DNA of 64,000 nucleotides from Acidobacteriota bacterium (GTDB lineage Bacteria; Acidobacteriota; Terriglobia; Terriglobales; Acidobacteriaceae). The position numbers and the translations under genes were made by a program. Within the stretch, counting starts at the first letter, position 1, and the number at the start of each line of letters is the position of its first letter. The stretch is taken from contig JACPYL010000027.1 in NCBI GenBank assembly GCA_016196065.1, positions 372,001-436,000 of the forward strand, in the 5' to 3' direction. This document shows, in pieces, positions 1-64,000 of the stretch. The notes under the pieces were generated by a model. That model had not been told where the DNA came from and ran no database searches. It worked only from the letters and a program-made list of their open reading frames with translations.

Positions 1-74
1 AGGGCGTGCAACTACTGGCCGTTTATTTGATTCTTGCAGTGGCGTTCTATTTTGTGCCCACCGCCGCACGGTAA
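1..74 (+). CDS. C-terminal end of a membrane protein (partial)
   Basis: An open frame enters from the left edge and ends at TAA 72-74. The visible residues, GVQLLAVYLILAVAFYFVP followed by TAAR, form one hydrophobic helix with a short basic tail, typical of the last transmembrane segment of a polytopic transporter. The ending resembles that of calcium/proton or sodium/calcium exchangers, but 23 residues cannot establish a family. It converges on purE, whose stop lies 25 bp away. Confidence 0.5.
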   Translation, partial: GVQLLAVYLILAVAFYFVPTAAR

Positions 75-98
75 TTGCAGGCGCTTCCCGGCTATCTA

Positions 99-605
99 CT
101 ACTTCAGCGTCGCTTGCAACTTCTTGGATTTCTCTTCCACGCCCTTGGCCAGCTTTTCTTTGTGATCTTCCAGTTTCTTCGCAATCGAGGAATCGGCCAG
201 TGCGATCATCTGCGCCGCCAGGATCCCGGCATTGGTTGCACCCGGCTTGCCAATGGCAACCGTCGCTACTGGAATGCCCGCCGGCATCTGCACGATCGCA
301 AGCAGCGAATCCATGCCTTGCAGGGAAGTCGACGGGATCGGCACTCCGATCACCGGCAAAGTGGAATGTGCCGCAATGACTCCCGCGAGATGGGCTGCCC
401 CGCCCGCGCCGGCGATGATCACGCGAATGCCGCGTCCGGCGGCTTTGCGCGCATAGTCTGCGGTGCGGTCGGGAGAGCGGTGCGCGGAGGTGACATCCAT
501 TTCATATCCAATGCCAAATTCATCCAGCGCCTTCCCTGCCTCGCGCATGATCTCCAGGTCTGAGTCGCTGCCCATTACGATTGACACTTGTGGTTTGGTG
601 TTCAT
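99..605 (-). CDS. purE: N5-carboxyaminoimidazole ribonucleotide mutase (PurE)
   Basis: Class I PurE, 168 residues, which moves the carboxyl group of N5-CAIR to give CAIR in de novo purine synthesis. The nucleotide-binding GSDSD motif is at residues 12-16. SAHRSP at 40-45 carries the catalytic histidine, and [11 protein letters not shown] near 67-76 is the second family signature. I chose the ATG at 603-605 because the frame upstream of it (to 653) overlaps the purD stop and matches no PurE N-terminus. It follows purD on the same strand after 47 bp, so the two are likely co-transcribed. No purK is present; its expected site downstream holds a convergent gene. Confidence 0.95.
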
Positions 606-652
606 TGCTCTCCTGATTGTTTTCGAGATTGGAATTTCGTGGCCATCGGCCA

Positions 653-1924
653 CTATTTCTTCAGTGCCCGTGCCGCAATGTCGGTGCGATAGTGCGCACC
701 ATCAAATCCAATTGTCGACGTCGCCCGATATGCGCGCTGCACCGCCTCCGCCAATTGCGATGCCCGGGTGGTCACGCCGAGCACACGTCCTCCGGAAGTA
801 TAAAAGCTCCCCTCGCGCTTCGATGTCGCCGCGTGAAAAACTTTTACGCCTTCCATCTTCGCGGCTTCTTCCAGTCCCATAATTTTCTTGCCTGCCTCGA
901 AAGCGCCAGGATATCCGCCCGAAGCCACGACTACGCAGACGGTAGAATCCGACGACCATCTGAAATCGCCGTCGCTGGTGCGACCATCAATCGACGCTTC
1001 CAGTGCTTCCACCAGGTCGCTCTCCAGCCGCATCAGAATCGGTTGCGTTTCCGGATCGCCGAACCGGCAATTGAATTCCAATACCATCGGACCGCGCGCC
1101 GTCATCATCAATCCGCAGTACAGGACGCCACGATACTCCGTGCCCTCTGCTTTCATGCCGGCAACCACCGGACGGGCCACGTGGTTCACGAGCCAGTCCC
1201 GCATCTGATTGTCGATGATGGTTGGAGTGGTGTACGCGCCCATCCCGCCGGTGTTCGGGCCGGTATCGCCATCACCCACACGCTTGTGATCCTGTGCGGC
1301 GACCAGCGGCGCAACCCGTTCCCCATCGCTGACGACCAGGAACGAGAGTTCGTCGCCCTTGAGAAATTCTTCCAGCACCACGCGCGCGCCTGCTTCGCCG
1401 ACCATTTTTCCGCTCAGCATCTCGCTGGCAACGGTGAAGGCCTCGTCCTTACTCTTTGCGATCACCACGCCCTTGCCTGCCGCCAAGCCATCCGCTTTTA
1501 CAACCACCGGTGGATGAAAATGGTGGAGGTTGTCGCGCACTTCTTCAATCGAATTGCAGATCGCGTAGTGAGCGGTCGGGATGTGGTGCCGAAGTAGAAA
1601 TTCTTTAGCGAAGCTCTTGCTGGTTTCAAGCTGAGCCGCAGCCCGCGTTGGACCGAAAGTCCGCCAACCGCGGCGTGTGAACTCGTCCACCACGCCCAGC
1701 ATCAGAGGCAATTCTGGTCCCACCACGGTCAAGTCGGGCTTGACTTGGTTGGCCACGGCGATCAACGAATCCAGGCTCTTCACATCCGCGGCGATACATT
1801 CCGCTTCCTCGGCGATGCCACCGTTTCCAGGGGCACAATATACTTTGCTGACGCGCGGCGATTGCCGCAGCTTCCAGGCTAGCGCGTGCTCGCGCCCTCC
1901 GCTACCGATAACGAGAACTTTCAT
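653..1924 (-). CDS. purD: Phosphoribosylamine-glycine ligase (GARS)
   Basis: ATP-grasp enzyme of 423 residues that joins glycine to 5-phosphoribosylamine, the second step of purine synthesis. The N-terminal GSGGREHALAWKL signature is at residues 7-19. The ATP-grasp core has DGLAAGKGVV, and NCRFGDPETQ carries metal and phosphate ligands. The start is the ATG at 1922-1924, preceded by GGAGGTCAC in reverse orientation at good spacing; five codons further upstream in frame are unnecessary. It is followed by purE. Its upstream region is shared with the divergent mntR and holds a heptamer hairpin. Confidence 0.96.
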   Translation of the reverse strand: MKVLVIGSGGREHALAWKLRQSPRVSKVYCAPGNGGIAEEAECIAADVKSLDSLIAVANQVKPDLTVVGPELPLMLGVVDEFTRRGWRTFGPTRAAAQLETSKSFAKEFLLRHHIPTAHYAICNSIEEVRDNLHHFHPPVVVKADGLAAGKGVVIAKSKDEAFTVASEMLSGKMVGEAGARVVLEEFLKGDELSFLVVSDGERVAPLVAAQDHKRVGDGDTGPNTGGMGAYTTPTIIDNQMRDWLVNHVARPVVAGMKAEGTEYRGVLYCGLMMTARGPMVLEFNCRFGDPETQPILMRLESDLVEALEASIDGRTSDGDFRWSSDSTVCVVVASGGYPGAFEAGKKIMGLEEAAKMEGVKVFHAATSKREGSFYTSGGRVLGVTTRASQLAEAVQRAYRATSTIGFDGAHYRTDIAARALKK

Positions 1925-1987
1925 ATTCGTGACCTCCAAGGTTAGGGGCGAAAGGAAGATGATGTCAAACCGAGATGAAGCCAGGTT

Positions 1988-2129
1988 AGAGGTAAGAAGT
2001 CAGATTGCAGAGGTCAAGGCTTCGAGCTTCGCGCTACGGGCTTCGAGCGAATCGAAGAATTCTGGCTCGACGCTCGTAGCTCGCGGCTTTGTTTCACCTC
2101 TGCAATCTGAACCTCACACCTCTGACCTC
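1988..2129. repeat. Heptamer-phased inverted repeat, purD/mntR gap
   Basis: The left arm reads in 7-bp steps from 1988 (AGAGGTA, AGAAGTC, AGATTGC, AGAGGTC). The right arm reads from 2095 (CACCTCT, GCAATCT, GAACCTC, ACACCTC, TGACCTC). A 14-bp core is perfectly inverted: 2001-2014 against 2096-2109. The intervening segment (about 2016-2094) is itself an imperfect palindrome rich in TTCGAGC/GCTCGA. This is the only member of the heptamer set that lies between divergent genes. Confidence 0.8.
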
Positions 2130-2130
2130 T

Positions 2131-2146
2131 ATTAACCATGCTTAAT
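2131..2146. promoter_or_regulatory. Putative MntR operator upstream of mntR
   Basis: ATTAACCATGCTTAAT is a 16-bp dyad with 14 of 16 symmetric positions. It matches the perfect palindrome ATTAACTATAGTTAAT in front of mntH at 2831-2846. It covers the expected -35 position of the mntR promoter, whose -10 TATAAT is at 2154-2159, so a bound regulator would block RNA polymerase. Binding by MntR is inferred from the shared site and the gene pair. Confidence 0.75.
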
Positions 2147-2153
2147 CCCGCCG

Positions 2154-2159
2154 TATAAT
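2154..2159 (+). promoter_or_regulatory. -10 box of the mntR promoter
   Basis: A consensus TATAAT ends 7 bp before the GTG start of mntR at 2167, so the transcript should begin at or within a base or two of the start codon. No Shine-Dalgarno can fit, which suggests a leaderless mRNA. Confidence 0.6.
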
Positions 2160-2166
2160 CCGCTCT

Positions 2167-2835
2167 GTGATTACCGTTTCCAAAGAGGACTACCTGAAGG
2201 CCATCCTCGAAGCTGAGAGCGAGGGTGAAACAGTGATTTCGGCGACGCTCGCACATTGGCTCAAAGTGTCGCCGCCAGCGGTCACCATGGCAGTGCGGCG
2301 GTTGAAGAAGGACGGACTGGTGCGAGTGCAGGGAGGGGAAGTCAGACTCACTGCTTCCGGGCGCAAGATTGCCCGGAAGTTGACCCTTCGCCACCACCTG
2401 ATTGAACGAATGCTGACCGAAGTGTTTGGCATGGAGTGGTTCAAGGTGCACGACGAGGCCGAACGCCTGGAGCACGCCGTTTCTCCAGACTTTGAAGCGA
2501 AGCTTTTGTCGAAGCTGGGCCGCGGCGGCGCCTGTCCGCATGGAAATCTCAGCGAATTGGAAAGTCCGGCAAGCCGGCGCCGTCGAGGATTGGTGCTGTT
2601 GTCGGAAGCGGAACCAGGGAAGAACTACGTGGTCAGCGGAATCTACGAACGCGACCGCCATCTGCTGGAGTTTCTGGAAGCGCGCGGCATTCGCCCGGGC
2701 GCGAGACTCGGCCTGATCGACCGTAACTACGACAAGACCCTCTCCATCCGCACTGCCGCCGAAGCCATGGTGGTCGGGCGTCCTGCCGCCGAAAGAATCT
2801 GGGTTTCCCATCTCTCGCCCCGCCAAGTTAATTAA
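2167..2835 (+). CDS. mntR: DtxR/MntR-family metal-dependent repressor
   Basis: Protein of 222 residues with a winged-helix DNA-binding domain (about 5-70), a metal-binding dimerisation domain (70-145) and a C-terminal FeoA/SH3-like domain (about 150-222). Compared from memory with Bacillus MntR numbering, Asp8, His77, Glu99, Glu102 and His103 are in register as metal ligands, while position 11 is Lys instead of Glu. Glu99 stands where iron-sensing DtxR/IdeR proteins have Cys, which favours manganese sensing. The start is GTG at 2167 directly behind the -10 box. mntH follows, and both genes carry the same operator, so autorepression and Mn-dependent control of uptake are the likely roles. Confidence 0.9.
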   Translation: MITVSKEDYLKAILEAESEGETVISATLAHWLKVSPPAVTMAVRRLKKDGLVRVQGGEVRLTASGRKIARKLTLRHHLIERMLTEVFGMEWFKVHDEAERLEHAVSPDFEAKLLSKLGRGGACPHGNLSELESPASRRRRGLVLLSEAEPGKNYVVSGIYERDRHLLEFLEARGIRPGARLGLIDRNYDKTLSIRTAAEAMVVGRPAAERIWVSHLSPRQVN

Positions 2836-2846
2836 CTATAGTTAAT
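2831..2846. promoter_or_regulatory. Putative MntR operator upstream of mntH
   Basis: ATTAACTATAGTTAAT is a perfect 16-bp palindrome that overlaps the stop codon of mntR (TAA 2833-2835) and lies 49 bp before the mntH start. A possible -10, TAGTAT, follows at 2851-2856. The same dyad with two changes precedes mntR. Confidence 0.8.
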
Positions 2847-2895
2847 GTGGTAGTATGTACCTCAGTTTACCGACTGCCCCCAAACCACCCACGCC

Positions 2896-4341
2896 ATGAG
2901 CAAGCTGGACAGAGACCCCGCCGCCAATCCTCAGCCGAAATCCGGCACTCCGGTCCCCGGCCGCACTGGCGATTTCGATCGTGGCCACGTTTCGCTGGAA
3001 GGAGTGCATAGCTCGGTCGCAGTGCCGCATCACGAAGCTGGATTCTGGGAACAGTGGAGAGCATTTGTCGGTCCTGCAATTCTGGTCAGCGTGGGTTACA
3101 TGGATCCCGGCAACTGGGGCACCGATCTTCAGGCGGGAGCTCAATTCAAGTACGGACTGCTCTGGGTGGTCGGCCTGGCAAGCTTGATGGCGATCTTCAT
3201 GCAGGTGATGTCCGCCCGCCTGGGTGTGGTTACGGGTAAAGATCTCGCCCAATGTTGTCGCGACTGGTATCCATCGTGGACGCGCTGGCCCAACTGGCTC
3301 ATGAGCGAGATCGCGATTGGAGCCTGCGATCTGGCGGAAGTTCTCGGCAGCGCGGTGGCGCTGAACCTGCTCTTTCACATCCCGCTGTTCTGGGCAGTGA
3401 TCATCACCGGCGTGGATGTGCTGCTCCTGCTCGCTCTGCAATCGTTCGGCATGCGCGCGATTGAGGCGGTAGTGCTGTTGCTGATCGTGACGATCGCGGT
3501 GTGTTATTTCATCGAGATTTTCATTCTCCCGCAAACCCAGCCAGCATTTCTGGAAATGGGGAGAGCACTCATCTCGCCGCATTTCGGCAAGGCCGGGATG
3601 ATCTACGTCGCGATCGGCATCATCGGCGCCACCGTCATGCCTCACAACCTGTATCTGCACTCGGCATTGGTGCAGAGCCGCAAGCTGCAGAAAGACGAAC
3701 CGTCGATCCGCAGCGCGATCCGCTTCAACACCATCGACTCCATCGCTGCCCTGACCGTCGCCTTTTTTGTAAACGCCGCGATTCTCGTTTTGGCAGCCAC
3801 AGTTTTCTTCGGCAAGGAAAGCGTCACTGTCTCAGGTGGGCAACTGGTCACGTTCAGCGGACAGAGCGATTGGATCCGCGTCGCTTACCTGACGCTGGCT
3901 CCGTTACTCGGTACAGCCGCTGCGAGCACCCTGTTTGCCGTGGCACTCCTCGCCAGCGGACAGAGCAGCACGATCACAGGCACGCTCGCCGGGCAAGTTG
4001 TGATGGAAGGCTTCATGCGTTGGCGAATCCGGCCATGGGTGCGACGACTGATTACCCGCAGCTTGGCGATTCTTCCGGCGGTCTTGGTGATTGGAATCCG
4101 GGGCGAAGGTAGCGTCACCGATTTGCTGACACTCAGTCAAGTAGTGCTGGCCTTGCAGCTGCCGTTTGCGATGTTTCCACTCTTGCATTTCACAAGTTCA
4201 GGCAAGCGCATGGGCAAATGGAAAAATGGCGGCCTGTTGCTGGTCGCTGGCGGGGCCAGTGCTATGCTGATCACCGCCATGGACCTGTACGGGCTGCCCG
4301 ACACGCTGAAAGCCGCATGGCAAGTGATTCACGGCGGATAG
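2896..4341 (+). CDS. mntH: NRAMP-family divalent metal transporter
   Basis: Proton-coupled Mn(II)/Fe(II) importer of the inner membrane, 481 residues with about eleven hydrophobic segments. The two unwound-helix metal motifs are intact: DPGN at 70-73 in the first segment and MPHN at 248-251 in the sixth. The N-terminus has a soluble extension of about 50 residues, longer than in E. coli MntH. The ATG at 2896 is used; the Shine-Dalgarno is weak. The neighbouring mntR and the palindromic operator argue for manganese as the physiological substrate and for repression when Mn is plentiful. Confidence 0.95.
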   Translation: MSKLDRDPAANPQPKSGTPVPGRTGDFDRGHVSLEGVHSSVAVPHHEAGFWEQWRAFVGPAILVSVGYMDPGNWGTDLQAGAQFKYGLLWVVGLASLMAIFMQVMSARLGVVTGKDLAQCCRDWYPSWTRWPNWLMSEIAIGACDLAEVLGSAVALNLLFHIPLFWAVIITGVDVLLLLALQSFGMRAIEAVVLLLIVTIAVCYFIEIFILPQTQPAFLEMGRALISPHFGKAGMIYVAIGIIGATVMPHNLYLHSALVQSRKLQKDEPSIRSAIRFNTIDSIAALTVAFFVNAAILVLAATVFFGKESVTVSGGQLVTFSGQSDWIRVAYLTLAPLLGTAAASTLFAVALLASGQSSTITGTLAGQVVMEGFMRWRIRPWVRRLITRSLAILPAVLVIGIRGEGSVTDLLTLSQVVLALQLPFAMFPLLHFTSSGKRMGKWKNGGLLLVAGGASAMLITAMDLYGLPDTLKAAWQVIHGG

Positions 4342-4367
4342 CGCTAACACGAAAGACACGGAATCTC

Positions 4368-4784
4368 ATGTACGAAACCATCCTGGTAACGCTCGACGGC
4401 ACGCCCAGTGATCGCGCGATCATTGAGCACGTCAAGCAACTGGCGAAGCTGGCGCACAGCCGCCTCGTGCTGCTGCATGTTGCCGACGGATGGGCCGCCC
4501 GCACTTACGGGCGCGATGCAGTCAGTGCGGAAATCGCGGAGGACACTGCATACCTCGAAAAAATCCGCGCGGAATTTTTATCTGCCGATATTGCGACCGA
4601 GGCCGAACTGGCTTATGGCGACCCTGCCAGCGAAATTATCAAATGGGTGAAGCAAAAAGGCTGCGACCTCGTGGCCATGAGCACTCACGGACATCGCTTC
4701 CTGGCCGATGTGTTTCTAGGAACCACTGCCACGCGGGTCCAGCACAACATCAGTGCTCCGGTACTCCTGCTTCGGGCAAAGTGA
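4368..4784 (+). CDS. Universal stress protein, UspA family
   Basis: Single-domain Usp of 138 residues. The N-terminal strand MYETILVTLDGTPSDRAI and the C-terminal STHGHRFLADVFLGTTATRV segment with PVLLL fit the ATP-binding Usp fold, in which the G-2x-G-9x-G(S/T) loop holds nucleotide; here the first glycines are altered (GHRFLAD). The ATG at 4368 gives the usual family N-terminus. The frame continues 50 codons upstream into mntH without homology. It begins 26 bp after mntH, so read-through from the Mn promoter is possible. The gap holds two octamer-like units (ACACGAAA, GACACGGA) and no clear Shine-Dalgarno. Confidence 0.85.
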   Translation: MYETILVTLDGTPSDRAIIEHVKQLAKLAHSRLVLLHVADGWAARTYGRDAVSAEIAEDTAYLEKIRAEFLSADIATEAELAYGDPASEIIKWVKQKGCDLVAMSTHGHRFLADVFLGTTATRVQHNISAPVLLLRAK

Positions 4785-4803
4785 AGTCCCGCAACGTAGA
4801 AAA

Positions 4804-5206
4804 CTAGGCTTCCTTCTTCATCTTCAGTTGCAGCAAGTCCCACAAGTTCCCGTAGAGGTCTGCAAACACTGCGACGATTCCGTACGGTTCTTCTTTGGGC
4901 TCGCGTACGAATTTCACGTTCCGTTCGGTCATCTCACGGTAGTCCCGCCAAAAATCGTCCGTGTTCAGAAAGAGAAAAACCCGTCCGCCCGTCTGGTTCC
5001 CGACCCGGCTTGACTGCTCGGGATTGGCAGCTTTGCGCGAGCAGCAAGGTTGTTCCCTGGGAACCGGGCGGAGCGATCACGACCCAGCGCTTGTCCTCGC
5101 TGAGCCGAGTATCTTCAACCACGCGGAAGTTGAGCGTGCGCGTGTAAAAGGCGAGTGCTTCGTCGTAGTCCCTGACCACCAGCGCGACATGACCCAGTGT
5201 TTGCAT
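4804..5206 (-). pseudogene. Glyoxalase/bleomycin-resistance (VOC) protein, frameshifted
   Basis: The first part reads MQTLGHVALVVRDYDEALAF..., a standard VOC beta-alpha-beta start, up to TTLLLAQ. The frame then leaves the family. Shifting by one base at the TTT run 5032-5034 (AAA on the coding strand) restores a normal second half, including GGRVFLFLNTDDFWRDY and VAVFADLYGNLWDLL, ending at TAG 4804-4806 for a total near 134 residues. One extra base in the run is the simplest explanation: a real inactivating mutation or a sequencing error. The GTG at 5218 is an alternative start to the ATG at 5206. It converges with the universal stress protein gene. Confidence 0.8.
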
Positions 5207-5310
5207 CAAGATGCACACTACTTTAGCGCATTTGCAGGCCTCGTTTTCACACGGGCTGTGCGAAACGAATTACACTATTATTTTCCGGTTTTATTGTCAG
5301 GAAGGCACTC

Positions 5311-8082
5311 ATGTCATTGAATAGTTTCGGCGCACGCGCAACTCTCAAAGTCGGCGAAAAGGAATACGAACTCTACCGGATTGACGCTCTCGACAAGCAG
5401 GGCATTGCAACCACGCACCTGCCATTTTCGCTGCGCATCCTTCTCGAGAACCTGCTTCGCACAGAAGACGGCGGCAACGTCACCAAGGACGAAGTGCGCG
5501 CGCTCGCTGCCTGGAACAAGAATTCGAAGCCCGAGAAAGAAATTGCTTTTACGCCTAGCCGCGTCCTGCTGCAGGATTTCACCGGCGTTCCAGCAGTCGT
5601 CGATCTTGCGGCCATGCGCGACGCGATGAAGCGCCTCGGAGGCGATCCGAAGCTGATCAATCCGTTACAGCCTGCGGAACTTGTGATCGATCACTCCGTG
5701 CAGGTCGACGAATTCGGGACGACCAACGCTTTTGACGTCAATGCGCTCCTGGAATTTCAGCGCAACAAAGAACGGTATGCTTTCCTGCGCTGGGGACAGA
5801 CCGGATTCCGCAATCTGGCGATCGTGCCGCCGGACACCGGCATCGTTCACCAAGTGAACCTGGAATATCTCGCTCGCGTCGTATTTGTTCACGAACAAGG
5901 CGGCAAACGTACTGCTTACCCGGACACACTGGTCGGCACCGACTCGCACACCACCATGGTCAACGGTCTTGGCGTGTTGGGATGGGGTGTCGGCGGAATT
6001 GAAGCCGAAGCTGCCATGCTCGGACAGCCCGTCTCCATGCTGATTCCGCTGGTGGTCGGCGTGAAGCTCACCGGACGCCTGCGCGAAGGAGCGACCGCAA
6101 CCGATCTTGTTCTCACGATCACAGAAATGCTGCGCAAGCACGGCGTGGTCGGAAAGTTCGTTGAATATTTTGGCCCCGGCCTGCAGGATCTCCCACTCGC
6201 CGATCGTGCCACCATCGCGAACATGTCGCCGGAGTACGGCGCGACCTGCGGCATTTTCCCTATCGACAAAGAGAGCCTTCGCTACCTGAAACTCACGGGA
6301 CGCAGTGAAGAACAGATCGCACTGGTCGAAGCGTACGCTCGCGAGCAAGGGCTCTTCCACGATGCGCGAACTCCGGAAGCGGAATACTCCGAGTTGCTGA
6401 GCCTCGACCTGGCCACCGTGGAGCCGAGTCTCGCCGGGCCAAAACGTCCGCAGGATCGAGTCGTGCTTTCGAAGGCCGGAGAGTCATTCAACCAGGCTTT
6501 GCCATCCCTGATCAAACCCAAGGCGAAGGCCGCGGCTGCCGCTCCGGCGATGGGTGCGGAAAAGAAATGGGAGCAGGAGGGGGGCAACCCGGCTGCTGTC
6601 GGTGTTGAAGATCCCAACGTGCACGAGCACGTTTCTGCCAGCGTGAAATCTGCGCTGCAACACGGCAGCGTAGTGATCGCCGCGATCACGAGCTGCACGA
6701 ACACTTCGAATCCGTCGGTGATGATTGCCGCTGGGCTGCTTGCCAAGAAGGCCGTCGAAAAAGGTTTGTCGATGCCGGCATGGGTCAAGACGTCGCTCGC
6801 GCCCGGATCGAAAGTGGTCCGCGATTATCTCGAAGCCGCCGGTCTGACGCCTTATCTCGAAAAATTGAAGTTCAATATTGTCGGCTACGGCTGCACGACC
6901 TGCATTGGAAATTCCGGACCTCTGCCCACAGAAGTTTCCCAGGCGATCGAAGACAAAGAACTGGTGGTCGCATCCGTCCTTTCTGGTAATCGCAACTTCG
7001 AGGGACGCATCAACTCCGAAGTGCGCGCGAACTATCTCATGTCGCCGCCGCTCGTCGTCGCCTTCGCGTTGGCCGGACGCATCGACATCGACCTTCGCAA
7101 GGATCCCATTGGTAAGGATCGAGAAGGCCAGCCCGTTTACCTTGCCGACCTCTGGCCATCGCAACGTGAAGTTGAGCAGACCATGGAAAAGTCGATCACG
7201 TCCGACATGTTCCGTAAAAGCTATGGCGAAGTGTATTCAGGCGATGAGCGCTGGCGCACTTTGCCCGTGCCAACTGGCGAGACATACGCATGGGAAAAGG
7301 ACTCAACCTACATTCGTCAGGCTCCTTATTTCGACGGTATGAAAGTGAAGCCTGCGGCCATTGAGGACATTCGCAGCGCCCGCGTGCTCGCAGTTCTGGG
7401 CGACAGCGTGACGACCGATCACATCTCGCCCGCTGGGTCGATCAAGAAGGATGGTCCGGCTGGAAAATACCTGGTCGCCCACGGTGTGCAACCCGCCGAT
7501 TTCAATTCTTACGGATCACGCCGCGGCAATCACGAAGTCATGGTACGCGGAACTTTTGCGAATACGCGGTTGCGCAACAAGATGGTCACGACCGAAGGCG
7601 GATTTACTCGTCATCTGCCCGACGGCGCCGAGATGTCCATCTTCGAAGCGTCCGAGAAATATCATGCGGAGAAAGTGCCGCTCGTGATCCTCGCCGGCAA
7701 GGAATATGGATCCGGATCATCCCGTGACTGGGCAGCCAAGGGACCGCGCCTGCTGGGCGTGCGAGCGGTCATCGCGGAAAGCTACGAGCGCATTCACCGC
7801 TCCAATCTGGTTGGGATGGGAATCCTGCCGCTGCAGTTTCTACCCGCAGAAAATGCCGAATCGCTGAAACTCTCCGGCCACGAGGTGTTCGAAATTACCG
7901 GCATCGCCCAGGTGGTGGAGAAGTTTTCCGCGGGCCGGCAGATTACCGTGCGCGTGAAGGGTGAAACGAAATCCGAGTTCAAGGCGATCGTCCGCATCGA
8001 CACTCCGCAGGAAGCGTTGTATTACGCGAACGGTGGCATTCTGCAATACGTCTTGCGGCAACTGCTGTCGAACAAGTCCTGA
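5311..8082 (+). CDS. acnA: Aconitate hydratase A
   Basis: Monomeric aconitase of 923 residues, converting citrate to isocitrate in the TCA cycle, of the AcnA/IRP type. The [4Fe-4S] ligands are Cys462 in SCTNTSNPS and Cys528 and Cys531 in [10 protein letters not shown]. The C-terminal swivel domain begins after about residue 690 and contains [15 protein letters not shown] low-complexity Ala/Lys stretch near residues 395-415 is the interdomain linker. The ATG at 5311 follows AGGAAGG at suitable spacing. It stands alone, with its own upstream region after the divergent VOC pseudogene. Confidence 0.97.
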
Positions 8083-8116
8083 CCCGAATCCGTCTGCGCC
8101 TGAAGGGCATTCAAAT

Positions 8117-8142
8117 GTAGAGACGCGGCTTGCCGCGCCTCT
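8117..8142. repeat. Short palindromic unit (TAGAGAC family)
   Basis: GTAGAGA precedes a perfect six-base stem, CGCGGC TT GCCGCG (8124-8137). The same layout recurs at 35341-35362 with GACGGGGC TT GCCCCGTC, where bases on both arms have changed together. It lies after acnA and could weakly terminate transcription, but there is no T-run. Confidence 0.6.
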
Positions 8143-8188
8143 TCCCGTCCGGCAAAACTCCAACCCGAGCGTGCTAATCTCAATCCCC

Positions 8189-9034
8189 ATGTTTATCCCC
8201 GCACCGTACGTGTCTGCCGCTTGCAGTCTGACTGCAATGCTGATCTGGGGAGCCAGCGATTTTTCCGGCGGAGTCGGTGCGCGCCGCGTGAACGCGTTTC
8301 TCTTCACAGCGATCGTTCATCTGAGTGGGATCTTCCTGATGTATTCCGTTGCCCGGATCACACATGCTCCGTTCCCAGACCGGGCAAGCCTGCTGTGGGC
8401 GCTGGCGGCGGGTTCGGTGGGCGGCATTTCCCTGGCTGTCTTCTACCGGGCGCTGGCCAGCGGCAAAATGGGTTTGACGGCGCCGGTATCAGCTGTTCTT
8501 GGGGCCGCGATCCCGACGATCGTCACCGCTTTCCGTGAAGGGTTTCCGGGATACCGTCAGTTGATTGGGTTTGTCCTTGCCGGTGTTGGAGTCTGGCTTA
8601 TCTCGCGCACGGAGGGCAGCCTCGGTCGTCCGGAAGGCCTGGGGATGGCGGTGCTCGCGGGCGTCGGCTTTGCCGTCTTCTATCTGTGCGTGAATCAGAC
8701 TCGCAATGCTTCGGCTATCTGGATCGCCGGCAGTTCCCGTTGCGCATCGCTCTTCGTGACCAGCATTTTCGTTTTGGCCACGCGACAAGTGCGGGCAGTC
8801 CCCGGTCCGATTTTGGCTCTCGCCATTTTCACCGGCTTTCTGGATATCACGGGCAGCGCCCTATTCGTCCGCGCAGCCCAAACCGGACGCCTGGATACTG
8901 CTGTCGTACTCAGCTCTCTTTACCCTGCGATCACGGTGCTGCTGGCTCGCTTCTTCCTGCATGAGCATTTCAGTCGAAGCAAGACCGTTGGAATGCTGGC
9001 GGCGCTCGCGGCAGTGCCGCTGGTGGCGGGGTGA
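8189..9034 (+). CDS. EamA/DMT-superfamily exporter
   Basis: Integral membrane protein of 281 residues with about nine to ten hydrophobic helices arranged as two EamA repeats. The first starts LIWGASDFSGGVGARRVNAF, and the second includes GFLDITGSALFVRAAQTGR and LSSLYPAITVLLARFFLHEH, a standard DMT ending. Such proteins export amino acids or other small metabolites; the substrate cannot be predicted. The ATG at 8189 starts the first helix; 76 upstream in-frame codons lack homology. The next gene begins 21 bp downstream, so the two may share a transcript. Confidence 0.85.
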   Translation: MFIPAPYVSAACSLTAMLIWGASDFSGGVGARRVNAFLFTAIVHLSGIFLMYSVARITHAPFPDRASLLWALAAGSVGGISLAVFYRALASGKMGLTAPVSAVLGAAIPTIVTAFREGFPGYRQLIGFVLAGVGVWLISRTEGSLGRPEGLGMAVLAGVGFAVFYLCVNQTRNASAIWIAGSSRCASLFVTSIFVLATRQVRAVPGPILALAIFTGFLDITGSALFVRAAQTGRLDTAVVLSSLYPAITVLLARFFLHEHFSRSKTVGMLAALAAVPLVAG

Positions 9035-9055
9035 GGCTATTCCATATTGCAGAGG

Positions 9056-9865
9056 ATGGAATACGATAGATCCGTGGCTCTTGTCGAAGTCCGCAATCTA
9101 ACCAAAGTATTCGATGTCAGTGAGTCCGCTTTTGGCGGCCGCTCCGGCCAAGTGCGCGCGGTGGACGATGTCTCGTTCGACATTCAACCGGGCGAGACTC
9201 TTGGCCTGGTGGGCGAATCGGGCTCTGGCAAGAGCACGCTCGGGCGGCTGATTCTGCGGTTGATTGAGCCGACGAGTGGCGCCGTGGCGTTCGGTGGCAA
9301 AGACTTGCTCGCGGCCAACGGTGCGGAGTTGCGCCTTCTTCGCCGCGACATGCAGATCATTTTTCAGGATCCATTTGGCTCGCTCGATCCGCGATTTCGT
9401 GTCGAAGAGGTGATTGCCGAACCGATCATCATCCACGAAAAGATCAGCGGTGATGCGCGGCGGCAGCGTGTTAAGGAATTGTTGCGGGCCGTCGGACTCG
9501 ACGAGTCCGCCATGTCCCGCTATTGCCACGAATTTTCCGGTGGACAGCGGCAGCGTATCGGTATTGCTCGCGCGCTTGCCCTGCGCCCGAAATTCATTGT
9601 GGCCGACGAGCCCGTTTCCGCGCTCGATGTCAGCGTGGGCGCTCAGATCGTGAACCTCCTGCGCCAGTTGCAGCGCGAGTTCGGCCTGACCTACCTCTTT
9701 ATCTCTCATTCCATGCCGGTGGTGCGCTATCTTTCCACCCGGATTGCGGTGATGTATCGCGGCAAGATCGTCGAAATCGGATCGACTGCCCAAGTCACCG
9801 GACGCCCGCAGCACGCCTATACCAGTAGCCTGCTGGCGGCTACGCCAGAGATTGCCGTACAGTAG
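9056..9865 (+). CDS. ABC transporter ATP-binding protein, OppF/DppF type
   Basis: ATPase of 269 residues with Walker [11 protein letters not shown]-loop [14 protein letters not shown], signature [14 protein letters not shown], Walker [14 protein letters not shown] and H-loop LFISH. The FGSLDPRF and SGGQRQR wording is that of peptide/nickel importer ATPases (OppF, DppF). The short 269-residue form and an ending near the [19 protein letters not shown] segment agree. Possible starts are TTG 9047, ATG 9056 and GTG 9074; the ATG is a compromise. No permease, second ATPase or binding protein lies nearby, so it must pair with subunits encoded elsewhere. Confidence 0.85.
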
Positions 9866-9978
9866 CTGTTCACCGGCGCGCAAACGGCATTCGCCGAAAC
9901 CTTCGCTATTCGCCGACTTGATCTTGATGTCCGTGGAGAAAAAAAACTACAATCCCCGAGAAATTGGAGGAGACAACT

Positions 9979-10731
9979 ATGGCTACCGCTTCCACGATTC
10001 CACCACAAGAAACCGCGCCGCAGTCCCAGGTACAACGTGTGATCAACACTTTCATCGCGCCCAGCAAGACTTTCACCGATCTGCGCCGGAGCGCCAGTTG
10101 GTGGCTGCCGTTTCTGATCGGTGGCATCGTCTACGTCATGTTCATCTACGTGGTCGACCAAAAAGTTGGTTTTAGAAAAGTAGTGGAGAATCAGCTCCGC
10201 ATTCAGCCCAAGCAGGAGGCACGCCTGGAACAATTGCCGGCCGATCAGCGCGAAGCTGCCATGCAGCAACAGACCGGGTTTTGGAAAGTATTCTCCTACA
10301 TCGGGCCGGTAATCGGTCTGGTCTTCTACCTCATCATCGCCGCCGTTCTTTTCGGCACCTTCAAGCTCGCTGCCAACGCCGACATGAAATTCTGGACCAT
10401 GTACGGTCTAACCGTGTTTGCGTGGTTGCCCCAGATATTTGTTTCCTTGCTGGCGATTCTTGCCCTGGTCGCCGGTGTGAGTGCCGATGGGTTCATGATC
10501 CAGAGTCCTGCGACGACGAATCTGGGAGCATTTGTCGACCCATCGTCTTCACCTGCACTGTTCGCCCTACTGAGTTCAATCGATGTCTTTACCTTCTGGA
10601 GTCTTGCCTTGATGGCCATCGGCGCAACCTGCATCAGCAAAGTGAAGCGAGGAACTGCGTTTGCAATTGTGTTTGGTTGGTTCGCATTTTGGGTGGTAGT
10701 CAAAGTCGGGTTGGCCGCTGCCACTTCCTGA
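9979..10731 (+). CDS. Yip1-like integral membrane protein
   Basis: Protein of 250 residues with a polar N-terminus (about 1-45) and five predicted transmembrane helices (near 45-65, 110-135, 140-165, 195-215, 225-245). The VINTFIAPSKTFTDLRRSASWWLPFL opening is typical of bacterial YIP1-domain proteins; the function is unknown. The ATG at 9979 is preceded by GGAGGA, which decides the start. It lies 113 bp after the ABC ATPase gene and 73 bp before the multiheme cytochrome gene. Confidence 0.75.
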   Translation: MATASTIPPQETAPQSQVQRVINTFIAPSKTFTDLRRSASWWLPFLIGGIVYVMFIYVVDQKVGFRKVVENQLRIQPKQEARLEQLPADQREAAMQQQTGFWKVFSYIGPVIGLVFYLIIAAVLFGTFKLAANADMKFWTMYGLTVFAWLPQIFVSLLAILALVAGVSADGFMIQSPATTNLGAFVDPSSSPALFALLSSIDVFTFWSLALMAIGATCISKVKRGTAFAIVFGWFAFWVVVKVGLAAATS

Positions 10732-10804
10732 TGGCGTGACAAGAATCACAGCCATCGCAGAACAGTCTGGCGTATGATCCTTCCTTCCTTTTTTCGGAGG
10801 TGTC

Positions 10805-12118
10805 ATGCGCCATTTTATTTTGCCTGTAGCCGTGTGCTTTGGCCTGGCTCTTGCAGCATTTGCCCAACCAGCGGCAAACAGTAGTGCGTCCTGCGTTGAA
10901 TGTCACAGCAAGCAGACGCCGAGCATCGTGGCCGATTGGAAGTTGAGCAAGCACAGCCAGATGGAAGTCACCTGCGCCACTTGCCACGGCGACCAGCATC
11001 AATCAGCCTCCGACGTTGCGAAGGTGAAGATCCCGACACCCGAAACCTGCGCGCAGTGTCACAAGACTCAAGTTGAGCAGTACATGCACGGGAAGCATTC
11101 CAAGGCTTGGGCGGCCATGCTGGCTATGCCCACGATCCATTGGCAGCCGATGCCGATGATCGAGGGAGAAAAAGGCTGCGGCGGGTGCCACAAGATCGGC
11201 GTGAAGTCGCCGGACGAAATCGCGAAGCTGAGCAAGAACGGCAGTGAGTTTGGCGCGGCTTCATGCGATTCCTGTCACACGCGGCACACATTTTCAGTTG
11301 AGGAAGCGAAGGCTCCGCAGGCCTGTGAAACCTGTCACATGGGCTTTGACCATCCCCAGTGGGAAATGTATTCCTCATCCAAGCACGGAGTCCGTACGGA
11401 CCTGAAGCAGCGCGGGATCTTGCCTGCTGGAGCGGCGGCGCCCACTTGCCAGACCTGCCACATGCAGAACGGCGATCACGGTGTGCGTACGGCATGGGGA
11501 TTTCTTGCGGTTCGCCTTCCTTTGCCTGAAGACAAACAATGGGCGGCGGATCGCGCGGCAATTCTGCAAGCCCTCGGCGTGCTCGATCCCGATGGCAAGC
11601 CGACCGCGTTGGTTGCCACCGTTCAAGCTGCGGATGTTGCCCGCTTGACCCAAGAAGACTGGCAGGGCGAGCGCGACAAGATGCTCAAAGTTTGTAATCA
11701 GTGTCACTCCGGTAATTTCGCCAGGCAGCAACTGCAGGCCGGCGATGACATGATCAAGAATGCCGACCACTTGATGGCCCAGGCAATTCACATTGTTGCC
11801 GACTTGTATAAGGACGGCGTTCTGCCCCAACCCAAGAACTATGCGTATCCGTTCCCGAACCTGCTTACCTTCCACGATGCTCCAACTGTGGTCGAGCAAA
11901 AATTGTTCGTGATGTATCTCGAGCATCGCATGCGCACGTTTCAGGGCACGTTCCACGGCAGCCCCGACTACGCGCTCTGGTATGGCTGGAGCGAGATGCA
12001 ACGCGACTTGACTGAGATCAAGGAACTCGCCGAACAGATGCGGAAGGCAAAGACAGTCGCGGCTGCGAAGCCAGAGGCAGTCAAGCCGGTGGCGCACAAG
12101 CCAGCCCCGAAAAAATGA
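10805..12118 (+). CDS. Octaheme c-type cytochrome, hydroxylamine oxidoreductase-like
   Basis: Exported protein of 437 residues with a signal peptide (1-20, ending AAFAQ) and eight CxxCH heme sites starting at residues 30, 57, 82, 125, 154, 174, 215 and 297. After the last heme comes a helical region of about 130 residues with NADHLMAQAIHIVADLY and HGSPDYALWYGWSEM, the layout of the HAO/octaheme nitrite-hydroxylamine reductase family. The C-terminus is Lys/Pro/Ala-rich. Whether the cross-linking tyrosine of true oxidising HAO is present cannot be settled by eye, so the direction (oxidation or reduction of N compounds) is open. No partner such as a c554 or NrfH-type quinol dehydrogenase gene is adjacent; the ACIII operon starts 4.8 kb downstream. 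Confidence 0.8.
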   Translation: MRHFILPVAVCFGLALAAFAQPAANSSASCVECHSKQTPSIVADWKLSKHSQMEVTCATCHGDQHQSASDVAKVKIPTPETCAQCHKTQVEQYMHGKHSKAWAAMLAMPTIHWQPMPMIEGEKGCGGCHKIGVKSPDEIAKLSKNGSEFGAASCDSCHTRHTFSVEEAKAPQACETCHMGFDHPQWEMYSSSKHGVRTDLKQRGILPAGAAAPTCQTCHMQNGDHGVRTAWGFLAVRLPLPEDKQWAADRAAILQALGVLDPDGKPTALVATVQAADVARLTQEDWQGERDKMLKVCNQCHSGNFARQQLQAGDDMIKNADHLMAQAIHIVADLYKDGVLPQPKNYAYPFPNLLTFHDAPTVVEQKLFVMYLEHRMRTFQGTFHGSPDYALWYGWSEMQRDLTEIKELAEQMRKAKTVAAAKPEAVKPVAHKPAPKK

Positions 12119-12122
12119 AGTG

Positions 12123-12147
12123 GGAGGCGAACTGGAAACTCGCCTCC
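12123..12147. repeat. Hairpin after the octaheme cytochrome gene
   Basis: GGAGGCGA (12123-12130) and TCGCCTCC (12140-12147) form a perfect 8-bp stem with a nine-base loop, 4 bp after the stop codon. There is no T-run, so a role in termination or mRNA stability is possible but unproven. Confidence 0.5.
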
Positions 12148-12181
12148 GCACTAACCTGACCGCATTTACAATTGCTCCCGC

Positions 12182-13336
12182 ATGCACACCGCGGACGTCG
12201 CCATCATCGGTGGAGGCATTGTCGGATCGAGCATTGCCTACCATCTGGTCTCTGCCGGTTGTAAGAATGTGCTCGTGATCGAGCGCGAAACCGCGCAGGG
12301 CAAGGGATCCACCGGCAAGAGCATGGGTGGCGTTCGTGCTCAATTCTCCACGCCCGTCAACATCCAGATGTCGCTCTACTCGATTCCTTTCTACGGGAGT
12401 TTCGAGGAGCGCCTTGGCTACCCCTGTGACTATCGCGCGCAGGGATATCTCTTCTGTGCGACCAGCGAAAAACACATCGCGTACCTGCGCGCGAACTGTG
12501 AAAAACAAGTGGCGATGGGTTTGAAGAACGTGCGTCTTATCTCGGGAGACGAAATTCGCAGCCAGTTTCCGCAGTTGCGCGGCGACGACATTATCGGCGG
12601 CAGTTTCTGTTCGACCGACGGGTTCGTTGATCCCTATAGCGTGATGATCGGCTTTATGACGTGGGCCTCTGACCACGGAGCCGCGCTTTGGAAGAACGCA
12701 ACCGTGACGGGAATTTCGAAGCAGGGCCATGCCTTCGAGATCACGACCACGCGCGATTCGATTTCCGCGGCATCGGTTGTCAACTGTGCCGGAGCCTGGT
12801 CCGCCGGCATTGCCAAGATGCTTGGCATCGATTTGCCGGTGGAGCCGTTACGCCGCATGCTCGTCCCTACCGAACCCTTCGATGCATTCCCGCACACTGC
12901 GCCCATGATCATCGACATGTCGAACGGATTCCATTTCCGTCCGGAGAGCCGCGGCTTTTTATTGGCATGGAACGATCCCGAAGAAACTCCGGGCTACAAG
13001 ATGGACTTCGAGCCTTCGTTCATCGAGAAAATTCTGACCCGTGCCGCCGACCGCGTTCCCATATTTGAGAATGTCGCCGTGAATCCAAAACGTGCATGGG
13101 CAGGCCTGTATGAAATGACGCCGGACCATCATCCCATCCTTGGGGAGTCGCCCGATGTGCCGGGATTTTTCTTTGCCAATGGTTTCAGCGGACACGGCGT
13201 GATGCATTCTCCGGCCACCGGTAAAATCCTCAGTGACTTGATCTTGACTGGCAAGACGGGATTGATCGACGCATCTCTGTTGAACTTTTCTCGTTTCGCC
13301 GAAGGGCGAACGATTCACGAGACGGCGGTGCTGTAG
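12182..13336 (+). CDS. FAD-dependent oxidoreductase, DAO (glycine/D-amino acid oxidase) family
   Basis: Flavoprotein of 384 residues. The N-terminal Rossmann motif is VAIIGGGIVGSSIAYHL (residues 6-22) with the acidic VIERE end. GKSMGGVRAQFS follows, and the C-terminal FAD-contact stretch GLYEMTPDHHPILGE...NGFSGHGVMHSPA is typical of sarcosine/dimethylglycine/proline-type dehydrogenases. The substrate is a secondary or tertiary amine or amino acid; the exact one is unknown. The ATG at 12182 begins the beta strand almost at once. A second DAO family gene follows after 31 bp, so they are probably one transcription unit. Confidence 0.85.
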   Translation: MHTADVAIIGGGIVGSSIAYHLVSAGCKNVLVIERETAQGKGSTGKSMGGVRAQFSTPVNIQMSLYSIPFYGSFEERLGYPCDYRAQGYLFCATSEKHIAYLRANCEKQVAMGLKNVRLISGDEIRSQFPQLRGDDIIGGSFCSTDGFVDPYSVMIGFMTWASDHGAALWKNATVTGISKQGHAFEITTTRDSISAASVVNCAGAWSAGIAKMLGIDLPVEPLRRMLVPTEPFDAFPHTAPMIIDMSNGFHFRPESRGFLLAWNDPEETPGYKMDFEPSFIEKILTRAADRVPIFENVAVNPKRAWAGLYEMTPDHHPILGESPDVPGFFFANGFSGHGVMHSPATGKILSDLILTGKTGLIDASLLNFSRFAEGRTIHETAVL

Positions 13337-13367
13337 TCACGGATCGAACGCCCCGCGATCATTTACT

Positions 13368-14678
13368 ATGGTCGCCGCAAAGCTCATGCCCCAGGAACTC
13401 AACTACTGGTTGACCACGGTCGAGATGCCGGCTTCTCCGCCGCAGCCTTTGCCTGAGATCGTCGACGTCGCCGTAGTGGGTGCAGGCTTTACCGGTCTCT
13501 CGGCCGCCCTCGCGCTCGCGAAACGAGGTGCAAAGGTCGTGGTACTCGAGTCCGAAACCATCGGATGGGGCGCCAGTTCGCGCAATGGCGGCATGGTGCT
13601 TTCCGGACTGAAACTTGGCGTCAACCAGTTGATCTCCAAGTATGGACGCGAACTCACGCGTCGCATGTACGCGGCATCGCTCGACACCATCGCGTCCGTC
13701 GAACGCATTGTCCGAGAGGAAAACATCGCTTGCGACTTTGCACGCAGCGGTCACCTTGAAGTTGCCTGTAAGCAGAGCCACTTCGACGACTACGCCCGGC
13801 AGGTCGAAGTCATCGCGCGCGAATTCAATCATCAATTGAAGATTGTGCCGCGCGCGGATCTCCGCAGTGAAATTGGCTCCGACATTCATTACGGTGGCAT
13901 GGTGGACGAGATCAGCGTGGGCGTGAATCCCGCACGATACGTCGCCGGCCTCGGCGCTGCTGCGATGCGGGCCGGGGCGACCATTCACGAGCGCACCGAA
14001 CTGCAGGGCATAGATCGCGATTCGCAAAACGGCGCGCCGGGATTCCGGCTCAAAACATCCCGCGGAACTTTTCGTGCGCGCAACGTGCTCGTCGGCACCA
14101 GCGGTTATACCGGCGTGGCGACTCCGAAATTAAAGAATAAGATCATCCCCATCGGCTCGTTCATTATTACGACCGAAATCTTGCCGGATGCACTGGCCCG
14201 CGAAGTCAGTCCCCGCAACCGGCAGATCTACGACTCCAAAAATTATCTCTACTATTTCCGCCTGACGCCGGATAACCGCATGCTTTTCGGAGGACGCGCC
14301 GCCTTTTTCCCCGAGACCGATCAGACCATCCGCAAGAGCGCCGAGATTTTGCGCCAGGGGATGATCTCGGTGTATCCGCAGCTGCGCGATACGAAAGTCG
14401 AATACGTTTGGGGCGGCACACTTGATTTTTGTTTCGACATCATGCCCCACGCCGGACAGACCGACGGAATCTACTTCGCTCTTGGATACGCGGGGCACGG
14501 TGTTGCAATGGCGACCTGGCAAGGGCAGAAAATGGCGGAGTGGATCGCAGAAGGGAAGACCGACAATCCGTTTGCCGAGATTCCGTTCCCCGGCGCTCCC
14601 CTCGGACTCTACAACGGTAAACCCTGGTTCCTGCCGTTCGCGGGCGCTTACTATAAGGTGCTCGACTGGGTATCGTAA
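13368..14678 (+). CDS. FAD-dependent oxidoreductase, PuuB/OrdL-like
   Basis: Flavoprotein of 436 residues with NYWLTTVEM near the N-terminus, the FAD motif VAVVGAGFTGLSAALAL (about 30-46) and GWGASSRNGGMV, the hallmark of gamma-glutamylputrescine oxidase and related enzymes. The C-terminus has VEYVWGGTLDFCFDIMPH and ALGYAGHGVAMATWQG. This family oxidises amines to aldehydes with release of peroxide or transfer to a carrier. An aldehyde dehydrogenase two genes downstream would take the product, as PuuC does for PuuB. The ATG at 13368 is used; ATG 13386 (MPQELNYW) is also possible. Confidence 0.85.
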   Translation: MVAAKLMPQELNYWLTTVEMPASPPQPLPEIVDVAVVGAGFTGLSAALALAKRGAKVVVLESETIGWGASSRNGGMVLSGLKLGVNQLISKYGRELTRRMYAASLDTIASVERIVREENIACDFARSGHLEVACKQSHFDDYARQVEVIAREFNHQLKIVPRADLRSEIGSDIHYGGMVDEISVGVNPARYVAGLGAAAMRAGATIHERTELQGIDRDSQNGAPGFRLKTSRGTFRARNVLVGTSGYTGVATPKLKNKIIPIGSFIITTEILPDALAREVSPRNRQIYDSKNYLYYFRLTPDNRMLFGGRAAFFPETDQTIRKSAEILRQGMISVYPQLRDTKVEYVWGGTLDFCFDIMPHAGQTDGIYFALGYAGHGVAMATWQGQKMAEWIAEGKTDNPFAEIPFPGAPLGLYNGKPWFLPFAGAYYKVLDWVS

Positions 14679-14682
14679 GAAA

Positions 14683-14794
14683 CAGGTTTCAGGTCCTAGG
14701 TGTTAGGTCTCAGGTCTTTAAAACCGCAGCCGCCGGTGACGTTGTAGTTTTGCCTAATACCTAGTACCTGACACCTAAGACCTGACACCTGCAT
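14683..14794. repeat. Heptamer-phased inverted repeat before the AhpD-like gene
   Basis: The left arm from 14683 is CAGGTTT, CAGGTCC, TAGGTGT, TAGGTCT, CAGGTCT. The right arm from 14753 is CCTAATA, CCTAGTA, CCTGACA, CCTAAGA, CCTGACA. The arms are complementary apart from scattered mismatches and enclose about 35 bp. The repeat begins 5 bp after the stop of the oxidoreductase and ends 15 bp before the next ATG. Confidence 0.85.
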
Positions 14795-14809
14795 TTTCTG
14801 GAGAACCTT

Positions 14810-15214
14810 ATGTCCCTATTCGGCCTCATTGAATACGATCAAGCCAGCCCCGAAGTGCGCGCGATTTATGACGACATCATGGCGACGCGCAAGACCGACT
14901 GGATCAACAATTTCTGGAAAGCGATCGCCCATGATCCCGTGATGCTCAAGCGCACATGGGAAGACATCAAGCAGATCATGGCTCCCGGCGCTCTTGATCC
15001 GCTCACAAAAGAGATGATCTACGTTGCCGTATCGGTGACGAATCAGTGCGAGTACTGCATCGCCTCGCACACCGCTTCCGCCCAAAAGAAAGGCATGACT
15101 GACGCGCAGTTCAAAGAATTGATGTCAGTCGTGGGGATGGCGAATGAAACCAACCGTCTCGTCGCCGGGTATCAAGTCGAGGTCGACGAAGCATTCAAGC
15201 GGCCTGCAAAATAG
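14810..15214 (+). CDS. Carboxymuconolactone decarboxylase/AhpD-like protein
   Basis: Small helical protein of 134 residues. CEYCIASHTASAQKKGM (from about residue 76) gives the CxxC...H redox site of AhpD-type alkylhydroperoxidases, set in the CMD fold. The catalytic cysteine pair would reduce peroxides, which fits beside two flavin oxidases that can make H2O2; that link is inference. The ATG at 14810 has GGAGAA upstream. The aldehyde dehydrogenase gene follows within 35 bp. Confidence 0.85.
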   Translation: MSLFGLIEYDQASPEVRAIYDDIMATRKTDWINNFWKAIAHDPVMLKRTWEDIKQIMAPGALDPLTKEMIYVAVSVTNQCEYCIASHTASAQKKGMTDAQFKELMSVVGMANETNRLVAGYQVEVDEAFKRPAK

Positions 15215-15222
15215 CGGTGAAG

Positions 15223-15228
15223 TTCTAT
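15223..15228 (+). promoter_or_regulatory. Possible -10 box ahead of the aldehyde dehydrogenase
   Basis: TATAAT 8 bp after the AhpD-like stop codon and 22 bp before the chosen ATG at 15250. It suggests a separate internal promoter and argues against the GTG start at 15217, which would lie upstream of the transcript. The -35 region is not convincing. Confidence 0.4.
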
Positions 15229-15249
15229 AATCGTCGCGGGGGTGAGGGA

Positions 15250-16695
15250 ATGGCCGAACTGACGATCGCTCCAGTTGCGACCCACGGATTTTTTCTAGAC
15301 GGGAAGTGGCTGGAGGAAGGCGACCTCGTCGATGTTCGCGCTCCCTACGACGGATCGATCGTTGGCCGAGTGTTTCGCGGCCGTCGCGAACATGCCGAGC
15401 TAGCCATTGCCGCTGCCGTCAAAGCGTTCGGTACCACACGCCGTCTGCCCGCCTTTGAGCGCCAGCGCGTTCTTCGCCAGATTGCCGAAGGAATCCAGGC
15501 GCGGCGCGAAGAATTCGCCCGTACGCTTGCGCAGGAAGCGGGCAAGCCCATCAAGACCGCGCGTCTTGAAGTGGACCGCGCCATGATCACCTTCGGCATC
15601 GCTGCCGAAGAAACCGTGCGCGGCTACGGAGAATATCTCCCACTCGACTGGCAGCAATCGACCGTCGGACGCTGGGGGATCGTCAAACGCTTTCCTCTCG
15701 GCCCCATTGCCGGAATCTCGCCGTTTAATTTCCCGCTGAACCTGGTTGCTCACAAAGTCGCTCCCGCCATGGCTGCCGGATGTTCCATGATCCTCAAGCC
15801 CGCTCCGCAGACTCCGCTGAGCGCGTTGCTGTTGGCGGAAGTGGTTCAGCAGGCAGGCTGGCCTGATGGTGGACTCAATGTGCTGCTGCTCTCCAACGAA
15901 GATTCCGAATTGCTGGTAACCGATGATCGAATCAAGCTCATCAGTTTTACCGGCAGCGCCGCCGTCGGATGGGCCATCAAAGATAAAGCCGGAAGAAAGA
16001 AAGTCGTCCTCGAACTCGGCGGTAACTCCGGGGTCATCGTGCACAGCGACTGCGATCTGCAATACGCTGCCGAACGTTGCGTTACCGGAGGCTTCGCCTA
16101 CGCCGGTCAGTCCTGCATTTCCGTACAGCGCATCCTGGTCGAACATTCCGTCTACGGCAAATTCACCGAATTGTTGCTCGAAGAGACAAAGAAGCTGAAA
16201 GTCGGCGACCCGCTCGACGAAGCCAGCGACCTGGGCCCGATGATCCGCGAAAGTGACGCCATCCGTGCCGCGGATTGGATTCAAGAGGCGGTGCGCGGTG
16301 GGGCGCGCCTGCTTTGCGGCGGCAAGAGAAAAGGTTCTCTCCTCGAGCCCACCGTTCTTTCCGGCACGCGCTCCGACATGAAAGTGAATTGTCAGGAAAT
16401 TTTTGCGCCGGTGGTGACGGTTGAGCCCTACCACGACTTCTCTTCCGCATTGAAGGAAATCAACAACTCCCCGTACGGACTACAGGCTGGCCTCTTCACG
16501 CGCGATGCCAAACTTATCTTCCAGGCGTATGAGGAGTTGGAAGTCGGCGGACTGATTGCCGGCGATGTGCCGACATTCCGAGTCGAACACATGCCCTATG
16601 GTGGAGTGAAAGATTCAGGATTAGGGCGCGAAGGCTTGCGCGATTCGATTCAGGAGATGACCGAACCGAAACTTTTGGTCATGAACCTGCGCTAA
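15250..16695 (+). CDS. Aldehyde dehydrogenase (NAD(P)+-dependent)
   Basis: ALDH superfamily enzyme of 481 residues. GISPFNFPLNLVAHKVAPA is the cofactor-binding segment, LELGGNSGVIV carries the general-base Glu, and FAYAGQSCISVQRILVE has the nucleophilic Cys. The end contains VEHMPYGGVKDSGLGREG. It would oxidise an aldehyde to an acid, plausibly the product of the upstream amine oxidases. The ATG at 15250 is preceded by GGTGAGG; the GTG at 15217 would add 11 residues without family similarity. Confidence 0.9.
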   Translation: MAELTIAPVATHGFFLDGKWLEEGDLVDVRAPYDGSIVGRVFRGRREHAELAIAAAVKAFGTTRRLPAFERQRVLRQIAEGIQARREEFARTLAQEAGKPIKTARLEVDRAMITFGIAAEETVRGYGEYLPLDWQQSTVGRWGIVKRFPLGPIAGISPFNFPLNLVAHKVAPAMAAGCSMILKPAPQTPLSALLLAEVVQQAGWPDGGLNVLLLSNEDSELLVTDDRIKLISFTGSAAVGWAIKDKAGRKKVVLELGGNSGVIVHSDCDLQYAAERCVTGGFAYAGQSCISVQRILVEHSVYGKFTELLLEETKKLKVGDPLDEASDLGPMIRESDAIRAADWIQEAVRGGARLLCGGKRKGSLLEPTVLSGTRSDMKVNCQEIFAPVVTVEPYHDFSSALKEINNSPYGLQAGLFTRDAKLIFQAYEELEVGGLIAGDVPTFRVEHMPYGGVKDSGLGREGLRDSIQEMTEPKLLVMNLR

Positions 16696-16819
16696 GGGTT
16701 TCAAAACGGGAAAACGATTTGAACGCCTCATCGGAGCCGTTTCCGTTGTGAATTTCAACGCCTTCAGTGATTTGATTTCATTTTTCGTGAATTAAAAAAG
16801 AAAAGCTGCAAGCAAAGTG

Positions 16820-16847
16820 TTGAACAAAACCATTCAACTGCTATAAT
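16820..16847 (+). promoter_or_regulatory. Promoter of the ACIII/caa3 operon
   Basis: TTGAAC (16820-16825), a 16-bp spacer and TATAAT (16842-16847) make a near-consensus sigma-70 promoter. It lies in the 163-bp gap after the aldehyde dehydrogenase and about 100 bp upstream of the chosen actA ATG, and is the only strong promoter seen before the 13-kb respiratory operon. The gap itself is unusually AT-rich around 16770-16805. Confidence 0.7.
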
Positions 16848-16954
16848 CACCCGTTTTAGTGTCCACGGTCACAGCTGAGTGTGACCTAATTCACAGCGAA
16901 GCGAAGACTCGGGAGCGGCGTGACCGTTCCCACCAGGCGGAAGACTCGATCGAC

Positions 16955-17662
16955 ATGCAGATTTTTCCACGCAGCAGCAACAACATTGCCCGCGCTTCGT
17001 TGGTAATCGTTGCCGTTGTCGTCGCCGGATTAGGCTGGGTTCTGTGGGAACTCGAGCGCACGCCCTACGTGACCAATGCAGGCGTCCGGAAACCGCAACC
17101 GGTGCCGTTCAGCCATCAACACCATGTCACCGGACTCGGTATTGACTGCCGTTATTGCCATACTTCGGTGGAGGTGTCCAGTTTTGCCGGCATTCCTCCG
17201 ACCAAGACTTGCATGAATTGCCACTCCCAGATCTGGACCAACGCCGCTTATCTGGAGCCGGTGCGCGAGAGTTATCGCAACGGCAAGTCGATTGAGTGGT
17301 CGCGCGTCAATCAGGTTCCGAATTTCGTTTATTTCAATCACAGCATCCACATCAACAAGGGCGTAGGCTGCAACACCTGCCATGGCCCCGTCGACAAGAT
17401 GCCGTATGTCTATCAGTACGCGTCCCTGCAAATGGAATTCTGCCTGGATTGCCATCGTGCACCGCAGAAGTATCTGCGTCCGCGCGAGCAGGTCTTCAAT
17501 ATGCGATACGAGCCGCCGGCCAAGAACCCGTTGCATGAGAACGATGTGGAAGTGAATGGGCACACCTACACGGATCAGATCGAACTCGGCAACGCGCTGA
17601 AAGATCTGTACAAGGTGCGCTCGGTCAAGGCCATCACAAGTTGCAGCACCTGCCACCGCTAG
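16955..17662 (+). CDS. actA: ACIII subunit ActA, pentaheme cytochrome c
   Basis: Membrane-anchored cytochrome of 235 residues. One N-terminal transmembrane helix (about 14-32) is followed by a periplasmic domain with five CxxCH sites at residues 65, 86, 139, 163 and 230, exactly the number in ActA of alternative complex III. It passes electrons from the complex to cytochrome c or the oxidase. The ATG at 16955 (MQIFPRSSNN) matches the known N-terminal style; the frame is open to GTG 16859, but that would add 32 polar residues. First gene of the actABCDEF operon. Confidence 0.93.
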   Translation: MQIFPRSSNNIARASLVIVAVVVAGLGWVLWELERTPYVTNAGVRKPQPVPFSHQHHVTGLGIDCRYCHTSVEVSSFAGIPPTKTCMNCHSQIWTNAAYLEPVRESYRNGKSIEWSRVNQVPNFVYFNHSIHINKGVGCNTCHGPVDKMPYVYQYASLQMEFCLDCHRAPQKYLRPREQVFNMRYEPPAKNPLHENDVEVNGHTYTDQIELGNALKDLYKVRSVKAITSCSTCHR

Positions 17663-17712
17663 CGGCAGATAAATAAGACGGATTTCGCGACACGATTAAC
17701 GACGAAACGAAA

Positions 17713-20700
17713 ATGGACGAGAACATCAAACACCAGGGCGGACCGGACGTTTGTCCGGGAAAGCGCAATCAGCTTGATCTGCAGGCGGTGCGCGAGCAGA
17801 TCGAGGAGACGACCGGTCCCGAATATTGGCGCAGCCTGGAAGAACTCGCAGGCAGCGACGAATTTCAGGAGATGATGCACCGCGAGTTTCCCAAGGGCGC
17901 ATCCGAATGGATGGAGTCGTTCTCGCGTCGCGGCTTCCTTAAAACGATGGGAGCGTCGCTCGCGCTCGCCGGCCTGACCGGTTGCACCAAGCTGCCCGAC
18001 TCGGTCATTGTTCCATACGTAAAGCAGCCGGAGAATCTGATCCCCGGCAAGCCGATGTATTACGCGACCGCCTATACGCTGGGTGGATACGCGTCCCCGA
18101 TTCTCGTCGAAAGCCACATGTACCGTCCGACCAAAGTGGAAGGCAATCCGGAACATCCGGCAAGCCTCGGTGGTACGGATGTGTACGCGCAAGCTTCTCT
18201 GCTCGACTTGTACGATCCCGACCGCGCCCAGAACATTACTTATATGGGCGACACGCGTTCGTGGACGGCCTTCCTTGAAGCCGTCCGTGGCCCGATGGCT
18301 GCGCAGAAGGGCGTCCAAGGTGGCGGCGTCCGCATTCTCACGCAGACGGTTTCTTCTCCGGCACTGGCAGGACAGATTCGCGACTACCTGAAAGCGAATT
18401 CGCAGGCCAAGTGGCATGTCTACGAGCCCATCAACCGCGACAACGTGAATGAAGGCGCCAGGATGGCCTTTGGCGAGCCGGTTGAAACGCGTTACGACTT
18501 GTCGAAAGCCGATGTCATCGTTTCGCTCGACGCCGATTTCCTGTACGCCGGATTCCCGGGCTCGACGCGCTACATCCGCGACTTTGCTTCGCGCCGCAAT
18601 CCTGATGGAAACATGAACCGGTTGTACGTGGTCGAGAGCACGCCGAGTTCAACGGGCATGAAGGCCGATCACCGTGTCCCCTTGCGAGCGGCGGAGATTG
18701 AGGGTTTTGCCTGGACGCTGGCTGGCGCTATCGGCCTGAGTTCCAGCGGGATTACCAATCAGGCTCAGCAATCGCAAGCCTCCGCGATCGCAAAAGATCT
18801 TCAGGCTCACAAAGGTTCGAGCATCGTCATCGCGGGAGATCACCAACCAGCGGCCGTTCATGCCCTGGCGCATGCGATGAATCAAGCGTTAGGCAATGTC
18901 GGCAAGACGGTTCTCTATACCGACTCCGTCGATGCCAACCCGGTGAACCGCAACGAATCTCTGCACGAACTGGTGCAGGATATTCGCGGCGGAAAAGTTG
19001 ACCTGCTCCTGATCCTCGGCGGCAATCCGGTGTATGACGCGCCCGCTGAATTGGAATTTGCCTCGGCGATGAAGTCCAATGCAGTCGCCATCAAGGTTTA
19101 TCTCGGTACGCACAGCAATGAGACTGCCGATTTGTGCCAGTGGCACGTCCCCGAAGCGCATTACCTCGAGGCTTGGAGCGACGCGCGCGCCTATGACGGC
19201 ACCGCCAGCATTGTGCAACCGCTCATTGATCCGCTCTATGGCGGTAAGAGCGCGCACGAACTCGTCGCGATTCTCGCTGGACAACCCGGCATTAGTGGAC
19301 ATGATCTAGTGCAGAGTTACTGGCAGAAACAGCACGGCGGCGACTTCGAATCGTTCTGGCGCAAATCGCTGCACGATGGATGGGTGGCCGGTACAACGTA
19401 CGCCCTCAAAAACGTCTCGGCCAAAGCCGCGAGTTCTCCGACATCGGTAGCTTCGCCGGCCAATACCATCGAACTGAATTTCCGCCGCGATCCCTCCATC
19501 TACGACGGACGCTTCGCCAACAACGGCTGGATGCAGGAACTTCCCAAGCCGCTGACCAAGTTGACCTGGGACAACCCGGTCATGATTGGCCCCGCGATGG
19601 CCGCGCGCGAGCACCTGAATTCGAAGGACGTTGTCGAACTGGAATTCAACGGCAAGAAGGTCAAAGGTCCGATCTGGATTCAAGCCGGCCATCCCGACAA
19701 CATGATCACCGTGTTTCTCGGCTATGGACGCACTCGTGCCGGACGAGCAGGCACAGGCGCTGGTTTCGATGTCTATCCGATGCGCGCCAGTCAGGCTCCG
19801 TGGTTCGCTAGTGGTGTAAAGATCACGCCAACGGGAGCGGTTTACAACCTCGCCAGCACGCAGGGCTACCAGGCGATGGAAACGCCCGACGGCAGCGAAC
19901 GTCCTCTGGTGATGGAGCGGGATCTCGAGGAATACAAGAAAGACCCCGCGTTCGCGAAGGAAGGCGAAGTCCCGAAGGAACTTTCTCTATACCCGCCAGT
20001 TGATTACTCGAAAGAAACTTACAACTGGGGCATGGCGATTGATCTGAACTCCTGCGTGGGCTGCAACAACTGCATCGTTGCCTGCCAGTCGGAAAACAAT
20101 ATCGCTGTGGTCGGCCAGGAGCAGACGCTCAAAGGTCGCCACATGCACTGGATTCGCGTCGACGCTTACTATGGCGGCGACCGCAACAATCCCAAGGGCT
20201 ATTTCCAGCCTGTGCCATGCATGCAGTGCGAGAACGCGCCTTGCGAGCTGGTTTGCCCGGTAGGAGCAACCGTCCACAGCAGCGAAGGCCTGAACGACAT
20301 GGTCTATAACCGCTGCATCGGGACGCGCTATTGCTCGAACAACTGTCCCTACAAGGTGCGGCGCTTTAACTTCCTCCTGTTCCAGGACTGGGAGACTCCG
20401 CAGTACAAGATGATGCGCAATCCAGACGTGACGATCCGCAGCCGCGGTGTCATGGAAAAGTGCACATACTGCGTGCAGCGTATCAATGAGAAACGCATCG
20501 ATGCCGAACGCGCAGACACAACGATTAAAGACGGCGAACTGCAAACCGCCTGCCAGCAGTCGTGTCCGGCGAACGCGATCGTGTTCGGCAACATCAACGA
20601 TCCGAACAGTGCAGTGAATAAGTGGAAGGCGCAGCCGAGGAATTATTCCCTGCTGGGCGAATTGAATACGCGTCCGCGCACCACGTATCTCGCGGAAGTG

Positions 20701-20745
20701 CGCAATCCGAATCCCGAGTTGAAAACAGAGCGGAGCGCAGGTTAG
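17713..20745 (+). CDS. actB: ACIII subunit ActB, molybdopterin-like/iron-sulfur protein
   Basis: Fusion of 1010 residues. A soluble leader of about 70 residues precedes SRRGFLK (71-77), a twin-arginine-like signal whose hydrophobic part ends in TGC (Cys91), a possible lipidation site. The central part (about 100-700) is a molybdopterin-oxidoreductase-like domain; in ACIII it lacks the cofactor. The C-terminal ferredoxin-like part starts near Cys781 (CVGCNNCIVAC) and has further clusters at CMQCENAPCELVCP, the NRC...YCSNNCP segment and CTYCVQR...CQQSCP, enough for three [4Fe-4S] and one [3Fe-4S] centre. It follows actA by 50 bp. Confidence 0.95.
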   Translation: MDENIKHQGGPDVCPGKRNQLDLQAVREQIEETTGPEYWRSLEELAGSDEFQEMMHREFPKGASEWMESFSRRGFLKTMGASLALAGLTGCTKLPDSVIVPYVKQPENLIPGKPMYYATAYTLGGYASPILVESHMYRPTKVEGNPEHPASLGGTDVYAQASLLDLYDPDRAQNITYMGDTRSWTAFLEAVRGPMAAQKGVQGGGVRILTQTVSSPALAGQIRDYLKANSQAKWHVYEPINRDNVNEGARMAFGEPVETRYDLSKADVIVSLDADFLYAGFPGSTRYIRDFASRRNPDGNMNRLYVVESTPSSTGMKADHRVPLRAAEIEGFAWTLAGAIGLSSSGITNQAQQSQASAIAKDLQAHKGSSIVIAGDHQPAAVHALAHAMNQALGNVGKTVLYTDSVDANPVNRNESLHELVQDIRGGKVDLLLILGGNPVYDAPAELEFASAMKSNAVAIKVYLGTHSNETADLCQWHVPEAHYLEAWSDARAYDGTASIVQPLIDPLYGGKSAHELVAILAGQPGISGHDLVQSYWQKQHGGDFESFWRKSLHDGWVAGTTYALKNVSAKAASSPTSVASPANTIELNFRRDPSIYDGRFANNGWMQELPKPLTKLTWDNPVMIGPAMAAREHLNSKDVVELEFNGKKVKGPIWIQAGHPDNMITVFLGYGRTRAGRAGTGAGFDVYPMRASQAPWFASGVKITPTGAVYNLASTQGYQAMETPDGSERPLVMERDLEEYKKDPAFAKEGEVPKELSLYPPVDYSKETYNWGMAIDLNSCVGCNNCIVACQSENNIAVVGQEQTLKGRHMHWIRVDAYYGGDRNNPKGYFQPVPCMQCENAPCELVCPVGATVHSSEGLNDMVYNRCIGTRYCSNNCPYKVRRFNFLLFQDWETPQYKMMRNPDVTIRSRGVMEKCTYCVQRINEKRIDAERADTTIKDGELQTACQQSCPANAIVFGNINDPNSAVNKWKAQPRNYSLLGELNTRPRTTYLAEVRNPNPELKTERSAG

Positions 20746-20748
20746 AGG

Positions 20749-22148
<1,400 letters not shown>

Positions 22149-22152
<4 letters not shown>

Positions 22153-22697
22153 GCACCGCCGTTGTCGAAAATTCGACCTTTGGCCTGATGGCAGAATTCG
22201 ACTCGCCGCAGGAACTTGTTGACGCCGCCCACAAAACGCATGGCGCCGGCTACAAGGACATCGACGCTTTCAGTCCTTTCCCCATCGAAGGGCTGGCGGA
22301 CGCGATCGGCTTTCACAAGAACTATGTGTCGCTGGTCGTTCTGATTTGCGGGATCATCGGCGGGTTGTCGGGCTACTTGCTCCAGTATTACGTTTCAGTG
22401 ATCAGCTATCCGACTAACATCGGTGGCCGTCCCTATCATTCCTGGCCGTCATTCATCATTGTGACTTTCGAACTGACAATTTTGTTCGGCGGCGTTTCTG
22501 CCGCCATCGGCATGCTGGTGCTGAATGGATTGCCGTTGCCTTATCACCCGGTTTTCAACGTGCCTGCATTTTCGAAGGCTACCGAAAACAAGTTTTTCCT
22601 GGTTGTGTCGGCCACTGATCCCAGGTATGACGCTGTTCGCACCCGCGAGTTCCTTAAAGGACTTGCTCCGCGCTCTGTCTCGGAGGTCCCGAGCTAA
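22149..22697 (+). CDS. actD: ACIII subunit ActD (DUF3341)
   Basis: Protein of 182 residues. FGLMAEFDSPQELVDAAHKT opens a soluble domain, then two transmembrane helices near 55-80 and 95-120, separated by the INVGGRPY-like loop (here TNIGGRPYHSWPSF), the DUF3341 signature. It is a structural subunit of ACIII. The start overlaps actC by ATGA. The C-terminal part, NKFFLVVSATDPRYD, faces the soluble side. Confidence 0.92.
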
Positions 22698-23363
22698 ATG
22701 AAGCCCGTGCGCAAAATTCTGCCCGCGCTGTTGGCGCTGATTTTCGTTACCGCCGGATGTCGCATCGATATGCACGTCCAGCCTTACTATCGTCCGCTGA
22801 CGAAGAACGACTTCTTTGCCGACGGTCGCTCCGCCCGCCTTCCCGTAGATGGTACGGTCGCGCGTGGCGATCTCCGCGACGACACCTATTTCTATACCGG
22901 CAAAGTGAACGGCAACCTCGGCGACACCATGCCGTATCCGCTGACGAGAGAAGTTCTGGAGCGCGGGCGCGATCGCTTTAACGTGTACTGCACGCCTTGT
23001 CACGGACGCGTCGGAGACGGCAATGGATTCATTCCAACTCGCGGATTGCGTCACCCGCCGTCGTACCACATCGACCGGCTGCGCAAAGTTCCCCTCGCCT
23101 ACTTCTTTGACGTGATGACCAACGGCTTCGGCGTCATGCTGGACTATTCTGCCCAAATCTCGCCACGCGATCGCTGGGCCATCGCGGCGTATGTTCGCGC
23201 GTTGCAGTTGAGTCAGAATGTAAATTCCGCGGAACTTCCTGCGGGAACTAAAGTTCCGTCTGAAGCTCCGAACTATCGCGACATCGGCACGGGCGCGACG
23301 CTGCCAGTCGTGCAGCCAAAGGCGAGTGAGTCGGGCGAATCAAAAGAGGAGCACCAACAATGA
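22698..23363 (+). CDS. actE: ACIII subunit ActE, monoheme cytochrome c lipoprotein
   Basis: Protein of 221 residues with a lipoprotein signal (hydrophobic residues about 7-20, lipobox VTAGC). The single heme site CTPCHGRVGDGNG is in the middle, and an axial Met is likely supplied by the later GVMLDYSAQI part. It is the mobile-domain cytochrome of ACIII. The ATG abuts the stop codon of actD, and the end overlaps actF by four bases, so translation is probably coupled. Confidence 0.92.
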   Translation: MKPVRKILPALLALIFVTAGCRIDMHVQPYYRPLTKNDFFADGRSARLPVDGTVARGDLRDDTYFYTGKVNGNLGDTMPYPLTREVLERGRDRFNVYCTPCHGRVGDGNGFIPTRGLRHPPSYHIDRLRKVPLAYFFDVMTNGFGVMLDYSAQISPRDRWAIAAYVRALQLSQNVNSAELPAGTKVPSEAPNYRDIGTGATLPVVQPKASESGESKEEHQQ

Positions 23364-24574
23364 CCACGGCGACCCTAAACAAAGCGGACCTCATGGCCCC
23401 GCCCGTGGCTGAAAGCCTCCAGACGCGCTCCCTGTTCATTGGCCTGGTGGGCGCTGCCGCCTCGGTCGCGGGTGCAATCATGGCTCCGAAGGAGTTCTAC
23501 TCGGCCTACCTCACGATTTTCATCGTCGGACTGAGCCTGTCGCTCGGCTGCATGTCGATCCTAATGCTCTACCACCTGGTGGGTGGAGGCTGGGGCACGG
23601 TGGCCCGCCGCATTCTGGAAGCGGGCATGATGACGCTGCCGCTGATGGCCGTACTCTTCCTTCCCATCCTGTTCCACCTGCCGTGGCTGTATGACTGGGC
23701 GCGGCCGGAAGTGCTGAAGGACCTGCCGAAGAACGCCAAGTTGGCGGAGATCGCGCAGTCGTACCTCAACGCCAACGCGATCGGCGTACGTTACGCAATT
23801 TATTTTGTCTTGTGGCTTCTGATGGCGTTCCTGCTCAACCGCTGGTCAACCGCGCAGGATAGCGAGTCATCGCGCAACCAGAGCACGCTCCGCTTCCGCG
23901 CCCTGAGCGCACCTGGACTGGTCATCTACTCATTGACCTTCTCGTTCGCCATCATCGACTGGGTCATGTCGCTGCAGGCGCGCTGGATCTCAACCATCTA
24001 TGGATTGATCTTCATCGCCGGCGCCGCGCTCTCTACCTTCTGCTTTGTCGTGCTGGTCGAGAACATCCTCAGCAAGAGCAAGCCGATGTCCGGATTTCTC
24101 AAGTCCACCGAAGTTCACGATCATGGCAAGTTCATGCTCGCCTTCGTGATGGTGTGGGCCTACTTCAATTTTTCGCAGTGGCTCATCATTTGGGCGGGCA
24201 ACCTGCCGGAAGAAATTCCATGGTTCTTCCGCCGCATCAATGGCGGATGGGGCTATGTGGCCATGTTCCTGGTCATCTTCCACTTCGCCGTACCGTTCGC
24301 ATTCCTGCTTTCGCAGCGCCTGAAGAAGCAGACCAGCACGCTGGTCGTGATGGCTTCATGGTTGATCCTGATGCGCGTGGCAGACACCTTCTGGCACATT
24401 GAACCCGCGCAGTCCCTGCACCACGACACGTTCCATATCAGTTGGACTCTGTTCGCAGCGCTGTTCGGGATTGGCGGACTCTGGATGGCCTACTTCTTTT
24501 ACAACTTGAGAAAACGTCCGCTGCTGGCTGTGTATGCGCCGCAGACGTTGAGATTACTGGAGCCGCACGCATGA
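23360..24574 (+). CDS. actF: ACIII subunit ActF, NrfD-like integral membrane protein
   Basis: Polytopic protein of 404 residues with about ten helices, homologous in layout to ActC. Recognisable family wording includes HDHGKFMLAFVMVWAYFNFS and SQWLIIWAGNLPEEIPW, and RINGGWGYVAMFLVIFHFAV. It forms the second half of the ACIII membrane core and may take part in proton movement. The start overlaps actE, and the stop overlaps the next start (ATGA at 24571). Confidence 0.93.
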   Translation: MTTATLNKADLMAPPVAESLQTRSLFIGLVGAAASVAGAIMAPKEFYSAYLTIFIVGLSLSLGCMSILMLYHLVGGGWGTVARRILEAGMMTLPLMAVLFLPILFHLPWLYDWARPEVLKDLPKNAKLAEIAQSYLNANAIGVRYAIYFVLWLLMAFLLNRWSTAQDSESSRNQSTLRFRALSAPGLVIYSLTFSFAIIDWVMSLQARWISTIYGLIFIAGAALSTFCFVVLVENILSKSKPMSGFLKSTEVHDHGKFMLAFVMVWAYFNFSQWLIIWAGNLPEEIPWFFRRINGGWGYVAMFLVIFHFAVPFAFLLSQRLKKQTSTLVVMASWLILMRVADTFWHIEPAQSLHHDTFHISWTLFAALFGIGGLWMAYFFYNLRKRPLLAVYAPQTLRLLEPHA

Positions 24575-25071
24575 GTGATGAGCACCTGAATCACGGACAA
24601 GCCGGGCACGGAGTGGAGTACGAACACGAGGATCTCAATACTCGTGGCGTGTTCGGCTTCTTTGTCGGACTGGCGATTACCGGCGCCATCATCTACTTCA
24701 TCATTACGGCGATGTACACGTTTCTCGACAAGTACGAGCAGTCGCAGATGACCGCATCCAGTCCGCTGATGAAGCCGGAAGATTCCGCCATGATCGGCGC
24801 ACGGCGCGTCACGCAGGACTACGTTGAAAACCGGTTCAAGGACAACGGTGCGCCGCTGCTGGAAGTGGACGAAACCGGACAGCTTCTGAAATTTGTTCTG
24901 GACCAGGAAAAACATTTGAACAGCTTTGGCTGGGTGGATGAAAAGGCAGGCGTGGCGCACATTCCCATCGATCGCGCGATGGACATGCTCGTGCAGCACG
25001 GATTGCCGCAGCAAAGCAATGCCAGTGCATCATCCGCCGCCCAAAAGGCTCCGGCTAAAGCAAAGAAATAG
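24571..25071 (+). CDS. ACIII-associated single-span protein of unknown function
   Basis: Protein of 166 residues. A His/Glu-rich cytoplasmic N-terminus (1-27: HLNHGQAGHGVEYEHEDLN) precedes one transmembrane helix (about 30-52), then a soluble domain with DSAMIGARRVTQDYVENRF, EVDETGQLLKFVLDQEKHL and HIPIDRAMDMLVQHGLP, ending in an Ala/Lys tail. It has no cysteines or heme site. Overlap with actF and position before sco mark it as part of the ACIII/oxidase operon, perhaps an assembly or extra subunit. I do not recognise a named family. Confidence 0.8.
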   Translation: MSDEHLNHGQAGHGVEYEHEDLNTRGVFGFFVGLAITGAIIYFIITAMYTFLDKYEQSQMTASSPLMKPEDSAMIGARRVTQDYVENRFKDNGAPLLEVDETGQLLKFVLDQEKHLNSFGWVDEKAGVAHIPIDRAMDMLVQHGLPQQSNASASSAAQKAPAKAKK

Positions 25072-25103
25072 AGTTCTACAGGACGAGAGAAGAGGAACAC
25101 GCT

Positions 25104-25976
25104 GTGCGCAGTAAATTAATCATCGCCGCCACCTGTTTGCTGATGCTTTCCACGCTCCCGTTGTTGGGGCAGGGAATGCGCGGCCCCATGATGAATGGCG
25201 AATCGATGGGAATGCCCACCGGCCAGAAACTTCCGGGGCTGGAATTTGTCGGCATCGAGCAACACATGAATGCCGAAGTCCCAGCCGATCTGGCATTCCG
25301 TGACGAACTCGGCAATCCCGTCAAACTGGGCGACTACTTCGGTAAGGGACGTCCAGTGATTCTGAATCTGGGCTACTACCAGTGCCCAATGCTGTGCGGC
25401 GAAGTCTTGCAGGGACTGACCGGCTCGCTCAAGACTCTGAGCTTCGACTTGGGCAAGGATTTCGACGTCGTCACCGTAAGTTTTGATCCGCATGAAACGC
25501 CGGACATGGCTGCAACCAAGAAGCGCGAGATCATGCGCCGCTATGGACGCGCCGGGTCAGAAAAAGGCTGGCATTTCTTGACCGGTCCCGCGGAATCCAT
25601 CAACGCGCTGACCAAGGCGGTTGGATTTCAGTTTCAGTGGGACGAAAAGACGGGGCAATACGCGCACGCCACCACCATCGTGGTGCTGACGCCCGACCGC
25701 CGCGTCGCCCAATATTTTTACGGCGTGGAATTCGCGCCGAAAGATCTGCGTCTCGGACTGGTGCAGGCCTCTCACAACCAGATTGGCGGCGTCACGGACC
25801 AGATGCTTTTGTACTGCTATCACTACGATCCCAGGACCGGCAAATATGGTGCCATCATCAGCCGGATCATGAGCATCGCAGGGGCGGCAACGATTTTGCT
25901 TCTCGGAACGTTTGTGTTCGTTCTGTACCGCGCCGATGCCAGCGCGCAGCATAAAGCACTAAGGCGAGCCACGTAA
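25104..25976 (+). CDS. sco: SCO1/SenC copper chaperone for cytochrome oxidase
   Basis: Thioredoxin-fold protein of 290 residues with an N-terminal signal (1-22). The copper-binding pair Cys94-x3-Cys98 lies in GYYQCPMLCGEVL, and the third ligand His is in QYAHATTIVVL near residue 190. The C-terminus has an extra transmembrane helix (about 252-275), as in SCO proteins coded next to caa3 oxidases. It delivers Cu to the CuA site of CoxB, the next gene. The start is GTG at 25104 behind AGAGGAA; no ATG is available before the signal peptide. Confidence 0.92.
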   Translation: MRSKLIIAATCLLMLSTLPLLGQGMRGPMMNGESMGMPTGQKLPGLEFVGIEQHMNAEVPADLAFRDELGNPVKLGDYFGKGRPVILNLGYYQCPMLCGEVLQGLTGSLKTLSFDLGKDFDVVTVSFDPHETPDMAATKKREIMRRYGRAGSEKGWHFLTGPAESINALTKAVGFQFQWDEKTGQYAHATTIVVLTPDRRVAQYFYGVEFAPKDLRLGLVQASHNQIGGVTDQMLLYCYHYDPRTGKYGAIISRIMSIAGAATILLLGTFVFVLYRADASAQHKALRRAT

Positions 25977-25978
25977 TC

Positions 25979-26971
25979 ATGTCGAAATATTTCCCATTGT
26001 GGCCCGATCGGGCCTCGACCTTGGCAGGCCAGGTGGACGGACTCTACATCTACCTGGTGCTGGTGTCGACTGTGATGACGCTGCTGATCTTCATCGCGGT
26101 CGCAGTGCTGGCCATCAAGTATCGCCGCCGTCCGGGCGTCGCCGCGCATCCGATCGAAGGTTCGCCGATTCTCGAAACCGCCTGGTCCGTGATTCCTTTC
26201 GGCGTCATGCTTACCTTCTTCATCTGGGGTGCGGTCATTTACTTCAAAGAACGCACGCCTCCCACGAACTCGACCGAAGTTTACGTCGTCGCCAAGCAGT
26301 GGATGTGGAAGATCGAGCACATGGAAGGGCAGCGCGAGATCAACGAACTGCATGTTCCCGTCGGCCAGAACGTCAAGCTCATCATGACGTCGCAGGACGT
26401 GATCCACAGTTTCTTCGTCCCCGCGTTCCGCTTGAAGCAGGACGTAATTCCCGGCCGCTATACTACGCTATGGTTTAAGGCGACCGGACCGGGCGTCTAT
26501 CACCTGTTCTGCGCCGAATATTGCGGGACCTCGCATTCCGGCATGATCGGAAACGTGGTCGTCATGGAACCCCAGGACTACTCGCAATGGATGGCTGGCG
26601 GTCCCAGTGTTCCGCTGCCCGAGGCCGGCAAGCAACTGTTCGCTTCGCTCGGTTGCGCGACCTGCCATCGCTTCGACATCCAGGGGCGCGGTCCGAATCT
26701 GCAAGGCGCCTTTGGTAAGCCGGTGCTCCTCGAAGATGGGCGTACCGTGATGGTGGACGACAACTACGTGCGCGAATCGATTCTCAATCCGACCGCCAAG
26801 ATCGTGAACGGCTTCAAGCCCGTCATGCCGACTTTTCAGGGCCTGGTGAGCGACGAACAATTGAACGCGCTGGTGGCCTACGTCAAATCGCTGGGCGGCC
26901 AGGCCGCGACGGGAGCCCCGAGCCAGGCGGCAGCGACCCCGGCCGGACAACCTCAGAAGCAGGTGCAATAG
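25979..26971 (+). CDS. coxB: Cytochrome c oxidase subunit II with fused cytochrome c (caa3 type)
   Basis: Protein of 330 residues. Two N-terminal helices (about 18-45 and 65-90) are followed by the CuA cupredoxin domain with [12 protein letters not shown] (Cys178, Cys182, His, Met) and then a cytochrome c domain with CATCH at 226-230. It accepts electrons from ACIII, either directly or via ActE, and passes them to CoxA. A Pro/Ala/Gln-rich tail ends the protein. The ATG is 2 bp after the sco stop. Confidence 0.96.
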
Positions 26972-26972
26972 C

Positions 26973-28619
26973 ATGGCGACCACAGTAATTCCGGTACAGC
27001 CCGCATCCAAGCCGGTCAACTATTTAACCAACGGCTTCACTCTCCGGAGTTGGCTGCTGACCACGGACCATAAGAGGATCTCGCTCCTTTATTTGATCTC
27101 GGTCACCGCGTTCTTTTTCCTGGGCGGATTTTTCGCAATGCTTATCCGGCTCGAACTGCTTACTCCGCAGGGCGACCTGATGCACGCCGATAGCTACAAC
27201 AAAGTCTTCACCGCGCACGGCATGATCATGGTGTTCTTCTTCCTGATCCCGGTCGTGCCGGCCGTCCTCGGAAACTTCCTTGTGCCGCTCATGGTGGGCG
27301 CGAAAGATCTGGCCTTCCCGCGCATCAACCTGCTGAGCTGGTACCTGTACATCATCGGCGGCCTGATGATGATTCACGTCCTGCTGACCGGCGGTATCGA
27401 TACCGGCTGGACGCTCTACAGCCCCTTCAGCACGCAGTTCAGTAACACCAATGTCATCGAAGCCGGACTGGCAATCTTCATTGCCGGATTCTCGTCGATC
27501 TTTACGGGACTGAATTTCATCGTCACCGTCCATCGGATGCGCGCTCCCGGCTTGACCTGGGATCGTCTGCCGTTATTTGTCTGGGCCAATTATGCGACCA
27601 GCTTGATCATGATCCTCGGCACGCCGGTGGTCGCGATCACCATCGTGATGGTCGCCGTTGAACGACTCTTCCACCTCGGCATCTTCGATCCAAAGCTCGG
27701 GGGAGACCCGCTGCTGTTCCAGCATTTGTTCTGGTTCTACTCCCATCCGGCCGTCTACATCATGATTTTGCCGTCGATGGGCGTGATCAGCGAACTGATC
27801 GCCTGCTTCTCGCATAAGCGCATTTTCGGCTACAAGATCGTCGCGCTGTCGAGTATCGCGATCGCTGTCATCGGATTCCTGGTCTGGGCGCACCACATGT
27901 TCGTGACCGGAATTTCGCTGTACGCAGCACTGATCTTTTCCTTCATCACCTTCTTCGTCGGCGTCCCGTCCGCCATCAAAGTCTTCAACTGGACGGCCAC
28001 TCTGTATCGCGGGTCGATCTCGTTCGCGACTCCGATGCTGTACGCATTCGGATTTATCGGGCTGTTCACCATCGGCGGCTTGACCGGATTGTTCCTGGCC
28101 TCACTCGGCATCGACGTGCACGTCACCGATACGTATTTCGTGGTATCCCACTTCCATTACGTGATGGTCGGCGGTGTCGTCATGGGATACCTGGGTGGTA
28201 TGCATTTCTGGTGGCCAAAAATCACGGGACGCATGTATCCCGAAGGCTGGGCAAAACTGTCTGCGCTGTTCGTATTCGTCGGATTTAACCTGACCTTCTT
28301 CCCGCAATTCATTCTTGGCTATGTCGGCATGCCGCGTCGCTACTGGCAGTATCCGCCGGAGTTCCAGGTGCTGAACATCCTTTCCACCGCGGGAGCGAGC
28401 GTATTGGCCGTAGGCTACCTGCTTCCCATGATCTACTTCGCATGGTCGCTGCGTTACGGCCCGATCGCGTCCGCGAATCCGTGGGGCGCTGCTGGACTCG
28501 AGTGGAAGACCACCTCGCCGCCGCCAACGTTTAACTTCGACGAAACTCCCGTCGTAACCTGGGAAGCCTACAACTACGACGAACTTGAACCGAAAGATCA
28601 TGATGGAGGTTCCCGTTGA
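26973..28619 (+). CDS. coxA: Cytochrome c oxidase subunit I, A2-type
   Basis: Twelve-helix heme-copper oxidase subunit of 548 residues, the site of oxygen reduction and proton pumping. Heme and CuB histidines are seen in [35 protein letters not shown] and [17 protein letters not shown] in place of GHPEVY means the helix VI glutamate is absent and the neighbouring Tyr serves instead, the mark of A2 oxidases. The ATG is 1 bp after coxB. The end overlaps the TTG start of coxC. Confidence 0.97.
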
Positions 28620-29323
28620 GCGATAGCCACGCTACCGCCGTCGACAGCGCCGAGCAGCACCCCCAGTTGCGGCATCACTTTGCCGACATGGAGCAGCAGA
28701 AGAATACTGCCTCGCTCGGCATGTGGCTGTTTCTGGTAACGGAAATCATGTTTTTCGGCGGCTTATTCTGCGCCTACCTGATCTACCGGCTGATGCACTT
28801 TAACGCCTTCGCCGCTGCCAGCCAGCAACTCGACATCAAGTGGGGAGCCTTCAACACCGCCGTCCTGCTGGTCAGCAGCGTCACCGTCGTTCTCGCAGTA
28901 CGCGCTGCACAAGTGGGCAGCCGCAAGCAGCTAGTCGGCTATCTGGTCGTAACTGTCTTACTTGGACTGACCTTTCTGGGCGTTAAGGGGATTGAGTACA
29001 AGGAGAAGTTCGAGAAGCACCACGTTCCCGGTCCGACCTTCGCCTTTACCGACAAGTTCGATGACAACGGCAAGGAGATCCCGGTTAATCCAAAAGAAGC
29101 AGAGCTGTTCTTCTCGCTCTACTTCGCTATGACCGGCATGCACGCCCTGCACATGATCATCGGGTGCGGTCTGTTCAGCGTCCTAGCCATACTTGCGTGG
29201 AAGGGACACTACTCACCGGGATACTACACTCCCATAGAAAACGCGGGGCTGTACTGGCACTTGGTGGATATTATCTGGATTTATCTGTTCCCGCTGTTGT
29301 ACCTGATCAGCCGCCACTCGTGA
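28616..29323 (+). CDS. coxC: Cytochrome c oxidase subunit III
   Basis: Membrane protein of 235 residues with five helices. [26 protein letters not shown] starts the first, [15 protein letters not shown] is the central signature and [18 protein letters not shown] is the last. Subunit III stabilises subunit I and lipid at the oxygen entry. The start codon is TTG at 28616, overlapping the TGA of coxA and preceded by GGAGG (28605-28609), which fixes it. Confidence 0.94.
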
Positions 29324-29346
29324 CGGTGGCATAGAGATTTGCTAAG

Positions 29347-29374
29347 AACCGGGAACTGAGAACTGAGAACTGCT
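29347..29374. repeat. Heptamer run directly before coxD
   Basis: AAGAACC and GGG lead into AACTGAG, AACTGAG and AACTGCT at 29354, 29361 and 29368. The run ends one base before the coxD ATG at 29376 and takes the place where a Shine-Dalgarno would be. Only one arm is present here; no complementary arm is seen in the 52-bp gap. Confidence 0.7.
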
Positions 29375-29375
29375 T

Positions 29376-29663
29376 ATGTCGGAACACGTTACATCCCGTG
29401 CTTTTTCGATTGTTCTAGGTGCAGGCCTGATCGTGTTGACGGGCGTCACGGTAGCCGCCGCTTTCGTGAATCTGGGTGCCTTTAATCCCGTCGTCGCGCT
29501 CCTGATCGCCACCATCAAGGCCACGCTGGTCATACTCTTCTTCATGCACGTGAAGGGCGCCAGTGAGAAACTGACCGCCGCCGTGGTTGTCTCCGGCTTC
29601 TTCTTTCTCTGCATCTTGCTGGCCTTGTCGCTCGCTGACTACGGCACGCGCAGCTGGCGCTAA
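29376..29663 (+). CDS. coxD: Cytochrome c oxidase subunit IV (prokaryotic type)
   Basis: Small protein of 95 residues with three hydrophobic helices (about 12-32, 38-58, 65-87). IKATLVILFFMHVKGASE is the conserved segment of bacterial COX4 proteins coded at the end of cox operons. It is separated from coxC by a 52-bp gap holding a heptamer run, and no clear ribosome-binding site precedes the ATG. Likely the last gene of the operon. Confidence 0.88.
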   Translation: MSEHVTSRAFSIVLGAGLIVLTGVTVAAAFVNLGAFNPVVALLIATIKATLVILFFMHVKGASEKLTAAVVVSGFFFLCILLALSLADYGTRSWR

Positions 29664-29686
29664 CAACAACCCAAATACTGCCATCC

Positions 29687-29748
29687 TTCGCTTCGCTCAG
29701 GATGACAGATCCAAGAAGTCACCGCTCTCATCGGGATGACAGTCACAA
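29687..29748. repeat. Degraded GTCATCCTGAGCGAAG-type repeat
   Basis: CCTTCGCTTCGCTCAGGATGACAG (29687-29710) is the inverse form of the unit that makes a 33-bp perfect hairpin at 63210-63294. A second part-copy, GGGATGACAGTCAC, follows at about 29733-29746. It occupies the gap between coxD and the 2-hydroxyacid dehydrogenase gene. Confidence 0.6.
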
Positions 29749-29824
29749 AGAGTGACGAGCGCGCAAGGGCTCATGCAATCCCACTTGCGCCCGCTGCCCA
29801 CATCCCCGAAGATGTCTGTAGCCA

Positions 29825-32800
29825 ATGCCCGATTCCGCCTCAACCTACGACGTCTCCGCCCGAGCCCTCACCGCCCGCACCGAGTCCGTCGACGCCGCAT
29901 CTCTCGAAGCCGCCCTGCGCCGCCATCTTCGCGGAGAAGTCCGCTTCGACGCCGGCAGCCGCGCTCTCTATGCCACCGACGGCTCCAACTATCGCCAGGT
30001 TCCGATCGGCGTAGTCGCCCCTCGCGATACTGAAGACGTTCTTGCCGTGGTCGCACTTTGCCGCGAACATCACGCGCCGTTGCTGGCTCGTGGCGGAGGC
30101 ACATCGCTTGCCGGACAATGCTGCAATACCGCCATCATCCTCGACTTCTCGAAATACATGGCGGAGATTCTCGAGATCGACCCCGTCCGCCACATCGCCC
30201 GCGTACAGCCCGGAGTGATCCTCGACCACCTCCGCGCCGAAGCCGAAAAGCATCAGCTGACTTTCGCGCCCGATCCCGCCACCCATGACCGCTGCACGCT
30301 CGGCGGAATGATCGGCAACAACTCCTGTGGCGTCCACTCGATCATGGCCGGAAAGACCGACGACAACATCGAGTCGCTGGAAGTCCTGACTTACGACGGC
30401 CACCGCATGTACGTCGGCGCTACCAGCGACGACGACTTTCACCGTATCGTGAACGAAGGCGGCCGCCGCGCCGGAATTTATTCTGGCCTTAAGTCGATTG
30501 CCGACCGCTACGGCGACCACGTCCGCCGCCAGTTCCCCAACATCCCGCGCCGTGTTTCCGGATACAACCTGAACCAGTTGCTGCCCGAAAGCGGATTCCA
30601 TGTCGCCCGCGCATTGGTCGGGACCGAGGGCACCTGCGCCACGATTCTCGAAGCAAGCTGCCGCCTCGTAGAGAGTCCGCCCGCGCGAGTCTTGCTCGTC
30701 ATTGGATGGCCCGATATCTACCAGTGTGCCGACCACGTCCCGCAAGTCATGGAACACAGGCCCATCGGCCTCGAAGGCTTCGACGACATCATCGTCAACG
30801 CCTGCCGCCGCAAGGGTCTTAGCCCTGAAGGTATCGCGCTGCTCCCCGAGGGCAGCGGCTGGTTGCTGATCGAATTCGGCGCGGACACTCCCGCTGAAGC
30901 CGAAGCGCAAGCGCAACGCCTGATGGCGTCGCTCGATCGCGAGCAATCTCCGCCTGCAATGCGGCTCCTCGCCGACCCGCGTCAGGCGCGGCGTATCTGG
31001 GAGATTCGCGAATCAAGTCTCGGCGCAACCTCGCATGTTCCCGGTGAGGCTCCGCGATGGGAAGGCTTCGAAGACTCCGCCGTTGCTCCAGAAAAATTGG
31101 GCGCCTATCTCCGCGATCTCCGCAAGGTGATGAACGCCTACCAATATGGCGGTGCGTTCTATGGTCACTTCGGTCACGCCTGCGTGCACACCCGCATGGA
31201 CTACGATCTCGAATCCGCCGAAGGCGTAAGAAAATTCCGGCAGTTCATGGAAGAGGCCGCTGACCTTGTCGTCAGCTATGGCGGCTCCCTCTCCGGCGAG
31301 CATGGAGACGGACAGGCCCGCGCCGAACTTCTCCCCAAGATGTTCGGCCCGGAATTGATGCAGGCCTTCCGCGAATTCAAAACGCTTTGGGATCCCGGCT
31401 GGAAGATGAATCCCGGCAAGCTGATCGAACCGTACAAGCTCGATGAAAATTTGCGCTTGGGCCCAACCTACGACCCTTGGAAGCCCGCAACTCATTTCAA
31501 ATTTCCGGACGATCACGGTAGCCTTGCCAGCGCCACGCTGCGCTGCGTCGGAGTAGGGAAGTGCCGTCGCTACGAAGGCGGAGTCATGTGTCCGAGTTTT
31601 CGTGTGACCCGCGAAGAAGAACACTCCACGCGGGGGCGCGCTCACCTCCTCTGGGAAATGACGCAAGGCGAAGTCATCAAAGACCGCTGGCAGAACGAAG
31701 CCGTCAAAGAATCGCTCGACCTATGCCTCGCGTGCAAGGGTTGCAAGAGCGATTGCCCCACCGGAGTCGACGTCGCGACCTACAAATCCGAATTCTTGTC
31801 GCACTACTACGAAACCAATAACCGTCCACTGAACGCCTTAGCCTTCGGCAACATCGATCTGTGGGCACGCGCCGCATCGCACGTCCCCGGACTCGTCAAC
31901 CTGACCACGCAGTTGCCGATCCTGCGCGATCTGGCCAAGAAAGCCGCTAGAATCCCCGCCCAGCGCCGCATCCCACCCTTTGCCCCGCAGACATTCAAAG
32001 CCTGGTGGGAGCAGCGGTTGGGTGGGAACGGGTCTTCGCCCCGTTCAAGTCGAGCGAAGCTCGACACCCATTCGACAGTTGAGGGGAAAGTAATGCTTTG
32101 GGCCGACACCTTCAACAATCATTTCCTCCCCGACACTGCCAAAGCTGCCGTAGAAGTTCTCGAAGCCGCAGGATTCGAAGTATCTGTACCCCGCGCTCAC
32201 CTGTGCTGCGGACGCCCCCTCTACGATATCGGTATGCTCGATCGCGCCAAGAGTCTCCTCCTTGAAATCATGGACGAACTCCTCCCCGAGATCGAAGCCA
32301 AAATCCCTATCGTCGTCCTCGAACCAAGTTGCGCCGCCGTCTTCCGCGACGAACTCGTGAACCTGTTCCCGAACGACGCCCGCGCCCGTGCACTCTCGCA
32401 GCAGGTAATGCTGCTCAGCGAGTTCCTCGAACAGCGCGCTCCCGATTTCCCGCTGCCTCCACTGCCCCGCAAGGCCCTGATCCACGGTCACTGCCATCAC
32501 AAGGCGATCATGAAGATGACCGCCGAAGAAGCCGTGCTGCATCGCATGGGGATCGACTTCACCGCCCCCGCTCCCGGATGCTGCGGCATGGCCGGAGCCT
32601 TCGGCTTCGAAGAATCCACTTACGAAGTTTCCAAATCCATCGGCGAACTCGAACTTCTCCCCGCGGTCCGCAAGGCTCCGACCGACTGGCTCATCGTCGC
32701 CGACGGATTCAGTTGCCGCGAACAAATTGCCCAGGAAACTGATCGCCAGGCCCTGCACTTGGCCGAAGTTCTGCAAATGGCCCTGCGAGAATCCACCGAA

Positions 32801-32971
32801 AGCCCCGAAGGTATCCCTCTGTTTGAAACTGCGCCGCAACACTATCCGGAAGACGCCTGGGTCCGTCCGCGCGAGGCGGCGATCCAGAAGTCGATGAAGC
32901 GCGCAGGACTGGGTCTGGCGGGGATTGCGGCGGCCGCAGCGCTACTGTGGACTCTAGCCAGAAGAAGATAA
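29825..32971 (+). CDS. FAD- and [4Fe-4S]-dependent D-lactate/2-hydroxyacid dehydrogenase, GlcD-GlcF fusion
   Basis: Fusion of 1048 residues. The PCMH-type FAD domain (about 25-270) has LARGGGTSLAGQCCNTA and LGGMIGNNSCGVHS. A GlcD-like C-terminal oxidase domain follows (270-560; YGHFGHACVHTRMDY, SGEHGDGQARAELLPKMFG). Next is a two-cluster ferredoxin part (C..GKC...GGVMCPSF and, from Cys634, CLACKGCKSDCP). The last part is the CCG domain (CCGRPLYDIGML, HGHCHHKAIM, GCCGMAGAFGFE). A C-terminal hydrophobic helix (about 1025-1045) may anchor it. Such enzymes oxidise D-lactate, glycolate or D-2-hydroxyglutarate and reduce quinone. Residues about 733-755 are a low-complexity insert built from palindromes. 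Confidence 0.9.
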   Translation: MPDSASTYDVSARALTARTESVDAASLEAALRRHLRGEVRFDAGSRALYATDGSNYRQVPIGVVAPRDTEDVLAVVALCREHHAPLLARGGGTSLAGQCCNTAIILDFSKYMAEILEIDPVRHIARVQPGVILDHLRAEAEKHQLTFAPDPATHDRCTLGGMIGNNSCGVHSIMAGKTDDNIESLEVLTYDGHRMYVGATSDDDFHRIVNEGGRRAGIYSGLKSIADRYGDHVRRQFPNIPRRVSGYNLNQLLPESGFHVARALVGTEGTCATILEASCRLVESPPARVLLVIGWPDIYQCADHVPQVMEHRPIGLEGFDDIIVNACRRKGLSPEGIALLPEGSGWLLIEFGADTPAEAEAQAQRLMASLDREQSPPAMRLLADPRQARRIWEIRESSLGATSHVPGEAPRWEGFEDSAVAPEKLGAYLRDLRKVMNAYQYGGAFYGHFGHACVHTRMDYDLESAEGVRKFRQFMEEAADLVVSYGGSLSGEHGDGQARAELLPKMFGPELMQAFREFKTLWDPGWKMNPGKLIEPYKLDENLRLGPTYDPWKPATHFKFPDDHGSLASATLRCVGVGKCRRYEGGVMCPSFRVTREEEHSTRGRAHLLWEMTQGEVIKDRWQNEAVKESLDLCLACKGCKSDCPTGVDVATYKSEFLSHYYETNNRPLNALAFGNIDLWARAASHVPGLVNLTTQLPILRDLAKKAARIPAQRRIPPFAPQTFKAWWEQRLGGNGSSPRSSRAKLDTHSTVEGKVMLWADTFNNHFLPDTAKAAVEVLEAAGFEVSVPRAHLCCGRPLYDIGMLDRAKSLLLEIMDELLPEIEAKIPIVVLEPSCAAVFRDELVNLFPNDARARALSQQVMLLSEFLEQRAPDFPLPPLPRKALIHGHCHHKAIMKMTAEEAVLHRMGIDFTAPAPGCCGMAGAFGFEESTYEVSKSIGELELLPAVRKAPTDWLIVADGFSCREQIAQETDRQALHLAEVLQMALRESTESPEGIPLFETAPQHYPEDAWVRPREAAIQKSMKRAGLGLAGIAAAAALLWTLARRR
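32027..32065. repeat. Palindromic insert inside the dehydrogenase reading frame
   Basis: Two hairpins lie side by side: AACGGG...CCCGTT (32027-32032/32040-32045) and the perfect GTCGAGC GAA GCTCGAC (32049-32065). They encode a Ser/Arg-rich linker between the ferredoxin part and the CCG domain, keep the frame open, and resemble intergenic palindromes of this window more than coding DNA. Confidence 0.65.
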
Positions 32972-32981
32972 GCCCATGTGG

Positions 32982-33001
32982 CGCGGGCGCCCTCGCCCGC
33001 G
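32982..33001. repeat. GC-rich hairpin after the dehydrogenase gene
   Basis: CGCGGGCG (32982-32989) and CGCCCGCG (32994-33001) form a perfect 8-bp stem with a CCCT loop, 11 bp past the stop codon. There is no T-run. It may be a dispersed palindrome or a stability element. Confidence 0.55.
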
Positions 33002-33126
33002 TGCCGCCAGTCAGCAAGGACGCAGACATGGGTATCCGAACCACCAGAAACAGACGAAGTAATTGTAAATAAAGTGTTTATAGTCCCTCTCCCTCTCCCT
33101 CCCCTTTTCTGAAACAATAGACACAT

Positions 33127-33148
33127 GGCTGAGGGACGCTCCTCAGCC
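33127..33148. repeat. Hairpin upstream of the RMD1-like gene
   Basis: GGCTGAGG (33127-33134) and CCTCAGCC (33141-33148) form a perfect 8-bp stem. It lies 59 bp before the ATG, after a pyrimidine-rich stretch (33082-33108) of CCCTCT repeats. No other signal is evident in this 235-bp gap. Confidence 0.5.
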
Positions 33149-33206
33149 GCCCGCTTCGGCCACGCTTGGGCTTTGGCCCCGTGCCTTCCACGAAAGCTGA
33201 GTTTCT

Positions 33207-34355
33207 ATGGAAACGGAAAAAAGCATTCTTCTCGACCACGTCACGATCACATCCCCGGTCCAGCCGGTAGACAAGACATTGCAGGGGTCGGTCCTCGTCT
33301 TGATCCAGTTCGACGTCTGCGAGGAGATCCGCCTCGATGACCTCCGAGATATCTTCGGAGCCCGTCGCCAGGAAGCTAGTTTCAAACACGCCGCTCCGGG
33401 ATACGTCCGCTACGAGCGTCCTCCGGTCGTCGAGCGAATCGAGCCGCTGGTCCTCGAAACGGGCGAGCGCCTCGACGCGCAGATCAAGTATTACGACTAC
33501 GGTGTGGTGAGCGTGGTGTTTGAGTTGCCATTCTCGGGCAACTGGGAAACCTTGACCGGCCTCGCCAGCCGTTGGGTGTGGGACACCGACTTCACCAGCC
33601 TTGCCCAGAAGATTGCCCGGCAGAAGTTAGAGCGCGCTCGCCCCGCGCTCGTGAAGCCCTACGAAGAATGGCTCAACGAAGACTACTTCATCTTTCATGT
33701 GCGCGACATTGCAGGAAATCCGTCTGCATCCGAATTGCTTGCCAAAGAAGGTGGACGCATTGCCCAGATCGTGCGTGGTGAGAACTGTGACCTGTCCGAT
33801 GGCGAGCGCCAGGAAGTTCTGCAATCGAAAATCTCGTATTATCCGAATGATCTAACCGTGATCAGTTGGAACGGCGCGTTCCTTTATGACAACGCCGCCG
33901 GCGCGGAAACAATCATCCAGTTGCTCGAATATGCGAATTCGCAGCTTCTGGAGTTCCGCCACTATGACGAGTTACTCACGCGTGAGTTGAAGAGCGTCTA
34001 CGATTTCATGGAAAACGGTTCCACTGGAATTCGTGCGCGCTGGCGTACCGCGAAACGCGCCAACCGCCTGCATACGGTCCTGCTCGACGTGGACGAGCTC
34101 ACCGAGCGCGCTGACAACGCCATTAAATTCCTGAGCGACATGTTCTCCGCCCGCTTGTACAAAGTTGCCGCGTCGAAAATCGGAGTCACCGACTACAAGA
34201 ACCTCGTCAACCAGAAAGTCCACACCGCCGAAGAACTTTACCGCTTCATGGTTGACCAGTTCCATCAGAGCCGCGCCTTCGTCCTGGAATTGATGGTGGT
34301 GATTATCCTGATCATCGACCTGATCTGGCTGTTCCGGGGCAGAATGCCAATATAG
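33207..34355 (+). CDS. RMD1/YagE-like (DUF155) protein with C-terminal membrane anchor
   Basis: Protein of 382 residues. The N-terminal half has the KYYDYGVVSVVFELPF strand motif. The second half contains DLTVISWNGAFLYDNAAG, IIQLLEYANSQLLEFRHYD and a long helical part with DVDELTERADNAIKFLSD, the arrangement of DUF155/RMD1 proteins. A single hydrophobic helix near 355-375 is followed by RGRMPI, so the protein is probably tail-anchored. Eukaryotic members (RMD1, RMND1) act at mitochondria; the bacterial role is unknown. The stop codon lies within the first heptamer unit of the following repeat. Confidence 0.75.
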   Translation: METEKSILLDHVTITSPVQPVDKTLQGSVLVLIQFDVCEEIRLDDLRDIFGARRQEASFKHAAPGYVRYERPPVVERIEPLVLETGERLDAQIKYYDYGVVSVVFELPFSGNWETLTGLASRWVWDTDFTSLAQKIARQKLERARPALVKPYEEWLNEDYFIFHVRDIAGNPSASELLAKEGGRIAQIVRGENCDLSDGERQEVLQSKISYYPNDLTVISWNGAFLYDNAAGAETIIQLLEYANSQLLEFRHYDELLTRELKSVYDFMENGSTGIRARWRTAKRANRLHTVLLDVDELTERADNAIKFLSDMFSARLYKVAASKIGVTDYKNLVNQKVHTAEELYRFMVDQFHQSRAFVLELMVVIILIIDLIWLFRGRMPI

Positions 34356-34455
34356 TGATTAGTGATTGGTGATTAGTGACTAGTTCCACCACAACCGAAT
34401 GCAGCTTGAAACTAACCACTAACCACTAACCACTAACCACTAACCACTAACCACT
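34354..34455. repeat. Heptamer-phased inverted repeat before ylxP
   Basis: The left arm from 34354 is AGTGATT, AGTGATT, GGTGATT, AGTGACT. The right arm from 34411 is six exact copies of ACTAACC (34411-34452) followed by ACTGG. The arms pair with one mismatch per unit. The left arm starts inside the stop codon of the RMD1-like gene, and the right arm ends about 8 bp before the ylxP ATG at 34463. Confidence 0.9.
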
Positions 34456-34462
34456 GGTCCTA

Positions 34463-34750
34463 ATGATTGCCTTCCTCACCCTCGACCTCCGCATCGAAGC
34501 TGCGCAATCCCTCAAGGACAAGCGCCAAGTCACTCGCAGCCTGAAAGACAGGCTGCGCGCCTCGTTCAACGTGTCGGTTGCGGAACTCGATCCCGGCCCG
34601 CTGTGGAATCAGGCCACGATCGGAGTGGTTGCGATCTCCCATTCCCGCGACTATCTCGACGGCTTGATGAAGAATGTCGAACGCGCTGCCACCCGCATCA
34701 CCAACAACCTAGGCGCCGAAATCGCAGATTCGTTCGTTGAATATTACTGA
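34463..34750 (+). CDS. ylxP: DUF503 family protein YlxP
   Basis: Small protein of 95 residues, MIAFLTLDLRIEAAQSLKDKR then a SLKDRLRASFNVSVAEL segment, the DUF503 signature. It is nearly always coded next to rbfA and has been linked to ribosome or RNA metabolism, without a defined reaction. Here it precedes rbfA and nrnA, the usual order, but nusA and infB are missing upstream. There is no visible Shine-Dalgarno; the start codon follows the heptamer repeat. Confidence 0.9.
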   Translation: MIAFLTLDLRIEAAQSLKDKRQVTRSLKDRLRASFNVSVAELDPGPLWNQATIGVVAISHSRDYLDGLMKNVERAATRITNNLGAEIADSFVEYY

Positions 34751-34794
34751 TCTCTGCACCAGTCTTTGCGTAAAGCATGGGCCCATTTGAGAAC

Positions 34795-34860
34795 CGTCAT
34801 CCCGAGCGAAACACGAGCATATTTCAAAATTGTCATCCTGAGCGATGCGAAGGACCTGCT
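34795..34860. repeat. GTCATCCTGAGCG-type repeat, two direct part-copies
   Basis: GTCATCCCGAGCGAAACACG (from 34797) and GTCATCCTGAGCGATGCGAA followed by GGACCTGCT (34832-34860) are direct copies of the unit that forms the long hairpin at 63210-63294. They lie in the ylxP-rbfA gap, just before a heptamer run. Confidence 0.65.
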
Positions 34861-34867
34861 GTACCAC

Positions 34868-34902
34868 CAACTGGAAACAGGCAACGGGAAACCAGAAACT
34901 GG
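34868..34902. repeat. Heptamer run in the ylxP-rbfA gap
   Basis: Five 7-bp units in phase: CAACTGG, AAACAGG, CAACGGG, AAACCAG, AAACTGG. The consensus is close to the AACTGAG units at 29354 and 39868. The run ends 66 bp before the rbfA ATG. Confidence 0.7.
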
Positions 34903-34968
34903 AGCCAGTACCCTCCAACACCCGCGATCGCCATTTCTGCTATCCTGATCGGTTTTCCCCTGCAAACT

Positions 34969-35343
34969 ATGGAACGTCGTGGCCAGAAGTATCATCGGGA
35001 CCGTTTGGGCGAGGCTATCCGCGAGGAGATTGAAACCATCCTCGAAGGCGAGCTAGGAGACCCTCGCATTGGACTGGTCAGCGTCTCGACCGTCCTTATG
35101 GCGGACGATTCCCGTTCCGCCCGCGTCATGGTCAACGTCGAAGGCGACGACGACGAAGCCGAGCGCAGCCTCGAAGGATTGAACGCCGCCAAGAATTTCG
35201 TTCGCCACGAAATCGCCGAACGTCTGCGTTTACGGCGTCCTCCGGAACTCTTCTTCCAGGTTGATCGTACCCATAAAGCAGAAGGCCGGGTGGAAGAGTT
35301 GCTGGATCGCGCCAAAAAGCGTGCCAGGAAGAAACCCGAGTAG
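34969..35343 (+). CDS. rbfA: Ribosome-binding factor A
   Basis: KH-fold protein of 124 residues that helps mature the 30S subunit (16S 5' end). RGQKYHRDRLGEAIREEIETIL opens the protein, GDPRIGLVSVSTVLMADDS is the family signature and RRPPELFFQVDRTHKAEGRVEELL the C-terminal half. The ATG at 34969 is chosen; the frame is open for another 64 codons, but these are translated repeats (heptamer run and GTCATCC unit). nrnA follows after 59 bp. Confidence 0.93.
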   Translation: MERRGQKYHRDRLGEAIREEIETILEGELGDPRIGLVSVSTVLMADDSRSARVMVNVEGDDDEAERSLEGLNAAKNFVRHEIAERLRLRRPPELFFQVDRTHKAEGRVEELLDRAKKRARKKPE

Positions 35344-35362
35344 AGACGGGGCTTGCCCCGTC
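35341..35362. repeat. Short palindromic unit (TAGAGAC family)
   Basis: TAGA, which includes the rbfA stop codon, is followed by the perfect stem GACGGGGC TT GCCCCGTC (35345-35362). Compare 8117-8142: same flank and loop, different but still paired stem bases. Confidence 0.6.
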
Positions 35363-35402
35363 GCCCCGCGAATGCAGGTGCGGTAGCCGTTCGAGCAACT
35401 TT

Positions 35403-36356
35403 ATGCTGGACCAGGTTCTAAAGGAAATTCGCGAGCGCCGCCGCCTGGTCGTTACGTCGCACGCCCGGCCCGACGGTGACGGGATTGGGTCGGCGCTAGC
35501 TTGTGCCCAGATCCTGCGCCACATGGGCAAGCAGGCCGAAGTCGTCATGCACGACGGTGTCCCCCGGATTTATCAGAACCTGCCTCTCGCCGATCGTGTG
35601 CTGCACGCTGAATGTGTGCCGCCGAACGATGCGGTCATCATCCTAGAGTGCGACAGCGTCAAGCGAACGCAGCTCAAGGGACTGGAAGACTGTTTCCTGA
35701 TCAATATCGACCACCACGCAACCGGGCGTGATTTTGCAGACGTCAACTGGATCGATCCCTCGGCCATGGCCACTGCGGAACTGATCTACCGCATGGCCCG
35801 GTTTGCCGGCGTTCCCCTCGACGCCGCGATTGCCACGTGCCTCTACACCGCTCTCATGACCGACACCGGATCGTTCATGTTTGAAGGCACAAACGAGCAC
35901 ACCTTCGCGATTGCCCGTGAACTGGTGCTTGCTGGAGCCGATCCCGCGCACTGCGCACGCAATATCTATTTCGGACACTCCACCGCAAAGTTGCGTCTAC
36001 TCGGCGCCGCGCTCGCGAACCTGCATCGCGAGAGCGCTCTCGCCTGGATCTGGGTAACCCAGGAACAGATGGAGCGCTTCGGCGCGCGCGAAGAAGACTG
36101 CGAGGGCCTGGCGAATTATGCCTTGTCGATCGGCGACGTACAGGTTGCTGTCTTCTTTCGCGAACAAACCGATGGACGCTGGCGTGTCAGTTTGCGGAGC
36201 AAAGGTGAAGTGGATGTCTCGACCGTTGCCGAAAATTTCGGCGGTGGCGGTCACAAGTGCGCCAGCGGCTGTTCCGTCGACGGTCCCATGGGCGTTGCGA
36301 TTTCCAAAATTATTGATCGACTACGCACAGAGAAAGCAGCGGTGAATGCAACATGA
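35403..36356 (+). CDS. nrnA: DHH/DHHA1 phosphoesterase NrnA (nanoRNase/pAp phosphatase)
   Basis: Protein of 317 residues that degrades 2-5 nt RNAs and dephosphorylates pAp. Metal ligands are in HARPDGDGIGSALA (residues about 20-33), ILECDSV, NIDHHATG (Asp103-His104-His105) and LMTDTGSFMFEGT. The DHHA1 substrate-binding signature GGGGHKCASGCSV is near 285. It belongs to the ylxP-rbfA-nrnA group. Its stop overlaps the ATG of the next small membrane protein by four bases. In related genomes truB often follows; it does not here. Confidence 0.92.
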   Translation: MLDQVLKEIRERRRLVVTSHARPDGDGIGSALACAQILRHMGKQAEVVMHDGVPRIYQNLPLADRVLHAECVPPNDAVIILECDSVKRTQLKGLEDCFLINIDHHATGRDFADVNWIDPSAMATAELIYRMARFAGVPLDAAIATCLYTALMTDTGSFMFEGTNEHTFAIARELVLAGADPAHCARNIYFGHSTAKLRLLGAALANLHRESALAWIWVTQEQMERFGAREEDCEGLANYALSIGDVQVAVFFREQTDGRWRVSLRSKGEVDVSTVAENFGGGGHKCASGCSVDGPMGVAISKIIDRLRTEKAAVNAT

Positions 36357-36598
36357 GTATGGACCTCGCACGGCAACTGATTTCTTTTCTCGGCGCGCTC
36401 CTCATCCTGGTCGCCTACGTCGGCCACCAACTGGGATGGGTCAACGCACGCGGCGCCGCCTACAATATCTTTAACGCGGCGGGATCGGCGATTCTTGCCT
36501 GGATTGCCTTTCATCCCTTTCAAGTCGGCTTCGTAGTACTTGAAGGCGTCTGGACCATCGTCAGCATCTGGGCTCTGCTTCGCCCGAAAACTGCGTGA
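36353..36598 (+). CDS. Small three-helix membrane protein, CBU_0592-like
   Basis: 81 residues with three hydrophobic helices (about 7-26, 33-52, 55-75), including YNIFNAAGSAILAWIAF and EGVWTIVSIWAL. The pattern fits the small CBU_0592-like permease-like family; the function is unknown. The ATG overlaps the nrnA stop (ATGA) and the arnT-like gene starts 8 bp after its end, so translation is probably coupled across the three. Confidence 0.75.
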   Translation: MSMDLARQLISFLGALLILVAYVGHQLGWVNARGAAYNIFNAAGSAILAWIAFHPFQVGFVVLEGVWTIVSIWALLRPKTA

Positions 36599-36605
36599 CC
36601 TTCTC

Positions 36606-38213
36606 ATGAACACGCGAACGCGCACCGACGTGTTGTTGCTGGTGGCGTTTTGCGGATTCTTGTTTTTCTATGGACTTGGCGCCTTTGGACTCCTCGGCGC
36701 CGACGAGCCCCGCTACGCGCAGGTCGCGCGTGAAATGCTCGACCGCCACGACTGGATCACTCCCACACTCCAAGGCAAGCCCTGGTTGGAAAAGCCCGTC
36801 CTCTATTACTGGCAGGCGATCATTTCGTATTCTATCTTCGGAGTCAGCGACTGCGCCGCACGCATGCCCGCTGCATTCGACACGGCATTAATGATCGCCG
36901 CCATATTTTTCTTCCTGCGCCGATTTCGCCCCGGTTCCGAAACCGATGGCGCCCTGATCACGGCAGCCTGCGCCGGCATCATTGGGTTTGCCCGCGGCGC
37001 TTCTACCGACATGCCTTTGTCCGCGATGTTTGCGATCGCGCTCCTCGGATGGTTTGCGTGGTACGAAGGCCGCAAGCGCAACGGCCTCATCGTCTTTTAT
37101 TTCTTTCTTGCCCTCGCCACGCTCGCCAAAGGACCAGTCGCAATCTTCTTTGCAGGCGCTATTTTGTTCATCTTCATTGCGATCAAGCGCGATTGGAAAG
37201 CAATCCTCGGATCGCTGTGGGTCCCCGGCATACTCATATTCCTCGCCGTCGCATCGCCGTGGTACGCCGCCGTACAATCCCGCAATCCTGAGTTCTTTCG
37301 AGTCTTCATCCTCGAACACAACCTTGGCCGCTTCGGGCAAGACCTCTATCACCATCGCCAGCCCTTCTGGTTCTACTTGCCCGTATTACTCCTCGCGCTC
37401 ATGCCCTGGACGCTGTGGCTGATCTTGGCCGTCGCCGAGAGACTGCGCGTCACCATGTCCGCCACCGAGCGAAAGCTGTCTCTGGCGACGCACGCCGGGT
37501 CCTGGCAACTCTTTCTGTTGATCTGGCTGCTCCTGCCCGTCCTCTTTTTCAGCGCTTCCCAATCTAAGTTGCCGGGATACATCCTGCCCGCCATCCCAGC
37601 CGGTGCGCTGCTGGTAACGGAATATCTGCGCAACCTGCAAAGCGAGAACAAGAGACTGCCTATCTCGCTGGTCTCACTGCACTCGATCTTGTGTGGATTA
37701 CTGGTGTTCGCCGCCTTGGCCGCGCCGGGTATTCAACTTCACCATCGCCTGACGGCGGGGATGGGAACATACGTGGCCGCGGTCGTAGCAGTTCTCGTCA
37801 TGATCGGAATCGCCGCTGCCATCGTTCGTATGGGTATCGCAATATTGCGCCCTGCCACCATGCTCCCGATCGTGATCGGTGTTGCCGCCCTATTGAAACT
37901 GGCCGCGCCCGCAGTCGACGCCACGCAGTCCGCGCGTCCGGTGGCGCAAGTTCTCCAGGGTTTTTCGCATGAAGCATTTCCGGTCGCGCTCTTTCACACC
38001 AACCGTCAACTCGAGTATGGTCTTGAGTTTTATCTGAACCGCCCCGCAGGACGATACGAGAATGGAGAGGTTCCCCGCGAAGGCCACGTCTTGGTCTCGA
38101 ACCAGAATGCCTCCGACTACTTCAGCGACCTGCTACCTGGACGCAAAGTGTCTTTCTTGACGAGCGTACCTGCGCAAAAACTGGACTTGTTCTGGGTAGG
38201 CCCCGCGAACTAA
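36606..38213 (+). CDS. ArnT-like polyprenyl-phosphate glycosyltransferase (GT83/PMT fold)
   Basis: Polytopic protein of 535 residues with about twelve helices. The first periplasmic loop has LLGADEPRYAQVAREML with the catalytic Asp-Glu, then WITPTLQGKPWLEKPVLYYW, diagnostic of ArnT-type enzymes that transfer a sugar from undecaprenyl phosphate to lipid A or protein. The soluble C-terminal part begins near residue 440. The sugar and acceptor are unknown. The ATG at 36606 opens the first helix; 22 codons upstream overlap the previous gene. Confidence 0.88.
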   Translation: MNTRTRTDVLLLVAFCGFLFFYGLGAFGLLGADEPRYAQVAREMLDRHDWITPTLQGKPWLEKPVLYYWQAIISYSIFGVSDCAARMPAAFDTALMIAAIFFFLRRFRPGSETDGALITAACAGIIGFARGASTDMPLSAMFAIALLGWFAWYEGRKRNGLIVFYFFLALATLAKGPVAIFFAGAILFIFIAIKRDWKAILGSLWVPGILIFLAVASPWYAAVQSRNPEFFRVFILEHNLGRFGQDLYHHRQPFWFYLPVLLLALMPWTLWLILAVAERLRVTMSATERKLSLATHAGSWQLFLLIWLLLPVLFFSASQSKLPGYILPAIPAGALLVTEYLRNLQSENKRLPISLVSLHSILCGLLVFAALAAPGIQLHHRLTAGMGTYVAAVVAVLVMIGIAAAIVRMGIAILRPATMLPIVIGVAALLKLAAPAVDATQSARPVAQVLQGFSHEAFPVALFHTNRQLEYGLEFYLNRPAGRYENGEVPREGHVLVSNQNASDYFSDLLPGRKVSFLTSVPAQKLDLFWVGPAN

Positions 38214-38284
38214 CTGAGGGCACTGGTTCGCTACCTTTCTCGCACTTTCAACCTGCTAAACTTTTGCTGGAGCCTCCATTCCCC

Positions 38285-39229
38285 GTGGAAATTCTCGATC
38301 TCAGGCACTTCTCTTCGGCAGATTTACGGCCTTTGCTGGAAGATGAGATTGCCGTCTGGGCCCAGTCCCTCTCCTGGGACTATTCCGGCTCCGCCGAGAT
38401 GATCCTGCGCTATCTCGACTCAAAAATTCTGCCCGGATATGCGGCTATCGAACGCGGCAACGTATTCGGATATTCCTTTTTTGTGTACGAACAAAGCAAG
38501 GGTGTGATTGGCGACTTGTATGTTCGCGACGGTGGGCGAACCGCCAATCGCAAGGAAGTGGAGGAACGGCTCCTCACCCACGTCATCGAAACGCTGCAGC
38601 AATCTCCGGGAATCCATCGCGTCGAGGCGCAATTGCTGGCGCACGAAACCGGCGAAGTCGTGCGGCCCTTCCTGCAGCAGGGATTCAGTCGACATCCCCG
38701 GGTCTTCATGACCATGGAAATTCCCGCGCGCGCCGCAACCGTCCCGTCATTCAAGCCGGAATTTGAAATACGCCCGTGGTCCGAGCACGAGTATCAATCC
38801 GCGGCGGCTGTCATCACGGCTGCCTATCGCGGACACGTCGATGCCGACATCAACGACCAGTACCGTACCCTGAGCGGCTCGTTGCGCTTCCTGAATAACA
38901 TCGTTCGCTTTCCGGGATGCGGCGTGTTTGATCCGCCGTCGTCGTATCTCGTATTTCAGAAAACCACGCGCACCTTGATCGGATTGATCCTGTGCTCGCT
39001 GGTCCGTCCCGATGTTGGACACGTCACGCAGGTGTGTGTGCTTCCCGAATATCGCTCCAGCGGACTCGGCGAAGCCTTGCTGGCAGCAACCACGAAGAAC
39101 CTTCGCGATCGGCGTTTCCGATCCATATCGCTGACCGTGACCGAAGCAAACTCTCGCGCCATCGCGTTATACAAACGCATCGGCTTCGCATCCAGCCGCG
39201 TGTTTGATGCTTTTGTGTGGGAGGGTTAG
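38285..39229 (+). CDS. Two-domain GNAT N-acetyltransferase
   Basis: 314 residues that fold as two GNAT domains: one at about 1-150 (weak acetyl-CoA motif) and one at about 165-314 with VTQVCVLPEYRSSGLGEALL, the Q/RxxGxG/A-type loop, and SLTVTEANSRAIALYKRIGF. The acceptor is unknown. The GTG at 38285 is chosen because GGAG lies upstream; TTG 38264 would add seven residues without a ribosome-binding site. It stands after arnT with 71 bp between. Confidence 0.8.
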   Translation: MEILDLRHFSSADLRPLLEDEIAVWAQSLSWDYSGSAEMILRYLDSKILPGYAAIERGNVFGYSFFVYEQSKGVIGDLYVRDGGRTANRKEVEERLLTHVIETLQQSPGIHRVEAQLLAHETGEVVRPFLQQGFSRHPRVFMTMEIPARAATVPSFKPEFEIRPWSEHEYQSAAAVITAAYRGHVDADINDQYRTLSGSLRFLNNIVRFPGCGVFDPPSSYLVFQKTTRTLIGLILCSLVRPDVGHVTQVCVLPEYRSSGLGEALLAATTKNLRDRRFRSISLTVTEANSRAIALYKRIGFASSRVFDAFVWEG

Positions 39230-39296
39230 GGCAGTTGCATTCGTTGGAAGCCCCAACGGGGCAAAAGAGATCCCCGCGCCCGACAAAATCCCAGGA

Positions 39297-39818
39297 CTAG
39301 TGCGAATCCCCGAGCGTGTACTCAAACTCGTAGAAGTGCTTCCCATCCGCAATTCTGATCGTCAGCTTGCCGATGAGCCCCGCCAGTTCTTCGGTTCCCG
39401 AGTCCGGAACCACCGTCACCGATAACTGCGGCGCGCCGCGATCCATCGTTCCCGTGTGCTGAAGGAGGAATGTCCCATGCCGGCCCTTCAGAGTCCCAGT
39501 CACCTTTTCCATCGCGACATATCCCGCAGACCCCTTCACGCTCGTCATGCCGGTCAGCATCTCGCCTTTGCTGGTGCCTTCAATATCGCCATGAAATTGT
39601 TTGTCGATCGACATCCTGCCGACCGGTGCGTCCTTATCGTCGGTGGCTTGCGGTGTGAGTTTGACTTCGAACGTTCCGCTGGCATGCATCGTCATGGTTG
39701 GGTCCTTCGGTGCCGCGGCTGCATCAGGGCGCGCCTGCGCCGATGCCCCACATTCAATCACCAGGCACACAAAAATGCCTGCCATTAAATTTCTTCGAAA
39801 TCGCAATGGATACTTCAT
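39297..39818 (-). CDS. Secreted DUF3224 protein
   Basis: 173 residues with a signal peptide (about 1-27, ending GASAQA). The mature part, MHASGTFEVKLTPQ...KQFHGDIEGTSKGEMLTGM and AGYVAMEKVTGTLKGRHGTFLLQHTGTM, is a repeating beta pattern typical of DUF3224, related to allene-oxide-cyclase-like barrels. The reaction is unknown. It is the last gene of a minus-strand run (M24 peptidase, two small membrane proteins) and follows a heptamer run in its leader. Confidence 0.85.
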   Translation of the reverse strand: MKYPLRFRRNLMAGIFVCLVIECGASAQARPDAAAAPKDPTMTMHASGTFEVKLTPQATDDKDAPVGRMSIDKQFHGDIEGTSKGEMLTGMTSVKGSAGYVAMEKVTGTLKGRHGTFLLQHTGTMDRGAPQLSVTVVPDSGTEELAGLIGKLTIRIADGKHFYEFEYTLGDSH

Positions 39819-39860
39819 GGGAGACTAGCTTTCAGTTTCCACCCTCATGTGTACTGGGTC

Positions 39861-39902
39861 GACTGAGAACTGAGAACTGGGAACTGACTACTGACTACTG
39901 AA
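39861..39902. repeat. Heptamer run upstream of the DUF3224 gene
   Basis: Six 7-bp units in strict phase: GACTGAG, AACTGAG, AACTGGG, AACTGAC, TACTGAC, TACTGAA. The run fills most of the gap between the stop of the 60-residue gene (39909) and the DUF3224 start (39818), both on the minus strand. Confidence 0.85.
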
Positions 39903-39908
39903 ATCGAC

Positions 39909-40091
39909 TTATCGCCGCAGCAGCCACATCGCCCATCCCGCCAGGAAGACTCCGCCGACGAAAAGGGCAAAGCAGTACAAGCCGTACTTGACCTGCTCCA
40001 TAGTGGTGTTGCGCTGCGTGATGCCGAATACGACCGATGCAAAAACGGCAAACAAAACTGCGGCGCTGAAGTGCGAGAGATTGATGGTCAC
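39909..40091 (-). CDS. Small two-helix membrane protein
   Basis: 60 residues, two hydrophobic helices (about 5-25 and 35-57) ending MWLLRR. HFSAAVLFAVFASVVFGIT and LYCFALFVGGVFLAGWAMWL are the helices. The start overlaps the stop of the 139-residue gene (ATGA type at 40088-40091), a strong sign that both are translated. The function is unknown. Confidence 0.75.
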   Translation of the reverse strand: MTINLSHFSAAVLFAVFASVVFGITQRNTTMEQVKYGLYCFALFVGGVFLAGWAMWLLRR

Positions 40092-40507
40092 GGTTTCTTC
40101 CCCAGCGCGATGTGGTGAGCATCCGCGGCGGCGATAAAGTTCAGCAGGCCTGCCACGATCACAAACGTCTTCCCGTAATCGGCGGTAGCATGTGCGGCTG
40201 CAGCCTGTCCCCAGCCCATGATCATGGCTAGAAAGTACAGTGCGCCTGATCCCAGGTCGCCCACAAAGCCGAGCATCTCAAGAATGTCGCCGCCATTCGG
40301 CCCGTACACCCGGCCGTTCATGCCCAACCCAAGCAGGAACATCGCGACCACCGACACCATCAGCAGCAGTCCGCGCACATAGCGTTTCTGCATGATGTGT
40401 CCCGCGCCCGGAATCAGCCAGCCCACGATCGGCGCGACAATCGCTTGGGTCGTTAGGGGATACTCCGGTGCTGCGTTCGCTGCTTTGTCTGTCGAGGTTT
40501 TCGCCAT
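40088..40507 (-). CDS. Membrane protein, DUF6677-like
   Basis: 139 residues. A polar N-terminus with TTQAIVAPIVGWLIPGAGHI is followed by three or four helices, and LLNFIAAADAHHIALGKKP closes the protein. The GWLIPGAGHIMQKRYVRGLL wording resembles TM2-like and DUF6677 proteins of Acidobacteriota. The function is unknown. It lies 58 bp downstream of the M24 peptidase gene and is coupled to the 60-residue gene. Confidence 0.7.
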   Translation of the reverse strand: MAKTSTDKAANAAPEYPLTTQAIVAPIVGWLIPGAGHIMQKRYVRGLLLMVSVVAMFLLGLGMNGRVYGPNGGDILEMLGFVGDLGSGALYFLAMIMGWGQAAAAHATADYGKTFVIVAGLLNFIAAADAHHIALGKKP

Positions 40508-40565
40508 TCCGATGATTGCCAGTCCGGTCTTTGTTGGATTGCTATTAATTAAGACTGTGATTCGT

Positions 40566-41729
40566 TCAGATCGTTACCAGTTCGTGTTGAGCTTTACCTG
40601 TGACCTCAGCGCTGCCGGTACGCACCAGCACGTTCACCTCGCTGCGTACTCCGAACTCAGGCAGATAAATACCGGGCTCAATCGAGAAGCAGGAGTTGGG
40701 CAGGATGCGGCGCTCGTCGTGAATTTCCAGGTCGTCCATGTTGGCGCCGTTCGCATGTACCAGCGTGCCGATGGAATGACCAGTTCGATGAATGAAATAA
40801 TCTCCGTATCCAGCCCTCTTGATATGCGCGCGCACCGCGCGATCCACTTCCCATCCCGCAATGGATCGCCCCGCAGCCACTGCATCGATCGCAGTCTTGG
40901 CTCCGAGGTCGCGCGCCTCGCTGACGATCTTAAAAATCTCGCGATGACGCTCAGTAGGTTTGCCGAGAACGCCGGTCCATGTAATGTCGTAAAACACCGC
41001 GCCGGGTGTATTCATTTTTGCCCAGACATCAAGCAACACGAAATCACCTTCGCGAATCGGTACAGGATGTTTCGCGCTCGGCTCGTAGTGCGGGTTGCCG
41101 CTGTTGGCATTCACCGCAACGATCGGCGGATCGTCGGTGACCATGTTCTCCCGCGCGAAGGCATCCATGAACCATTGTTGGATTTCGTGTTCGTAAGTGT
41201 CGCCCTTGCGCACGCGGCGTCCGATTTCCTGAAACGCTTCCGCAGTCAACCGGTCGATGATGTCTCGCGCCGCAAAATGCGTGGCAATCTGATCTTCGGT
41301 CAGGGTCGCTTCGAACTGCGCAATCAGATCCTGCGAACTCACTACGTTCTTGCCCAGCCCGCGAATCAGATCCACAGTCCCTGCGTCCACCAGGGAAATC
41401 GTGAACACCAGGTTGTTCGGCGAATACTGCATCGCAATGTCACGATGTGCCGCCAGCAGACCCTTCATGTTGTCGAAGAGTTCCTGCCATCCCGAATACT
41501 GGAGCTTGGTGCCCGGCAGCGTGTCCAGGTGGCCCGCCTCAATCTTGTGGACAAGTTTGGTCGGCTGGCCATTGGCAGGGATCAGGTAGAACCAGCGGCG
41601 TGTCACCATGAGTCCATCAGGTAGCCCGAGCACGCGATAGGCGATCGGGTCGCGATGATGATGGTCGCAAAATAGCCAAGCGTCGATATTCCGCTCGCGC
41701 AAGGCTTTCTGAATGGCTGTAAGGTCCAT
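40566..41729 (-). CDS. M24 family aminopeptidase (Xaa-Pro peptidase type)
   Basis: 387 residues with an N-terminal creatinase-like domain (about 1-150) and the pita-bread catalytic domain. Metal ligands are in LLDVWAKMNTPGAVFYDIT (two Asp), HRTGHSIGTLVHANGAN (His) and CFSIEPGIYLPEFGVRSEV (two Glu). It would remove an N-terminal residue next to proline, probably in the cytoplasm since no signal peptide is seen. The ATG at 41729 is used; the in-frame TTG at 41735 is less likely. It is divergent from the proline dehydrogenase gene, a pairing that makes sense for proline use. Confidence 0.9.
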   Translation of the reverse strand: MDLTAIQKALRERNIDAWLFCDHHHRDPIAYRVLGLPDGLMVTRRWFYLIPANGQPTKLVHKIEAGHLDTLPGTKLQYSGWQELFDNMKGLLAAHRDIAMQYSPNNLVFTISLVDAGTVDLIRGLGKNVVSSQDLIAQFEATLTEDQIATHFAARDIIDRLTAEAFQEIGRRVRKGDTYEHEIQQWFMDAFARENMVTDDPPIVAVNANSGNPHYEPSAKHPVPIREGDFVLLDVWAKMNTPGAVFYDITWTGVLGKPTERHREIFKIVSEARDLGAKTAIDAVAAGRSIAGWEVDRAVRAHIKRAGYGDYFIHRTGHSIGTLVHANGANMDDLEIHDERRILPNSCFSIEPGIYLPEFGVRSEVNVLVRTGSAEVTGKAQHELVTI

Positions 41730-41883
41730 GGACAAACGCTAATTCTACATGATCTTGCATGGGACCGGGGATTTTGCCCTTGGCTTACGCTCATGGACCC
41801 GCCCCCACTGGTTTTGTGATAAAAAATACTGTAATGCCACCGCACGTCTCTGGCAGTCCGATCCCGTTGCAACTCGGAGTGGC

Positions 41884-42810
41884 ATGCTGAGGGCTACTTT
41901 CATCGCTCTCTCGGAGAGCCGCTGGCTCCGACATGTCGCCGAGCAGTCCAAGTTTGGACAGCGCACCTCCAGCCGCTTTGTCGCCGGTAACACGGTTCAG
42001 GATGCCGTCCGCGCCGCGGATGCCGTGAATCAATTCGGAGCGGGCGTCTCCATCGACAACCTCGGAGAGAATGTCACCAACGCAGAAGAGGCGAAAGCGA
42101 GCGCGCAACTCTATCACCACCTGCTCGATGAAATCGCTGCCCGCAAGCTCAAAGCCAACATCAGCCTCAAACTGACCCACATGGGTCTCGACGTCGACGA
42201 GACTCTGGCGCACGATCTGGTCAGCGGACTCGTAGCCCGCGCCGCCAGCATGTCCCCTAAAAATTTTGTGCGCGTGGATATGGAAGGCTCCCCTTACACG
42301 CAGCGTACCCTCGACTTTGTTCATCAACTCCATCGCGTGCCCGAAAACAAAGGATGCGTGGGCGCGGTCATTCAGTCTTATATGCGCCGGGCCGAGGCGG
42401 ACATCGAGAAGCTTTTGGGCGACGGTATTCGTATCCGGCTCTGCAAGGGTGCCTACAAGGAGCCGACCGAGATCGCTTTCCAGCAGAAGTCAGAAGTGGA
42501 CGGCAACTATATCAAGCTGATGAAGATCCTGATGAAGAGTGGGATCTATCATGGTCTGGCCACGCACGACGAAGCCATCATCAGGGAAGCCAAGGCCTAT
42601 TCGTCTGCCGCCAACATTCCACGTAACGCCTTTGAATTCCAAATGTTACACGGAATCCGCCGTGACCTTCAGCAGGGTCTCGTAAAGGACGGCTGGGGGG
42701 TGCGCGTCTATATTCCCTTCGGTACCGAGTGGTATCCCTACCTGATGCGGCGTTTGGCCGAGCGCCCGGCGAATGTCTTGTTTATCGCCAAGAACATCCT
42801 CCGCAAATAA
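41884..42810 (+). CDS. putA: Proline dehydrogenase (monofunctional)
   Basis: FAD enzyme of 308 residues that oxidises proline to pyrroline-5-carboxylate and reduces quinone. The barrel contains AVNQFGAGVSIDNLGENV, NISLKLTHMGLDVD, VRVDMEGSPYTQRTLDF, IRLCKGAYKEP and FEFQMLHGIRRDLQ, and ends YIPFGTEWYPYLMRRLAERP. The ATG at 41884 is chosen; 45 further in-frame codons upstream carry no similarity. No P5C dehydrogenase domain or gene is adjacent. The 154-bp divergent region to the M24 peptidase is AT-rich around 41815-41835 and may hold the promoters. Confidence 0.92.
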   Translation: MLRATFIALSESRWLRHVAEQSKFGQRTSSRFVAGNTVQDAVRAADAVNQFGAGVSIDNLGENVTNAEEAKASAQLYHHLLDEIAARKLKANISLKLTHMGLDVDETLAHDLVSGLVARAASMSPKNFVRVDMEGSPYTQRTLDFVHQLHRVPENKGCVGAVIQSYMRRAEADIEKLLGDGIRIRLCKGAYKEPTEIAFQQKSEVDGNYIKLMKILMKSGIYHGLATHDEAIIREAKAYSSAANIPRNAFEFQMLHGIRRDLQQGLVKDGWGVRVYIPFGTEWYPYLMRRLAERPANVLFIAKNILRK

Positions 42811-43103
42811 ACCAGATCCCAACCGCTTTCCGTGAAGGGATTTTCTCTCCGGTTTCGTCTTACAAGATGGAAACCAGCTCTACTGGATTCAAAGCCTGCC
42901 CCCTCGGCTTAGTGCTTGATTCTGGTTTGGGTTCCAACGAGTCAGTGGCTCGCGACGTTTCTGATCAAGACTCCGGGTTTCCAGTTTATCCTCCGCGTCG
43001 CCAAGGGGAAGGGCGGCGCGGAGGATCTTGTACCCCCTCACCAACCTTCCCAATCATCGCTTTGATTTCCACTCCCGCCATTTTCCGTTAACGATGCGGT
43101 ACC
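42811..43103. other. Intergenic stretch with no recognised feature
   Basis: This 293-bp gap separates proline dehydrogenase and the M28 peptidase. The short open frames across it have no start signals and read like non-coding DNA. I see no palindrome, heptamer run or terminator. Confidence 0.5.
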
Positions 43104-45437
43104 ATGTCGAGTCTCGGACTCCGGGGGAAAACTGTGTTGATCAAGTCTCGTTTGTTGTGCGCGTTGTTGCTGGCAATCGCTCCTGTCATTTTTGCTCAAT
43201 CCAAACCAGATGAGAAAAACTCAACCGCGGCGACTGTCCCCAGTGCCGGAGACTCCGCGAACATTTCGCCTGCCCAGCGTGCCTGGGAGAAGAAATTTCA
43301 GGACGGCATCGTCCCCGCGAACATTCGCGAAAACATGCGCCGCCTCAGTGCTCGTCCTCACCATGTGGGATCTCCGTACGACAAGGACAACGCAGAATGG
43401 ATCTTGTCGAAATTCAAGGACGCCGGCTTCGATGCCCGGATCGAAACATTTCATGTCCTATTTCCGACCCCAAAAGAGCGGGTGCTCGAACTTCTGGAGC
43501 CGACCAAATTTCGCGCCAGGCTGCAGGAACCTGTTCTGGCTGTCGATCCAACGTCGGGCCAGACTGCGGAGCAGCTTCCCACTTACAACGCCTACTCGGC
43601 CGATGGAGACATCACCGCGCCTCTGGTCTATGTGAACTACGGCAACCGTGAGGACTACGAACAGCTTGACCGGTTGGGGATTTCAGTTAAGGGTGCGATC
43701 GTAATTGCCCGATATGGTCATGGCTGGCGCGGCATCAAGCCGAAAGTCGCAGGCGAGCATGGCGCCATTGGCTGCATCATCTATTCCGATCCTAAAGGGG
43801 ACGGATACGTCAACGGCGATGACTACACGAACGGAGGTTGGCGGCCGCGCGACGGCGTGCAGCGGGGCAGCGTGATGGACACCGATTATCCCGGCGATCC
43901 ATTGACGCCCGGAGTCGGCGCAACCGCGGATGCGAAGCGTCTCGACATCAAGGATGCCAGGACAATCACCAAGGTTCCCGTGCTGCCAATTTCTTATTCG
44001 GAAGCACTTCCGTTCTTGTCCGCGCTGAAGGGCCCGGTGGCTCCGGAGAATTGGCGCGGCGCATTGCCCATCACCTATCACGTCGGGCCTGGGCCAGCCA
44101 GGGTTCACCTCAAAGTTGCCTCCAACTGGGACCTTAAGCCCATCTATGACGTGATTGGAACCTTGCACGGAGCGAATGATGCGCAATGGGTAATTCGTGG
44201 CAACCATCATGATGCGTGGGTGAATGGCGCGGACGATCCGATCTCCGGCCAGTCTGTAATGTTGGAAGAAGTGCGCATGCTCGGGGAGTTGCACCGGCAG
44301 GGCTGGACGCCGTCGCGCACCATCATCTATTGCGCATGGGACGGCGAAGAGCCGGGGTTACTGGGATCGGTGGAGTGGGTGGAAACCCATCTCGCGGAAT
44401 TGCAGCAACACGCGGTCGCCTACCTCAACTCCGACAGCAATCAGCGTGGGTTTCTCGATACGGGAGGCACCCAGGATTTGCAGTCCTTCATCAGCGGCGT
44501 CGCTCGCGACATCCAGGATCCGGAAACGCACATGACCGTGTTCCAGCGTTCCCACCTTGCTGCGATCGCGGATGCGAAGAATGCTGAGGAACGCGCCGAC
44601 CTTCGCAAGCGAAAGGACCTGGTAGTCGACGCGCTCGGCGACGGTTCCGATTTCACCGCTTTTCAGGATCTGGCGGGGATTTCCACGCTGAGCATTGAAT
44701 TCGGCGGCGAAAGTGATGGCACGCAATACCACTCGATCTACGACGATTTCTACTGGTACACGCACTTTGTCGACACCGACTTTGTGTACGGGCGCGCTCT
44801 GGCGCAAACCGCGGGCACAGCGATGATGCGCCTGGCGGATACCGCCTTGATCCCGTTTGACTACGCTCCGCAGGCCGAAGCGATCGCCAAATACGAAACC
44901 GAGTTGGAGAAGTTATTGAAAGACAAGCAGGACGAATTCGCCGAGACCAACCTGCAATTACAGGAAGGCGTCTTCACGGCGACGTCAGACCCGCGGCGCC
45001 CAACCCTGCCTCCGCCCGCCGAGACCGTTCCGCCTTTCATGAATTTTGCGCCCATGAAGAATGCGATTGACCTGCTGAAAAAGAGTGCCGACCGTTATTC
45101 CAAGGCACTATCGAGTTGGCAGCAGAAAGGATCGCCGGATCGCTCTTCGCAATCGCTCGCGGCAGTTAATGCGGACCTCCTCAAAGTCGGCCGTTTGTTC
45201 CTGAATGAAAAAGGACTCCCCGAACGTCCCTGGTTCAAGAATCAAATCTACGCACCGGGCGCCTACACCGGCTACGGAGCCAAACCAATCGCCGCCGTCC
45301 GCGAATACATGGACGAAAAGAAATGGAAGGAAGCAGAAGCGGAAGTTCCACAGGTATCCCAAATCATCGAGCAAGTTGCCACCGGAATCGACAAGGCTGC
45401 TGCGTCCCTTGAAAAGGCTGTCGCCGAGACACCGTGA
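43104..45437 (+). CDS. Secreted M28 metallopeptidase, glutamate carboxypeptidase II-like
   Basis: 777 residues with a signal peptide (hydrophobic about 14-30, ending FAQ). It has a PA domain (about 130-270, GAIVIARYGHGWRGIKP), the M28 zinc domain (340-590) and a transferrin-receptor-like dimerisation domain at the end. Zinc ligands are in NHHDAWVNGADDP, CAWDGEEPGLLGSVEW (Glu-Glu), LNSDSNQRGF and TQYHSIYDDFYWY. It resembles human PSMA and would trim acidic or dipeptide substrates outside the cell. The GTG and TTG near 43134-43137 are alternative starts. Confidence 0.92.
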   Translation: MSSLGLRGKTVLIKSRLLCALLLAIAPVIFAQSKPDEKNSTAATVPSAGDSANISPAQRAWEKKFQDGIVPANIRENMRRLSARPHHVGSPYDKDNAEWILSKFKDAGFDARIETFHVLFPTPKERVLELLEPTKFRARLQEPVLAVDPTSGQTAEQLPTYNAYSADGDITAPLVYVNYGNREDYEQLDRLGISVKGAIVIARYGHGWRGIKPKVAGEHGAIGCIIYSDPKGDGYVNGDDYTNGGWRPRDGVQRGSVMDTDYPGDPLTPGVGATADAKRLDIKDARTITKVPVLPISYSEALPFLSALKGPVAPENWRGALPITYHVGPGPARVHLKVASNWDLKPIYDVIGTLHGANDAQWVIRGNHHDAWVNGADDPISGQSVMLEEVRMLGELHRQGWTPSRTIIYCAWDGEEPGLLGSVEWVETHLAELQQHAVAYLNSDSNQRGFLDTGGTQDLQSFISGVARDIQDPETHMTVFQRSHLAAIADAKNAEERADLRKRKDLVVDALGDGSDFTAFQDLAGISTLSIEFGGESDGTQYHSIYDDFYWYTHFVDTDFVYGRALAQTAGTAMMRLADTALIPFDYAPQAEAIAKYETELEKLLKDKQDEFAETNLQLQEGVFTATSDPRRPTLPPPAETVPPFMNFAPMKNAIDLLKKSADRYSKALSSWQQKGSPDRSSQSLAAVNADLLKVGRLFLNEKGLPERPWFKNQIYAPGAYTGYGAKPIAAVREYMDEKKWKEAEAEVPQVSQIIEQVATGIDKAAASLEKAVAETP

Positions 45438-45724
45438 TTGTTTGGGGAGAGGGAAGAAGTGGCCACCAGCCATTCGACAGGAACGTGGCAACGATTCGGA
45501 TTCAAACCGATTAACATCCCAGATCCAGGGAACACCCATAAAAACCGGCCCCACCCAACGCCTCCGTGCGAGACCGGCGCAAAACACCCATCGCTCCGGG
45601 TGCACAATAATCCCTACTAGCTTGCTAGACTATGTGATACTGTTGCCGTCCCAGGTGACGCCCCCTCTCCTGAGTAAATCCCAGAACCCAAGCCTGGCAA
45701 GCCTTTCCAGGTAACGAGGTCCCA

Positions 45725-47713
45725 ATGATTCTCTCCGGCAGCAATCGCTTCCTCGGTTTCGTTTTCATGATTTCTTCCCTGTTTGTGAGTTCCGTGATGG
45801 CTGCCGATGCGCCGGCCGGTTCTCCCCAGGATGTGTTGACCTATCACTACAACAACCTGCGCACCAGTTGGTACTCCGCCGAAACGCAGCTCAATGCTAG
45901 TAACGTCAACCCAACCAAGTTCGGGCTACTCAACACTGTTGTGCTTGACGGGCGCGTGGATGCCCAGCCGTTGTACGTTTCGCAGCAGACCATTCTGAAC
46001 AAGGGCGTGCACAACGTCGTCTATGTCGCGACCGAGAACAACAGCATCTACGCCATCGATGCGGATACAGGAAAGTCTCTCTGGCGTAAGAATTTTGGAA
46101 AGCCTGTGCCGTATTCCTACAAAAGTTTCGACGACAACGTGTTTCCAGTGATGGGCATTCTGAGTACTCCCGTCATAGATCGCACCCTCGGTAACTTGTA
46201 CTTCGTCACCGATACCTACAACGGGAAAACCGACACGTTTCGTTTGCGAGCGATCTCGCTGTCTTCTGGACAGGCGGCAACCAAGCCCGCGGTAATCAAA
46301 TTTTCTGCCATCCTGGCCGATGGTTCCATGTGGAAGTTCAATCCCAAATTCCACCTGCAGCGTCCCGGTCTTCTCGAAGCGAACGGCGCGATCTACGTGG
46401 CTTTCGGCAGCAATGGCGATATCAATCCAGACCAGTCGCGAGGCAGCATTGTTCGTTACAACGCCACCTCACTTCTGCCGATGGGCGGAGATGTAACCGA
46501 TACATGGGACCCAGTCCACTCGACTTACTTGTTGTCTTCGATCTGGCAGTCAGGCTATGCGCCGGCGGCGGATGCGAACGGCGACGTGTATTTCTCGACC
46601 GGCAATAGCGATCCCGGCTTTGCTTCGTATTCCCAAAGCTTCAATCATCCGGACAGCATTGTCCATATGGCTGGCGACCTGAACAGCCTGGTCGACAGCT
46701 TTACGCCCAGCAATTATTTTCAGCTCGATCAGTCCGATCTCGACTTGGGTTCGGCAGGTATGATCCTTCTTCCTGATCAGCCCGGTTCCATACCCCATCT
46801 GGCCGTGGGCGGCAGCAAGGATGGCCGCGCGTTCCTGATGAATCGCGACCACCTCGGCGGCTACACCCCGAGCGGCCCGGACAACGTGATCCAGACCGTC
46901 AACCAGGGCAACTGCTGGTGTGGACCGGCATTCTACGTCGGTGCCGATGGCAAGAGCTACGTTCTCACCGCGGGAGGGAACGGCGTGACCAGTTGGCAAT
47001 TGCAGACCAGTCCCTCCGTGAAACTCACTGCGAAGGGGACCACTGGAACTTTCTATACCAATGGCCTCCCTGATTTTGGCGGAGTCATTCCGGTTGTCTC
47101 TTCCAACGGCACGGCGGCCGGGACGGCGATCGTGTGGTTTATTCAGAAGCCGCAGTTTTCCTCGGACAGTGATCCAGGCGCGCCCCTCACGCTCCAGGCC
47201 TTCGACGCCACGAACCTGGTGACTCCGCTGTTCACCGCGCCGGCCGGCACATGGACGCATGCGGTCAACAGTAACGCCAACACCGTGCCCACGGTGGCGA
47301 ACGGCAAAGTCTATATTGGCAGCAACAAGCAATTGCAAATCTTCGGGCTCCTTCCTCCGAAAAATGGTCTCGCCCGGGCCGCGCTCCCGCAGAGCATCGC
47401 GACCTCGACTCCGGATGTGGTTACATGTGCGCCAGGTGCAACTGCAGCCACGGCACTTGGTTCTTCGAGTTCCTTGCATCAGATTTACGGAACGGTATGC
47501 AAAGCGAGTGGGTCTGAAGTGCAGCTCTCGTTGCGAAGCGGCCGGAGCATTGCGATCGACATCAGCAATGCATTCGCGCGCCATCAACGGGTCGCGCTCA
47601 CTCCTGGACGAAACGTTCGCATGAATGTGACCGTCGATGAAAAAGGCACGGTCCATGCCGTGAAGGTTTCTCCGGCACACACATTGTCGCCGTTGACTCC
47701 AAAAGACCGGTAA
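45725..47713 (+). CDS. Secreted quinoprotein-like beta-propeller protein
   Basis: 662 residues with a signal peptide (about 1-27, VSSVMAADA). YHYNNLRTSWYSAETQLNAS is followed by WD-like PQQ propeller blades such as VYVATENNSIYAIDADTGKSLWRKNF and LYFVTDTYNGKTDTFRLRAI. The last 120 residues form a separate OB-like or beta domain with a Cys pair (VTCAPG...TVCKAS). PQQ-binding residues are not obvious, so an enzyme role is not established; adhesion or glycan contact is possible. It stands alone with a 287-bp region upstream that holds no clear signal. Confidence 0.8.
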   Translation: MILSGSNRFLGFVFMISSLFVSSVMAADAPAGSPQDVLTYHYNNLRTSWYSAETQLNASNVNPTKFGLLNTVVLDGRVDAQPLYVSQQTILNKGVHNVVYVATENNSIYAIDADTGKSLWRKNFGKPVPYSYKSFDDNVFPVMGILSTPVIDRTLGNLYFVTDTYNGKTDTFRLRAISLSSGQAATKPAVIKFSAILADGSMWKFNPKFHLQRPGLLEANGAIYVAFGSNGDINPDQSRGSIVRYNATSLLPMGGDVTDTWDPVHSTYLLSSIWQSGYAPAADANGDVYFSTGNSDPGFASYSQSFNHPDSIVHMAGDLNSLVDSFTPSNYFQLDQSDLDLGSAGMILLPDQPGSIPHLAVGGSKDGRAFLMNRDHLGGYTPSGPDNVIQTVNQGNCWCGPAFYVGADGKSYVLTAGGNGVTSWQLQTSPSVKLTAKGTTGTFYTNGLPDFGGVIPVVSSNGTAAGTAIVWFIQKPQFSSDSDPGAPLTLQAFDATNLVTPLFTAPAGTWTHAVNSNANTVPTVANGKVYIGSNKQLQIFGLLPPKNGLARAALPQSIATSTPDVVTCAPGATAATALGSSSSLHQIYGTVCKASGSEVQLSLRSGRSIAIDISNAFARHQRVALTPGRNVRMNVTVDEKGTVHAVKVSPAHTLSPLTPKDR

Positions 47714-47756
47714 ACCCAAAGGTGGCCTGGGACATTCACGCCACCCGATCAACACC

Positions 47757-47804
47757 AAGAAAAAGGCCCCCATCTCCCGCAAAGAGATGCGAGAAATGGG
47801 GCCT
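47757..47804 (-). terminator. Intrinsic terminator of the secreted-paralogue operon
   Basis: On the minus strand, GGCCCCATTTCTC and GAGATGGGGGCC form a strong stem followed by TTTTTCTTGG. It lies about 40 bp past the stop of the last paralogue. In the plus direction no T-run follows, so it serves the minus-strand genes. Confidence 0.8.
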
Positions 47805-47843
47805 CCGTCCGCGCAGGCTGAAGGTCGACCTTCTGCCCACTAC

Positions 47844-48488
47844 TTACTGGTTGGTAACGTACGCCAGGAAAATCGGCGCCGCATCGCTGTTTCCGTTCGG
47901 GATCGCTCCATTCTTCTTAATGCGGGTTTCATCTCCGGACATGAAGAATCCACTGAGGGCGCCCTGCAGGGGGGAACGTCCGCCAACGACGGTCTGGTTG
48001 TTGGTGTCGTTCAAGAAAAACACGACGAAGTAGTAGTCGTTCAAGGGAGAGAGCGCGCCCTTGAGCGCATCGAGTTTGATGTAGCACGGGTTCGTCGTGG
48101 ACACCGGCTGGTTAGGGCACACCGACGGGCTGGTTAGATTGATGCTCGGATTGGAAACCAGGCCGAGCGTCAGCTTCTTGGTGCCTAGATTGGCGCCGCC
48201 GCTGCGCGCAGTCTTGTAGAGGACCATGTTGCCGATGTCCACCGTGGATCCTCCGGTGAAGACCAGCGTAAACACGTTAGTGGCGGCCTTGATGCCCAGG
48301 AAGGAAGATCCGGGAATCAGGACTAACTCCGAGAATCCCGCCCAGTTATTGCTGCCGCCGTTGATGGTGCCCACGCCTTCGCTGATGTTTGCGAGCGCCG
48401 CCTGGGGAGCATCGGTTTGCCCCACAGAGTATGTCGCCATCAGGAACATCAGCAACACCGACGCCGTGAATTTGCAGAAAGTTTTCAT
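47844..48488 (-). CDS. Secreted protein of an unknown tandem family, copy 1
   Basis: 214 residues with a Sec signal (about 1-24, YSVGQ). The shared core has NMVLYKTARSG, LVSNPSINL, a Cys pair in VCPNQPVSTTNPC, then LSPLNDYYFVVFFLNDTNNQ and a C-terminal AYVTNQ. It is more diverged than copies 2 and 3, which are closer to each other. The ATG at 48488 follows AGGAG. All-beta character and two conserved cysteines suggest an extracellular, disulfide-stabilised domain. I do not recognise the family. Confidence 0.8.
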   Translation of the reverse strand: MKTFCKFTASVLLMFLMATYSVGQTDAPQAALANISEGVGTINGGSNNWAGFSELVLIPGSSFLGIKAATNVFTLVFTGGSTVDIGNMVLYKTARSGGANLGTKKLTLGLVSNPSINLTSPSVCPNQPVSTTNPCYIKLDALKGALSPLNDYYFVVFFLNDTNNQTVVGGRSPLQGALSGFFMSGDETRIKKNGAIPNGNSDAAPIFLAYVTNQ

Positions 48489-48554
48489 CGTCAATCTCCT
48501 ATTAGAATTTTTGTCGTTCCGTTTTGAGTACGGTTTCCGATCGTGGCGCGTCCA

Positions 48555-49211
48555 CTAGTTCGTCATGACGTACATGAGGAAGTTGGGTGAGCTCCCGTTG
48601 TTTCCAGTGGGGACGGACTGACCGACAGTGAGATGGGTCTGGTCGGATTGCGTGAACCATCCGCTCAGGCTGCTCTGCAGGAACGGCGGGTTCGAAGCAC
48701 CGATCGCGGTGTTGTTCGGGTCGTTGGCAGTGAAAAAGAGGACCAGGTAATAGTCCGACAGAGTGGAGAGCGGAAAGGTAACCGGGTCCAGCCGGACAAT
48801 GCAGGGATTGGATTGCGATGGCTGTATTGCACAGACCGTGGCGTTAGATAGAGCAATGCTCGGATTCGAAACGCCGCCCCGCTTAACAGGAGTGACGGCC
48901 GTGATATTCAGCCGGCCTCGCGGGGTCGTGTAAAGAACCATATTGCTGACGTCGGCGGTGGTGCCGCCAGTGAAGCCGAGGTAGAAAACGGTGGTGCCGG
49001 CTTTGTTGACGACGGGAATGACTCCAGCGCCGCCGATCAGGCTGAGCGAGGAAAACCCGCCCCAGTTGGTGTTAAATCCAGCCGGTCCCACGATACCGCG
49101 AACGATGTTGAGCGGCTTAACCACGGCTTGTTGTGCATCCTGTGCGGCAGCAGGGAGCGAGATTGCGGACGCCATGAGCATCAGCATTGCGAACTTGTAC
49201 AGGGTCTTCAT
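48555..49211 (-). CDS. Secreted protein of an unknown tandem family, copy 2
   Basis: 218 residues with a signal peptide (about 1-22, LPAAAQ). It shares with copy 3 the string VTPVKRGGVSNPSIAL, the pair VCAIQPSQSNPC, DYYLVLFF, DQTHLTVGQSVP and the end NFLMYVMTN. The ATG at 49211 (MKTLYKF) follows GGAGACACTGAA. 25 in-frame codons upstream are not needed. It is 66 bp upstream of copy 1. Confidence 0.8.
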   Translation of the reverse strand: MKTLYKFAMLMLMASAISLPAAAQDAQQAVVKPLNIVRGIVGPAGFNTNWGGFSSLSLIGGAGVIPVVNKAGTTVFYLGFTGGTTADVSNMVLYTTPRGRLNITAVTPVKRGGVSNPSIALSNATVCAIQPSQSNPCIVRLDPVTFPLSTLSDYYLVLFFTANDPNNTAIGASNPPFLQSSLSGWFTQSDQTHLTVGQSVPTGNNGSSPNFLMYVMTN

Positions 49212-49308
49212 TTCAGTGTCTCCGTAATTCGAAATTTGTATTTCGTTTTCGAGTCCGTAAGTCCGTCTACGCCTGTTCGAGCGCAATTGTCGAATTGGCG
49301 CGTGCGGC

Positions 49309-49965
49309 CTAGTTCGTCATGACGTACATCAGGAAATTGGTTGCGCGATCCGCCCCGCCGGGAAGAGATTGACCGACTGTAAGGTGAGTCAAGTCTTGGC
49401 CTCCGAAGAAAGTAGAGCCAAGAGTGCTCTGTAAAGTGCGGGGTTGGGCGGCGCCCAGACTCGAGTTGTTTGTGTTGTTCGTGAAGAACACGATCAGGTA
49501 GTAATCATTCGCAGGTGCGAGCGTAATCGAAGTCGGATCGAAACGGACGATGCAGGGGTTGGCTGTCGAAAGCGGCTGCGTTGGACAGACCGATGTATTG
49601 GTCAGAATGATACTCGGATTGGAAACTCCACCCAGCTTAACCGGCGTCACTGCGGTGACCTTCAAGCTGCCGCGTGCGGTCGTGTACAGAACCATGTTGG
49701 TGATATCCGCCTCGGTTCCGGCGGTAAATCCGAAATAGAAAACGGTCGTGGTGCTGGTGATGGGGTAGAGGCCAGAACCCGGAATCGCATCGAGCAGTGA
49801 GAAATTCGCCCAGCTGTTATCGGATCCGATCGGCCCGGATACGCCGCGCACCAGATTCTGGGGCTCGGCATCAGGTCTCGGAGTGTGTGACTTCTGCGAA
49901 AACCCGGACACTGTGATTGCAAACAGCATCAGTGTAAGGGTCGCGATTTTCTGAACGGTATTCAT
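49309..49965 (-). CDS. Secreted protein of an unknown tandem family, copy 3 (first in operon)
   Basis: 218 residues with a signal peptide (about 1-23, SGFSQ). The core motif is NMVLYTTARGSLKVTAVTPV, the Cys pair VCPTQPLSTANPC, DYYLIVFFTNNTNN, then LTHLTVGQSLP and NFLMYVMTN. The ATG at 49965 follows AAGGAGATTCC. It is the promoter-proximal copy, with a structured leader hairpin between 49998 and 50035. Confidence 0.8.
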   Translation of the reverse strand: MNTVQKIATLTLMLFAITVSGFSQKSHTPRPDAEPQNLVRGVSGPIGSDNSWANFSLLDAIPGSGLYPITSTTTVFYFGFTAGTEADITNMVLYTTARGSLKVTAVTPVKLGGVSNPSIILTNTSVCPTQPLSTANPCIVRFDPTSITLAPANDYYLIVFFTNNTNNSSLGAAQPRTLQSTLGSTFFGGQDLTHLTVGQSLPGGADRATNFLMYVMTN

Positions 49966-49997
49966 GGAATCTCCTTGAATGATTTGTGGCGCAGTTA

Positions 49998-50035
49998 CCC
50001 AACGCATGCCGGCTCTTTCGAGCCGACGTTCTGGG
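49998..50035 (-). promoter_or_regulatory. Structured 5' leader of the paralogue operon
   Basis: Read on the minus strand, CCCAGAACG and CGTTGGG pair with a two-base bulge and enclose CGGCTC GAAA GAGCCG, a perfect stem closed by a GAAA tetraloop. The whole element is 38 bases and lies 32 bases before the start codon. It could stabilise the mRNA or act as a regulatory structure. I compared it in mind with the c-di-GMP-I riboswitch and it does not match. Confidence 0.5.
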
Positions 50036-50507
50036 AGTTACACGGACGGCCATGCCCACACACAGTCGTCTTAGTTTTGGAGGTTGTGACCGATCTTGAG
50101 GTACTTCAGGTCCTCAGAACTACCAAGGCGAGGTAGGGGATCCTCGTCTGCGGCATTCTATACTCTCTGCTCTGACGGTTGGGTCAAAAAAAGGAGAGGC
50201 CCGAGATTTTGTTCCGCTTATTTGCATGGTTGCAAATTCATGCACTCTCCCGAGGTCTATAACGATTGTGGATGTGAGTGTCTGTGACCGATGCCTGGAA
50301 AACGCGATCGCGACTTCTGAGGGACTCTCTCTTGAAATGGCGATCCAGTCAATGGATTGCAAGTAACGCGTTTCTGACGTGTGAATGACGAGGCAACGTG
50401 ATTAGTCGCATACAGTTACGGCGGCTTCTGCCGCGCCTTGAGGATAGGAAGAAGAAGGGCTCTCTGCGGTTCCTTCAAATCGGCGAACATCGAGTGTAGG
50501 GAGAGTC
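50036..50507. other. Intergenic region with one dyad, no gene seen
   Basis: This stretch lies between the paralogue operon and the TonB gene. It contains ATTTGCATGGTTGCAAAT (50220-50237), a perfect 7-bp dyad with a TGGT centre that could be a regulator site, and an A7 run at 50185-50191. No open frame has convincing composition. Both neighbours run on the minus strand, so the operon promoter is expected here, but I cannot place its boxes. Confidence 0.5.
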
Positions 50508-51602
50508 CTAATAGAGCCGGAAGTTGACTTCGATGTTGACCAGGACAGAGACGGCTTGGCCATTCATCCTGCCTGGCTCGAAACGCCATTGGCGGACGGC
50601 ATCCCAGGCCTTTTCATCGAGGCCCAACCCGAGGGAGCGAACGACGCGAACGTCGCGAGCCCTCCCGTCTTCGCCAACGACAACGCTCAGGACCACGACT
50701 CCCTGATACTTCTGCTGGCGAGCCTCATCGGAGTATTCGGGTTCGGGATCGTAGAGCACACGCGGCGCGCTGACTCCGCGACCCACGAAGTAGGGACCGC
50801 CGCCGAATCCGCCTCCCCAGCCATTGCCCACTCCCGGCCCTCGGCCCGGTCCGACTCCTCCGCTATCGCCGATCCCGATTCCGCCGTTGGCTCCGGGGCC
50901 ATTGGAAGATGCGGCTGAAATGCGTGAGTAAGGATCGCCGATCTGGCTCGTCTGCGAGAATGACAATTCGGGTGGTCCAACCACGGTGGGCTCAGCAGAA
51001 AGCTTGGGCTGCTCATTGCGCACGATGATTGCGGGCGGAGTGATTTGCGCCCGGTCAAAGCGCGGGGGATTGCCCTTCGACGCTGGATTCTGATCCTGGT
51101 CCCCGCCACTACCACCGCCACCAGTATGATCAGGGGCGGCCGGAAAAACATATGCGCGCAGGTCGGTAACGACGACGGAATCTACCTGGGTTCTCGGGTG
51201 GAGCGTTTGCGCTGTCCAGATACCCGACGTGACCAGGAGAGCAACCACAAGAGTGTGCGCTCCCAGCGATGCCATGAAACTGCTGCGCTGAACGGGATAT
51301 AAACCGTATCCGGAGCGGGTCAGTGTGGGCAGGATGGCAGTCAGGGGCGTTCGCTCGTCCTGAGGAATTGTGGGGATAGCGCGAACTCGCGTGGACTTCT
51401 TCAAATCGGCAGGCACCGTTTGCATCATCAGGTCGGCTTTGAGCTGAGCTTTAAAACAAGGTCTGGGAAGCGTGCACAGACCGGCAGCGACGTTGAGCAA
51501 CTTGCCGACTTCGGGATCACCCGCGGGCGATTCCCAATTGTTGTTCGTCAGCAGAGCTTCGATTTCAGCATCGAGTCGATCAACCAGTTGGCGGTCAGAC
51601 AT
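50508..51602 (-). CDS. TonB-family protein with cytoplasmic N-terminal domain
   Basis: 364 residues in four parts. A soluble N-terminus (1-108, with CTLPRPC at 43-49) precedes one transmembrane helix (about 109-130), a Gly/Pro-rich periplasmic linker (about 150-265, GGGSGGDQDQNP and GIGIGDSGGVGPGRGPGV) and a TonB C-terminal domain (about 280-364, PEYSDEARQQKYQGVVVLSV, WRFEPGRMNGQAV, VNFRLY). Normal TonB has almost no cytoplasmic part. The gene overlaps the sigma factor gene by eight bases, so the N-terminal domain may act as its anti-sigma domain; that is inference. Confidence 0.85.
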   Translation of the reverse strand: MSDRQLVDRLDAEIEALLTNNNWESPAGDPEVGKLLNVAAGLCTLPRPCFKAQLKADLMMQTVPADLKKSTRVRAIPTIPQDERTPLTAILPTLTRSGYGLYPVQRSSFMASLGAHTLVVALLVTSGIWTAQTLHPRTQVDSVVVTDLRAYVFPAAPDHTGGGGSGGDQDQNPASKGNPPRFDRAQITPPAIIVRNEQPKLSAEPTVVGPPELSFSQTSQIGDPYSRISAASSNGPGANGGIGIGDSGGVGPGRGPGVGNGWGGGFGGGPYFVGRGVSAPRVLYDPEPEYSDEARQQKYQGVVVLSVVVGEDGRARDVRVVRSLGLGLDEKAWDAVRQWRFEPGRMNGQAVSVLVNIEVNFRLY

Positions 51603-52146
51603 AGCGACTCCTCATTTGGGTCCGAAGATTCTGCAAAGCGCGAAACTGTAACTGCTTGATGGCGCCCTCGCTGCGGCCTAACTCGTGCGCAATTTCCCGC
51701 AGGCTTTTCTGTTCGACAAAGCGCCGGCAGATCACAAGTCGCTGGTCGGACGGCAGTTCGTCCACCAACTGAAACAGCATCAGGTTCTCTTCGGTCCGGG
51801 CATCGACTCCCGTTTCGTCCCAATCGTTCTGCGGAACCTCGGATTGCTTTCCAAATCGTCGCCAGCGCTCGGCGAGGCGGTTGCCGGCGATTCCCAGAAG
51901 CCAGGCCGCGAACGGAACGCCCTTCCACTCAAAACGCGCGAGAGTGCGGAGAGCTTCGTGGAAGACTTCTGCGGTCAGATCTTCGGCGTCCTGGCGGCTC
52001 GGAACGCGGCGCGCGATGAAGGCGTAGATGCGGTCGAAATTATTCTCATAAAGTTCGCCAAAGTCGGCTGGGTCGCGCTGCGCTGCCGCGATTTGACGCT
52101 CTTCATCCGTTACAGTTTCAAGAAGTTTCAAAACGTTCTCCCGCAT
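51595..52146 (-). CDS. ECF-like sigma-70 family factor
   Basis: 183 residues. Region 2: ADFGELYENNFDRIYAFIAR and DAEDLTAEVFHEALRTLARF, then FAAWLLGIAGNRLAERWRR. Region 4: LPSDQRLVICRRFVEQKSL and REIAHELGRSEGAIKQLQFR, which recognise the -10 and -35 elements. The ATG is at 52146. The stop lies inside the start of the TonB-family gene, giving coupled translation. Confidence 0.92.
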   Translation of the reverse strand: MRENVLKLLETVTDEERQIAAAQRDPADFGELYENNFDRIYAFIARRVPSRQDAEDLTAEVFHEALRTLARFEWKGVPFAAWLLGIAGNRLAERWRRFGKQSEVPQNDWDETGVDARTEENLMLFQLVDELPSDQRLVICRRFVEQKSLREIAHELGRSEGAIKQLQFRALQNLRTQMRSRYV

Positions 52147-52240
52147 GAGCCGTTCTGACTGGATAATCGTGGGATGCGGGCAAAAGGTTACGCAGGCAGA
52201 GAAAAATGATTGTTACTGCGACTTAGGATGGGCGGTCGAT

Positions 52241-52858
52241 CTATGGCTCGGGAGGGCCGGACGGACTGTTGTCGAGGGGGGCGAGGGGCAGGCGAGCTGC
52301 TCCGCTGAGTAGTTCGCGTTCGTGGTCGGAGAAGCTACTCTTGTAGCGCTCGGAGTTGATTCGATCCTCGCGCTGTTCCGGAGTCAGGTCGCGCATCTCG
52401 CGGACGGCGGACGTGAGCAGGCGCCGGCGCGGAGGCGGTAGCTGCTGGATCTGCTTGAAGAGCCCTTTGGCCTGTTGTTTCTGTTCGTGCGTGAGGTGCT
52501 CCCAGGTCTCCATCCGGCTCAACATGCGTTCCTGTTGCTGCGGAGGCAGGCTGGAAAACCGTTGCAAGCGTTGCAGGAGCTGTGCCTGGCGCGCGGGGGG
52601 CAGTTTCTGGAATTCGGGATCGTTCTGCAGTGCCTCGCGCTGCTTCTCGGGAGGCAGGTCCTTGTAGCGGCGCAGCCAGTCTCCGGAGTGATTCTGCGCG
52701 GCACGTTCGCTCTGCCTCTCGGCTCGCTGCTGCTGCCGCTGTTGTATCTTCTGTTGCCGCCGAGCATGCAGGCCGGGACTCTGGGCAAACGCCGGAGCCG
52801 CGGCTAGACACAGGCCAGCCAGTGCCGCGATCACGAATTTTGTCCGCCCTGATAACAC
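52241..52858 (-). CDS. DUF3106 protein, exported, glutamine/arginine-rich
   Basis: 205 residues with a signal peptide (about 1-25, PAFAQ). The mature part is charged and helical: a QQKIQQRQQQRAERQSERA coil, then repeats of the form LPPEKQREALQNDPEFQKLP, LPPQQQERMLSRMETWEHL and LTPEQREDRI, the DUF3106 pattern. A CpxP/Spy-like periplasmic binding or sensing role is plausible. It follows the zinc-finger anti-sigma gene by 20 bp and probably belongs to that regulatory unit. Confidence 0.85.
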   Translation of the reverse strand: MLSGRTKFVIAALAGLCLAAAPAFAQSPGLHARRQQKIQQRQQQRAERQSERAAQNHSGDWLRRYKDLPPEKQREALQNDPEFQKLPPARQAQLLQRLQRFSSLPPQQQERMLSRMETWEHLTHEQKQQAKGLFKQIQQLPPPRRRLLTSAVREMRDLTPEQREDRINSERYKSSFSDHERELLSGAARLPLAPLDNSPSGPPEP

Positions 52859-52878
52859 CGGGTTGCTCCTGTTAATTC

Positions 52879-53379
52879 TTACGGATTCGCTGTGACGTCG
52901 TTCTGAACTTGCAGCTCATCGAGCACATCAAAGTCGGCATACAGGTCATCATTTTTTTCGAGCGCCTGCAAATCGCCTACCGCTGTTCCGGGTGCTGCAG
53001 GAAGGCCAGGCACGGGGATGACAATGGCTAACTCCTGCGCTGGGCCTGGAAATAGCATGTCGCGATTGCCGATGACGAGTGCGCCCACAATCATCAATGC
53101 TGCCGCCGAAAGACCAAATGCCGGCTGCCGCAGCCAGTGAAGCCATCCGGCTGCCGGACGCGCCTTTTCTTCCCGGATGCGCGCGCCCAGGCGCGTATCA
53201 AAATACGGGCCGGGATCGGGCGCTCCCCATTGGTCGAGCAGCGCCATCGTCTGCCGGAATCCCTGCAACTTCGCCGCACACGAAGAACAGGAAGCCAGGT
53301 GCGTCTGGACATCAGGCGTCCCCTGGTCCATGCCGGCGGCCACGTCGGGCAACAATTCACGTACTTGCATGCAATTCAT
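52879..53379 (-). CDS. Membrane-anchored zinc-finger anti-sigma factor
   Basis: 166 residues. The zf-HC2 motif is MNCMQVRELLPDVAAGM...VQTHLASCSSCAAKL, with His26-x-x-x-Cys-x-x-Cys ligands. A transmembrane helix is near 87-105 (LSAAALMIVGALVIG), and the acidic periplasmic tail ends DVTANP. It would bind and hold the sigma factor coded 10 bp upstream, releasing it on an envelope signal, perhaps with help from the DUF3106 protein. Confidence 0.9.
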   Translation of the reverse strand: MNCMQVRELLPDVAAGMDQGTPDVQTHLASCSSCAAKLQGFRQTMALLDQWGAPDPGPYFDTRLGARIREEKARPAAGWLHWLRQPAFGLSAAALMIVGALVIGNRDMLFPGPAQELAIVIPVPGLPAAPGTAVGDLQALEKNDDLYADFDVLDELQVQNDVTANP

Positions 53380-53389
53380 ACTGCGTCCC

Positions 53390-54166
53390 CTATTTCGCCA
53401 AAACCAATTCTCTTAACTGTTCGCGCAGCGTTTCGTAAGCGCGATACAACAGCGACTTCGTCGCGGACTCGCTCAACTTCAATACGTCGGCGATTTCACG
53501 ATAATCCATTTGCTGATACTTATGCATGATCACGGCCATGCGCTGGCGTTCCGGGAGCGCCTGCACTCTTCGCCGGATCGCGGCCATACGTTCCCGCCGC
53601 AGCATCTGTTCTTCAACGGTTAAAGAGTCATCTGCCAGGTCAGGAGTCGTTCCAGTTTCCTGATCGGGCTCGTCGAGCCGCACCGTGTTTTCTGCACGCT
53701 CGTGGCGCGTATCGCGCGCGTGGTTCACGGCCAGGTTGGTCGCAATCCGGTAGAGCCAGGTGTTGAACTTCGCACTGGCCTCATACTTTTCGCGCGAGCG
53801 ATAGACGCGCAGAAAAACTTCCTGCGCTAATTCTTCCGCGGCGGCGGGATTGTGGCACATGCGGTACATGAAGCCGACCATCTGCCGCCGGTATTTCTGA
53901 ACCAGAAACGTGAAGGCGGACTCATCACCCGTCTTGACGCGAAGCATGATCTCGGCATCGGTCGTCAGTTCCGAAGCTCCAGCAATCACGGTCGGCAGGG
54001 ATCCTCCCGTGGTCAGCAGTGCTCGATCGATGGCCATGCTGCTCACAGGAATTGGAACCCCAGGCGGAGGAGAAAGTTGCGCCTGGCCCGGAGACTGTCG
54101 AGGCGTAGAAGTGCCTTCTAATGAATCAGTTACACTGCGAGCGCCCGGGGCGTCGGAGGCTGGCAT
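53390..54166 (-). CDS. ECF sigma factor, RpoE-like
   Basis: 258 residues. A polar N-terminal extension (about 1-70) precedes region 2 (DESAFTFLVQKYRRQMVGFM, AAAEELAQEVFLRVYRSREK, FNTWLYRIATNLAVNHARD) and region 4 (LPERQRMAVIMHKYQQMDY, REIADVLKLSESATKSLLYR). The ATG at 54166 has GGAGAG ten bases upstream. A later ATG (54037) would remove the extension and give the more usual length of about 210. The anti-sigma gene follows in the same unit. Confidence 0.9.
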   Translation of the reverse strand: MPASDAPGARSVTDSLEGTSTPRQSPGQAQLSPPPGVPIPVSSMAIDRALLTTGGSLPTVIAGASELTTDAEIMLRVKTGDESAFTFLVQKYRRQMVGFMYRMCHNPAAAEELAQEVFLRVYRSREKYEASAKFNTWLYRIATNLAVNHARDTRHERAENTVRLDEPDQETGTTPDLADDSLTVEEQMLRRERMAAIRRRVQALPERQRMAVIMHKYQQMDYREIADVLKLSESATKSLLYRAYETLREQLRELVLAK

Positions 54167-54305
54167 GGCAGGAAAGCTCTCCAAAGGCTATCTGGAGGCG
54201 GGAACGGGGTCAAGATGCGGGATGGGTACCAGTCGTGCAAACCGAAATCGCGTGGCCGAGTAGAAGTTCGAAAGAAACCAACCGAAGCAGATGAGCAGGA
54301 AGCGA

Positions 54306-54380
54306 TGGTGGGCGCTATAGGATTCGAACCTATGACTTCCACCGTGTGAAGGTGGCACTCTACCGCTGAGTTAAGCGCCC
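54306..54380 (-). tRNA. tRNA-Val (anticodon CAC)
   Basis: On the minus strand GGGCGCT...AGCGCCC closes the acceptor stem, followed by discriminator A and an encoded CCA (54306-54308). The D-arm has CTCAGCGGTAGAG. The anticodon arm is CCACC TTCACAC GGTGG with CAC in the loop. The T-arm has the GGTTCGAATCC sequence. Length is 75 including CCA. It lies between the sigma factor gene and the CDF-like gene. Confidence 0.96.
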
Positions 54381-54539
54381 GACCGCGGAAGGTTCCTAAA
54401 TTCTACAACATCACCCGCGACAGTGTCCTCGGCGGTCTCCAATCCGCTGCAGAAACCCTCGCGGTGGCCGCTGTTCTAGACTGGTGCCTCCGGACTTTCA
54501 CCGCAGATCAAGCTCTCCCCAACCCGCTACACTTGAGCG

Positions 54540-55166
54540 ATGGCAACGGACTCGCTTACTCGCCTCCAGGATGTCCGGCGCGGGATCGCGCTCGAATACC
54601 TCACCATCGGATGGAACCTGCTGGAGTGTTTGGTCGCTCTGATCGCTGGCTTCACCGCGGGAAGCGTTGCCCTGGTTGGCTTCGGCGTGGATTCAGCAAT
54701 TGAAAGCGCCTCCGGTTCAGTGCTGCTCTGGCGGCTCCATGCCGAGCGGCGTGGGAGTCACGTTGAAACCATCGAACGCAAGGCTCTCAAGCTGGTAGGT
54801 CTGAGCTTCTTTTTGCTCGCCGCATACGTGGCCTACGATTCAGTTGTGACCCTATTCGAGCGAAAAGAACCCGAGCGGAGTTTTGTCGGAATCGTCCTGG
54901 CGATAGTTTCGCTGATCGTGATGCCGCGGCTAGCCCGCGCAAAGCGGAGAGCGGCCGCCAACCTGAATAGCGCAGCCCTGCTGGCCGACTCGCGGCAGAC
55001 CTCGCTTTGCGCGTACCTCTCAGCCATTTTGGTAGGTGGACTGGTTTTGAACGCTGCACTCGGCTGGTGGTGGGCCGATCCGATTGCAGCCTTGGTGATG
55101 GTGCCCATCATCGCCAACGAAGGTAGGGAAGCCATGAAGGGCGAACCCTGTGCAGACTGCCACTAG
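54540..55166 (+). CDS. Short CDF-like cation transporter
   Basis: 208 residues with about six helices. EYLTIGWNLLECLVALIAGF and FGVDSAIESASGSVLLWRLH hold the first cation site residues, and LLADSRQTSLCAYLSAILV with WWWADPIAALVMVPIIANE the second, as in cation diffusion facilitators. It lacks the usual C-terminal cytoplasmic domain, ending with EPCADCH, a small Cys/His tail that could bind metal. The substrate is unknown. Confidence 0.75.
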   Translation: MATDSLTRLQDVRRGIALEYLTIGWNLLECLVALIAGFTAGSVALVGFGVDSAIESASGSVLLWRLHAERRGSHVETIERKALKLVGLSFFLLAAYVAYDSVVTLFERKEPERSFVGIVLAIVSLIVMPRLARAKRRAAANLNSAALLADSRQTSLCAYLSAILVGGLVLNAALGWWWADPIAALVMVPIIANEGREAMKGEPCADCH

Positions 55167-55420
55167 CCACAAACCCCTAAGCTGCCGGCGCCGATGCTAC
55201 CAACGTTGATGTGAGCGCACCAGGTCACTGAGCCGAGCGGACCGGCAGAGTGATCGAGTGACACTCCAACTGCAACCCCACAACGATGAAAAGAAACGAT
55301 CCCGCGAGGAAGGAAGAAACCACAGAAGGCCAACCGACACCGGGAAGTAGTGTGCCTTCGTTTGCTGTGCTCGACAAGTAAGCAAATTCCGGCTCGCGGA
55401 GATGCTAAGATTTCCGATCA

Positions 55421-56356
55421 ATGGCCATTCGCCGCAAAGCCAAAAAGTTAGTGGGCACGGCCGTCAAAGCTGTGCGCGCGCGCAAGGTTGACCATCGTGA
55501 TGGGACGGAGCTGGTCATCATCACGGGCATGAGTGGTTCAGGGAAGGCTTCGGCGCTGAAGGCGTTCGAAGATCTGGGCTACTACTGCGTCGATAACCTT
55601 CCTGTCGATCTGATTCCCCGTTTTGCGGAACTGGCGTTGCAGTCGGGCGAAATTCCGCGTACTGCGCTGGTGGTGGACGTGCGGGAGGGGACGCAGTTGG
55701 AGCGCTTGCCCGCGATTGTGAAGTCCATCAAGCGGATGATTCCAACGCGGGTGATTTTCCTCGAAGCGAGCGACGCGTCTCTGCTGCGGCGATTCTCCGA
55801 GACTCGCCGGCCGCATCCGCTGGGCACCGATACTACCGTCAAGGCTTCGCTGACTGCTGAGCGGCGGCACTTGCGATCCTTACGCGCGATTGCCGACCTG
55901 GTGATCGATACTTCGAAGTTCAATGTGCACGAACTGCGTTCGCATTTGACTGATCGTTTCAAACAGCATTCGGGAAGCAACCAGACCATTCTTGTGTCGT
56001 GCGTGAGTTTTGGATTCCGCCATGGTGTGCCGGACGATGCCGATCTGGTGTTCGATGTGCGCTTTCTTCCCAATCCACATTTTGTGCCCGAGTTCCGGCC
56101 GCTGACCGGACGGCATCCGCGGGTTGCGAAGTACATACGATCGTTTCCGCAGACGCAGGAATTCATCAACCGTATTTCGGATCTGCTGGTGTATTTGTTG
56201 CCGCACTATATCCGCGAAGGCAAAAGTTATCTTACGATCAGCTTCGGCTGCACCGGCGGACAGCACCGCTCGGTGATGATCGCGGAGGAAGTCGGCAAGC
56301 GGCTGCGCAAGGCCGCTTACAAAGTAAAAGTCACGCACCGGGACATGCCGAAGTAG
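55421..56356 (+). CDS. rapZ: RNase adapter protein RapZ/YvcJ
   Basis: 311 residues. The P-loop GMSGSGKAS is at 36-44, with Ala where Ser or Thr usually follows the Lys. DLGYYCVDNLPVDLIPRFAE is the family signature, and the C-terminal domain has FGCTGGQHRSVMIAE. In E. coli it binds GlmZ and guides RNase E; elsewhere it acts in cell-wall precursor control. The ATG at 55421 is used. A 254-bp gap upstream shows no clear signal; downstream, the exporter gene begins after 46 bp. Confidence 0.93.
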   Translation: MAIRRKAKKLVGTAVKAVRARKVDHRDGTELVIITGMSGSGKASALKAFEDLGYYCVDNLPVDLIPRFAELALQSGEIPRTALVVDVREGTQLERLPAIVKSIKRMIPTRVIFLEASDASLLRRFSETRRPHPLGTDTTVKASLTAERRHLRSLRAIADLVIDTSKFNVHELRSHLTDRFKQHSGSNQTILVSCVSFGFRHGVPDDADLVFDVRFLPNPHFVPEFRPLTGRHPRVAKYIRSFPQTQEFINRISDLLVYLLPHYIREGKSYLTISFGCTGGQHRSVMIAEEVGKRLRKAAYKVKVTHRDMPK

Positions 56357-56402
56357 GTGGGCGCCCGGCGTGCAGACTTCCATATAGAATTAGTCCACAC
56401 GC

Positions 56403-58283
56403 ATGGCAACCACTTCACCGGCCGCCGGGACCAACGTCCGCACGGACCATCCAACCGGCCAACTCGTCCGGTTACTGCGCTACCTGGTTTCCTATCTTTG
56501 GCAGTTCCTGCCTGCGGTTGTTCTGATGGCGATGGTGGGACTGCTGGATGCCTTCCGGTTGTTGCTGATTGGTCCGATTTTTGATCGCGTGCTGAATCCA
56601 GCGTCGCAGGGCAGTCCGATTCAGTTGTTCAGCTTTCCGGGAAGCGATCGGACACTTTTTCTGCAGCAACTCGTGCCTTCGCATTTCCACAATCCCTGGA
56701 CGGTGGTCGCGTTTGCTCTGGTGGCCGCGACCGTGTTGAAAGGAATTTTCGATTACGTCGGAACGTACCTGGTGAACTACGCCGGCTTCGGCATGGTCAC
56801 CGATCTGCGGGACGATTTGTACAACACCATCCTGCGCCGGTCGAGCGCGTTCTTTTCCAAACACACGACCGGCACGCTGATCTCGACGATTGTCAACGAC
56901 ATTGAAAAAGTGCAGTCGGCGATGTCGACGGTGATGGCGGAATTTCTACAGCAATTTTTTACGTTCGTGTTCACGGCGGGAGTGGTGATTCTCATTGGGG
57001 GACGGTTGGCATGGGTGCTGCTGCTGTTCGTTCCCGTAATTCTGTATTCGTCGCGAAAGATCGGGCGGCAAGTCCGGTCCACTACACGGAGCGGGCAGGA
57101 CAAACTGGGCGAAGTCCAGAACATCCTGCATGAGACCATCACCGGCAACCGGATCGTGAAGGCCTTTGGGATGGAGTCCTGGGAAGCGGGGCGGTATAGA
57201 AAGGCGGCGCAAAGATTCTTCCGCGCCAATCTACGCTCGGTGGCCGCGGCCGCGGTCAGTTCTCCGCTGATGGATATCATCGGGTCGGTCGCGATTGCGC
57301 TGCTGCTGCTGCTGGGGCGTGACGAGATCAAGAAGGGTTTCTTCCTTCCAGGTACGTTTCTGGCATTCATCATTGCGGTCTTCAAGCTTTACGACCCGGT
57401 GCGGAAGTTCGCTTTGTTCAATAACAGTTTCCAACAGATGAACGGAGCATCGTCGGAAATATTCCGCTTCATGGATATCGAAGACGAAGTGCAGGAGAAA
57501 CCGGATGCCAAACGGCTGCCAAAATTCTCGCAGTCGATCCAACTCAAGGATGTTTCTTTTGCGTACGACGCCGCCGAAGACTCGCGCGTTGTTTTGCATG
57601 GGATCAACCTACAGGTAAAAGCGGGAGAAGTGCTGGCAGTAGTCGGATCGAGCGGGGCGGGGAAAAGCACGCTCGTGCATCTGATCCCCCGGTTCTTCGA
57701 CGTGACTGGTGGCAGCATTCTGATCGATGGCAATGATGTGCGGAATGTAACCCTGGCGTCGCTGCGATCGCAGATCGGAATCGTGACGCAAGAGACGGTG
57801 CTGTTCAACGACACGGCGCGCAACAATATTGCCTACGGCCAACCCCATGTCTCTCAGAAGGACGTAGAAGCGGCCGCGAGAGCTGCGCTGGCGCACGACT
57901 TCATCCTTGGGCTGCCCGAGGGATACCAGACGGTGATCGGCGAGCGCGGCGTGCGGCTTTCGGGCGGTGAGCGCCAGCGGATCGCGATCGCACGGGCAAT
58001 CTTGAAGAATGCTCCCATTCTGATTCTCGACGAAGCGACTTCGGCACTGGATAGCGAATCGGAAGCGCTTGTCCAATCGGCTCTGCAAAATCTGATGACC
58101 GGGCGTACTGTATTGGTGATCGCGCACAGGCTGTCGACTGTACGTCGCGCGGATCGCATCGTGGTGATTGAAAATGGCACCATCAGCGATATTGGCGCGC
58201 ATGAAGAGCTCATGCAAAAGTTAGGGACGTACCGGCGGTTGTACGAATTGCAGTTCGCGGAAACAGATCGAGTAAGTGGTTAG
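56403..58283 (+). CDS. ABC exporter, MsbA-like (fused TMD-NBD)
   Basis: 626 residues. Six helices in the first 340 residues, then the NBD with Walker A VVGSSGAGKSTLVHLIPRF (near 415), Q-loop IVTQETVLFNDT, signature LSGGERQRIAIARAIL, Walker B LILDEATSALDSES and H-loop VIAHRLSTVRRAD. The fold and the GLPEGYQTVIGERG wording are those of MsbA/lipid exporters. Lipid A or another lipid is the likely cargo. Its stop codon lies inside the first unit of the heptamer repeat. Confidence 0.9.
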   Translation: MATTSPAAGTNVRTDHPTGQLVRLLRYLVSYLWQFLPAVVLMAMVGLLDAFRLLLIGPIFDRVLNPASQGSPIQLFSFPGSDRTLFLQQLVPSHFHNPWTVVAFALVAATVLKGIFDYVGTYLVNYAGFGMVTDLRDDLYNTILRRSSAFFSKHTTGTLISTIVNDIEKVQSAMSTVMAEFLQQFFTFVFTAGVVILIGGRLAWVLLLFVPVILYSSRKIGRQVRSTTRSGQDKLGEVQNILHETITGNRIVKAFGMESWEAGRYRKAAQRFFRANLRSVAAAAVSSPLMDIIGSVAIALLLLLGRDEIKKGFFLPGTFLAFIIAVFKLYDPVRKFALFNNSFQQMNGASSEIFRFMDIEDEVQEKPDAKRLPKFSQSIQLKDVSFAYDAAEDSRVVLHGINLQVKAGEVLAVVGSSGAGKSTLVHLIPRFFDVTGGSILIDGNDVRNVTLASLRSQIGIVTQETVLFNDTARNNIAYGQPHVSQKDVEAAARAALAHDFILGLPEGYQTVIGERGVRLSGGERQRIAIARAILKNAPILILDEATSALDSESEALVQSALQNLMTGRTVLVIAHRLSTVRRADRIVVIENGTISDIGAHEELMQKLGTYRRLYELQFAETDRVSG

Positions 58284-58344
58284 TGGTTGGTGATTAGTGA
58301 TTCGTTAAAATTGAGAATCCACGAACCACGAACCACTAGCCACT
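58275..58344. repeat. Heptamer-phased inverted repeat before yicC
   Basis: The left arm from 58275 is AGTGGTT, AGTGGTT, GGTGATT, AGTGATT. The right arm ACGAACC, ACGAACC, ACTAGCC, ACT runs from 58321. The left arm contains the stop codon of the exporter gene. The right arm is followed by GGTTTTTCCT and, 10 bp on, the yicC ATG at 58355 with no Shine-Dalgarno. The T-run makes it also look like a weak terminator. Confidence 0.9.
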
Positions 58345-58354
58345 GGTTTTTCCT

Positions 58355-59242
58355 ATGCCTCTTCGATCCATGACGGGTTACGCGCAGGTCCGGGGACAGG
58401 TGAAGGCTGGCCTGGCGTTCGCGCTCGGGCTCAAGTCGGTGAACCATCGGTTTCTCGATCTGCATTTCCGGCTGCCTTCGGACACGGATTCGCTGGAGAT
58501 GAAGCTGCGCCGGATGTTGAAGGAAAAAATGGCGCGTGGCCATGTGGAAGTCACGCTCAGCCTGGAACGCGCAGGCAGCAACGGTGTCGCTCTCAATCGC
58601 CAACTCGTGGGAAGCTACGTGCAGGCGTTCCGGGCAGCGGCAACTGAGTTTGGAGTGAGCGGCGAGCCGGATCTGAATGTGGTTTTGCGGATGCCGGGCG
58701 CGATGGAGTCGGCGGCTGAAAAATCTGAAGAGGAACTCGAGGCCGCGGTTCTGGCACGAGTGGAAGAATCGCTCGCCAAGTTGAACCAGATGCGCGAAGA
58801 GGAAGGGCGCGGCATCGAGACGGAATTACGCGATCGGATGGGGCACCTTGCGAAAGCGGGAGCGGGCATGGAAGGCCATCGCAGCGCGATCCAACGCAGC
58901 TATGCCGACCGCTTGCAGGCCCGCTTGCAGGAGTTGCTGGGTGGTCACATCGACAAGGAGCGCATCCTGCAGGAAACGGCGTTGCTGGTGGACCGCAGCG
59001 ACATTCAGGAAGAACTCGTCCGATTGAATACGCACGTCAAACATTTTCTCGGGCTGCTGGATCAGGGCGGCGAAGTTGGAAAGAAACTCGACTTCCTGTT
59101 GCAGGAAATGAATCGCGAAGCGAATACGCTTCTTTCCAAAACTTCCGGACTGGCGGGCGAAGCGCTGAAGATCACCGAGATGGGATTGCTTATGAAGGCC
59201 GAGATCGAAAAGTCCCGCGAGCAGGTGCAGAACCTGGAATGA
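58355..59242 (+). CDS. yicC: YicC family endoribonuclease-like protein
   Basis: 295 residues. SMTGYAQVRG opens the protein, SVNHRFLDLHFRLP is the N-terminal signature, and the C-terminal DUF1732 part has KLDFLLQEMNREANTLLSKT. YicC proteins are metal-dependent RNases. It overlaps gmk by four bases, the common yicC-gmk-rpoZ-coaBC order. Confidence 0.93.
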   Translation: MPLRSMTGYAQVRGQVKAGLAFALGLKSVNHRFLDLHFRLPSDTDSLEMKLRRMLKEKMARGHVEVTLSLERAGSNGVALNRQLVGSYVQAFRAAATEFGVSGEPDLNVVLRMPGAMESAAEKSEEELEAAVLARVEESLAKLNQMREEEGRGIETELRDRMGHLAKAGAGMEGHRSAIQRSYADRLQARLQELLGGHIDKERILQETALLVDRSDIQEELVRLNTHVKHFLGLLDQGGEVGKKLDFLLQEMNREANTLLSKTSGLAGEALKITEMGLLMKAEIEKSREQVQNLE

Positions 59243-59940
59243 GTATCGTCTACATTGTGTCGGCGCCTTCGGGTTCGGGCAAGTCCACGTTGGTCAACGA
59301 ACTGTTCAAGGTCGCGAAGAACCTCGACTTCTCCATTTCCTATACGACCCGTCCTCCGCGGGGCAGCGAACAGAATGGAAAAGAATATTTTTTTGTTACC
59401 AAAGATCAGTTCGAGTCCATGATCGCCGCTGACGAATTCCTGGAGTACGCCAACGTCTTCGGAAATTACTACGGGACGGCCAGACGCTTCTTGCGTGAAA
59501 CCGAGGCGCGCGGCAACGATTTGCTGCTGGACATCGATGTTCAGGGCGCGCAACAGGTGAAGAAGAAACTTCCCGACGCAGTCAGCATCTTCATTCTTCC
59601 GCCGGACCGGAAGACTCTGGAGTGGCGGCTACGGAGCCGGGGCCAGGACCCAGAAGCGATGATCCGCCGCCGGTTGGACAACGCCCGGCGTGAGATTGAG
59701 AATTACTCCAAATACGGCTATATACTGATTAATGAGAAGCTCGAGCGGGCAACCGACGAATTGAAAGCCGTGGTGCTGGCGGAGCGGATCAAGCGATCCG
59801 GAGCAAAACCATCACCGGAAGAGTTGCGGCTTCTGGAGATGGCGCAGTCCATTCAACTGGAGAAGGCTCGTGCGCGAGTGCGGCCGATCCTGGAATCGTT
59901 CGGCGCCAGTGGTTCGGATAACGATTCGGGCAAGAGCTGA
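59239..59940 (+). CDS. gmk: Guanylate kinase
   Basis: 233 residues, converting GMP to GDP with ATP. The P-loop SAPSGSGKST is at 8-17. YTTRPPRGSEQNGKEYFFV binds GMP, and DIDVQGAQQVK lies in the lid region. The C-terminus is about 25 residues longer than E. coli Gmk. The ATG overlaps the yicC stop. Confidence 0.96.
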   Translation: MSIVYIVSAPSGSGKSTLVNELFKVAKNLDFSISYTTRPPRGSEQNGKEYFFVTKDQFESMIAADEFLEYANVFGNYYGTARRFLRETEARGNDLLLDIDVQGAQQVKKKLPDAVSIFILPPDRKTLEWRLRSRGQDPEAMIRRRLDNARREIENYSKYGYILINEKLERATDELKAVVLAERIKRSGAKPSPEELRLLEMAQSIQLEKARARVRPILESFGASGSDNDSGKS

Positions 59941-59963
59941 GTTTCTCACCTGGGGGAAAGTGC

Positions 59964-60203
59964 ATGAAGTTGATCGAAGGGTTCGACAGCAACTATCGCT
60001 ACATCCTGGTCGCGGCGCGACGTGCACGGCAACTGCAAGGTGGCGCACCGCCGGTGATCGAAACGATTTCGCGCAAGCCGTGCCGGATCGCGCAAGATGA
60101 GATCCGCGCCGGTAAGGTGAAGTGGATCATTCCAGAAATTCCGAAGTCGGCCGTGGACGCGGCAACCGAGAATCTGGACAAAGCGTTCTTGCCGGACGCG
60201 TAG
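59964..60203 (+). CDS. rpoZ: RNA polymerase omega subunit
   Basis: 79 residues. DSNYRYILVAARRARQLQGG is the conserved alpha-helical core that clasps the beta-prime subunit. AQDEIRAGKVKWIIPEIPK follows. The start ATG has GGGGGAAA upstream. It is 23 bp after gmk, and the heptamer repeat starts right after its stop. Confidence 0.93.
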   Translation: MKLIEGFDSNYRYILVAARRARQLQGGAPPVIETISRKPCRIAQDEIRAGKVKWIIPEIPKSAVDAATENLDKAFLPDA

Positions 60204-60271
60204 GAACCAGTTCTCAGTTCCCGGTTCTCAGTACACGCGACACCGGTTTTCTGAGAACTAAGAACTGATAA
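60204..60271. repeat. Heptamer-phased inverted repeat before coaBC
   Basis: The left arm from 60204 is GAACCAG, TTCTCAG, TTCCCGG, TTCTCAG. The right arm from 60251 is CTGAGAA, CTAAGAA, CTGATAA. The arms are complementary, with TTCTCAG/CTGAGAA exact. The repeat begins at the base after the rpoZ stop and ends 12 bp before the coaBC ATG at 60284; no Shine-Dalgarno is visible. Confidence 0.9.
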
Positions 60272-60283
60272 CTCTCTTTCGCC

Positions 60284-61498
60284 ATGAAAATCGCTCTGGG
60301 TGTCTCCGGGGGAATTGCCGCGTACAAGTCGGCGGAGATTGTCCGTCTGCTGCAGGATCGCGACATCCGCGTGCAAGTCGTCATGACACGCGCCGCCCAG
60401 GAGTTCATTCGCCCGCTTACGTTCGCCGCGCTCTCCGGAGAAAAAGTCATCACTGACTTGTTCGGGTCGGAAGAACAACAGGCGAACGTCGATTCCGCCA
60501 TCGAGCACATTGCAGTTGCGCAATCCATTGACGCGCTGCTGGTCGCGCCCGCGACGGCTGATGTGATTGCACGCTTTGCGCAGGGCATCGCCAACGATTT
60601 TCTTACCACGCTGTTTCTCGCGACCACGGCCCCGGTCGTCATCGCTCCAGCAATGAACGTCAACATGTGGAATCATCCCGCGACGCAGGCGAATCTGGAG
60701 ATCCTGCGCAAACGCGGGGTGCGGATCGTCGACCCTGCAAGCGGATACCTGGCCTGTGGCATGGTGGGCGCGGGACGGCTGGCCGAGAACTCGGCGATCG
60801 TCGCTGCTGTGCTGGAAGTGCTGGGCGCCGCGCAGGATCTGGCAGGTGAATGCGTGCTCGTCACGGCGGGACCAACACGGGAGAAGATTGATCCGGTGCG
60901 CTATCTGACAAATCGTTCGAGTGGACGAATGGGATACGCCATCGCCGAAGCGGCATTGCGGCGAGGAGCGCGCGTGCTGCTGGTGAGCGGTCCGGCCGCG
61001 ATTATGCCTCCGAGTGCGGCGGAGTTAACGCGCGTCGAGACTGCGGAAGAAATGCGTACGGCGGTTTTGAAGCTGCTGCCCGAAAGCACAGTCGTGATCA
61101 AGACCGCGGCTGTTGCCGACTACCGGCCCAAATCAAGCGCGGGACAGAAGATCAAGCGCAAAGGTCCGATGACGCTGGAACTCGAGCCCACCACAGACAT
61201 CCTGGCTGAGTTGGCGCGACACAAGACCTCACAGGTCGTAGTAGGGTTCGCGGCGGAAACTGAAAACGTGCTGGAGAACGCGCGTAAGAAGCTGTCGTCG
61301 AAATCGCTCGACGCGATCGTCGTGAACGATGTTTCCCGCGAGGGTGTTGGCTTTGACTCGGACCGGAACGCCGTTACGATTATTTCGCACGATGAAGTCG
61401 TGGAAGTGCCCGAGACTTCGAAGTGGGAAGTAGCGCAGCGTGTGCTTGATCAGGTGGTAAAGCTTCGCAAGCGTAACGCAGTCCCTTCCCGCAATTAG
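60284..61498 (+). CDS. coaBC: Bifunctional CoaBC (phosphopantothenoylcysteine synthetase/decarboxylase)
   Basis: 404 residues. CoaC part (1-190): LGVSGGIAAYKSAEIVRLLQ flavin segment, AMNVNMWNHPATQ and the catalytic-loop GYLACGMVGAGRLAE. CoaB part (190-404): TAGPTREKIDPVRYLTNRSS, AVADYRPKSSAGQKIKR and VNDVSREGVGFDSDRN. It makes 4'-phosphopantetheine for coenzyme A. Confidence 0.96.
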   Translation: MKIALGVSGGIAAYKSAEIVRLLQDRDIRVQVVMTRAAQEFIRPLTFAALSGEKVITDLFGSEEQQANVDSAIEHIAVAQSIDALLVAPATADVIARFAQGIANDFLTTLFLATTAPVVIAPAMNVNMWNHPATQANLEILRKRGVRIVDPASGYLACGMVGAGRLAENSAIVAAVLEVLGAAQDLAGECVLVTAGPTREKIDPVRYLTNRSSGRMGYAIAEAALRRGARVLLVSGPAAIMPPSAAELTRVETAEEMRTAVLKLLPESTVVIKTAAVADYRPKSSAGQKIKRKGPMTLELEPTTDILAELARHKTSQVVVGFAAETENVLENARKKLSSKSLDAIVVNDVSREGVGFDSDRNAVTIISHDEVVEVPETSKWEVAQRVLDQVVKLRKRNAVPSRN

Positions 61499-61540
61499 CA
61501 CCTGGCAATTTACGCTTGGCCGAAAGCGCAGGAGAATCCA

Positions 61541-62209
61541 TTGAAAATTTACTCATTGTGCGTGCTGTTGGTGATTTGTGCAGGGTGCGCCGCGGCGCAG
61601 CAGGCTCCGGTCTCGGTACAGGATGAACCGCATCATCACCTCGTGTTGAAGAACGATTTCGTGATCGTGATGCATGTCGTGATCCCGGCGGGTGAAGCTA
61701 CTCTCTATCACACGCACTCGTATGATCGGGCCGCAATTCACCTGACCAACAACAGGATTGCGATCCAGTTGCCGGACCAGCCTGAGGGCGAGGCGATGCC
61801 TGCCAAGGTTGGAGAAATATCGGCTTCGACGCGCCAGGGCGCCCCGCTGACGCACAAGGTCCACAACACTGGACCTGGAACGTTTGAAGTCATGGACGTG
61901 GAATTCCTGAAACGGCCTGATCATCCTTCGACGACCGTAGCAGCACCCGTTGCCGCGGAAAATGCGAGTGCGCGAATTTACAACTGGGTGCTGGCGCCGG
62001 GTGCGAGTTCGGCAATGCATACGCATGAGCGTCCTTACCTGATCCTCGCGGTCAATACGGTGCAATTGAAGATGACTGCGCCGGATGGCAAGTCGTCCGT
62101 ACATGAAGTGAAGGCGGGAGATTTTCACTGGACCGACTCCAAGGTGACGCATAGCCTGGCGAATGACGGTGCGAGCGAAGGGCAGATTGTTGAGATTGAG
62201 TTGAAGTAG
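61541..62209 (+). CDS. Exported cupin-domain protein
   Basis: 222 residues with a lipoprotein-like signal (hydrophobic 3-14, ICAGC). The mature part is two cupin-like halves: HHHLVLKNDFVIVMHVVIP and LYHTHSYDRAAIHL in the first, APGASSAMHTHERPYLILAV and DFHWTDSKVTHSLAN in the second, with His residues that could bind a metal. The start is TTG at 61541 behind AGGAGA. The substrate is unknown. Confidence 0.8.
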   Translation: MKIYSLCVLLVICAGCAAAQQAPVSVQDEPHHHLVLKNDFVIVMHVVIPAGEATLYHTHSYDRAAIHLTNNRIAIQLPDQPEGEAMPAKVGEISASTRQGAPLTHKVHNTGPGTFEVMDVEFLKRPDHPSTTVAAPVAAENASARIYNWVLAPGASSAMHTHERPYLILAVNTVQLKMTAPDGKSSVHEVKAGDFHWTDSKVTHSLANDGASEGQIVEIELK

Positions 62210-62222
62210 CCGCCCGTTTCAC

Positions 62223-62246
62223 CACAGAGACGCAGAGTCACAGAGA
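62223..62246. repeat. Octamer run before the uracil-DNA glycosylase gene
   Basis: CACAGAGA, CGCAGAGT and CACAGAGA are three 8-bp units in phase, differing in step length from the heptamer set. Confidence 0.45.
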
Positions 62247-62309
62247 AAAGCTAAAGACGGTTGCTCGGCGCCGCTGTGATGAGTGTGCTTTTTGTTATGC
62301 TTATCCGCA

Positions 62310-63176
62310 ATGCCACGCAGCCTTGAGCCTGAACGTCGCCGGGCAGTCGCCGAGCGAATCCGCTACTACAACGAAATGGGAATTTACGACTTCTACCGGC
62401 GGACTCCGTCGGGGAGTGTCGCGTCGTCAACTGCGGTCGCAGAAGAGTTCGTCGAAGAACACCGAAGTGAATTGGGAGACGAGATGAGTCCACGCAAGGC
62501 TGCAGCGGTCGCGCTGCCGATTGCTGTCGAGGGAAAGACAGCGCAGAGGCCGGAGCAGGGCGTGAGCGATCCTGTAAAAGCGTTGAAGATCATTCGCGAG
62601 GATCTTGGCGACTGCACGCGCTGTCCTCTGCATAAACAAGGAAGAAAGCAGATTGTGTTTGGAGTGGGAAATCCCCACGCCGAGCTGTTGTTTGTCGGCG
62701 AAGGCCCGGGCGCGGATGAAGACGAACAGGGCGAGCCGTTCGTGGGCCGGTCGGGACAGTTGCTGACCAACATGATCAAGGCGATGGGGTTGTCGCGAGA
62801 GCAGGTCTACATTGCGAACATTGTGAAGTGCCGTCCCCCGGCGAATCGCGCGCCGGAAAGGGAGGAGAGTGAAACCTGCTCACCGTTCCTGATGCGACAG
62901 ATTGCGGCGATCAAGCCGAAGATCGTTGTAGCGCTGGGAGCGACTGCTGCTAAGGGTCTGCTGGCGATGAGCGCTCCGATGACGCAATTGCGCGGACGCT
63001 TCTACGACTTCAAGCCACCCGGTGTGCGCGATTCGGATTGGGATGGATGCAAGCTGGCAGTGACGTATCACCCCGCATTTCTGTTGCGCGATCCACGGCA
63101 GAAGGGCGAGGCGTGGAAGGATTTGCAGATGGTGATGCGGGAGTTGGGGCTGAAGGCGCCGGCGGCCAGCAAGTAG
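62310..63176 (+). CDS. Family 4 uracil-DNA glycosylase
   Basis: 288 residues, removing uracil from DNA. The [4Fe-4S] cysteines are in CTRCPL and in VKCRPPANRAPEREESETC. Motif 1 is VGEGPGADEDEQGEPFVGRS, and motif 2 is the HPAFLLRDPR segment. An N-terminal extension of about 95 residues, charged and without similarity, precedes the core. The ATG at 62310 is used; an in-frame start nine codons earlier is weak. Confidence 0.9.
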   Translation: MPRSLEPERRRAVAERIRYYNEMGIYDFYRRTPSGSVASSTAVAEEFVEEHRSELGDEMSPRKAAAVALPIAVEGKTAQRPEQGVSDPVKALKIIREDLGDCTRCPLHKQGRKQIVFGVGNPHAELLFVGEGPGADEDEQGEPFVGRSGQLLTNMIKAMGLSREQVYIANIVKCRPPANRAPEREESETCSPFLMRQIAAIKPKIVVALGATAAKGLLAMSAPMTQLRGRFYDFKPPGVRDSDWDGCKLAVTYHPAFLLRDPRQKGEAWKDLQMVMRELGLKAPAASK

Positions 63177-63209
63177 CTCATTTCCTTCTTGTGAAAATTT
63201 CTCTCGCGA

Positions 63210-63294
63210 ATTTGTCATCCTGAACGAAGTGAAGGACCTGCTTTTCTTCGCCGCGGACGACAGCAGGTCCTTCACTTCGTTCAGGATGACAAAT
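63210..63294. repeat. Perfect 33-bp inverted repeat (GTCATCCTGAACGAAG type)
   Basis: 63210-63242 and 63262-63294 are exact reverse complements, separated by 19 bp, giving a hairpin between two plus-strand genes. Related single or degraded copies are at 29687 and 34795-34860. It resembles the mobile palindromic units common in Acidobacteriota intergenic DNA. Confidence 0.9.
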
Positions 63295-63321
63295 CTAGTA
63301 AGTTAACCTCAGCCTCGTTTC

Positions 63322-64000
63322 ATGCCCCTTTACTGCGATGTCGCACTCGCTGTTCCGCTCGACATGGCGTTTACCTACGCCATCCCTCCCGGTCTGGAGC
63401 CGGTGGTCGGCGGGCGGGTGCTGGTGCCGTTCCGGCAGCAACGTATGTCGGGGATTGTGGTTGAGCTGCATGATCGTCCACCGGAAGTTAAGACGAAGAA
63501 TGTTCTGGAAGTTCTCGATGTCGCTGCGGTCCTGGATGAACAACTTCTGAAACTCGGCAAGTGGATTGCCGATTACTATCTTGCGCCGATCGGCGAAGTT
63601 TTTCGTACGATGCTGCCGCTGTCGGCGGAATTCAAGCGGACCATCACGTACCGCATCACCGACCACGGGCAGATGGCGTTGCATCTGGCGGGGATGTCGG
63701 GGTCTCCAGCGCGGTCGCAGCGCACTCCCGAGGATCAGCTGGTCGAATTTCGCGTACTCGATCACCTGGCAGAACGCGAAAGTGTGCGCGAAGAGAGCCT
63801 GCGCGGAGCCACGAAAGTTTCGAAAGCGTTGCTGGGTGGGATGGTACGTAAGAAGTGGATCGTCCGGGAGGATGTGTCGGCGGCACGCGATGCGTCGCGG
63901 ACTGTCAAGGTTGCGGTGCTGCTGGGGGCGGAGGCTTCGCCTCCGCTGGACGGGTCAGAGACCCGTCCCCACGAGAGCCGTTCCCGCGAAACCCGTCCCC
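63322..64000 (+). CDS. priA: Primosomal protein N' (PriA helicase), N-terminal part
   Basis: The frame starts at ATG 63322 and leaves the window without a stop (226 codons). YCDVALAVPLDMAFTYAIPP and VGGRVLVPFRQQRMSGIVVE are the 3'-DNA-binding domain. DEQLLKLGKWIADYYLAPIG and FRTMLPLSAEF begin the winged-helix part. PriA restarts collapsed replication forks. The last 24 codons (from 63928) are repeat-derived, Arg/Ser/Pro-rich and unlike the family, where the linker to the helicase domain is expected. Confidence 0.9.
   Translation, partial: MPLYCDVALAVPLDMAFTYAIPPGLEPVVGGRVLVPFRQQRMSGIVVELHDRPPEVKTKNVLEVLDVAAVLDEQLLKLGKWIADYYLAPIGEVFRTMLPLSAEFKRTITYRITDHGQMALHLAGMSGSPARSQRTPEDQLVEFRVLDHLAERESVREESLRGATKVSKALLGGMVRKKWIVREDVSAARDASRTVKVAVLLGAEASPPLDGSETRPHESRSRETRP
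63928..64000. repeat. Palindromic insert inside priA
   Basis: GCGGAGG CTTCG CCTCCGC (63928-63946) and GACGGGTC AGA GACCCGTC (63949-63967) are two perfect hairpins, followed by more ACCCGTCCC copies. The priA frame stays open through them. The insert may continue past the window edge. Confidence 0.75.

Follow-up and report, generated by a model that had tools for sequence, protein, structure and literature searches.

The intergenic heptamer (sometimes octamer) arrays in this genome were probably, at odds that we put near 55%, a many-family acidobacterial version of the repeats of Xanthomonas, Nostoc and Beggiatoaceae, with a unit that was itself conserved and read and a hairpin that was largely a by-product. 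An excess of heptamer repeats has been noted in many bacterial genomes, and 7-letter repeats are already known from other bacteria. What was new here was the presence of many families, which were often paired.

Heptamer arrays in the window and in the host genome

The window was a 64,000-nucleotide stretch of the genome of a soil acidobacterium, in which an earlier note had described eight gaps made of consecutive 7-bp units, five of them with a complementary run. Seven of these places were recovered as period-7 arrays by Tandem Repeats Finder (score of at least 30) and all five hairpins were found again (Table 1), although the heptamer phasing of the first one was partial, with a lag-7 match of 0.58. 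The eighth place (34868-34902) was weak. It was absent from the Tandem Repeats Finder output, passed a lag-7 cut-off of 12 but failed one of 13, and no partner was found for it in the lag-7 scan; its belonging to the array set was doubtful. Similarly, inverted partners of 29346-29372 and 39862-39901 were not found at the cut-off used, and both were single arrays. At Rfam gathering scores, tRNA was the only match in the window.

Table 1. Arrays and hairpins of the window, with gene borders from our own codon-score script (TRF, period-7 array from Tandem Repeats Finder)
Feature	Position	Strand	Context	TRF	Hairpin
Hairpin in divergent gap; AGGT/GATTGCA type outer, GCTTCGA type inner	1983..2128	.	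arms 1983-2048 and 2065-2128; partly heptameric	2019-2048	1983-2128
Left array, AGGTNTY family	14683..14718	+	starts 4 bp past upstream stop codon	14683-14791	14683-14791
Right array, AGGTNTY family	14756..14791	-	18 bp ahead of next start	14683-14791	14683-14791
Lone right array, AACTGAG family	29346..29372	-	directly ahead of predicted gene at 29376	29345-29372	
Left array, AGTGRYT family	34353..34388	+	overlaps upstream stop codon	34353-34455	34353-34442
Right array, ACTAACC x 6.4	34407..34455	-	perfect copies 34411-34455	34353-34455	34353-34442
Weak AACNGGN-like run	34869..34899	+	upstream of or inside N-terminal part of rbfA ORF		
Lone array, AACTGAG family drifting to ACTGACT	39862..39901	-	gap between two minus-strand genes	39862-39901	
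Left array, AGTGRYT family	58275..58303	+	overlaps ABC-transporter gene end	58275-58336	58275-58344
Right array, AGTGRYT family	58315..58344	-	ahead of yicC	58275-58336	58275-58344
Left array, CAGTTCT family	60209..60231	+	5 bp past upstream stop codon	60208-60273	60209-60273
Right array, CAGTTCT family	60251..60273	-	ahead of coaBC	60208-60273	60209-60273

At a score of 14, the window contained eight lag-7 segments, while the other lags from 4 to 20 gave 0-2, except for lag 14 with three; 14 is itself a multiple of 7. In one first-order Markov shuffle of the window, no segments appeared at lags 4-14. Two further pieces of the host genome, C10:1-400000 and C25:1-400000, had 23 and 44 lag-7 segments, whereas lags apart from 7 and 14 gave 0-4 and one shuffle of each gave none. 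Thus, 7-bp periodicity was not, as the earlier note had allowed, no commoner than in shuffled sequence (8, 23 and 44 segments vs. 0), and the genome-wide occurrence was borne out in the 864 kb sampled out of 5.53 Mb: lag-7 arrays far exceeded those at other lags and were mostly intergenic. At a score of 10, there were 11, 47 and 68 intergenic segments vs. 1, 5 and 7 coding ones, i.e., the segments were over-represented between genes. An inverted partner was present for 52 of the 98 arrays in this sample. Moreover, the sequence CTGAGAACTGAGAACTGA with at most two mismatches had 139 genome-wide matches (partly overlapping) vs. 0 for its reversed control, and matches were present in 22 of 23 relatives from the same genus.

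Arrays in related genomes

Many acidobacterial relatives carried arrays, which were dense in an operon that we take to be the ribosomal-protein operon; this name and that of SecY were our assumptions from gene order and size, and rpoZ was presumed from position. The operon panel drew on 41 of 61 genomes, namely those that were chosen and whose contig reached far enough, and its pieces L187 and L193 were short. In 17 genomes of the genus (our own and 16 others), the 438 operon gaps had a median length of 96 bp, compared with 24 bp in 14 relatives from the order or class. In the panel, 127 of 165 strong inverted repeats were lag-7 phased. By this comparison, the arrays of the genus filled operon gaps whose length in more distant relatives was about 24 bp.

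The unit family at one gap was often replaced between species. In a tree of families at gaps, which omitted L193 and left 8-bp arrays unlabelled, the phylogenetic signal was almost nil (148 changes vs. 153 after shuffling). A signal so nearly absent was odd for a conserved function. One genome of the same genus, G022, kept the long operon gaps and had no arrays at a score of 12, with a residual lag-7 signal only, as if the maintenance of the arrays had stopped. In G020, too, operon arrays were few or absent.

Unit families and their polarity

The five units that the earlier note had named were reduced to three families when strand was allowed for: ACTAACC with AGTGGTT, AACTGAG with TTCTCAG, and CAGGTCT. 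The arm layout was indeed common to different unit families. The step of seven was not constant, as some relatives also had 8-bp phased arms, both in the computed scans and on inspection by eye. The largest family was AACTGAG, and this was also its commonest unit. In the families, which were partly set by hand, unit columns differed strongly in information, several positions being constant and one or two far more variable; when the most variable column was determined for each array, the signal was weak (0.446 vs. 0.40). A stop-codon role in all frames was dropped by eye, since the variable positions of the AACTGAG family sit on the T and A of TGA.

The arrays were polar, in a manner resembling the published heptamer repeats of Xanthomonas, Nostoc and Beggiatoaceae. 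In our own sample, arrays after stops had the G/T unit mainly on the coding strand (31 vs. 13), and arrays before starts had it mainly on the non-coding strand (27 vs. 5). This rule fitted 124 of 185 arrays of the operon panel, and 48 more were ambiguous. Among the 11 families with at least seven arrays, GATGGCT was reversed and CTGACTT lacked a clear G/T strand. Hairpin arms were 13-66 bp long and built from tandem 7-mers, the loops measured 3-72 bp, and the 5' arm was G/T-rich in 36 of 41 hairpins.

Pairing between the arms

It had been proposed that selection acted on pairing and not on sequence. This was unsupported, since the arms were no better matched than across hairpins of the same family and mismatch types were equal. 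When arms were compared with other hairpins of the same family, the own partner was the best match in 7 of 39 cases, with 7 expected (2 of the 41 hairpins fitted no family and were excluded). G-U and A-C mismatches stood at 40:40, and at 127:124 in the operon panel, and newly arising ones at 13 and 12.

The earlier note had suggested checking covariation between the arms. None was seen at a fine scale within families, so that detailed pairing was not maintained. Compensating changes were rare, but in 21 disjoint orthologous pairs there were 12 both-sided changes vs. 5.8 expected, and all six initially paired sites that changed on both sides stayed paired. Four of these six belonged to a single coordinated event in one gap, in which successive units switched together at the same column. 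A stricter set with overlapping pairs gave 32 both-sided changes vs. 12.9, in which 11 of the 12 sites paired at the outset remained so. With looser alignment there were 534 vs. 338 expected, 257 of them staying paired, and this set was judged unreliable because poorly related gaps passed the cut-off. There may be slight compensation between the arms. Of 107 two-armed gaps, 79 had one unit family on both arms vs. 15.8 expected (8-bp arrays being unlabelled in this count), a roughly fivefold excess that coarse selection for pairing may also produce.

We considered it quite unlikely that mRNA hairpins as such were selected, e.g., for translational coupling, mRNA end protection or transcription termination. 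Such hairpins would be well placed between genes, as the left arm lay a median of 5 bp past the stop codon (33 co-directional gaps) and the distance from a right array to the next start had a median of 11 nt in the panel; the frequent same-family arms and the better folding of the sense strand (84 vs. 62 genus cases) were also consistent with this role. However, G-U mismatches should then differ from A-C ones and arms should match beyond the family, and neither was observed. There were also 28 two-armed gaps with different families and 89 one-armed gaps, T was little enriched downstream (3.58 vs. 2.85 per 12 nt), and many arrays were located inside one presumed ribosomal-protein operon, where terminators would harm. 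An intrinsic terminator was rejected on the same T counts and on sense and antisense folding energies that were equal at -42.1 kcal/mol in 33 co-directional hairpins. Pairing looked largely like a by-product of two same-family arrays placed face to face.

Apparent conservation of the unit and its position near start codons

The ortholog tests used gaps of 35-320 bp. In 20 triples, with arrays detected in a third species and a result that depends on aligning repeats, constant columns of orthologous arrays changed at 21 of 457 positions (4.6%) vs. 31 of 208 (14.9%) for free columns and 210 of 1119 for the rest of the gap outside arrays (Fisher 1.4e-5 and 4e-15, respectively). Constant-column changes numbered 7 of 275 in right-hand arrays and 14 of 182 in left-hand ones, and left-hand arrays alone gave p = 0.07 with the main setting and p = 0.18 with a stricter one. 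Since constant positions changed about three times less and arm matching was no better than at the family level, the unit itself appeared to be conserved rather than hairpin folding, and pairing would be a by-product. The low rate could alternatively be caused by conversion between units rather than by selection.

Of the 61 gaps whose right array lay within 15 nt of the start, 18 had a canonical Shine-Dalgarno core vs. 97 of 197 gaps without a right array (p = 0.008, with related species counted as independent). When the right array was farther than 15 nt, the core was present in 68 of 112 gaps, and the weaker triplets GAG, AGG or GGA occurred in 97% of gaps with an adjacent array. Thus, the ribosome-binding site may have become weaker without having been replaced. 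Canonical cores were rarer beside arrays and the constant positions looked most conserved there, which suggested that the unit was most likely read near the start codon.

Possible origins of the arrays

Slippage or templated growth had been suggested as the source of the pattern, and for simple slippage the evidence was mixed. Neutral polymerase slippage with fast turnover in 7-bp steps, where gaps hold arrays only because genes cannot, seemed unlikely. The array at 34411-34455 was perfect and was the only one in the window that looked like fresh slippage, and a comparison of gap 12 in L188 and L194 by eye showed the gain or loss of one 7-bp unit. Arm indels in overlapping species pairs were 7 bp long in 10 cases, 6 bp in 6 and 8 bp in 2, those of 1 bp being commoner (23), and a hypothesis on polymerase active-site size for heptamers is cited in the excerpts of PMC4692102. 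Neighbouring units were also, on average, slightly less different in seven of nine families, a similarity biased upward by the choice of arrays for lag-7 similarity. On the other hand, identical neighbours were not in excess (0.131 vs. 0.126 for units from different arrays), constant columns changed less than free ones, and slippage left the inward polarity and the same-family pairs unexplained. Unit order was analysed in four families: the result was null for the largest one, whose order was random between loci, and for one small family, while two families were about 2.5 sd above shuffles.

Small mobile inverted-repeat elements of the MITE, REP or foldback type ending in heptamer arrays would account for inverted ends of one family and for whole elements that, at a given site with conserved flanks, differed or were absent among relatives. 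IS200-like transposases (PF01797) were found in 52 of 61 genomes. Nevertheless, their count did not follow the arrays: some array-free relatives from the order had them, and in G009 (83% completeness) PF01797 was not found. There was no target-site duplication (3.32 vs. a null of 3.23, sd 0.13, in 41 hairpins with fuzzy element ends), the interior was hardly shared, with loop similarity of 11.4 within vs. 10.4 between families, and copies of the largest family did not share unit order. Mobile elements were therefore very unlikely, and we rejected them for the missing duplication and common interior; PF01797 was uninformative.

A telomerase-like enzyme could add G/T-rich heptamers to 3' break ends in gaps, and the joined ends would form inward same-family arrays with independent units. 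The polarity with its G/T-rich 5' arm, the single family with units that were nevertheless independent, the random unit order in the largest family, and the absence of both a duplication and a conserved interior were in line with this idea. Its expected components did not follow the arrays, however. Reverse transcriptase PF00078 was found in 21 of 61 genomes and was not found in several array-rich ones (some incomplete), including the AACTGAG-rich G002, G006, G012 and G013, whereas Ku was not found in the AACTGAG-rich G008 and G017 but was present in G022. End addition itself would also not explain columns that stayed conserved after insertion. We thus rejected reverse transcriptase (PF00078 alone was searched) and Ku as makers of the arrays, and the probability left to an enzyme of this kind was very small indeed.

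Proposed model

According to the preferred reading, i.e., a conserved and read unit with a by-product hairpin, each array consists of degenerate 7-base units in a row, in which some positions are constant and one or two much more variable. A gap with two arrays usually holds one family facing inward; commonly the coding strand has the G/T-rich unit directly after the stop and its complement directly before the next start. A putative polar repeat-generating process would seed the arrays, and selection would keep them only where genes tolerate them. The unit itself would be read, most likely near the start codon, and the hairpin would be largely a side effect.

A broader version can be imagined, to which we gave only a slim chance. 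A polar template-like writer common to unrelated bacteria would put degenerate heptamer "dialects" in gaps, with their G/T strand directed outward from each gene. A host factor would then read the constant positions near starts, and lineages such as G022 would have lost the writer or the reader, leaving their arrays to decay. With many families, family swaps at the same gaps and a decayed relative, conservation of the unit became separable from conservation of pairing, and our data began this separation.

Comparison with known repeats

STRR heptamers are known from heterocystous cyanobacteria, and the comparability with cyanobacterial heptamer repeats was borne out. The statement that no matching description existed for this lineage also held in literature searches, where the close descriptions concerned Xanthomonas, Nostoc and Beggiatoaceae. 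In PMC4060949, on structure-prone prokaryote sequences, a word search did not find heptanucleotide, and Acidobacteria were named once, in a legend. REP/BIME sequences, as described in the excerpts of PMC3733652, were similar in being many-copy intergenic palindromes. However, their GTAG families had stems 6-13 bp long, carried a terminal tag and mostly formed very short loops, and the arm and loop lengths observed here were outside those ranges.

The units of Xanthomonas and Nostoc, GGGNATC and GGGGA(C/T)T, were G-quadruplex-forming and of one unit type according to the excerpts of PMC4692102, which also cite three different heptamers in one Calothrix genome, an STRR likeness to the several heptamers per genome here. 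As in our case, these were 7-base units in gaps, as single arrays or inverted pairs, and related species mostly filled the same gaps with varying length and sequence. Their G-rich unit belonged to the coding strand where it followed a stop and to the non-coding strand where it preceded a start, a rule that our arrays mostly followed with G+T replacing G. In contrast, our genomes had many families each, the largest ones without a constant GGG, and families were replaced at one gap. Among the 16 unit families listed, GGG occurred only in ACTGGGT (4 arrays), with a variable third G, and runs of at least three G in each unit, as for a G-quadruplex, were not found.

TAACTGA repeats were described from Beggiatoaceae, cyanobacteria and Bacteroidetes in PMC4679880. 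There, one unit was found, related heptamers were rarely repeated, and 170 sets included one inverted repeat. TAACTGA as such was not our unit, but AACTGAG shared six bases with it in register (AACTGA). Moreover, both kinds of arrays were located directly before starts, with canonical ribosome-binding sites rarer alongside. A polarity rule that resembled those of unrelated phyla pointed to a common generating process.

Abundance and arrangement of heptamer arrays

The earlier note had claimed eight intergenic heptamer places in the window (C27:372001-436000); Tandem Repeats Finder reported period-7 arrays at seven of them and none at the eighth. Among named records, the closest sequences to the window's coaBC gene came from Terriglobia, Acidobacteriaceae and Candidatus Sulfotelmatobacter MAGs, and the genome most likely belongs to an acidobacterium of the class Terriglobia. 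A lag scan was run on the window and on two further pieces of the 5.53 Mb genome, C10:1-400000 and C25:1-400000. At score 14, these pieces contained 8, 23 and 44 lag-7 segments, respectively, as opposed to zero segments at any lag from 4 to 14 in one Markov shuffle per piece. The lags from 4 to 21 other than 7 and 14 gave 0-4 segments each at the same score. At score 10, intergenic and coding lag-7 segments numbered 11 vs 1 in the window, 47 vs 5 in C10 and 68 vs 7 in C25, the intergenic share of the DNA being 10-13% by our own gene calls.

Many of these arrays, which are strings of degenerate 7-bp units, were paired. A complementary array lay within 200 bp of 52 of the 98 arrays, compared with 2 in the reversed control; the other 46 had no such partner, and several of them held both arms themselves. 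A search of 541 gaps of at least 35 bp, at a single alignment cut-off, retained 87 inverted repeats, and 41 of them were heptamer-phased (lag-7 match fraction of at least 0.45). Pooled across all 87, the match fraction was 0.451 at lag 7, 0.416 at lag 14 and 0.21-0.27 at the remaining lags from 4 to 15. In the own-genome sample, the hairpins started a median of 5 bp past the stop codon and ended a median of 25 bp ahead of the next start.

Features located in the genome (C25, a contig; window positions are those of the 64,000-nt stretch)
Location	Feature	Observation
C25:265-292 kb	Long single-direction cluster, genes mostly small	Arrays in many gaps
C25, about 297.1 kb	Palindromic repeat GTCATCCTGAGCGAAGCGAAGGATCT and its complement	
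Window 58260-58290	Heptamer array	Overlaps the end of an ABC-transporter gene
Window 60209-60273	Heptamer hairpin	Stands where some relatives have a terminator-like hairpin (rpoZ-coaBC gap)

Turnover in the putative ribosomal-protein operon

Judged from gene order and size, the single-direction cluster on C25 was read as the S10-spc-alpha operon. This region was compared in 41 genomes (our own and 40 relatives), anchored on the protein taken for SecY. Across the 438 gaps of the 17 genus genomes, the median length was 96 bp; it was 75 bp for 265 gaps from 10 genomes of the family and 24 bp for 367 gaps from 14 relatives at the order and class level. Lag-7 phasing was seen in 127 of 165 strong inverted repeats in the genus set, 26 of 35 in the family set and all 7 in the order and class set.

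By family label, 79 genus gaps had two arms of one family and 28 had arms of two families; a left array only (after the stop) was found in 27 and a right array only (before the next start) in 62, while 174 had no array and 68 were too short for labelling. The reversed-sequence control gave 6 matches across 370 genus gaps. At least two non-empty labels occurred in 20 of 29 gaps, and one gap carried four families across the genus with a largely conserved right flank. The labels had almost no tree signal (148 changes vs 153 after shuffling in the 29 gaps), in a count inflated by missed arrays and unlabelled 8-bp arrays. The sister pieces L184 and L185 differed in family at gaps 12, 18, 26 and 27; the sisters L194 and L195 kept their label at gaps 16, 19, 26, 27 and 31. 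One genome of the same genus, G022, had operon gaps of normal length with zero arrays at score 12 and a small lag-7 residue (0.294 vs 0.255 at other lags; 0.31-0.43 in the 16 other genus genomes).

Unit families, polarity and spread

Several unit families coexisted in one genome, and by our own reading the left-arm families included AGTTNYC, AGGTNTY, AGTGRYT, RGCTNCT, RGCTNCG and GTCGYTN. Unit columns, pooled from 319 arrays of our own sample and 16 operon relatives, were strongly unequal in the nine largest families, with 0.2-1.0 bits in the lowest and 1.7-2.0 in the highest column. Of the 11 families that reached 7 arrays, nine had the G/T-rich form close to the left gene and the complementary form close to the right one. 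Relative to those nine, the GATGGCT family (17 arrays) had reversed polarity, and the CTGACTT family (16 arrays; G+T 0.51) had no clear strand.

The order of unit variants across loci was random in the largest family (0.784 vs 0.782 shuffled); among three others tested, two smaller families lay about 2.5 sd over the shuffles and the last did not. Identical neighbouring units were not in excess of identical units from different arrays, and the mean difference between neighbours was slightly smaller in 7 of 9 families.

The spread pattern CTGAGAACTGAGAACTGA (the AACTGAG pattern, up to 2 mismatches), covering one unit family only, was present in 37 of 61 near relatives and, with a patchy distribution, in 59 of 199 phylum-wide genomes, our own being included in both. 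The distant acidobacterium G121 of the phylum sample had 1363 matches in 8.3 Mb, with GGACTGA units in many of the listed match sites.

Constraint on the unit and on pairing

Constraint was examined in 20 triples, with the array located in a third species and the pairs disjoint within each gap. Changed sites made up 21/457 in constant columns, 31/208 in free columns and 210/1119 in the remainder of the gap. A first version (23/549, 43/303 and 228/1911, respectively) was biased, since its arrays had been located in a species that was itself part of the compared pair. Constant columns had changed at 7/275 sites on the right and 14/182 on the left, and differed from free columns with p = 4e-5 and 0.07, respectively; a stricter setting (11 triples) gave p = 0.03 and 0.18, and a looser one below 1e-5 on both sides. 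On this sequence comparison, the heptamer unit appears to be conserved, a reading that the counts supported.

The earlier note had instead proposed selection on pairing and not on sequence. At fine scale, conservation of arm pairing was not supported: within families, an arm's own partner was its best match in 7 of 39 hairpins, with 7 expected. The 33 co-directional hairpins of our own sample had 40 G-U and 40 A-C mismatches and equal fold stability on both strands. The genus panel had 127 G-U and 124 A-C mismatches, the sense strand being more stable in 84 cases and less stable in 62.

Start codons and other repeats in the gaps

In the panel, right arrays ended a median of 11 nt upstream of the start codon. 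A Shine-Dalgarno core was sought in the last 22 nt of the gap. Where an array lay at most 15 nt from the start, 18 of 61 gaps had such a core, vs 97 of 197 where there was no right array. The corresponding counts were 68 of 112 for gaps whose labelled right array lay farther from the start and 120 of 209 for the outgroup. At the ABC-transporter gene, the last residues differed from those of relatives, as if the array had replaced the original gene end.

Other repeats were seen by eye. The palindromic repeat GTCATCCTGAGCGAAGCGAAGGATCT with its complement, also found in the rpoZ-coaBC gaps of three relatives' pieces (L156, L169, L179), occupied the same kinds of gaps as the arrays and had no heptamer phasing. 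A third palindromic repeat, GGGACAGCCGAGGGCGGCTGTCCCTACG-like, was present in abc-yicC gaps (L164, L167, L168), where the window had a heptamer hairpin. Just 3' of the putative rpoZ gene, seven rpoZ-coaBC gaps (L154, L155, L157, L158, L160, L162, L165) carried a GC-rich hairpin resembling a terminator, with a T-rich stretch after it. Arms phased by 8 bp (CCTTGAAA, GATT-type units) occurred alongside 7-bp ones in L191 (from the relative G006), L161, L166, L173 and L063; in a lag count, the operon gaps of G006 had 14 lag-8 and 11 lag-7 arrays.

Comparison with known heptamer repeats

Our literature search, which covered open-licence papers, found no description of heptamer repeats of Acidobacteria. 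According to PMC4692102, Xanthomonas and Nostoc have GGGNATC-type heptamers, single or in inverted pairs, and the polarity described there resembles that of the acidobacterial arrays. The same paper cites GTGATTA of Helicobacter pylori, a form that also occurs within the acidobacterial AGTGRYT family. In Beggiatoaceae, as described in PMC4679880, TAACTGA arrays lie ahead of starts and canonical ribosome-binding sites are few. The acidobacterial arrays are real and abundant, fall into many families and are often paired, and they represent a variant of these bacterial intergenic heptamer repeats.
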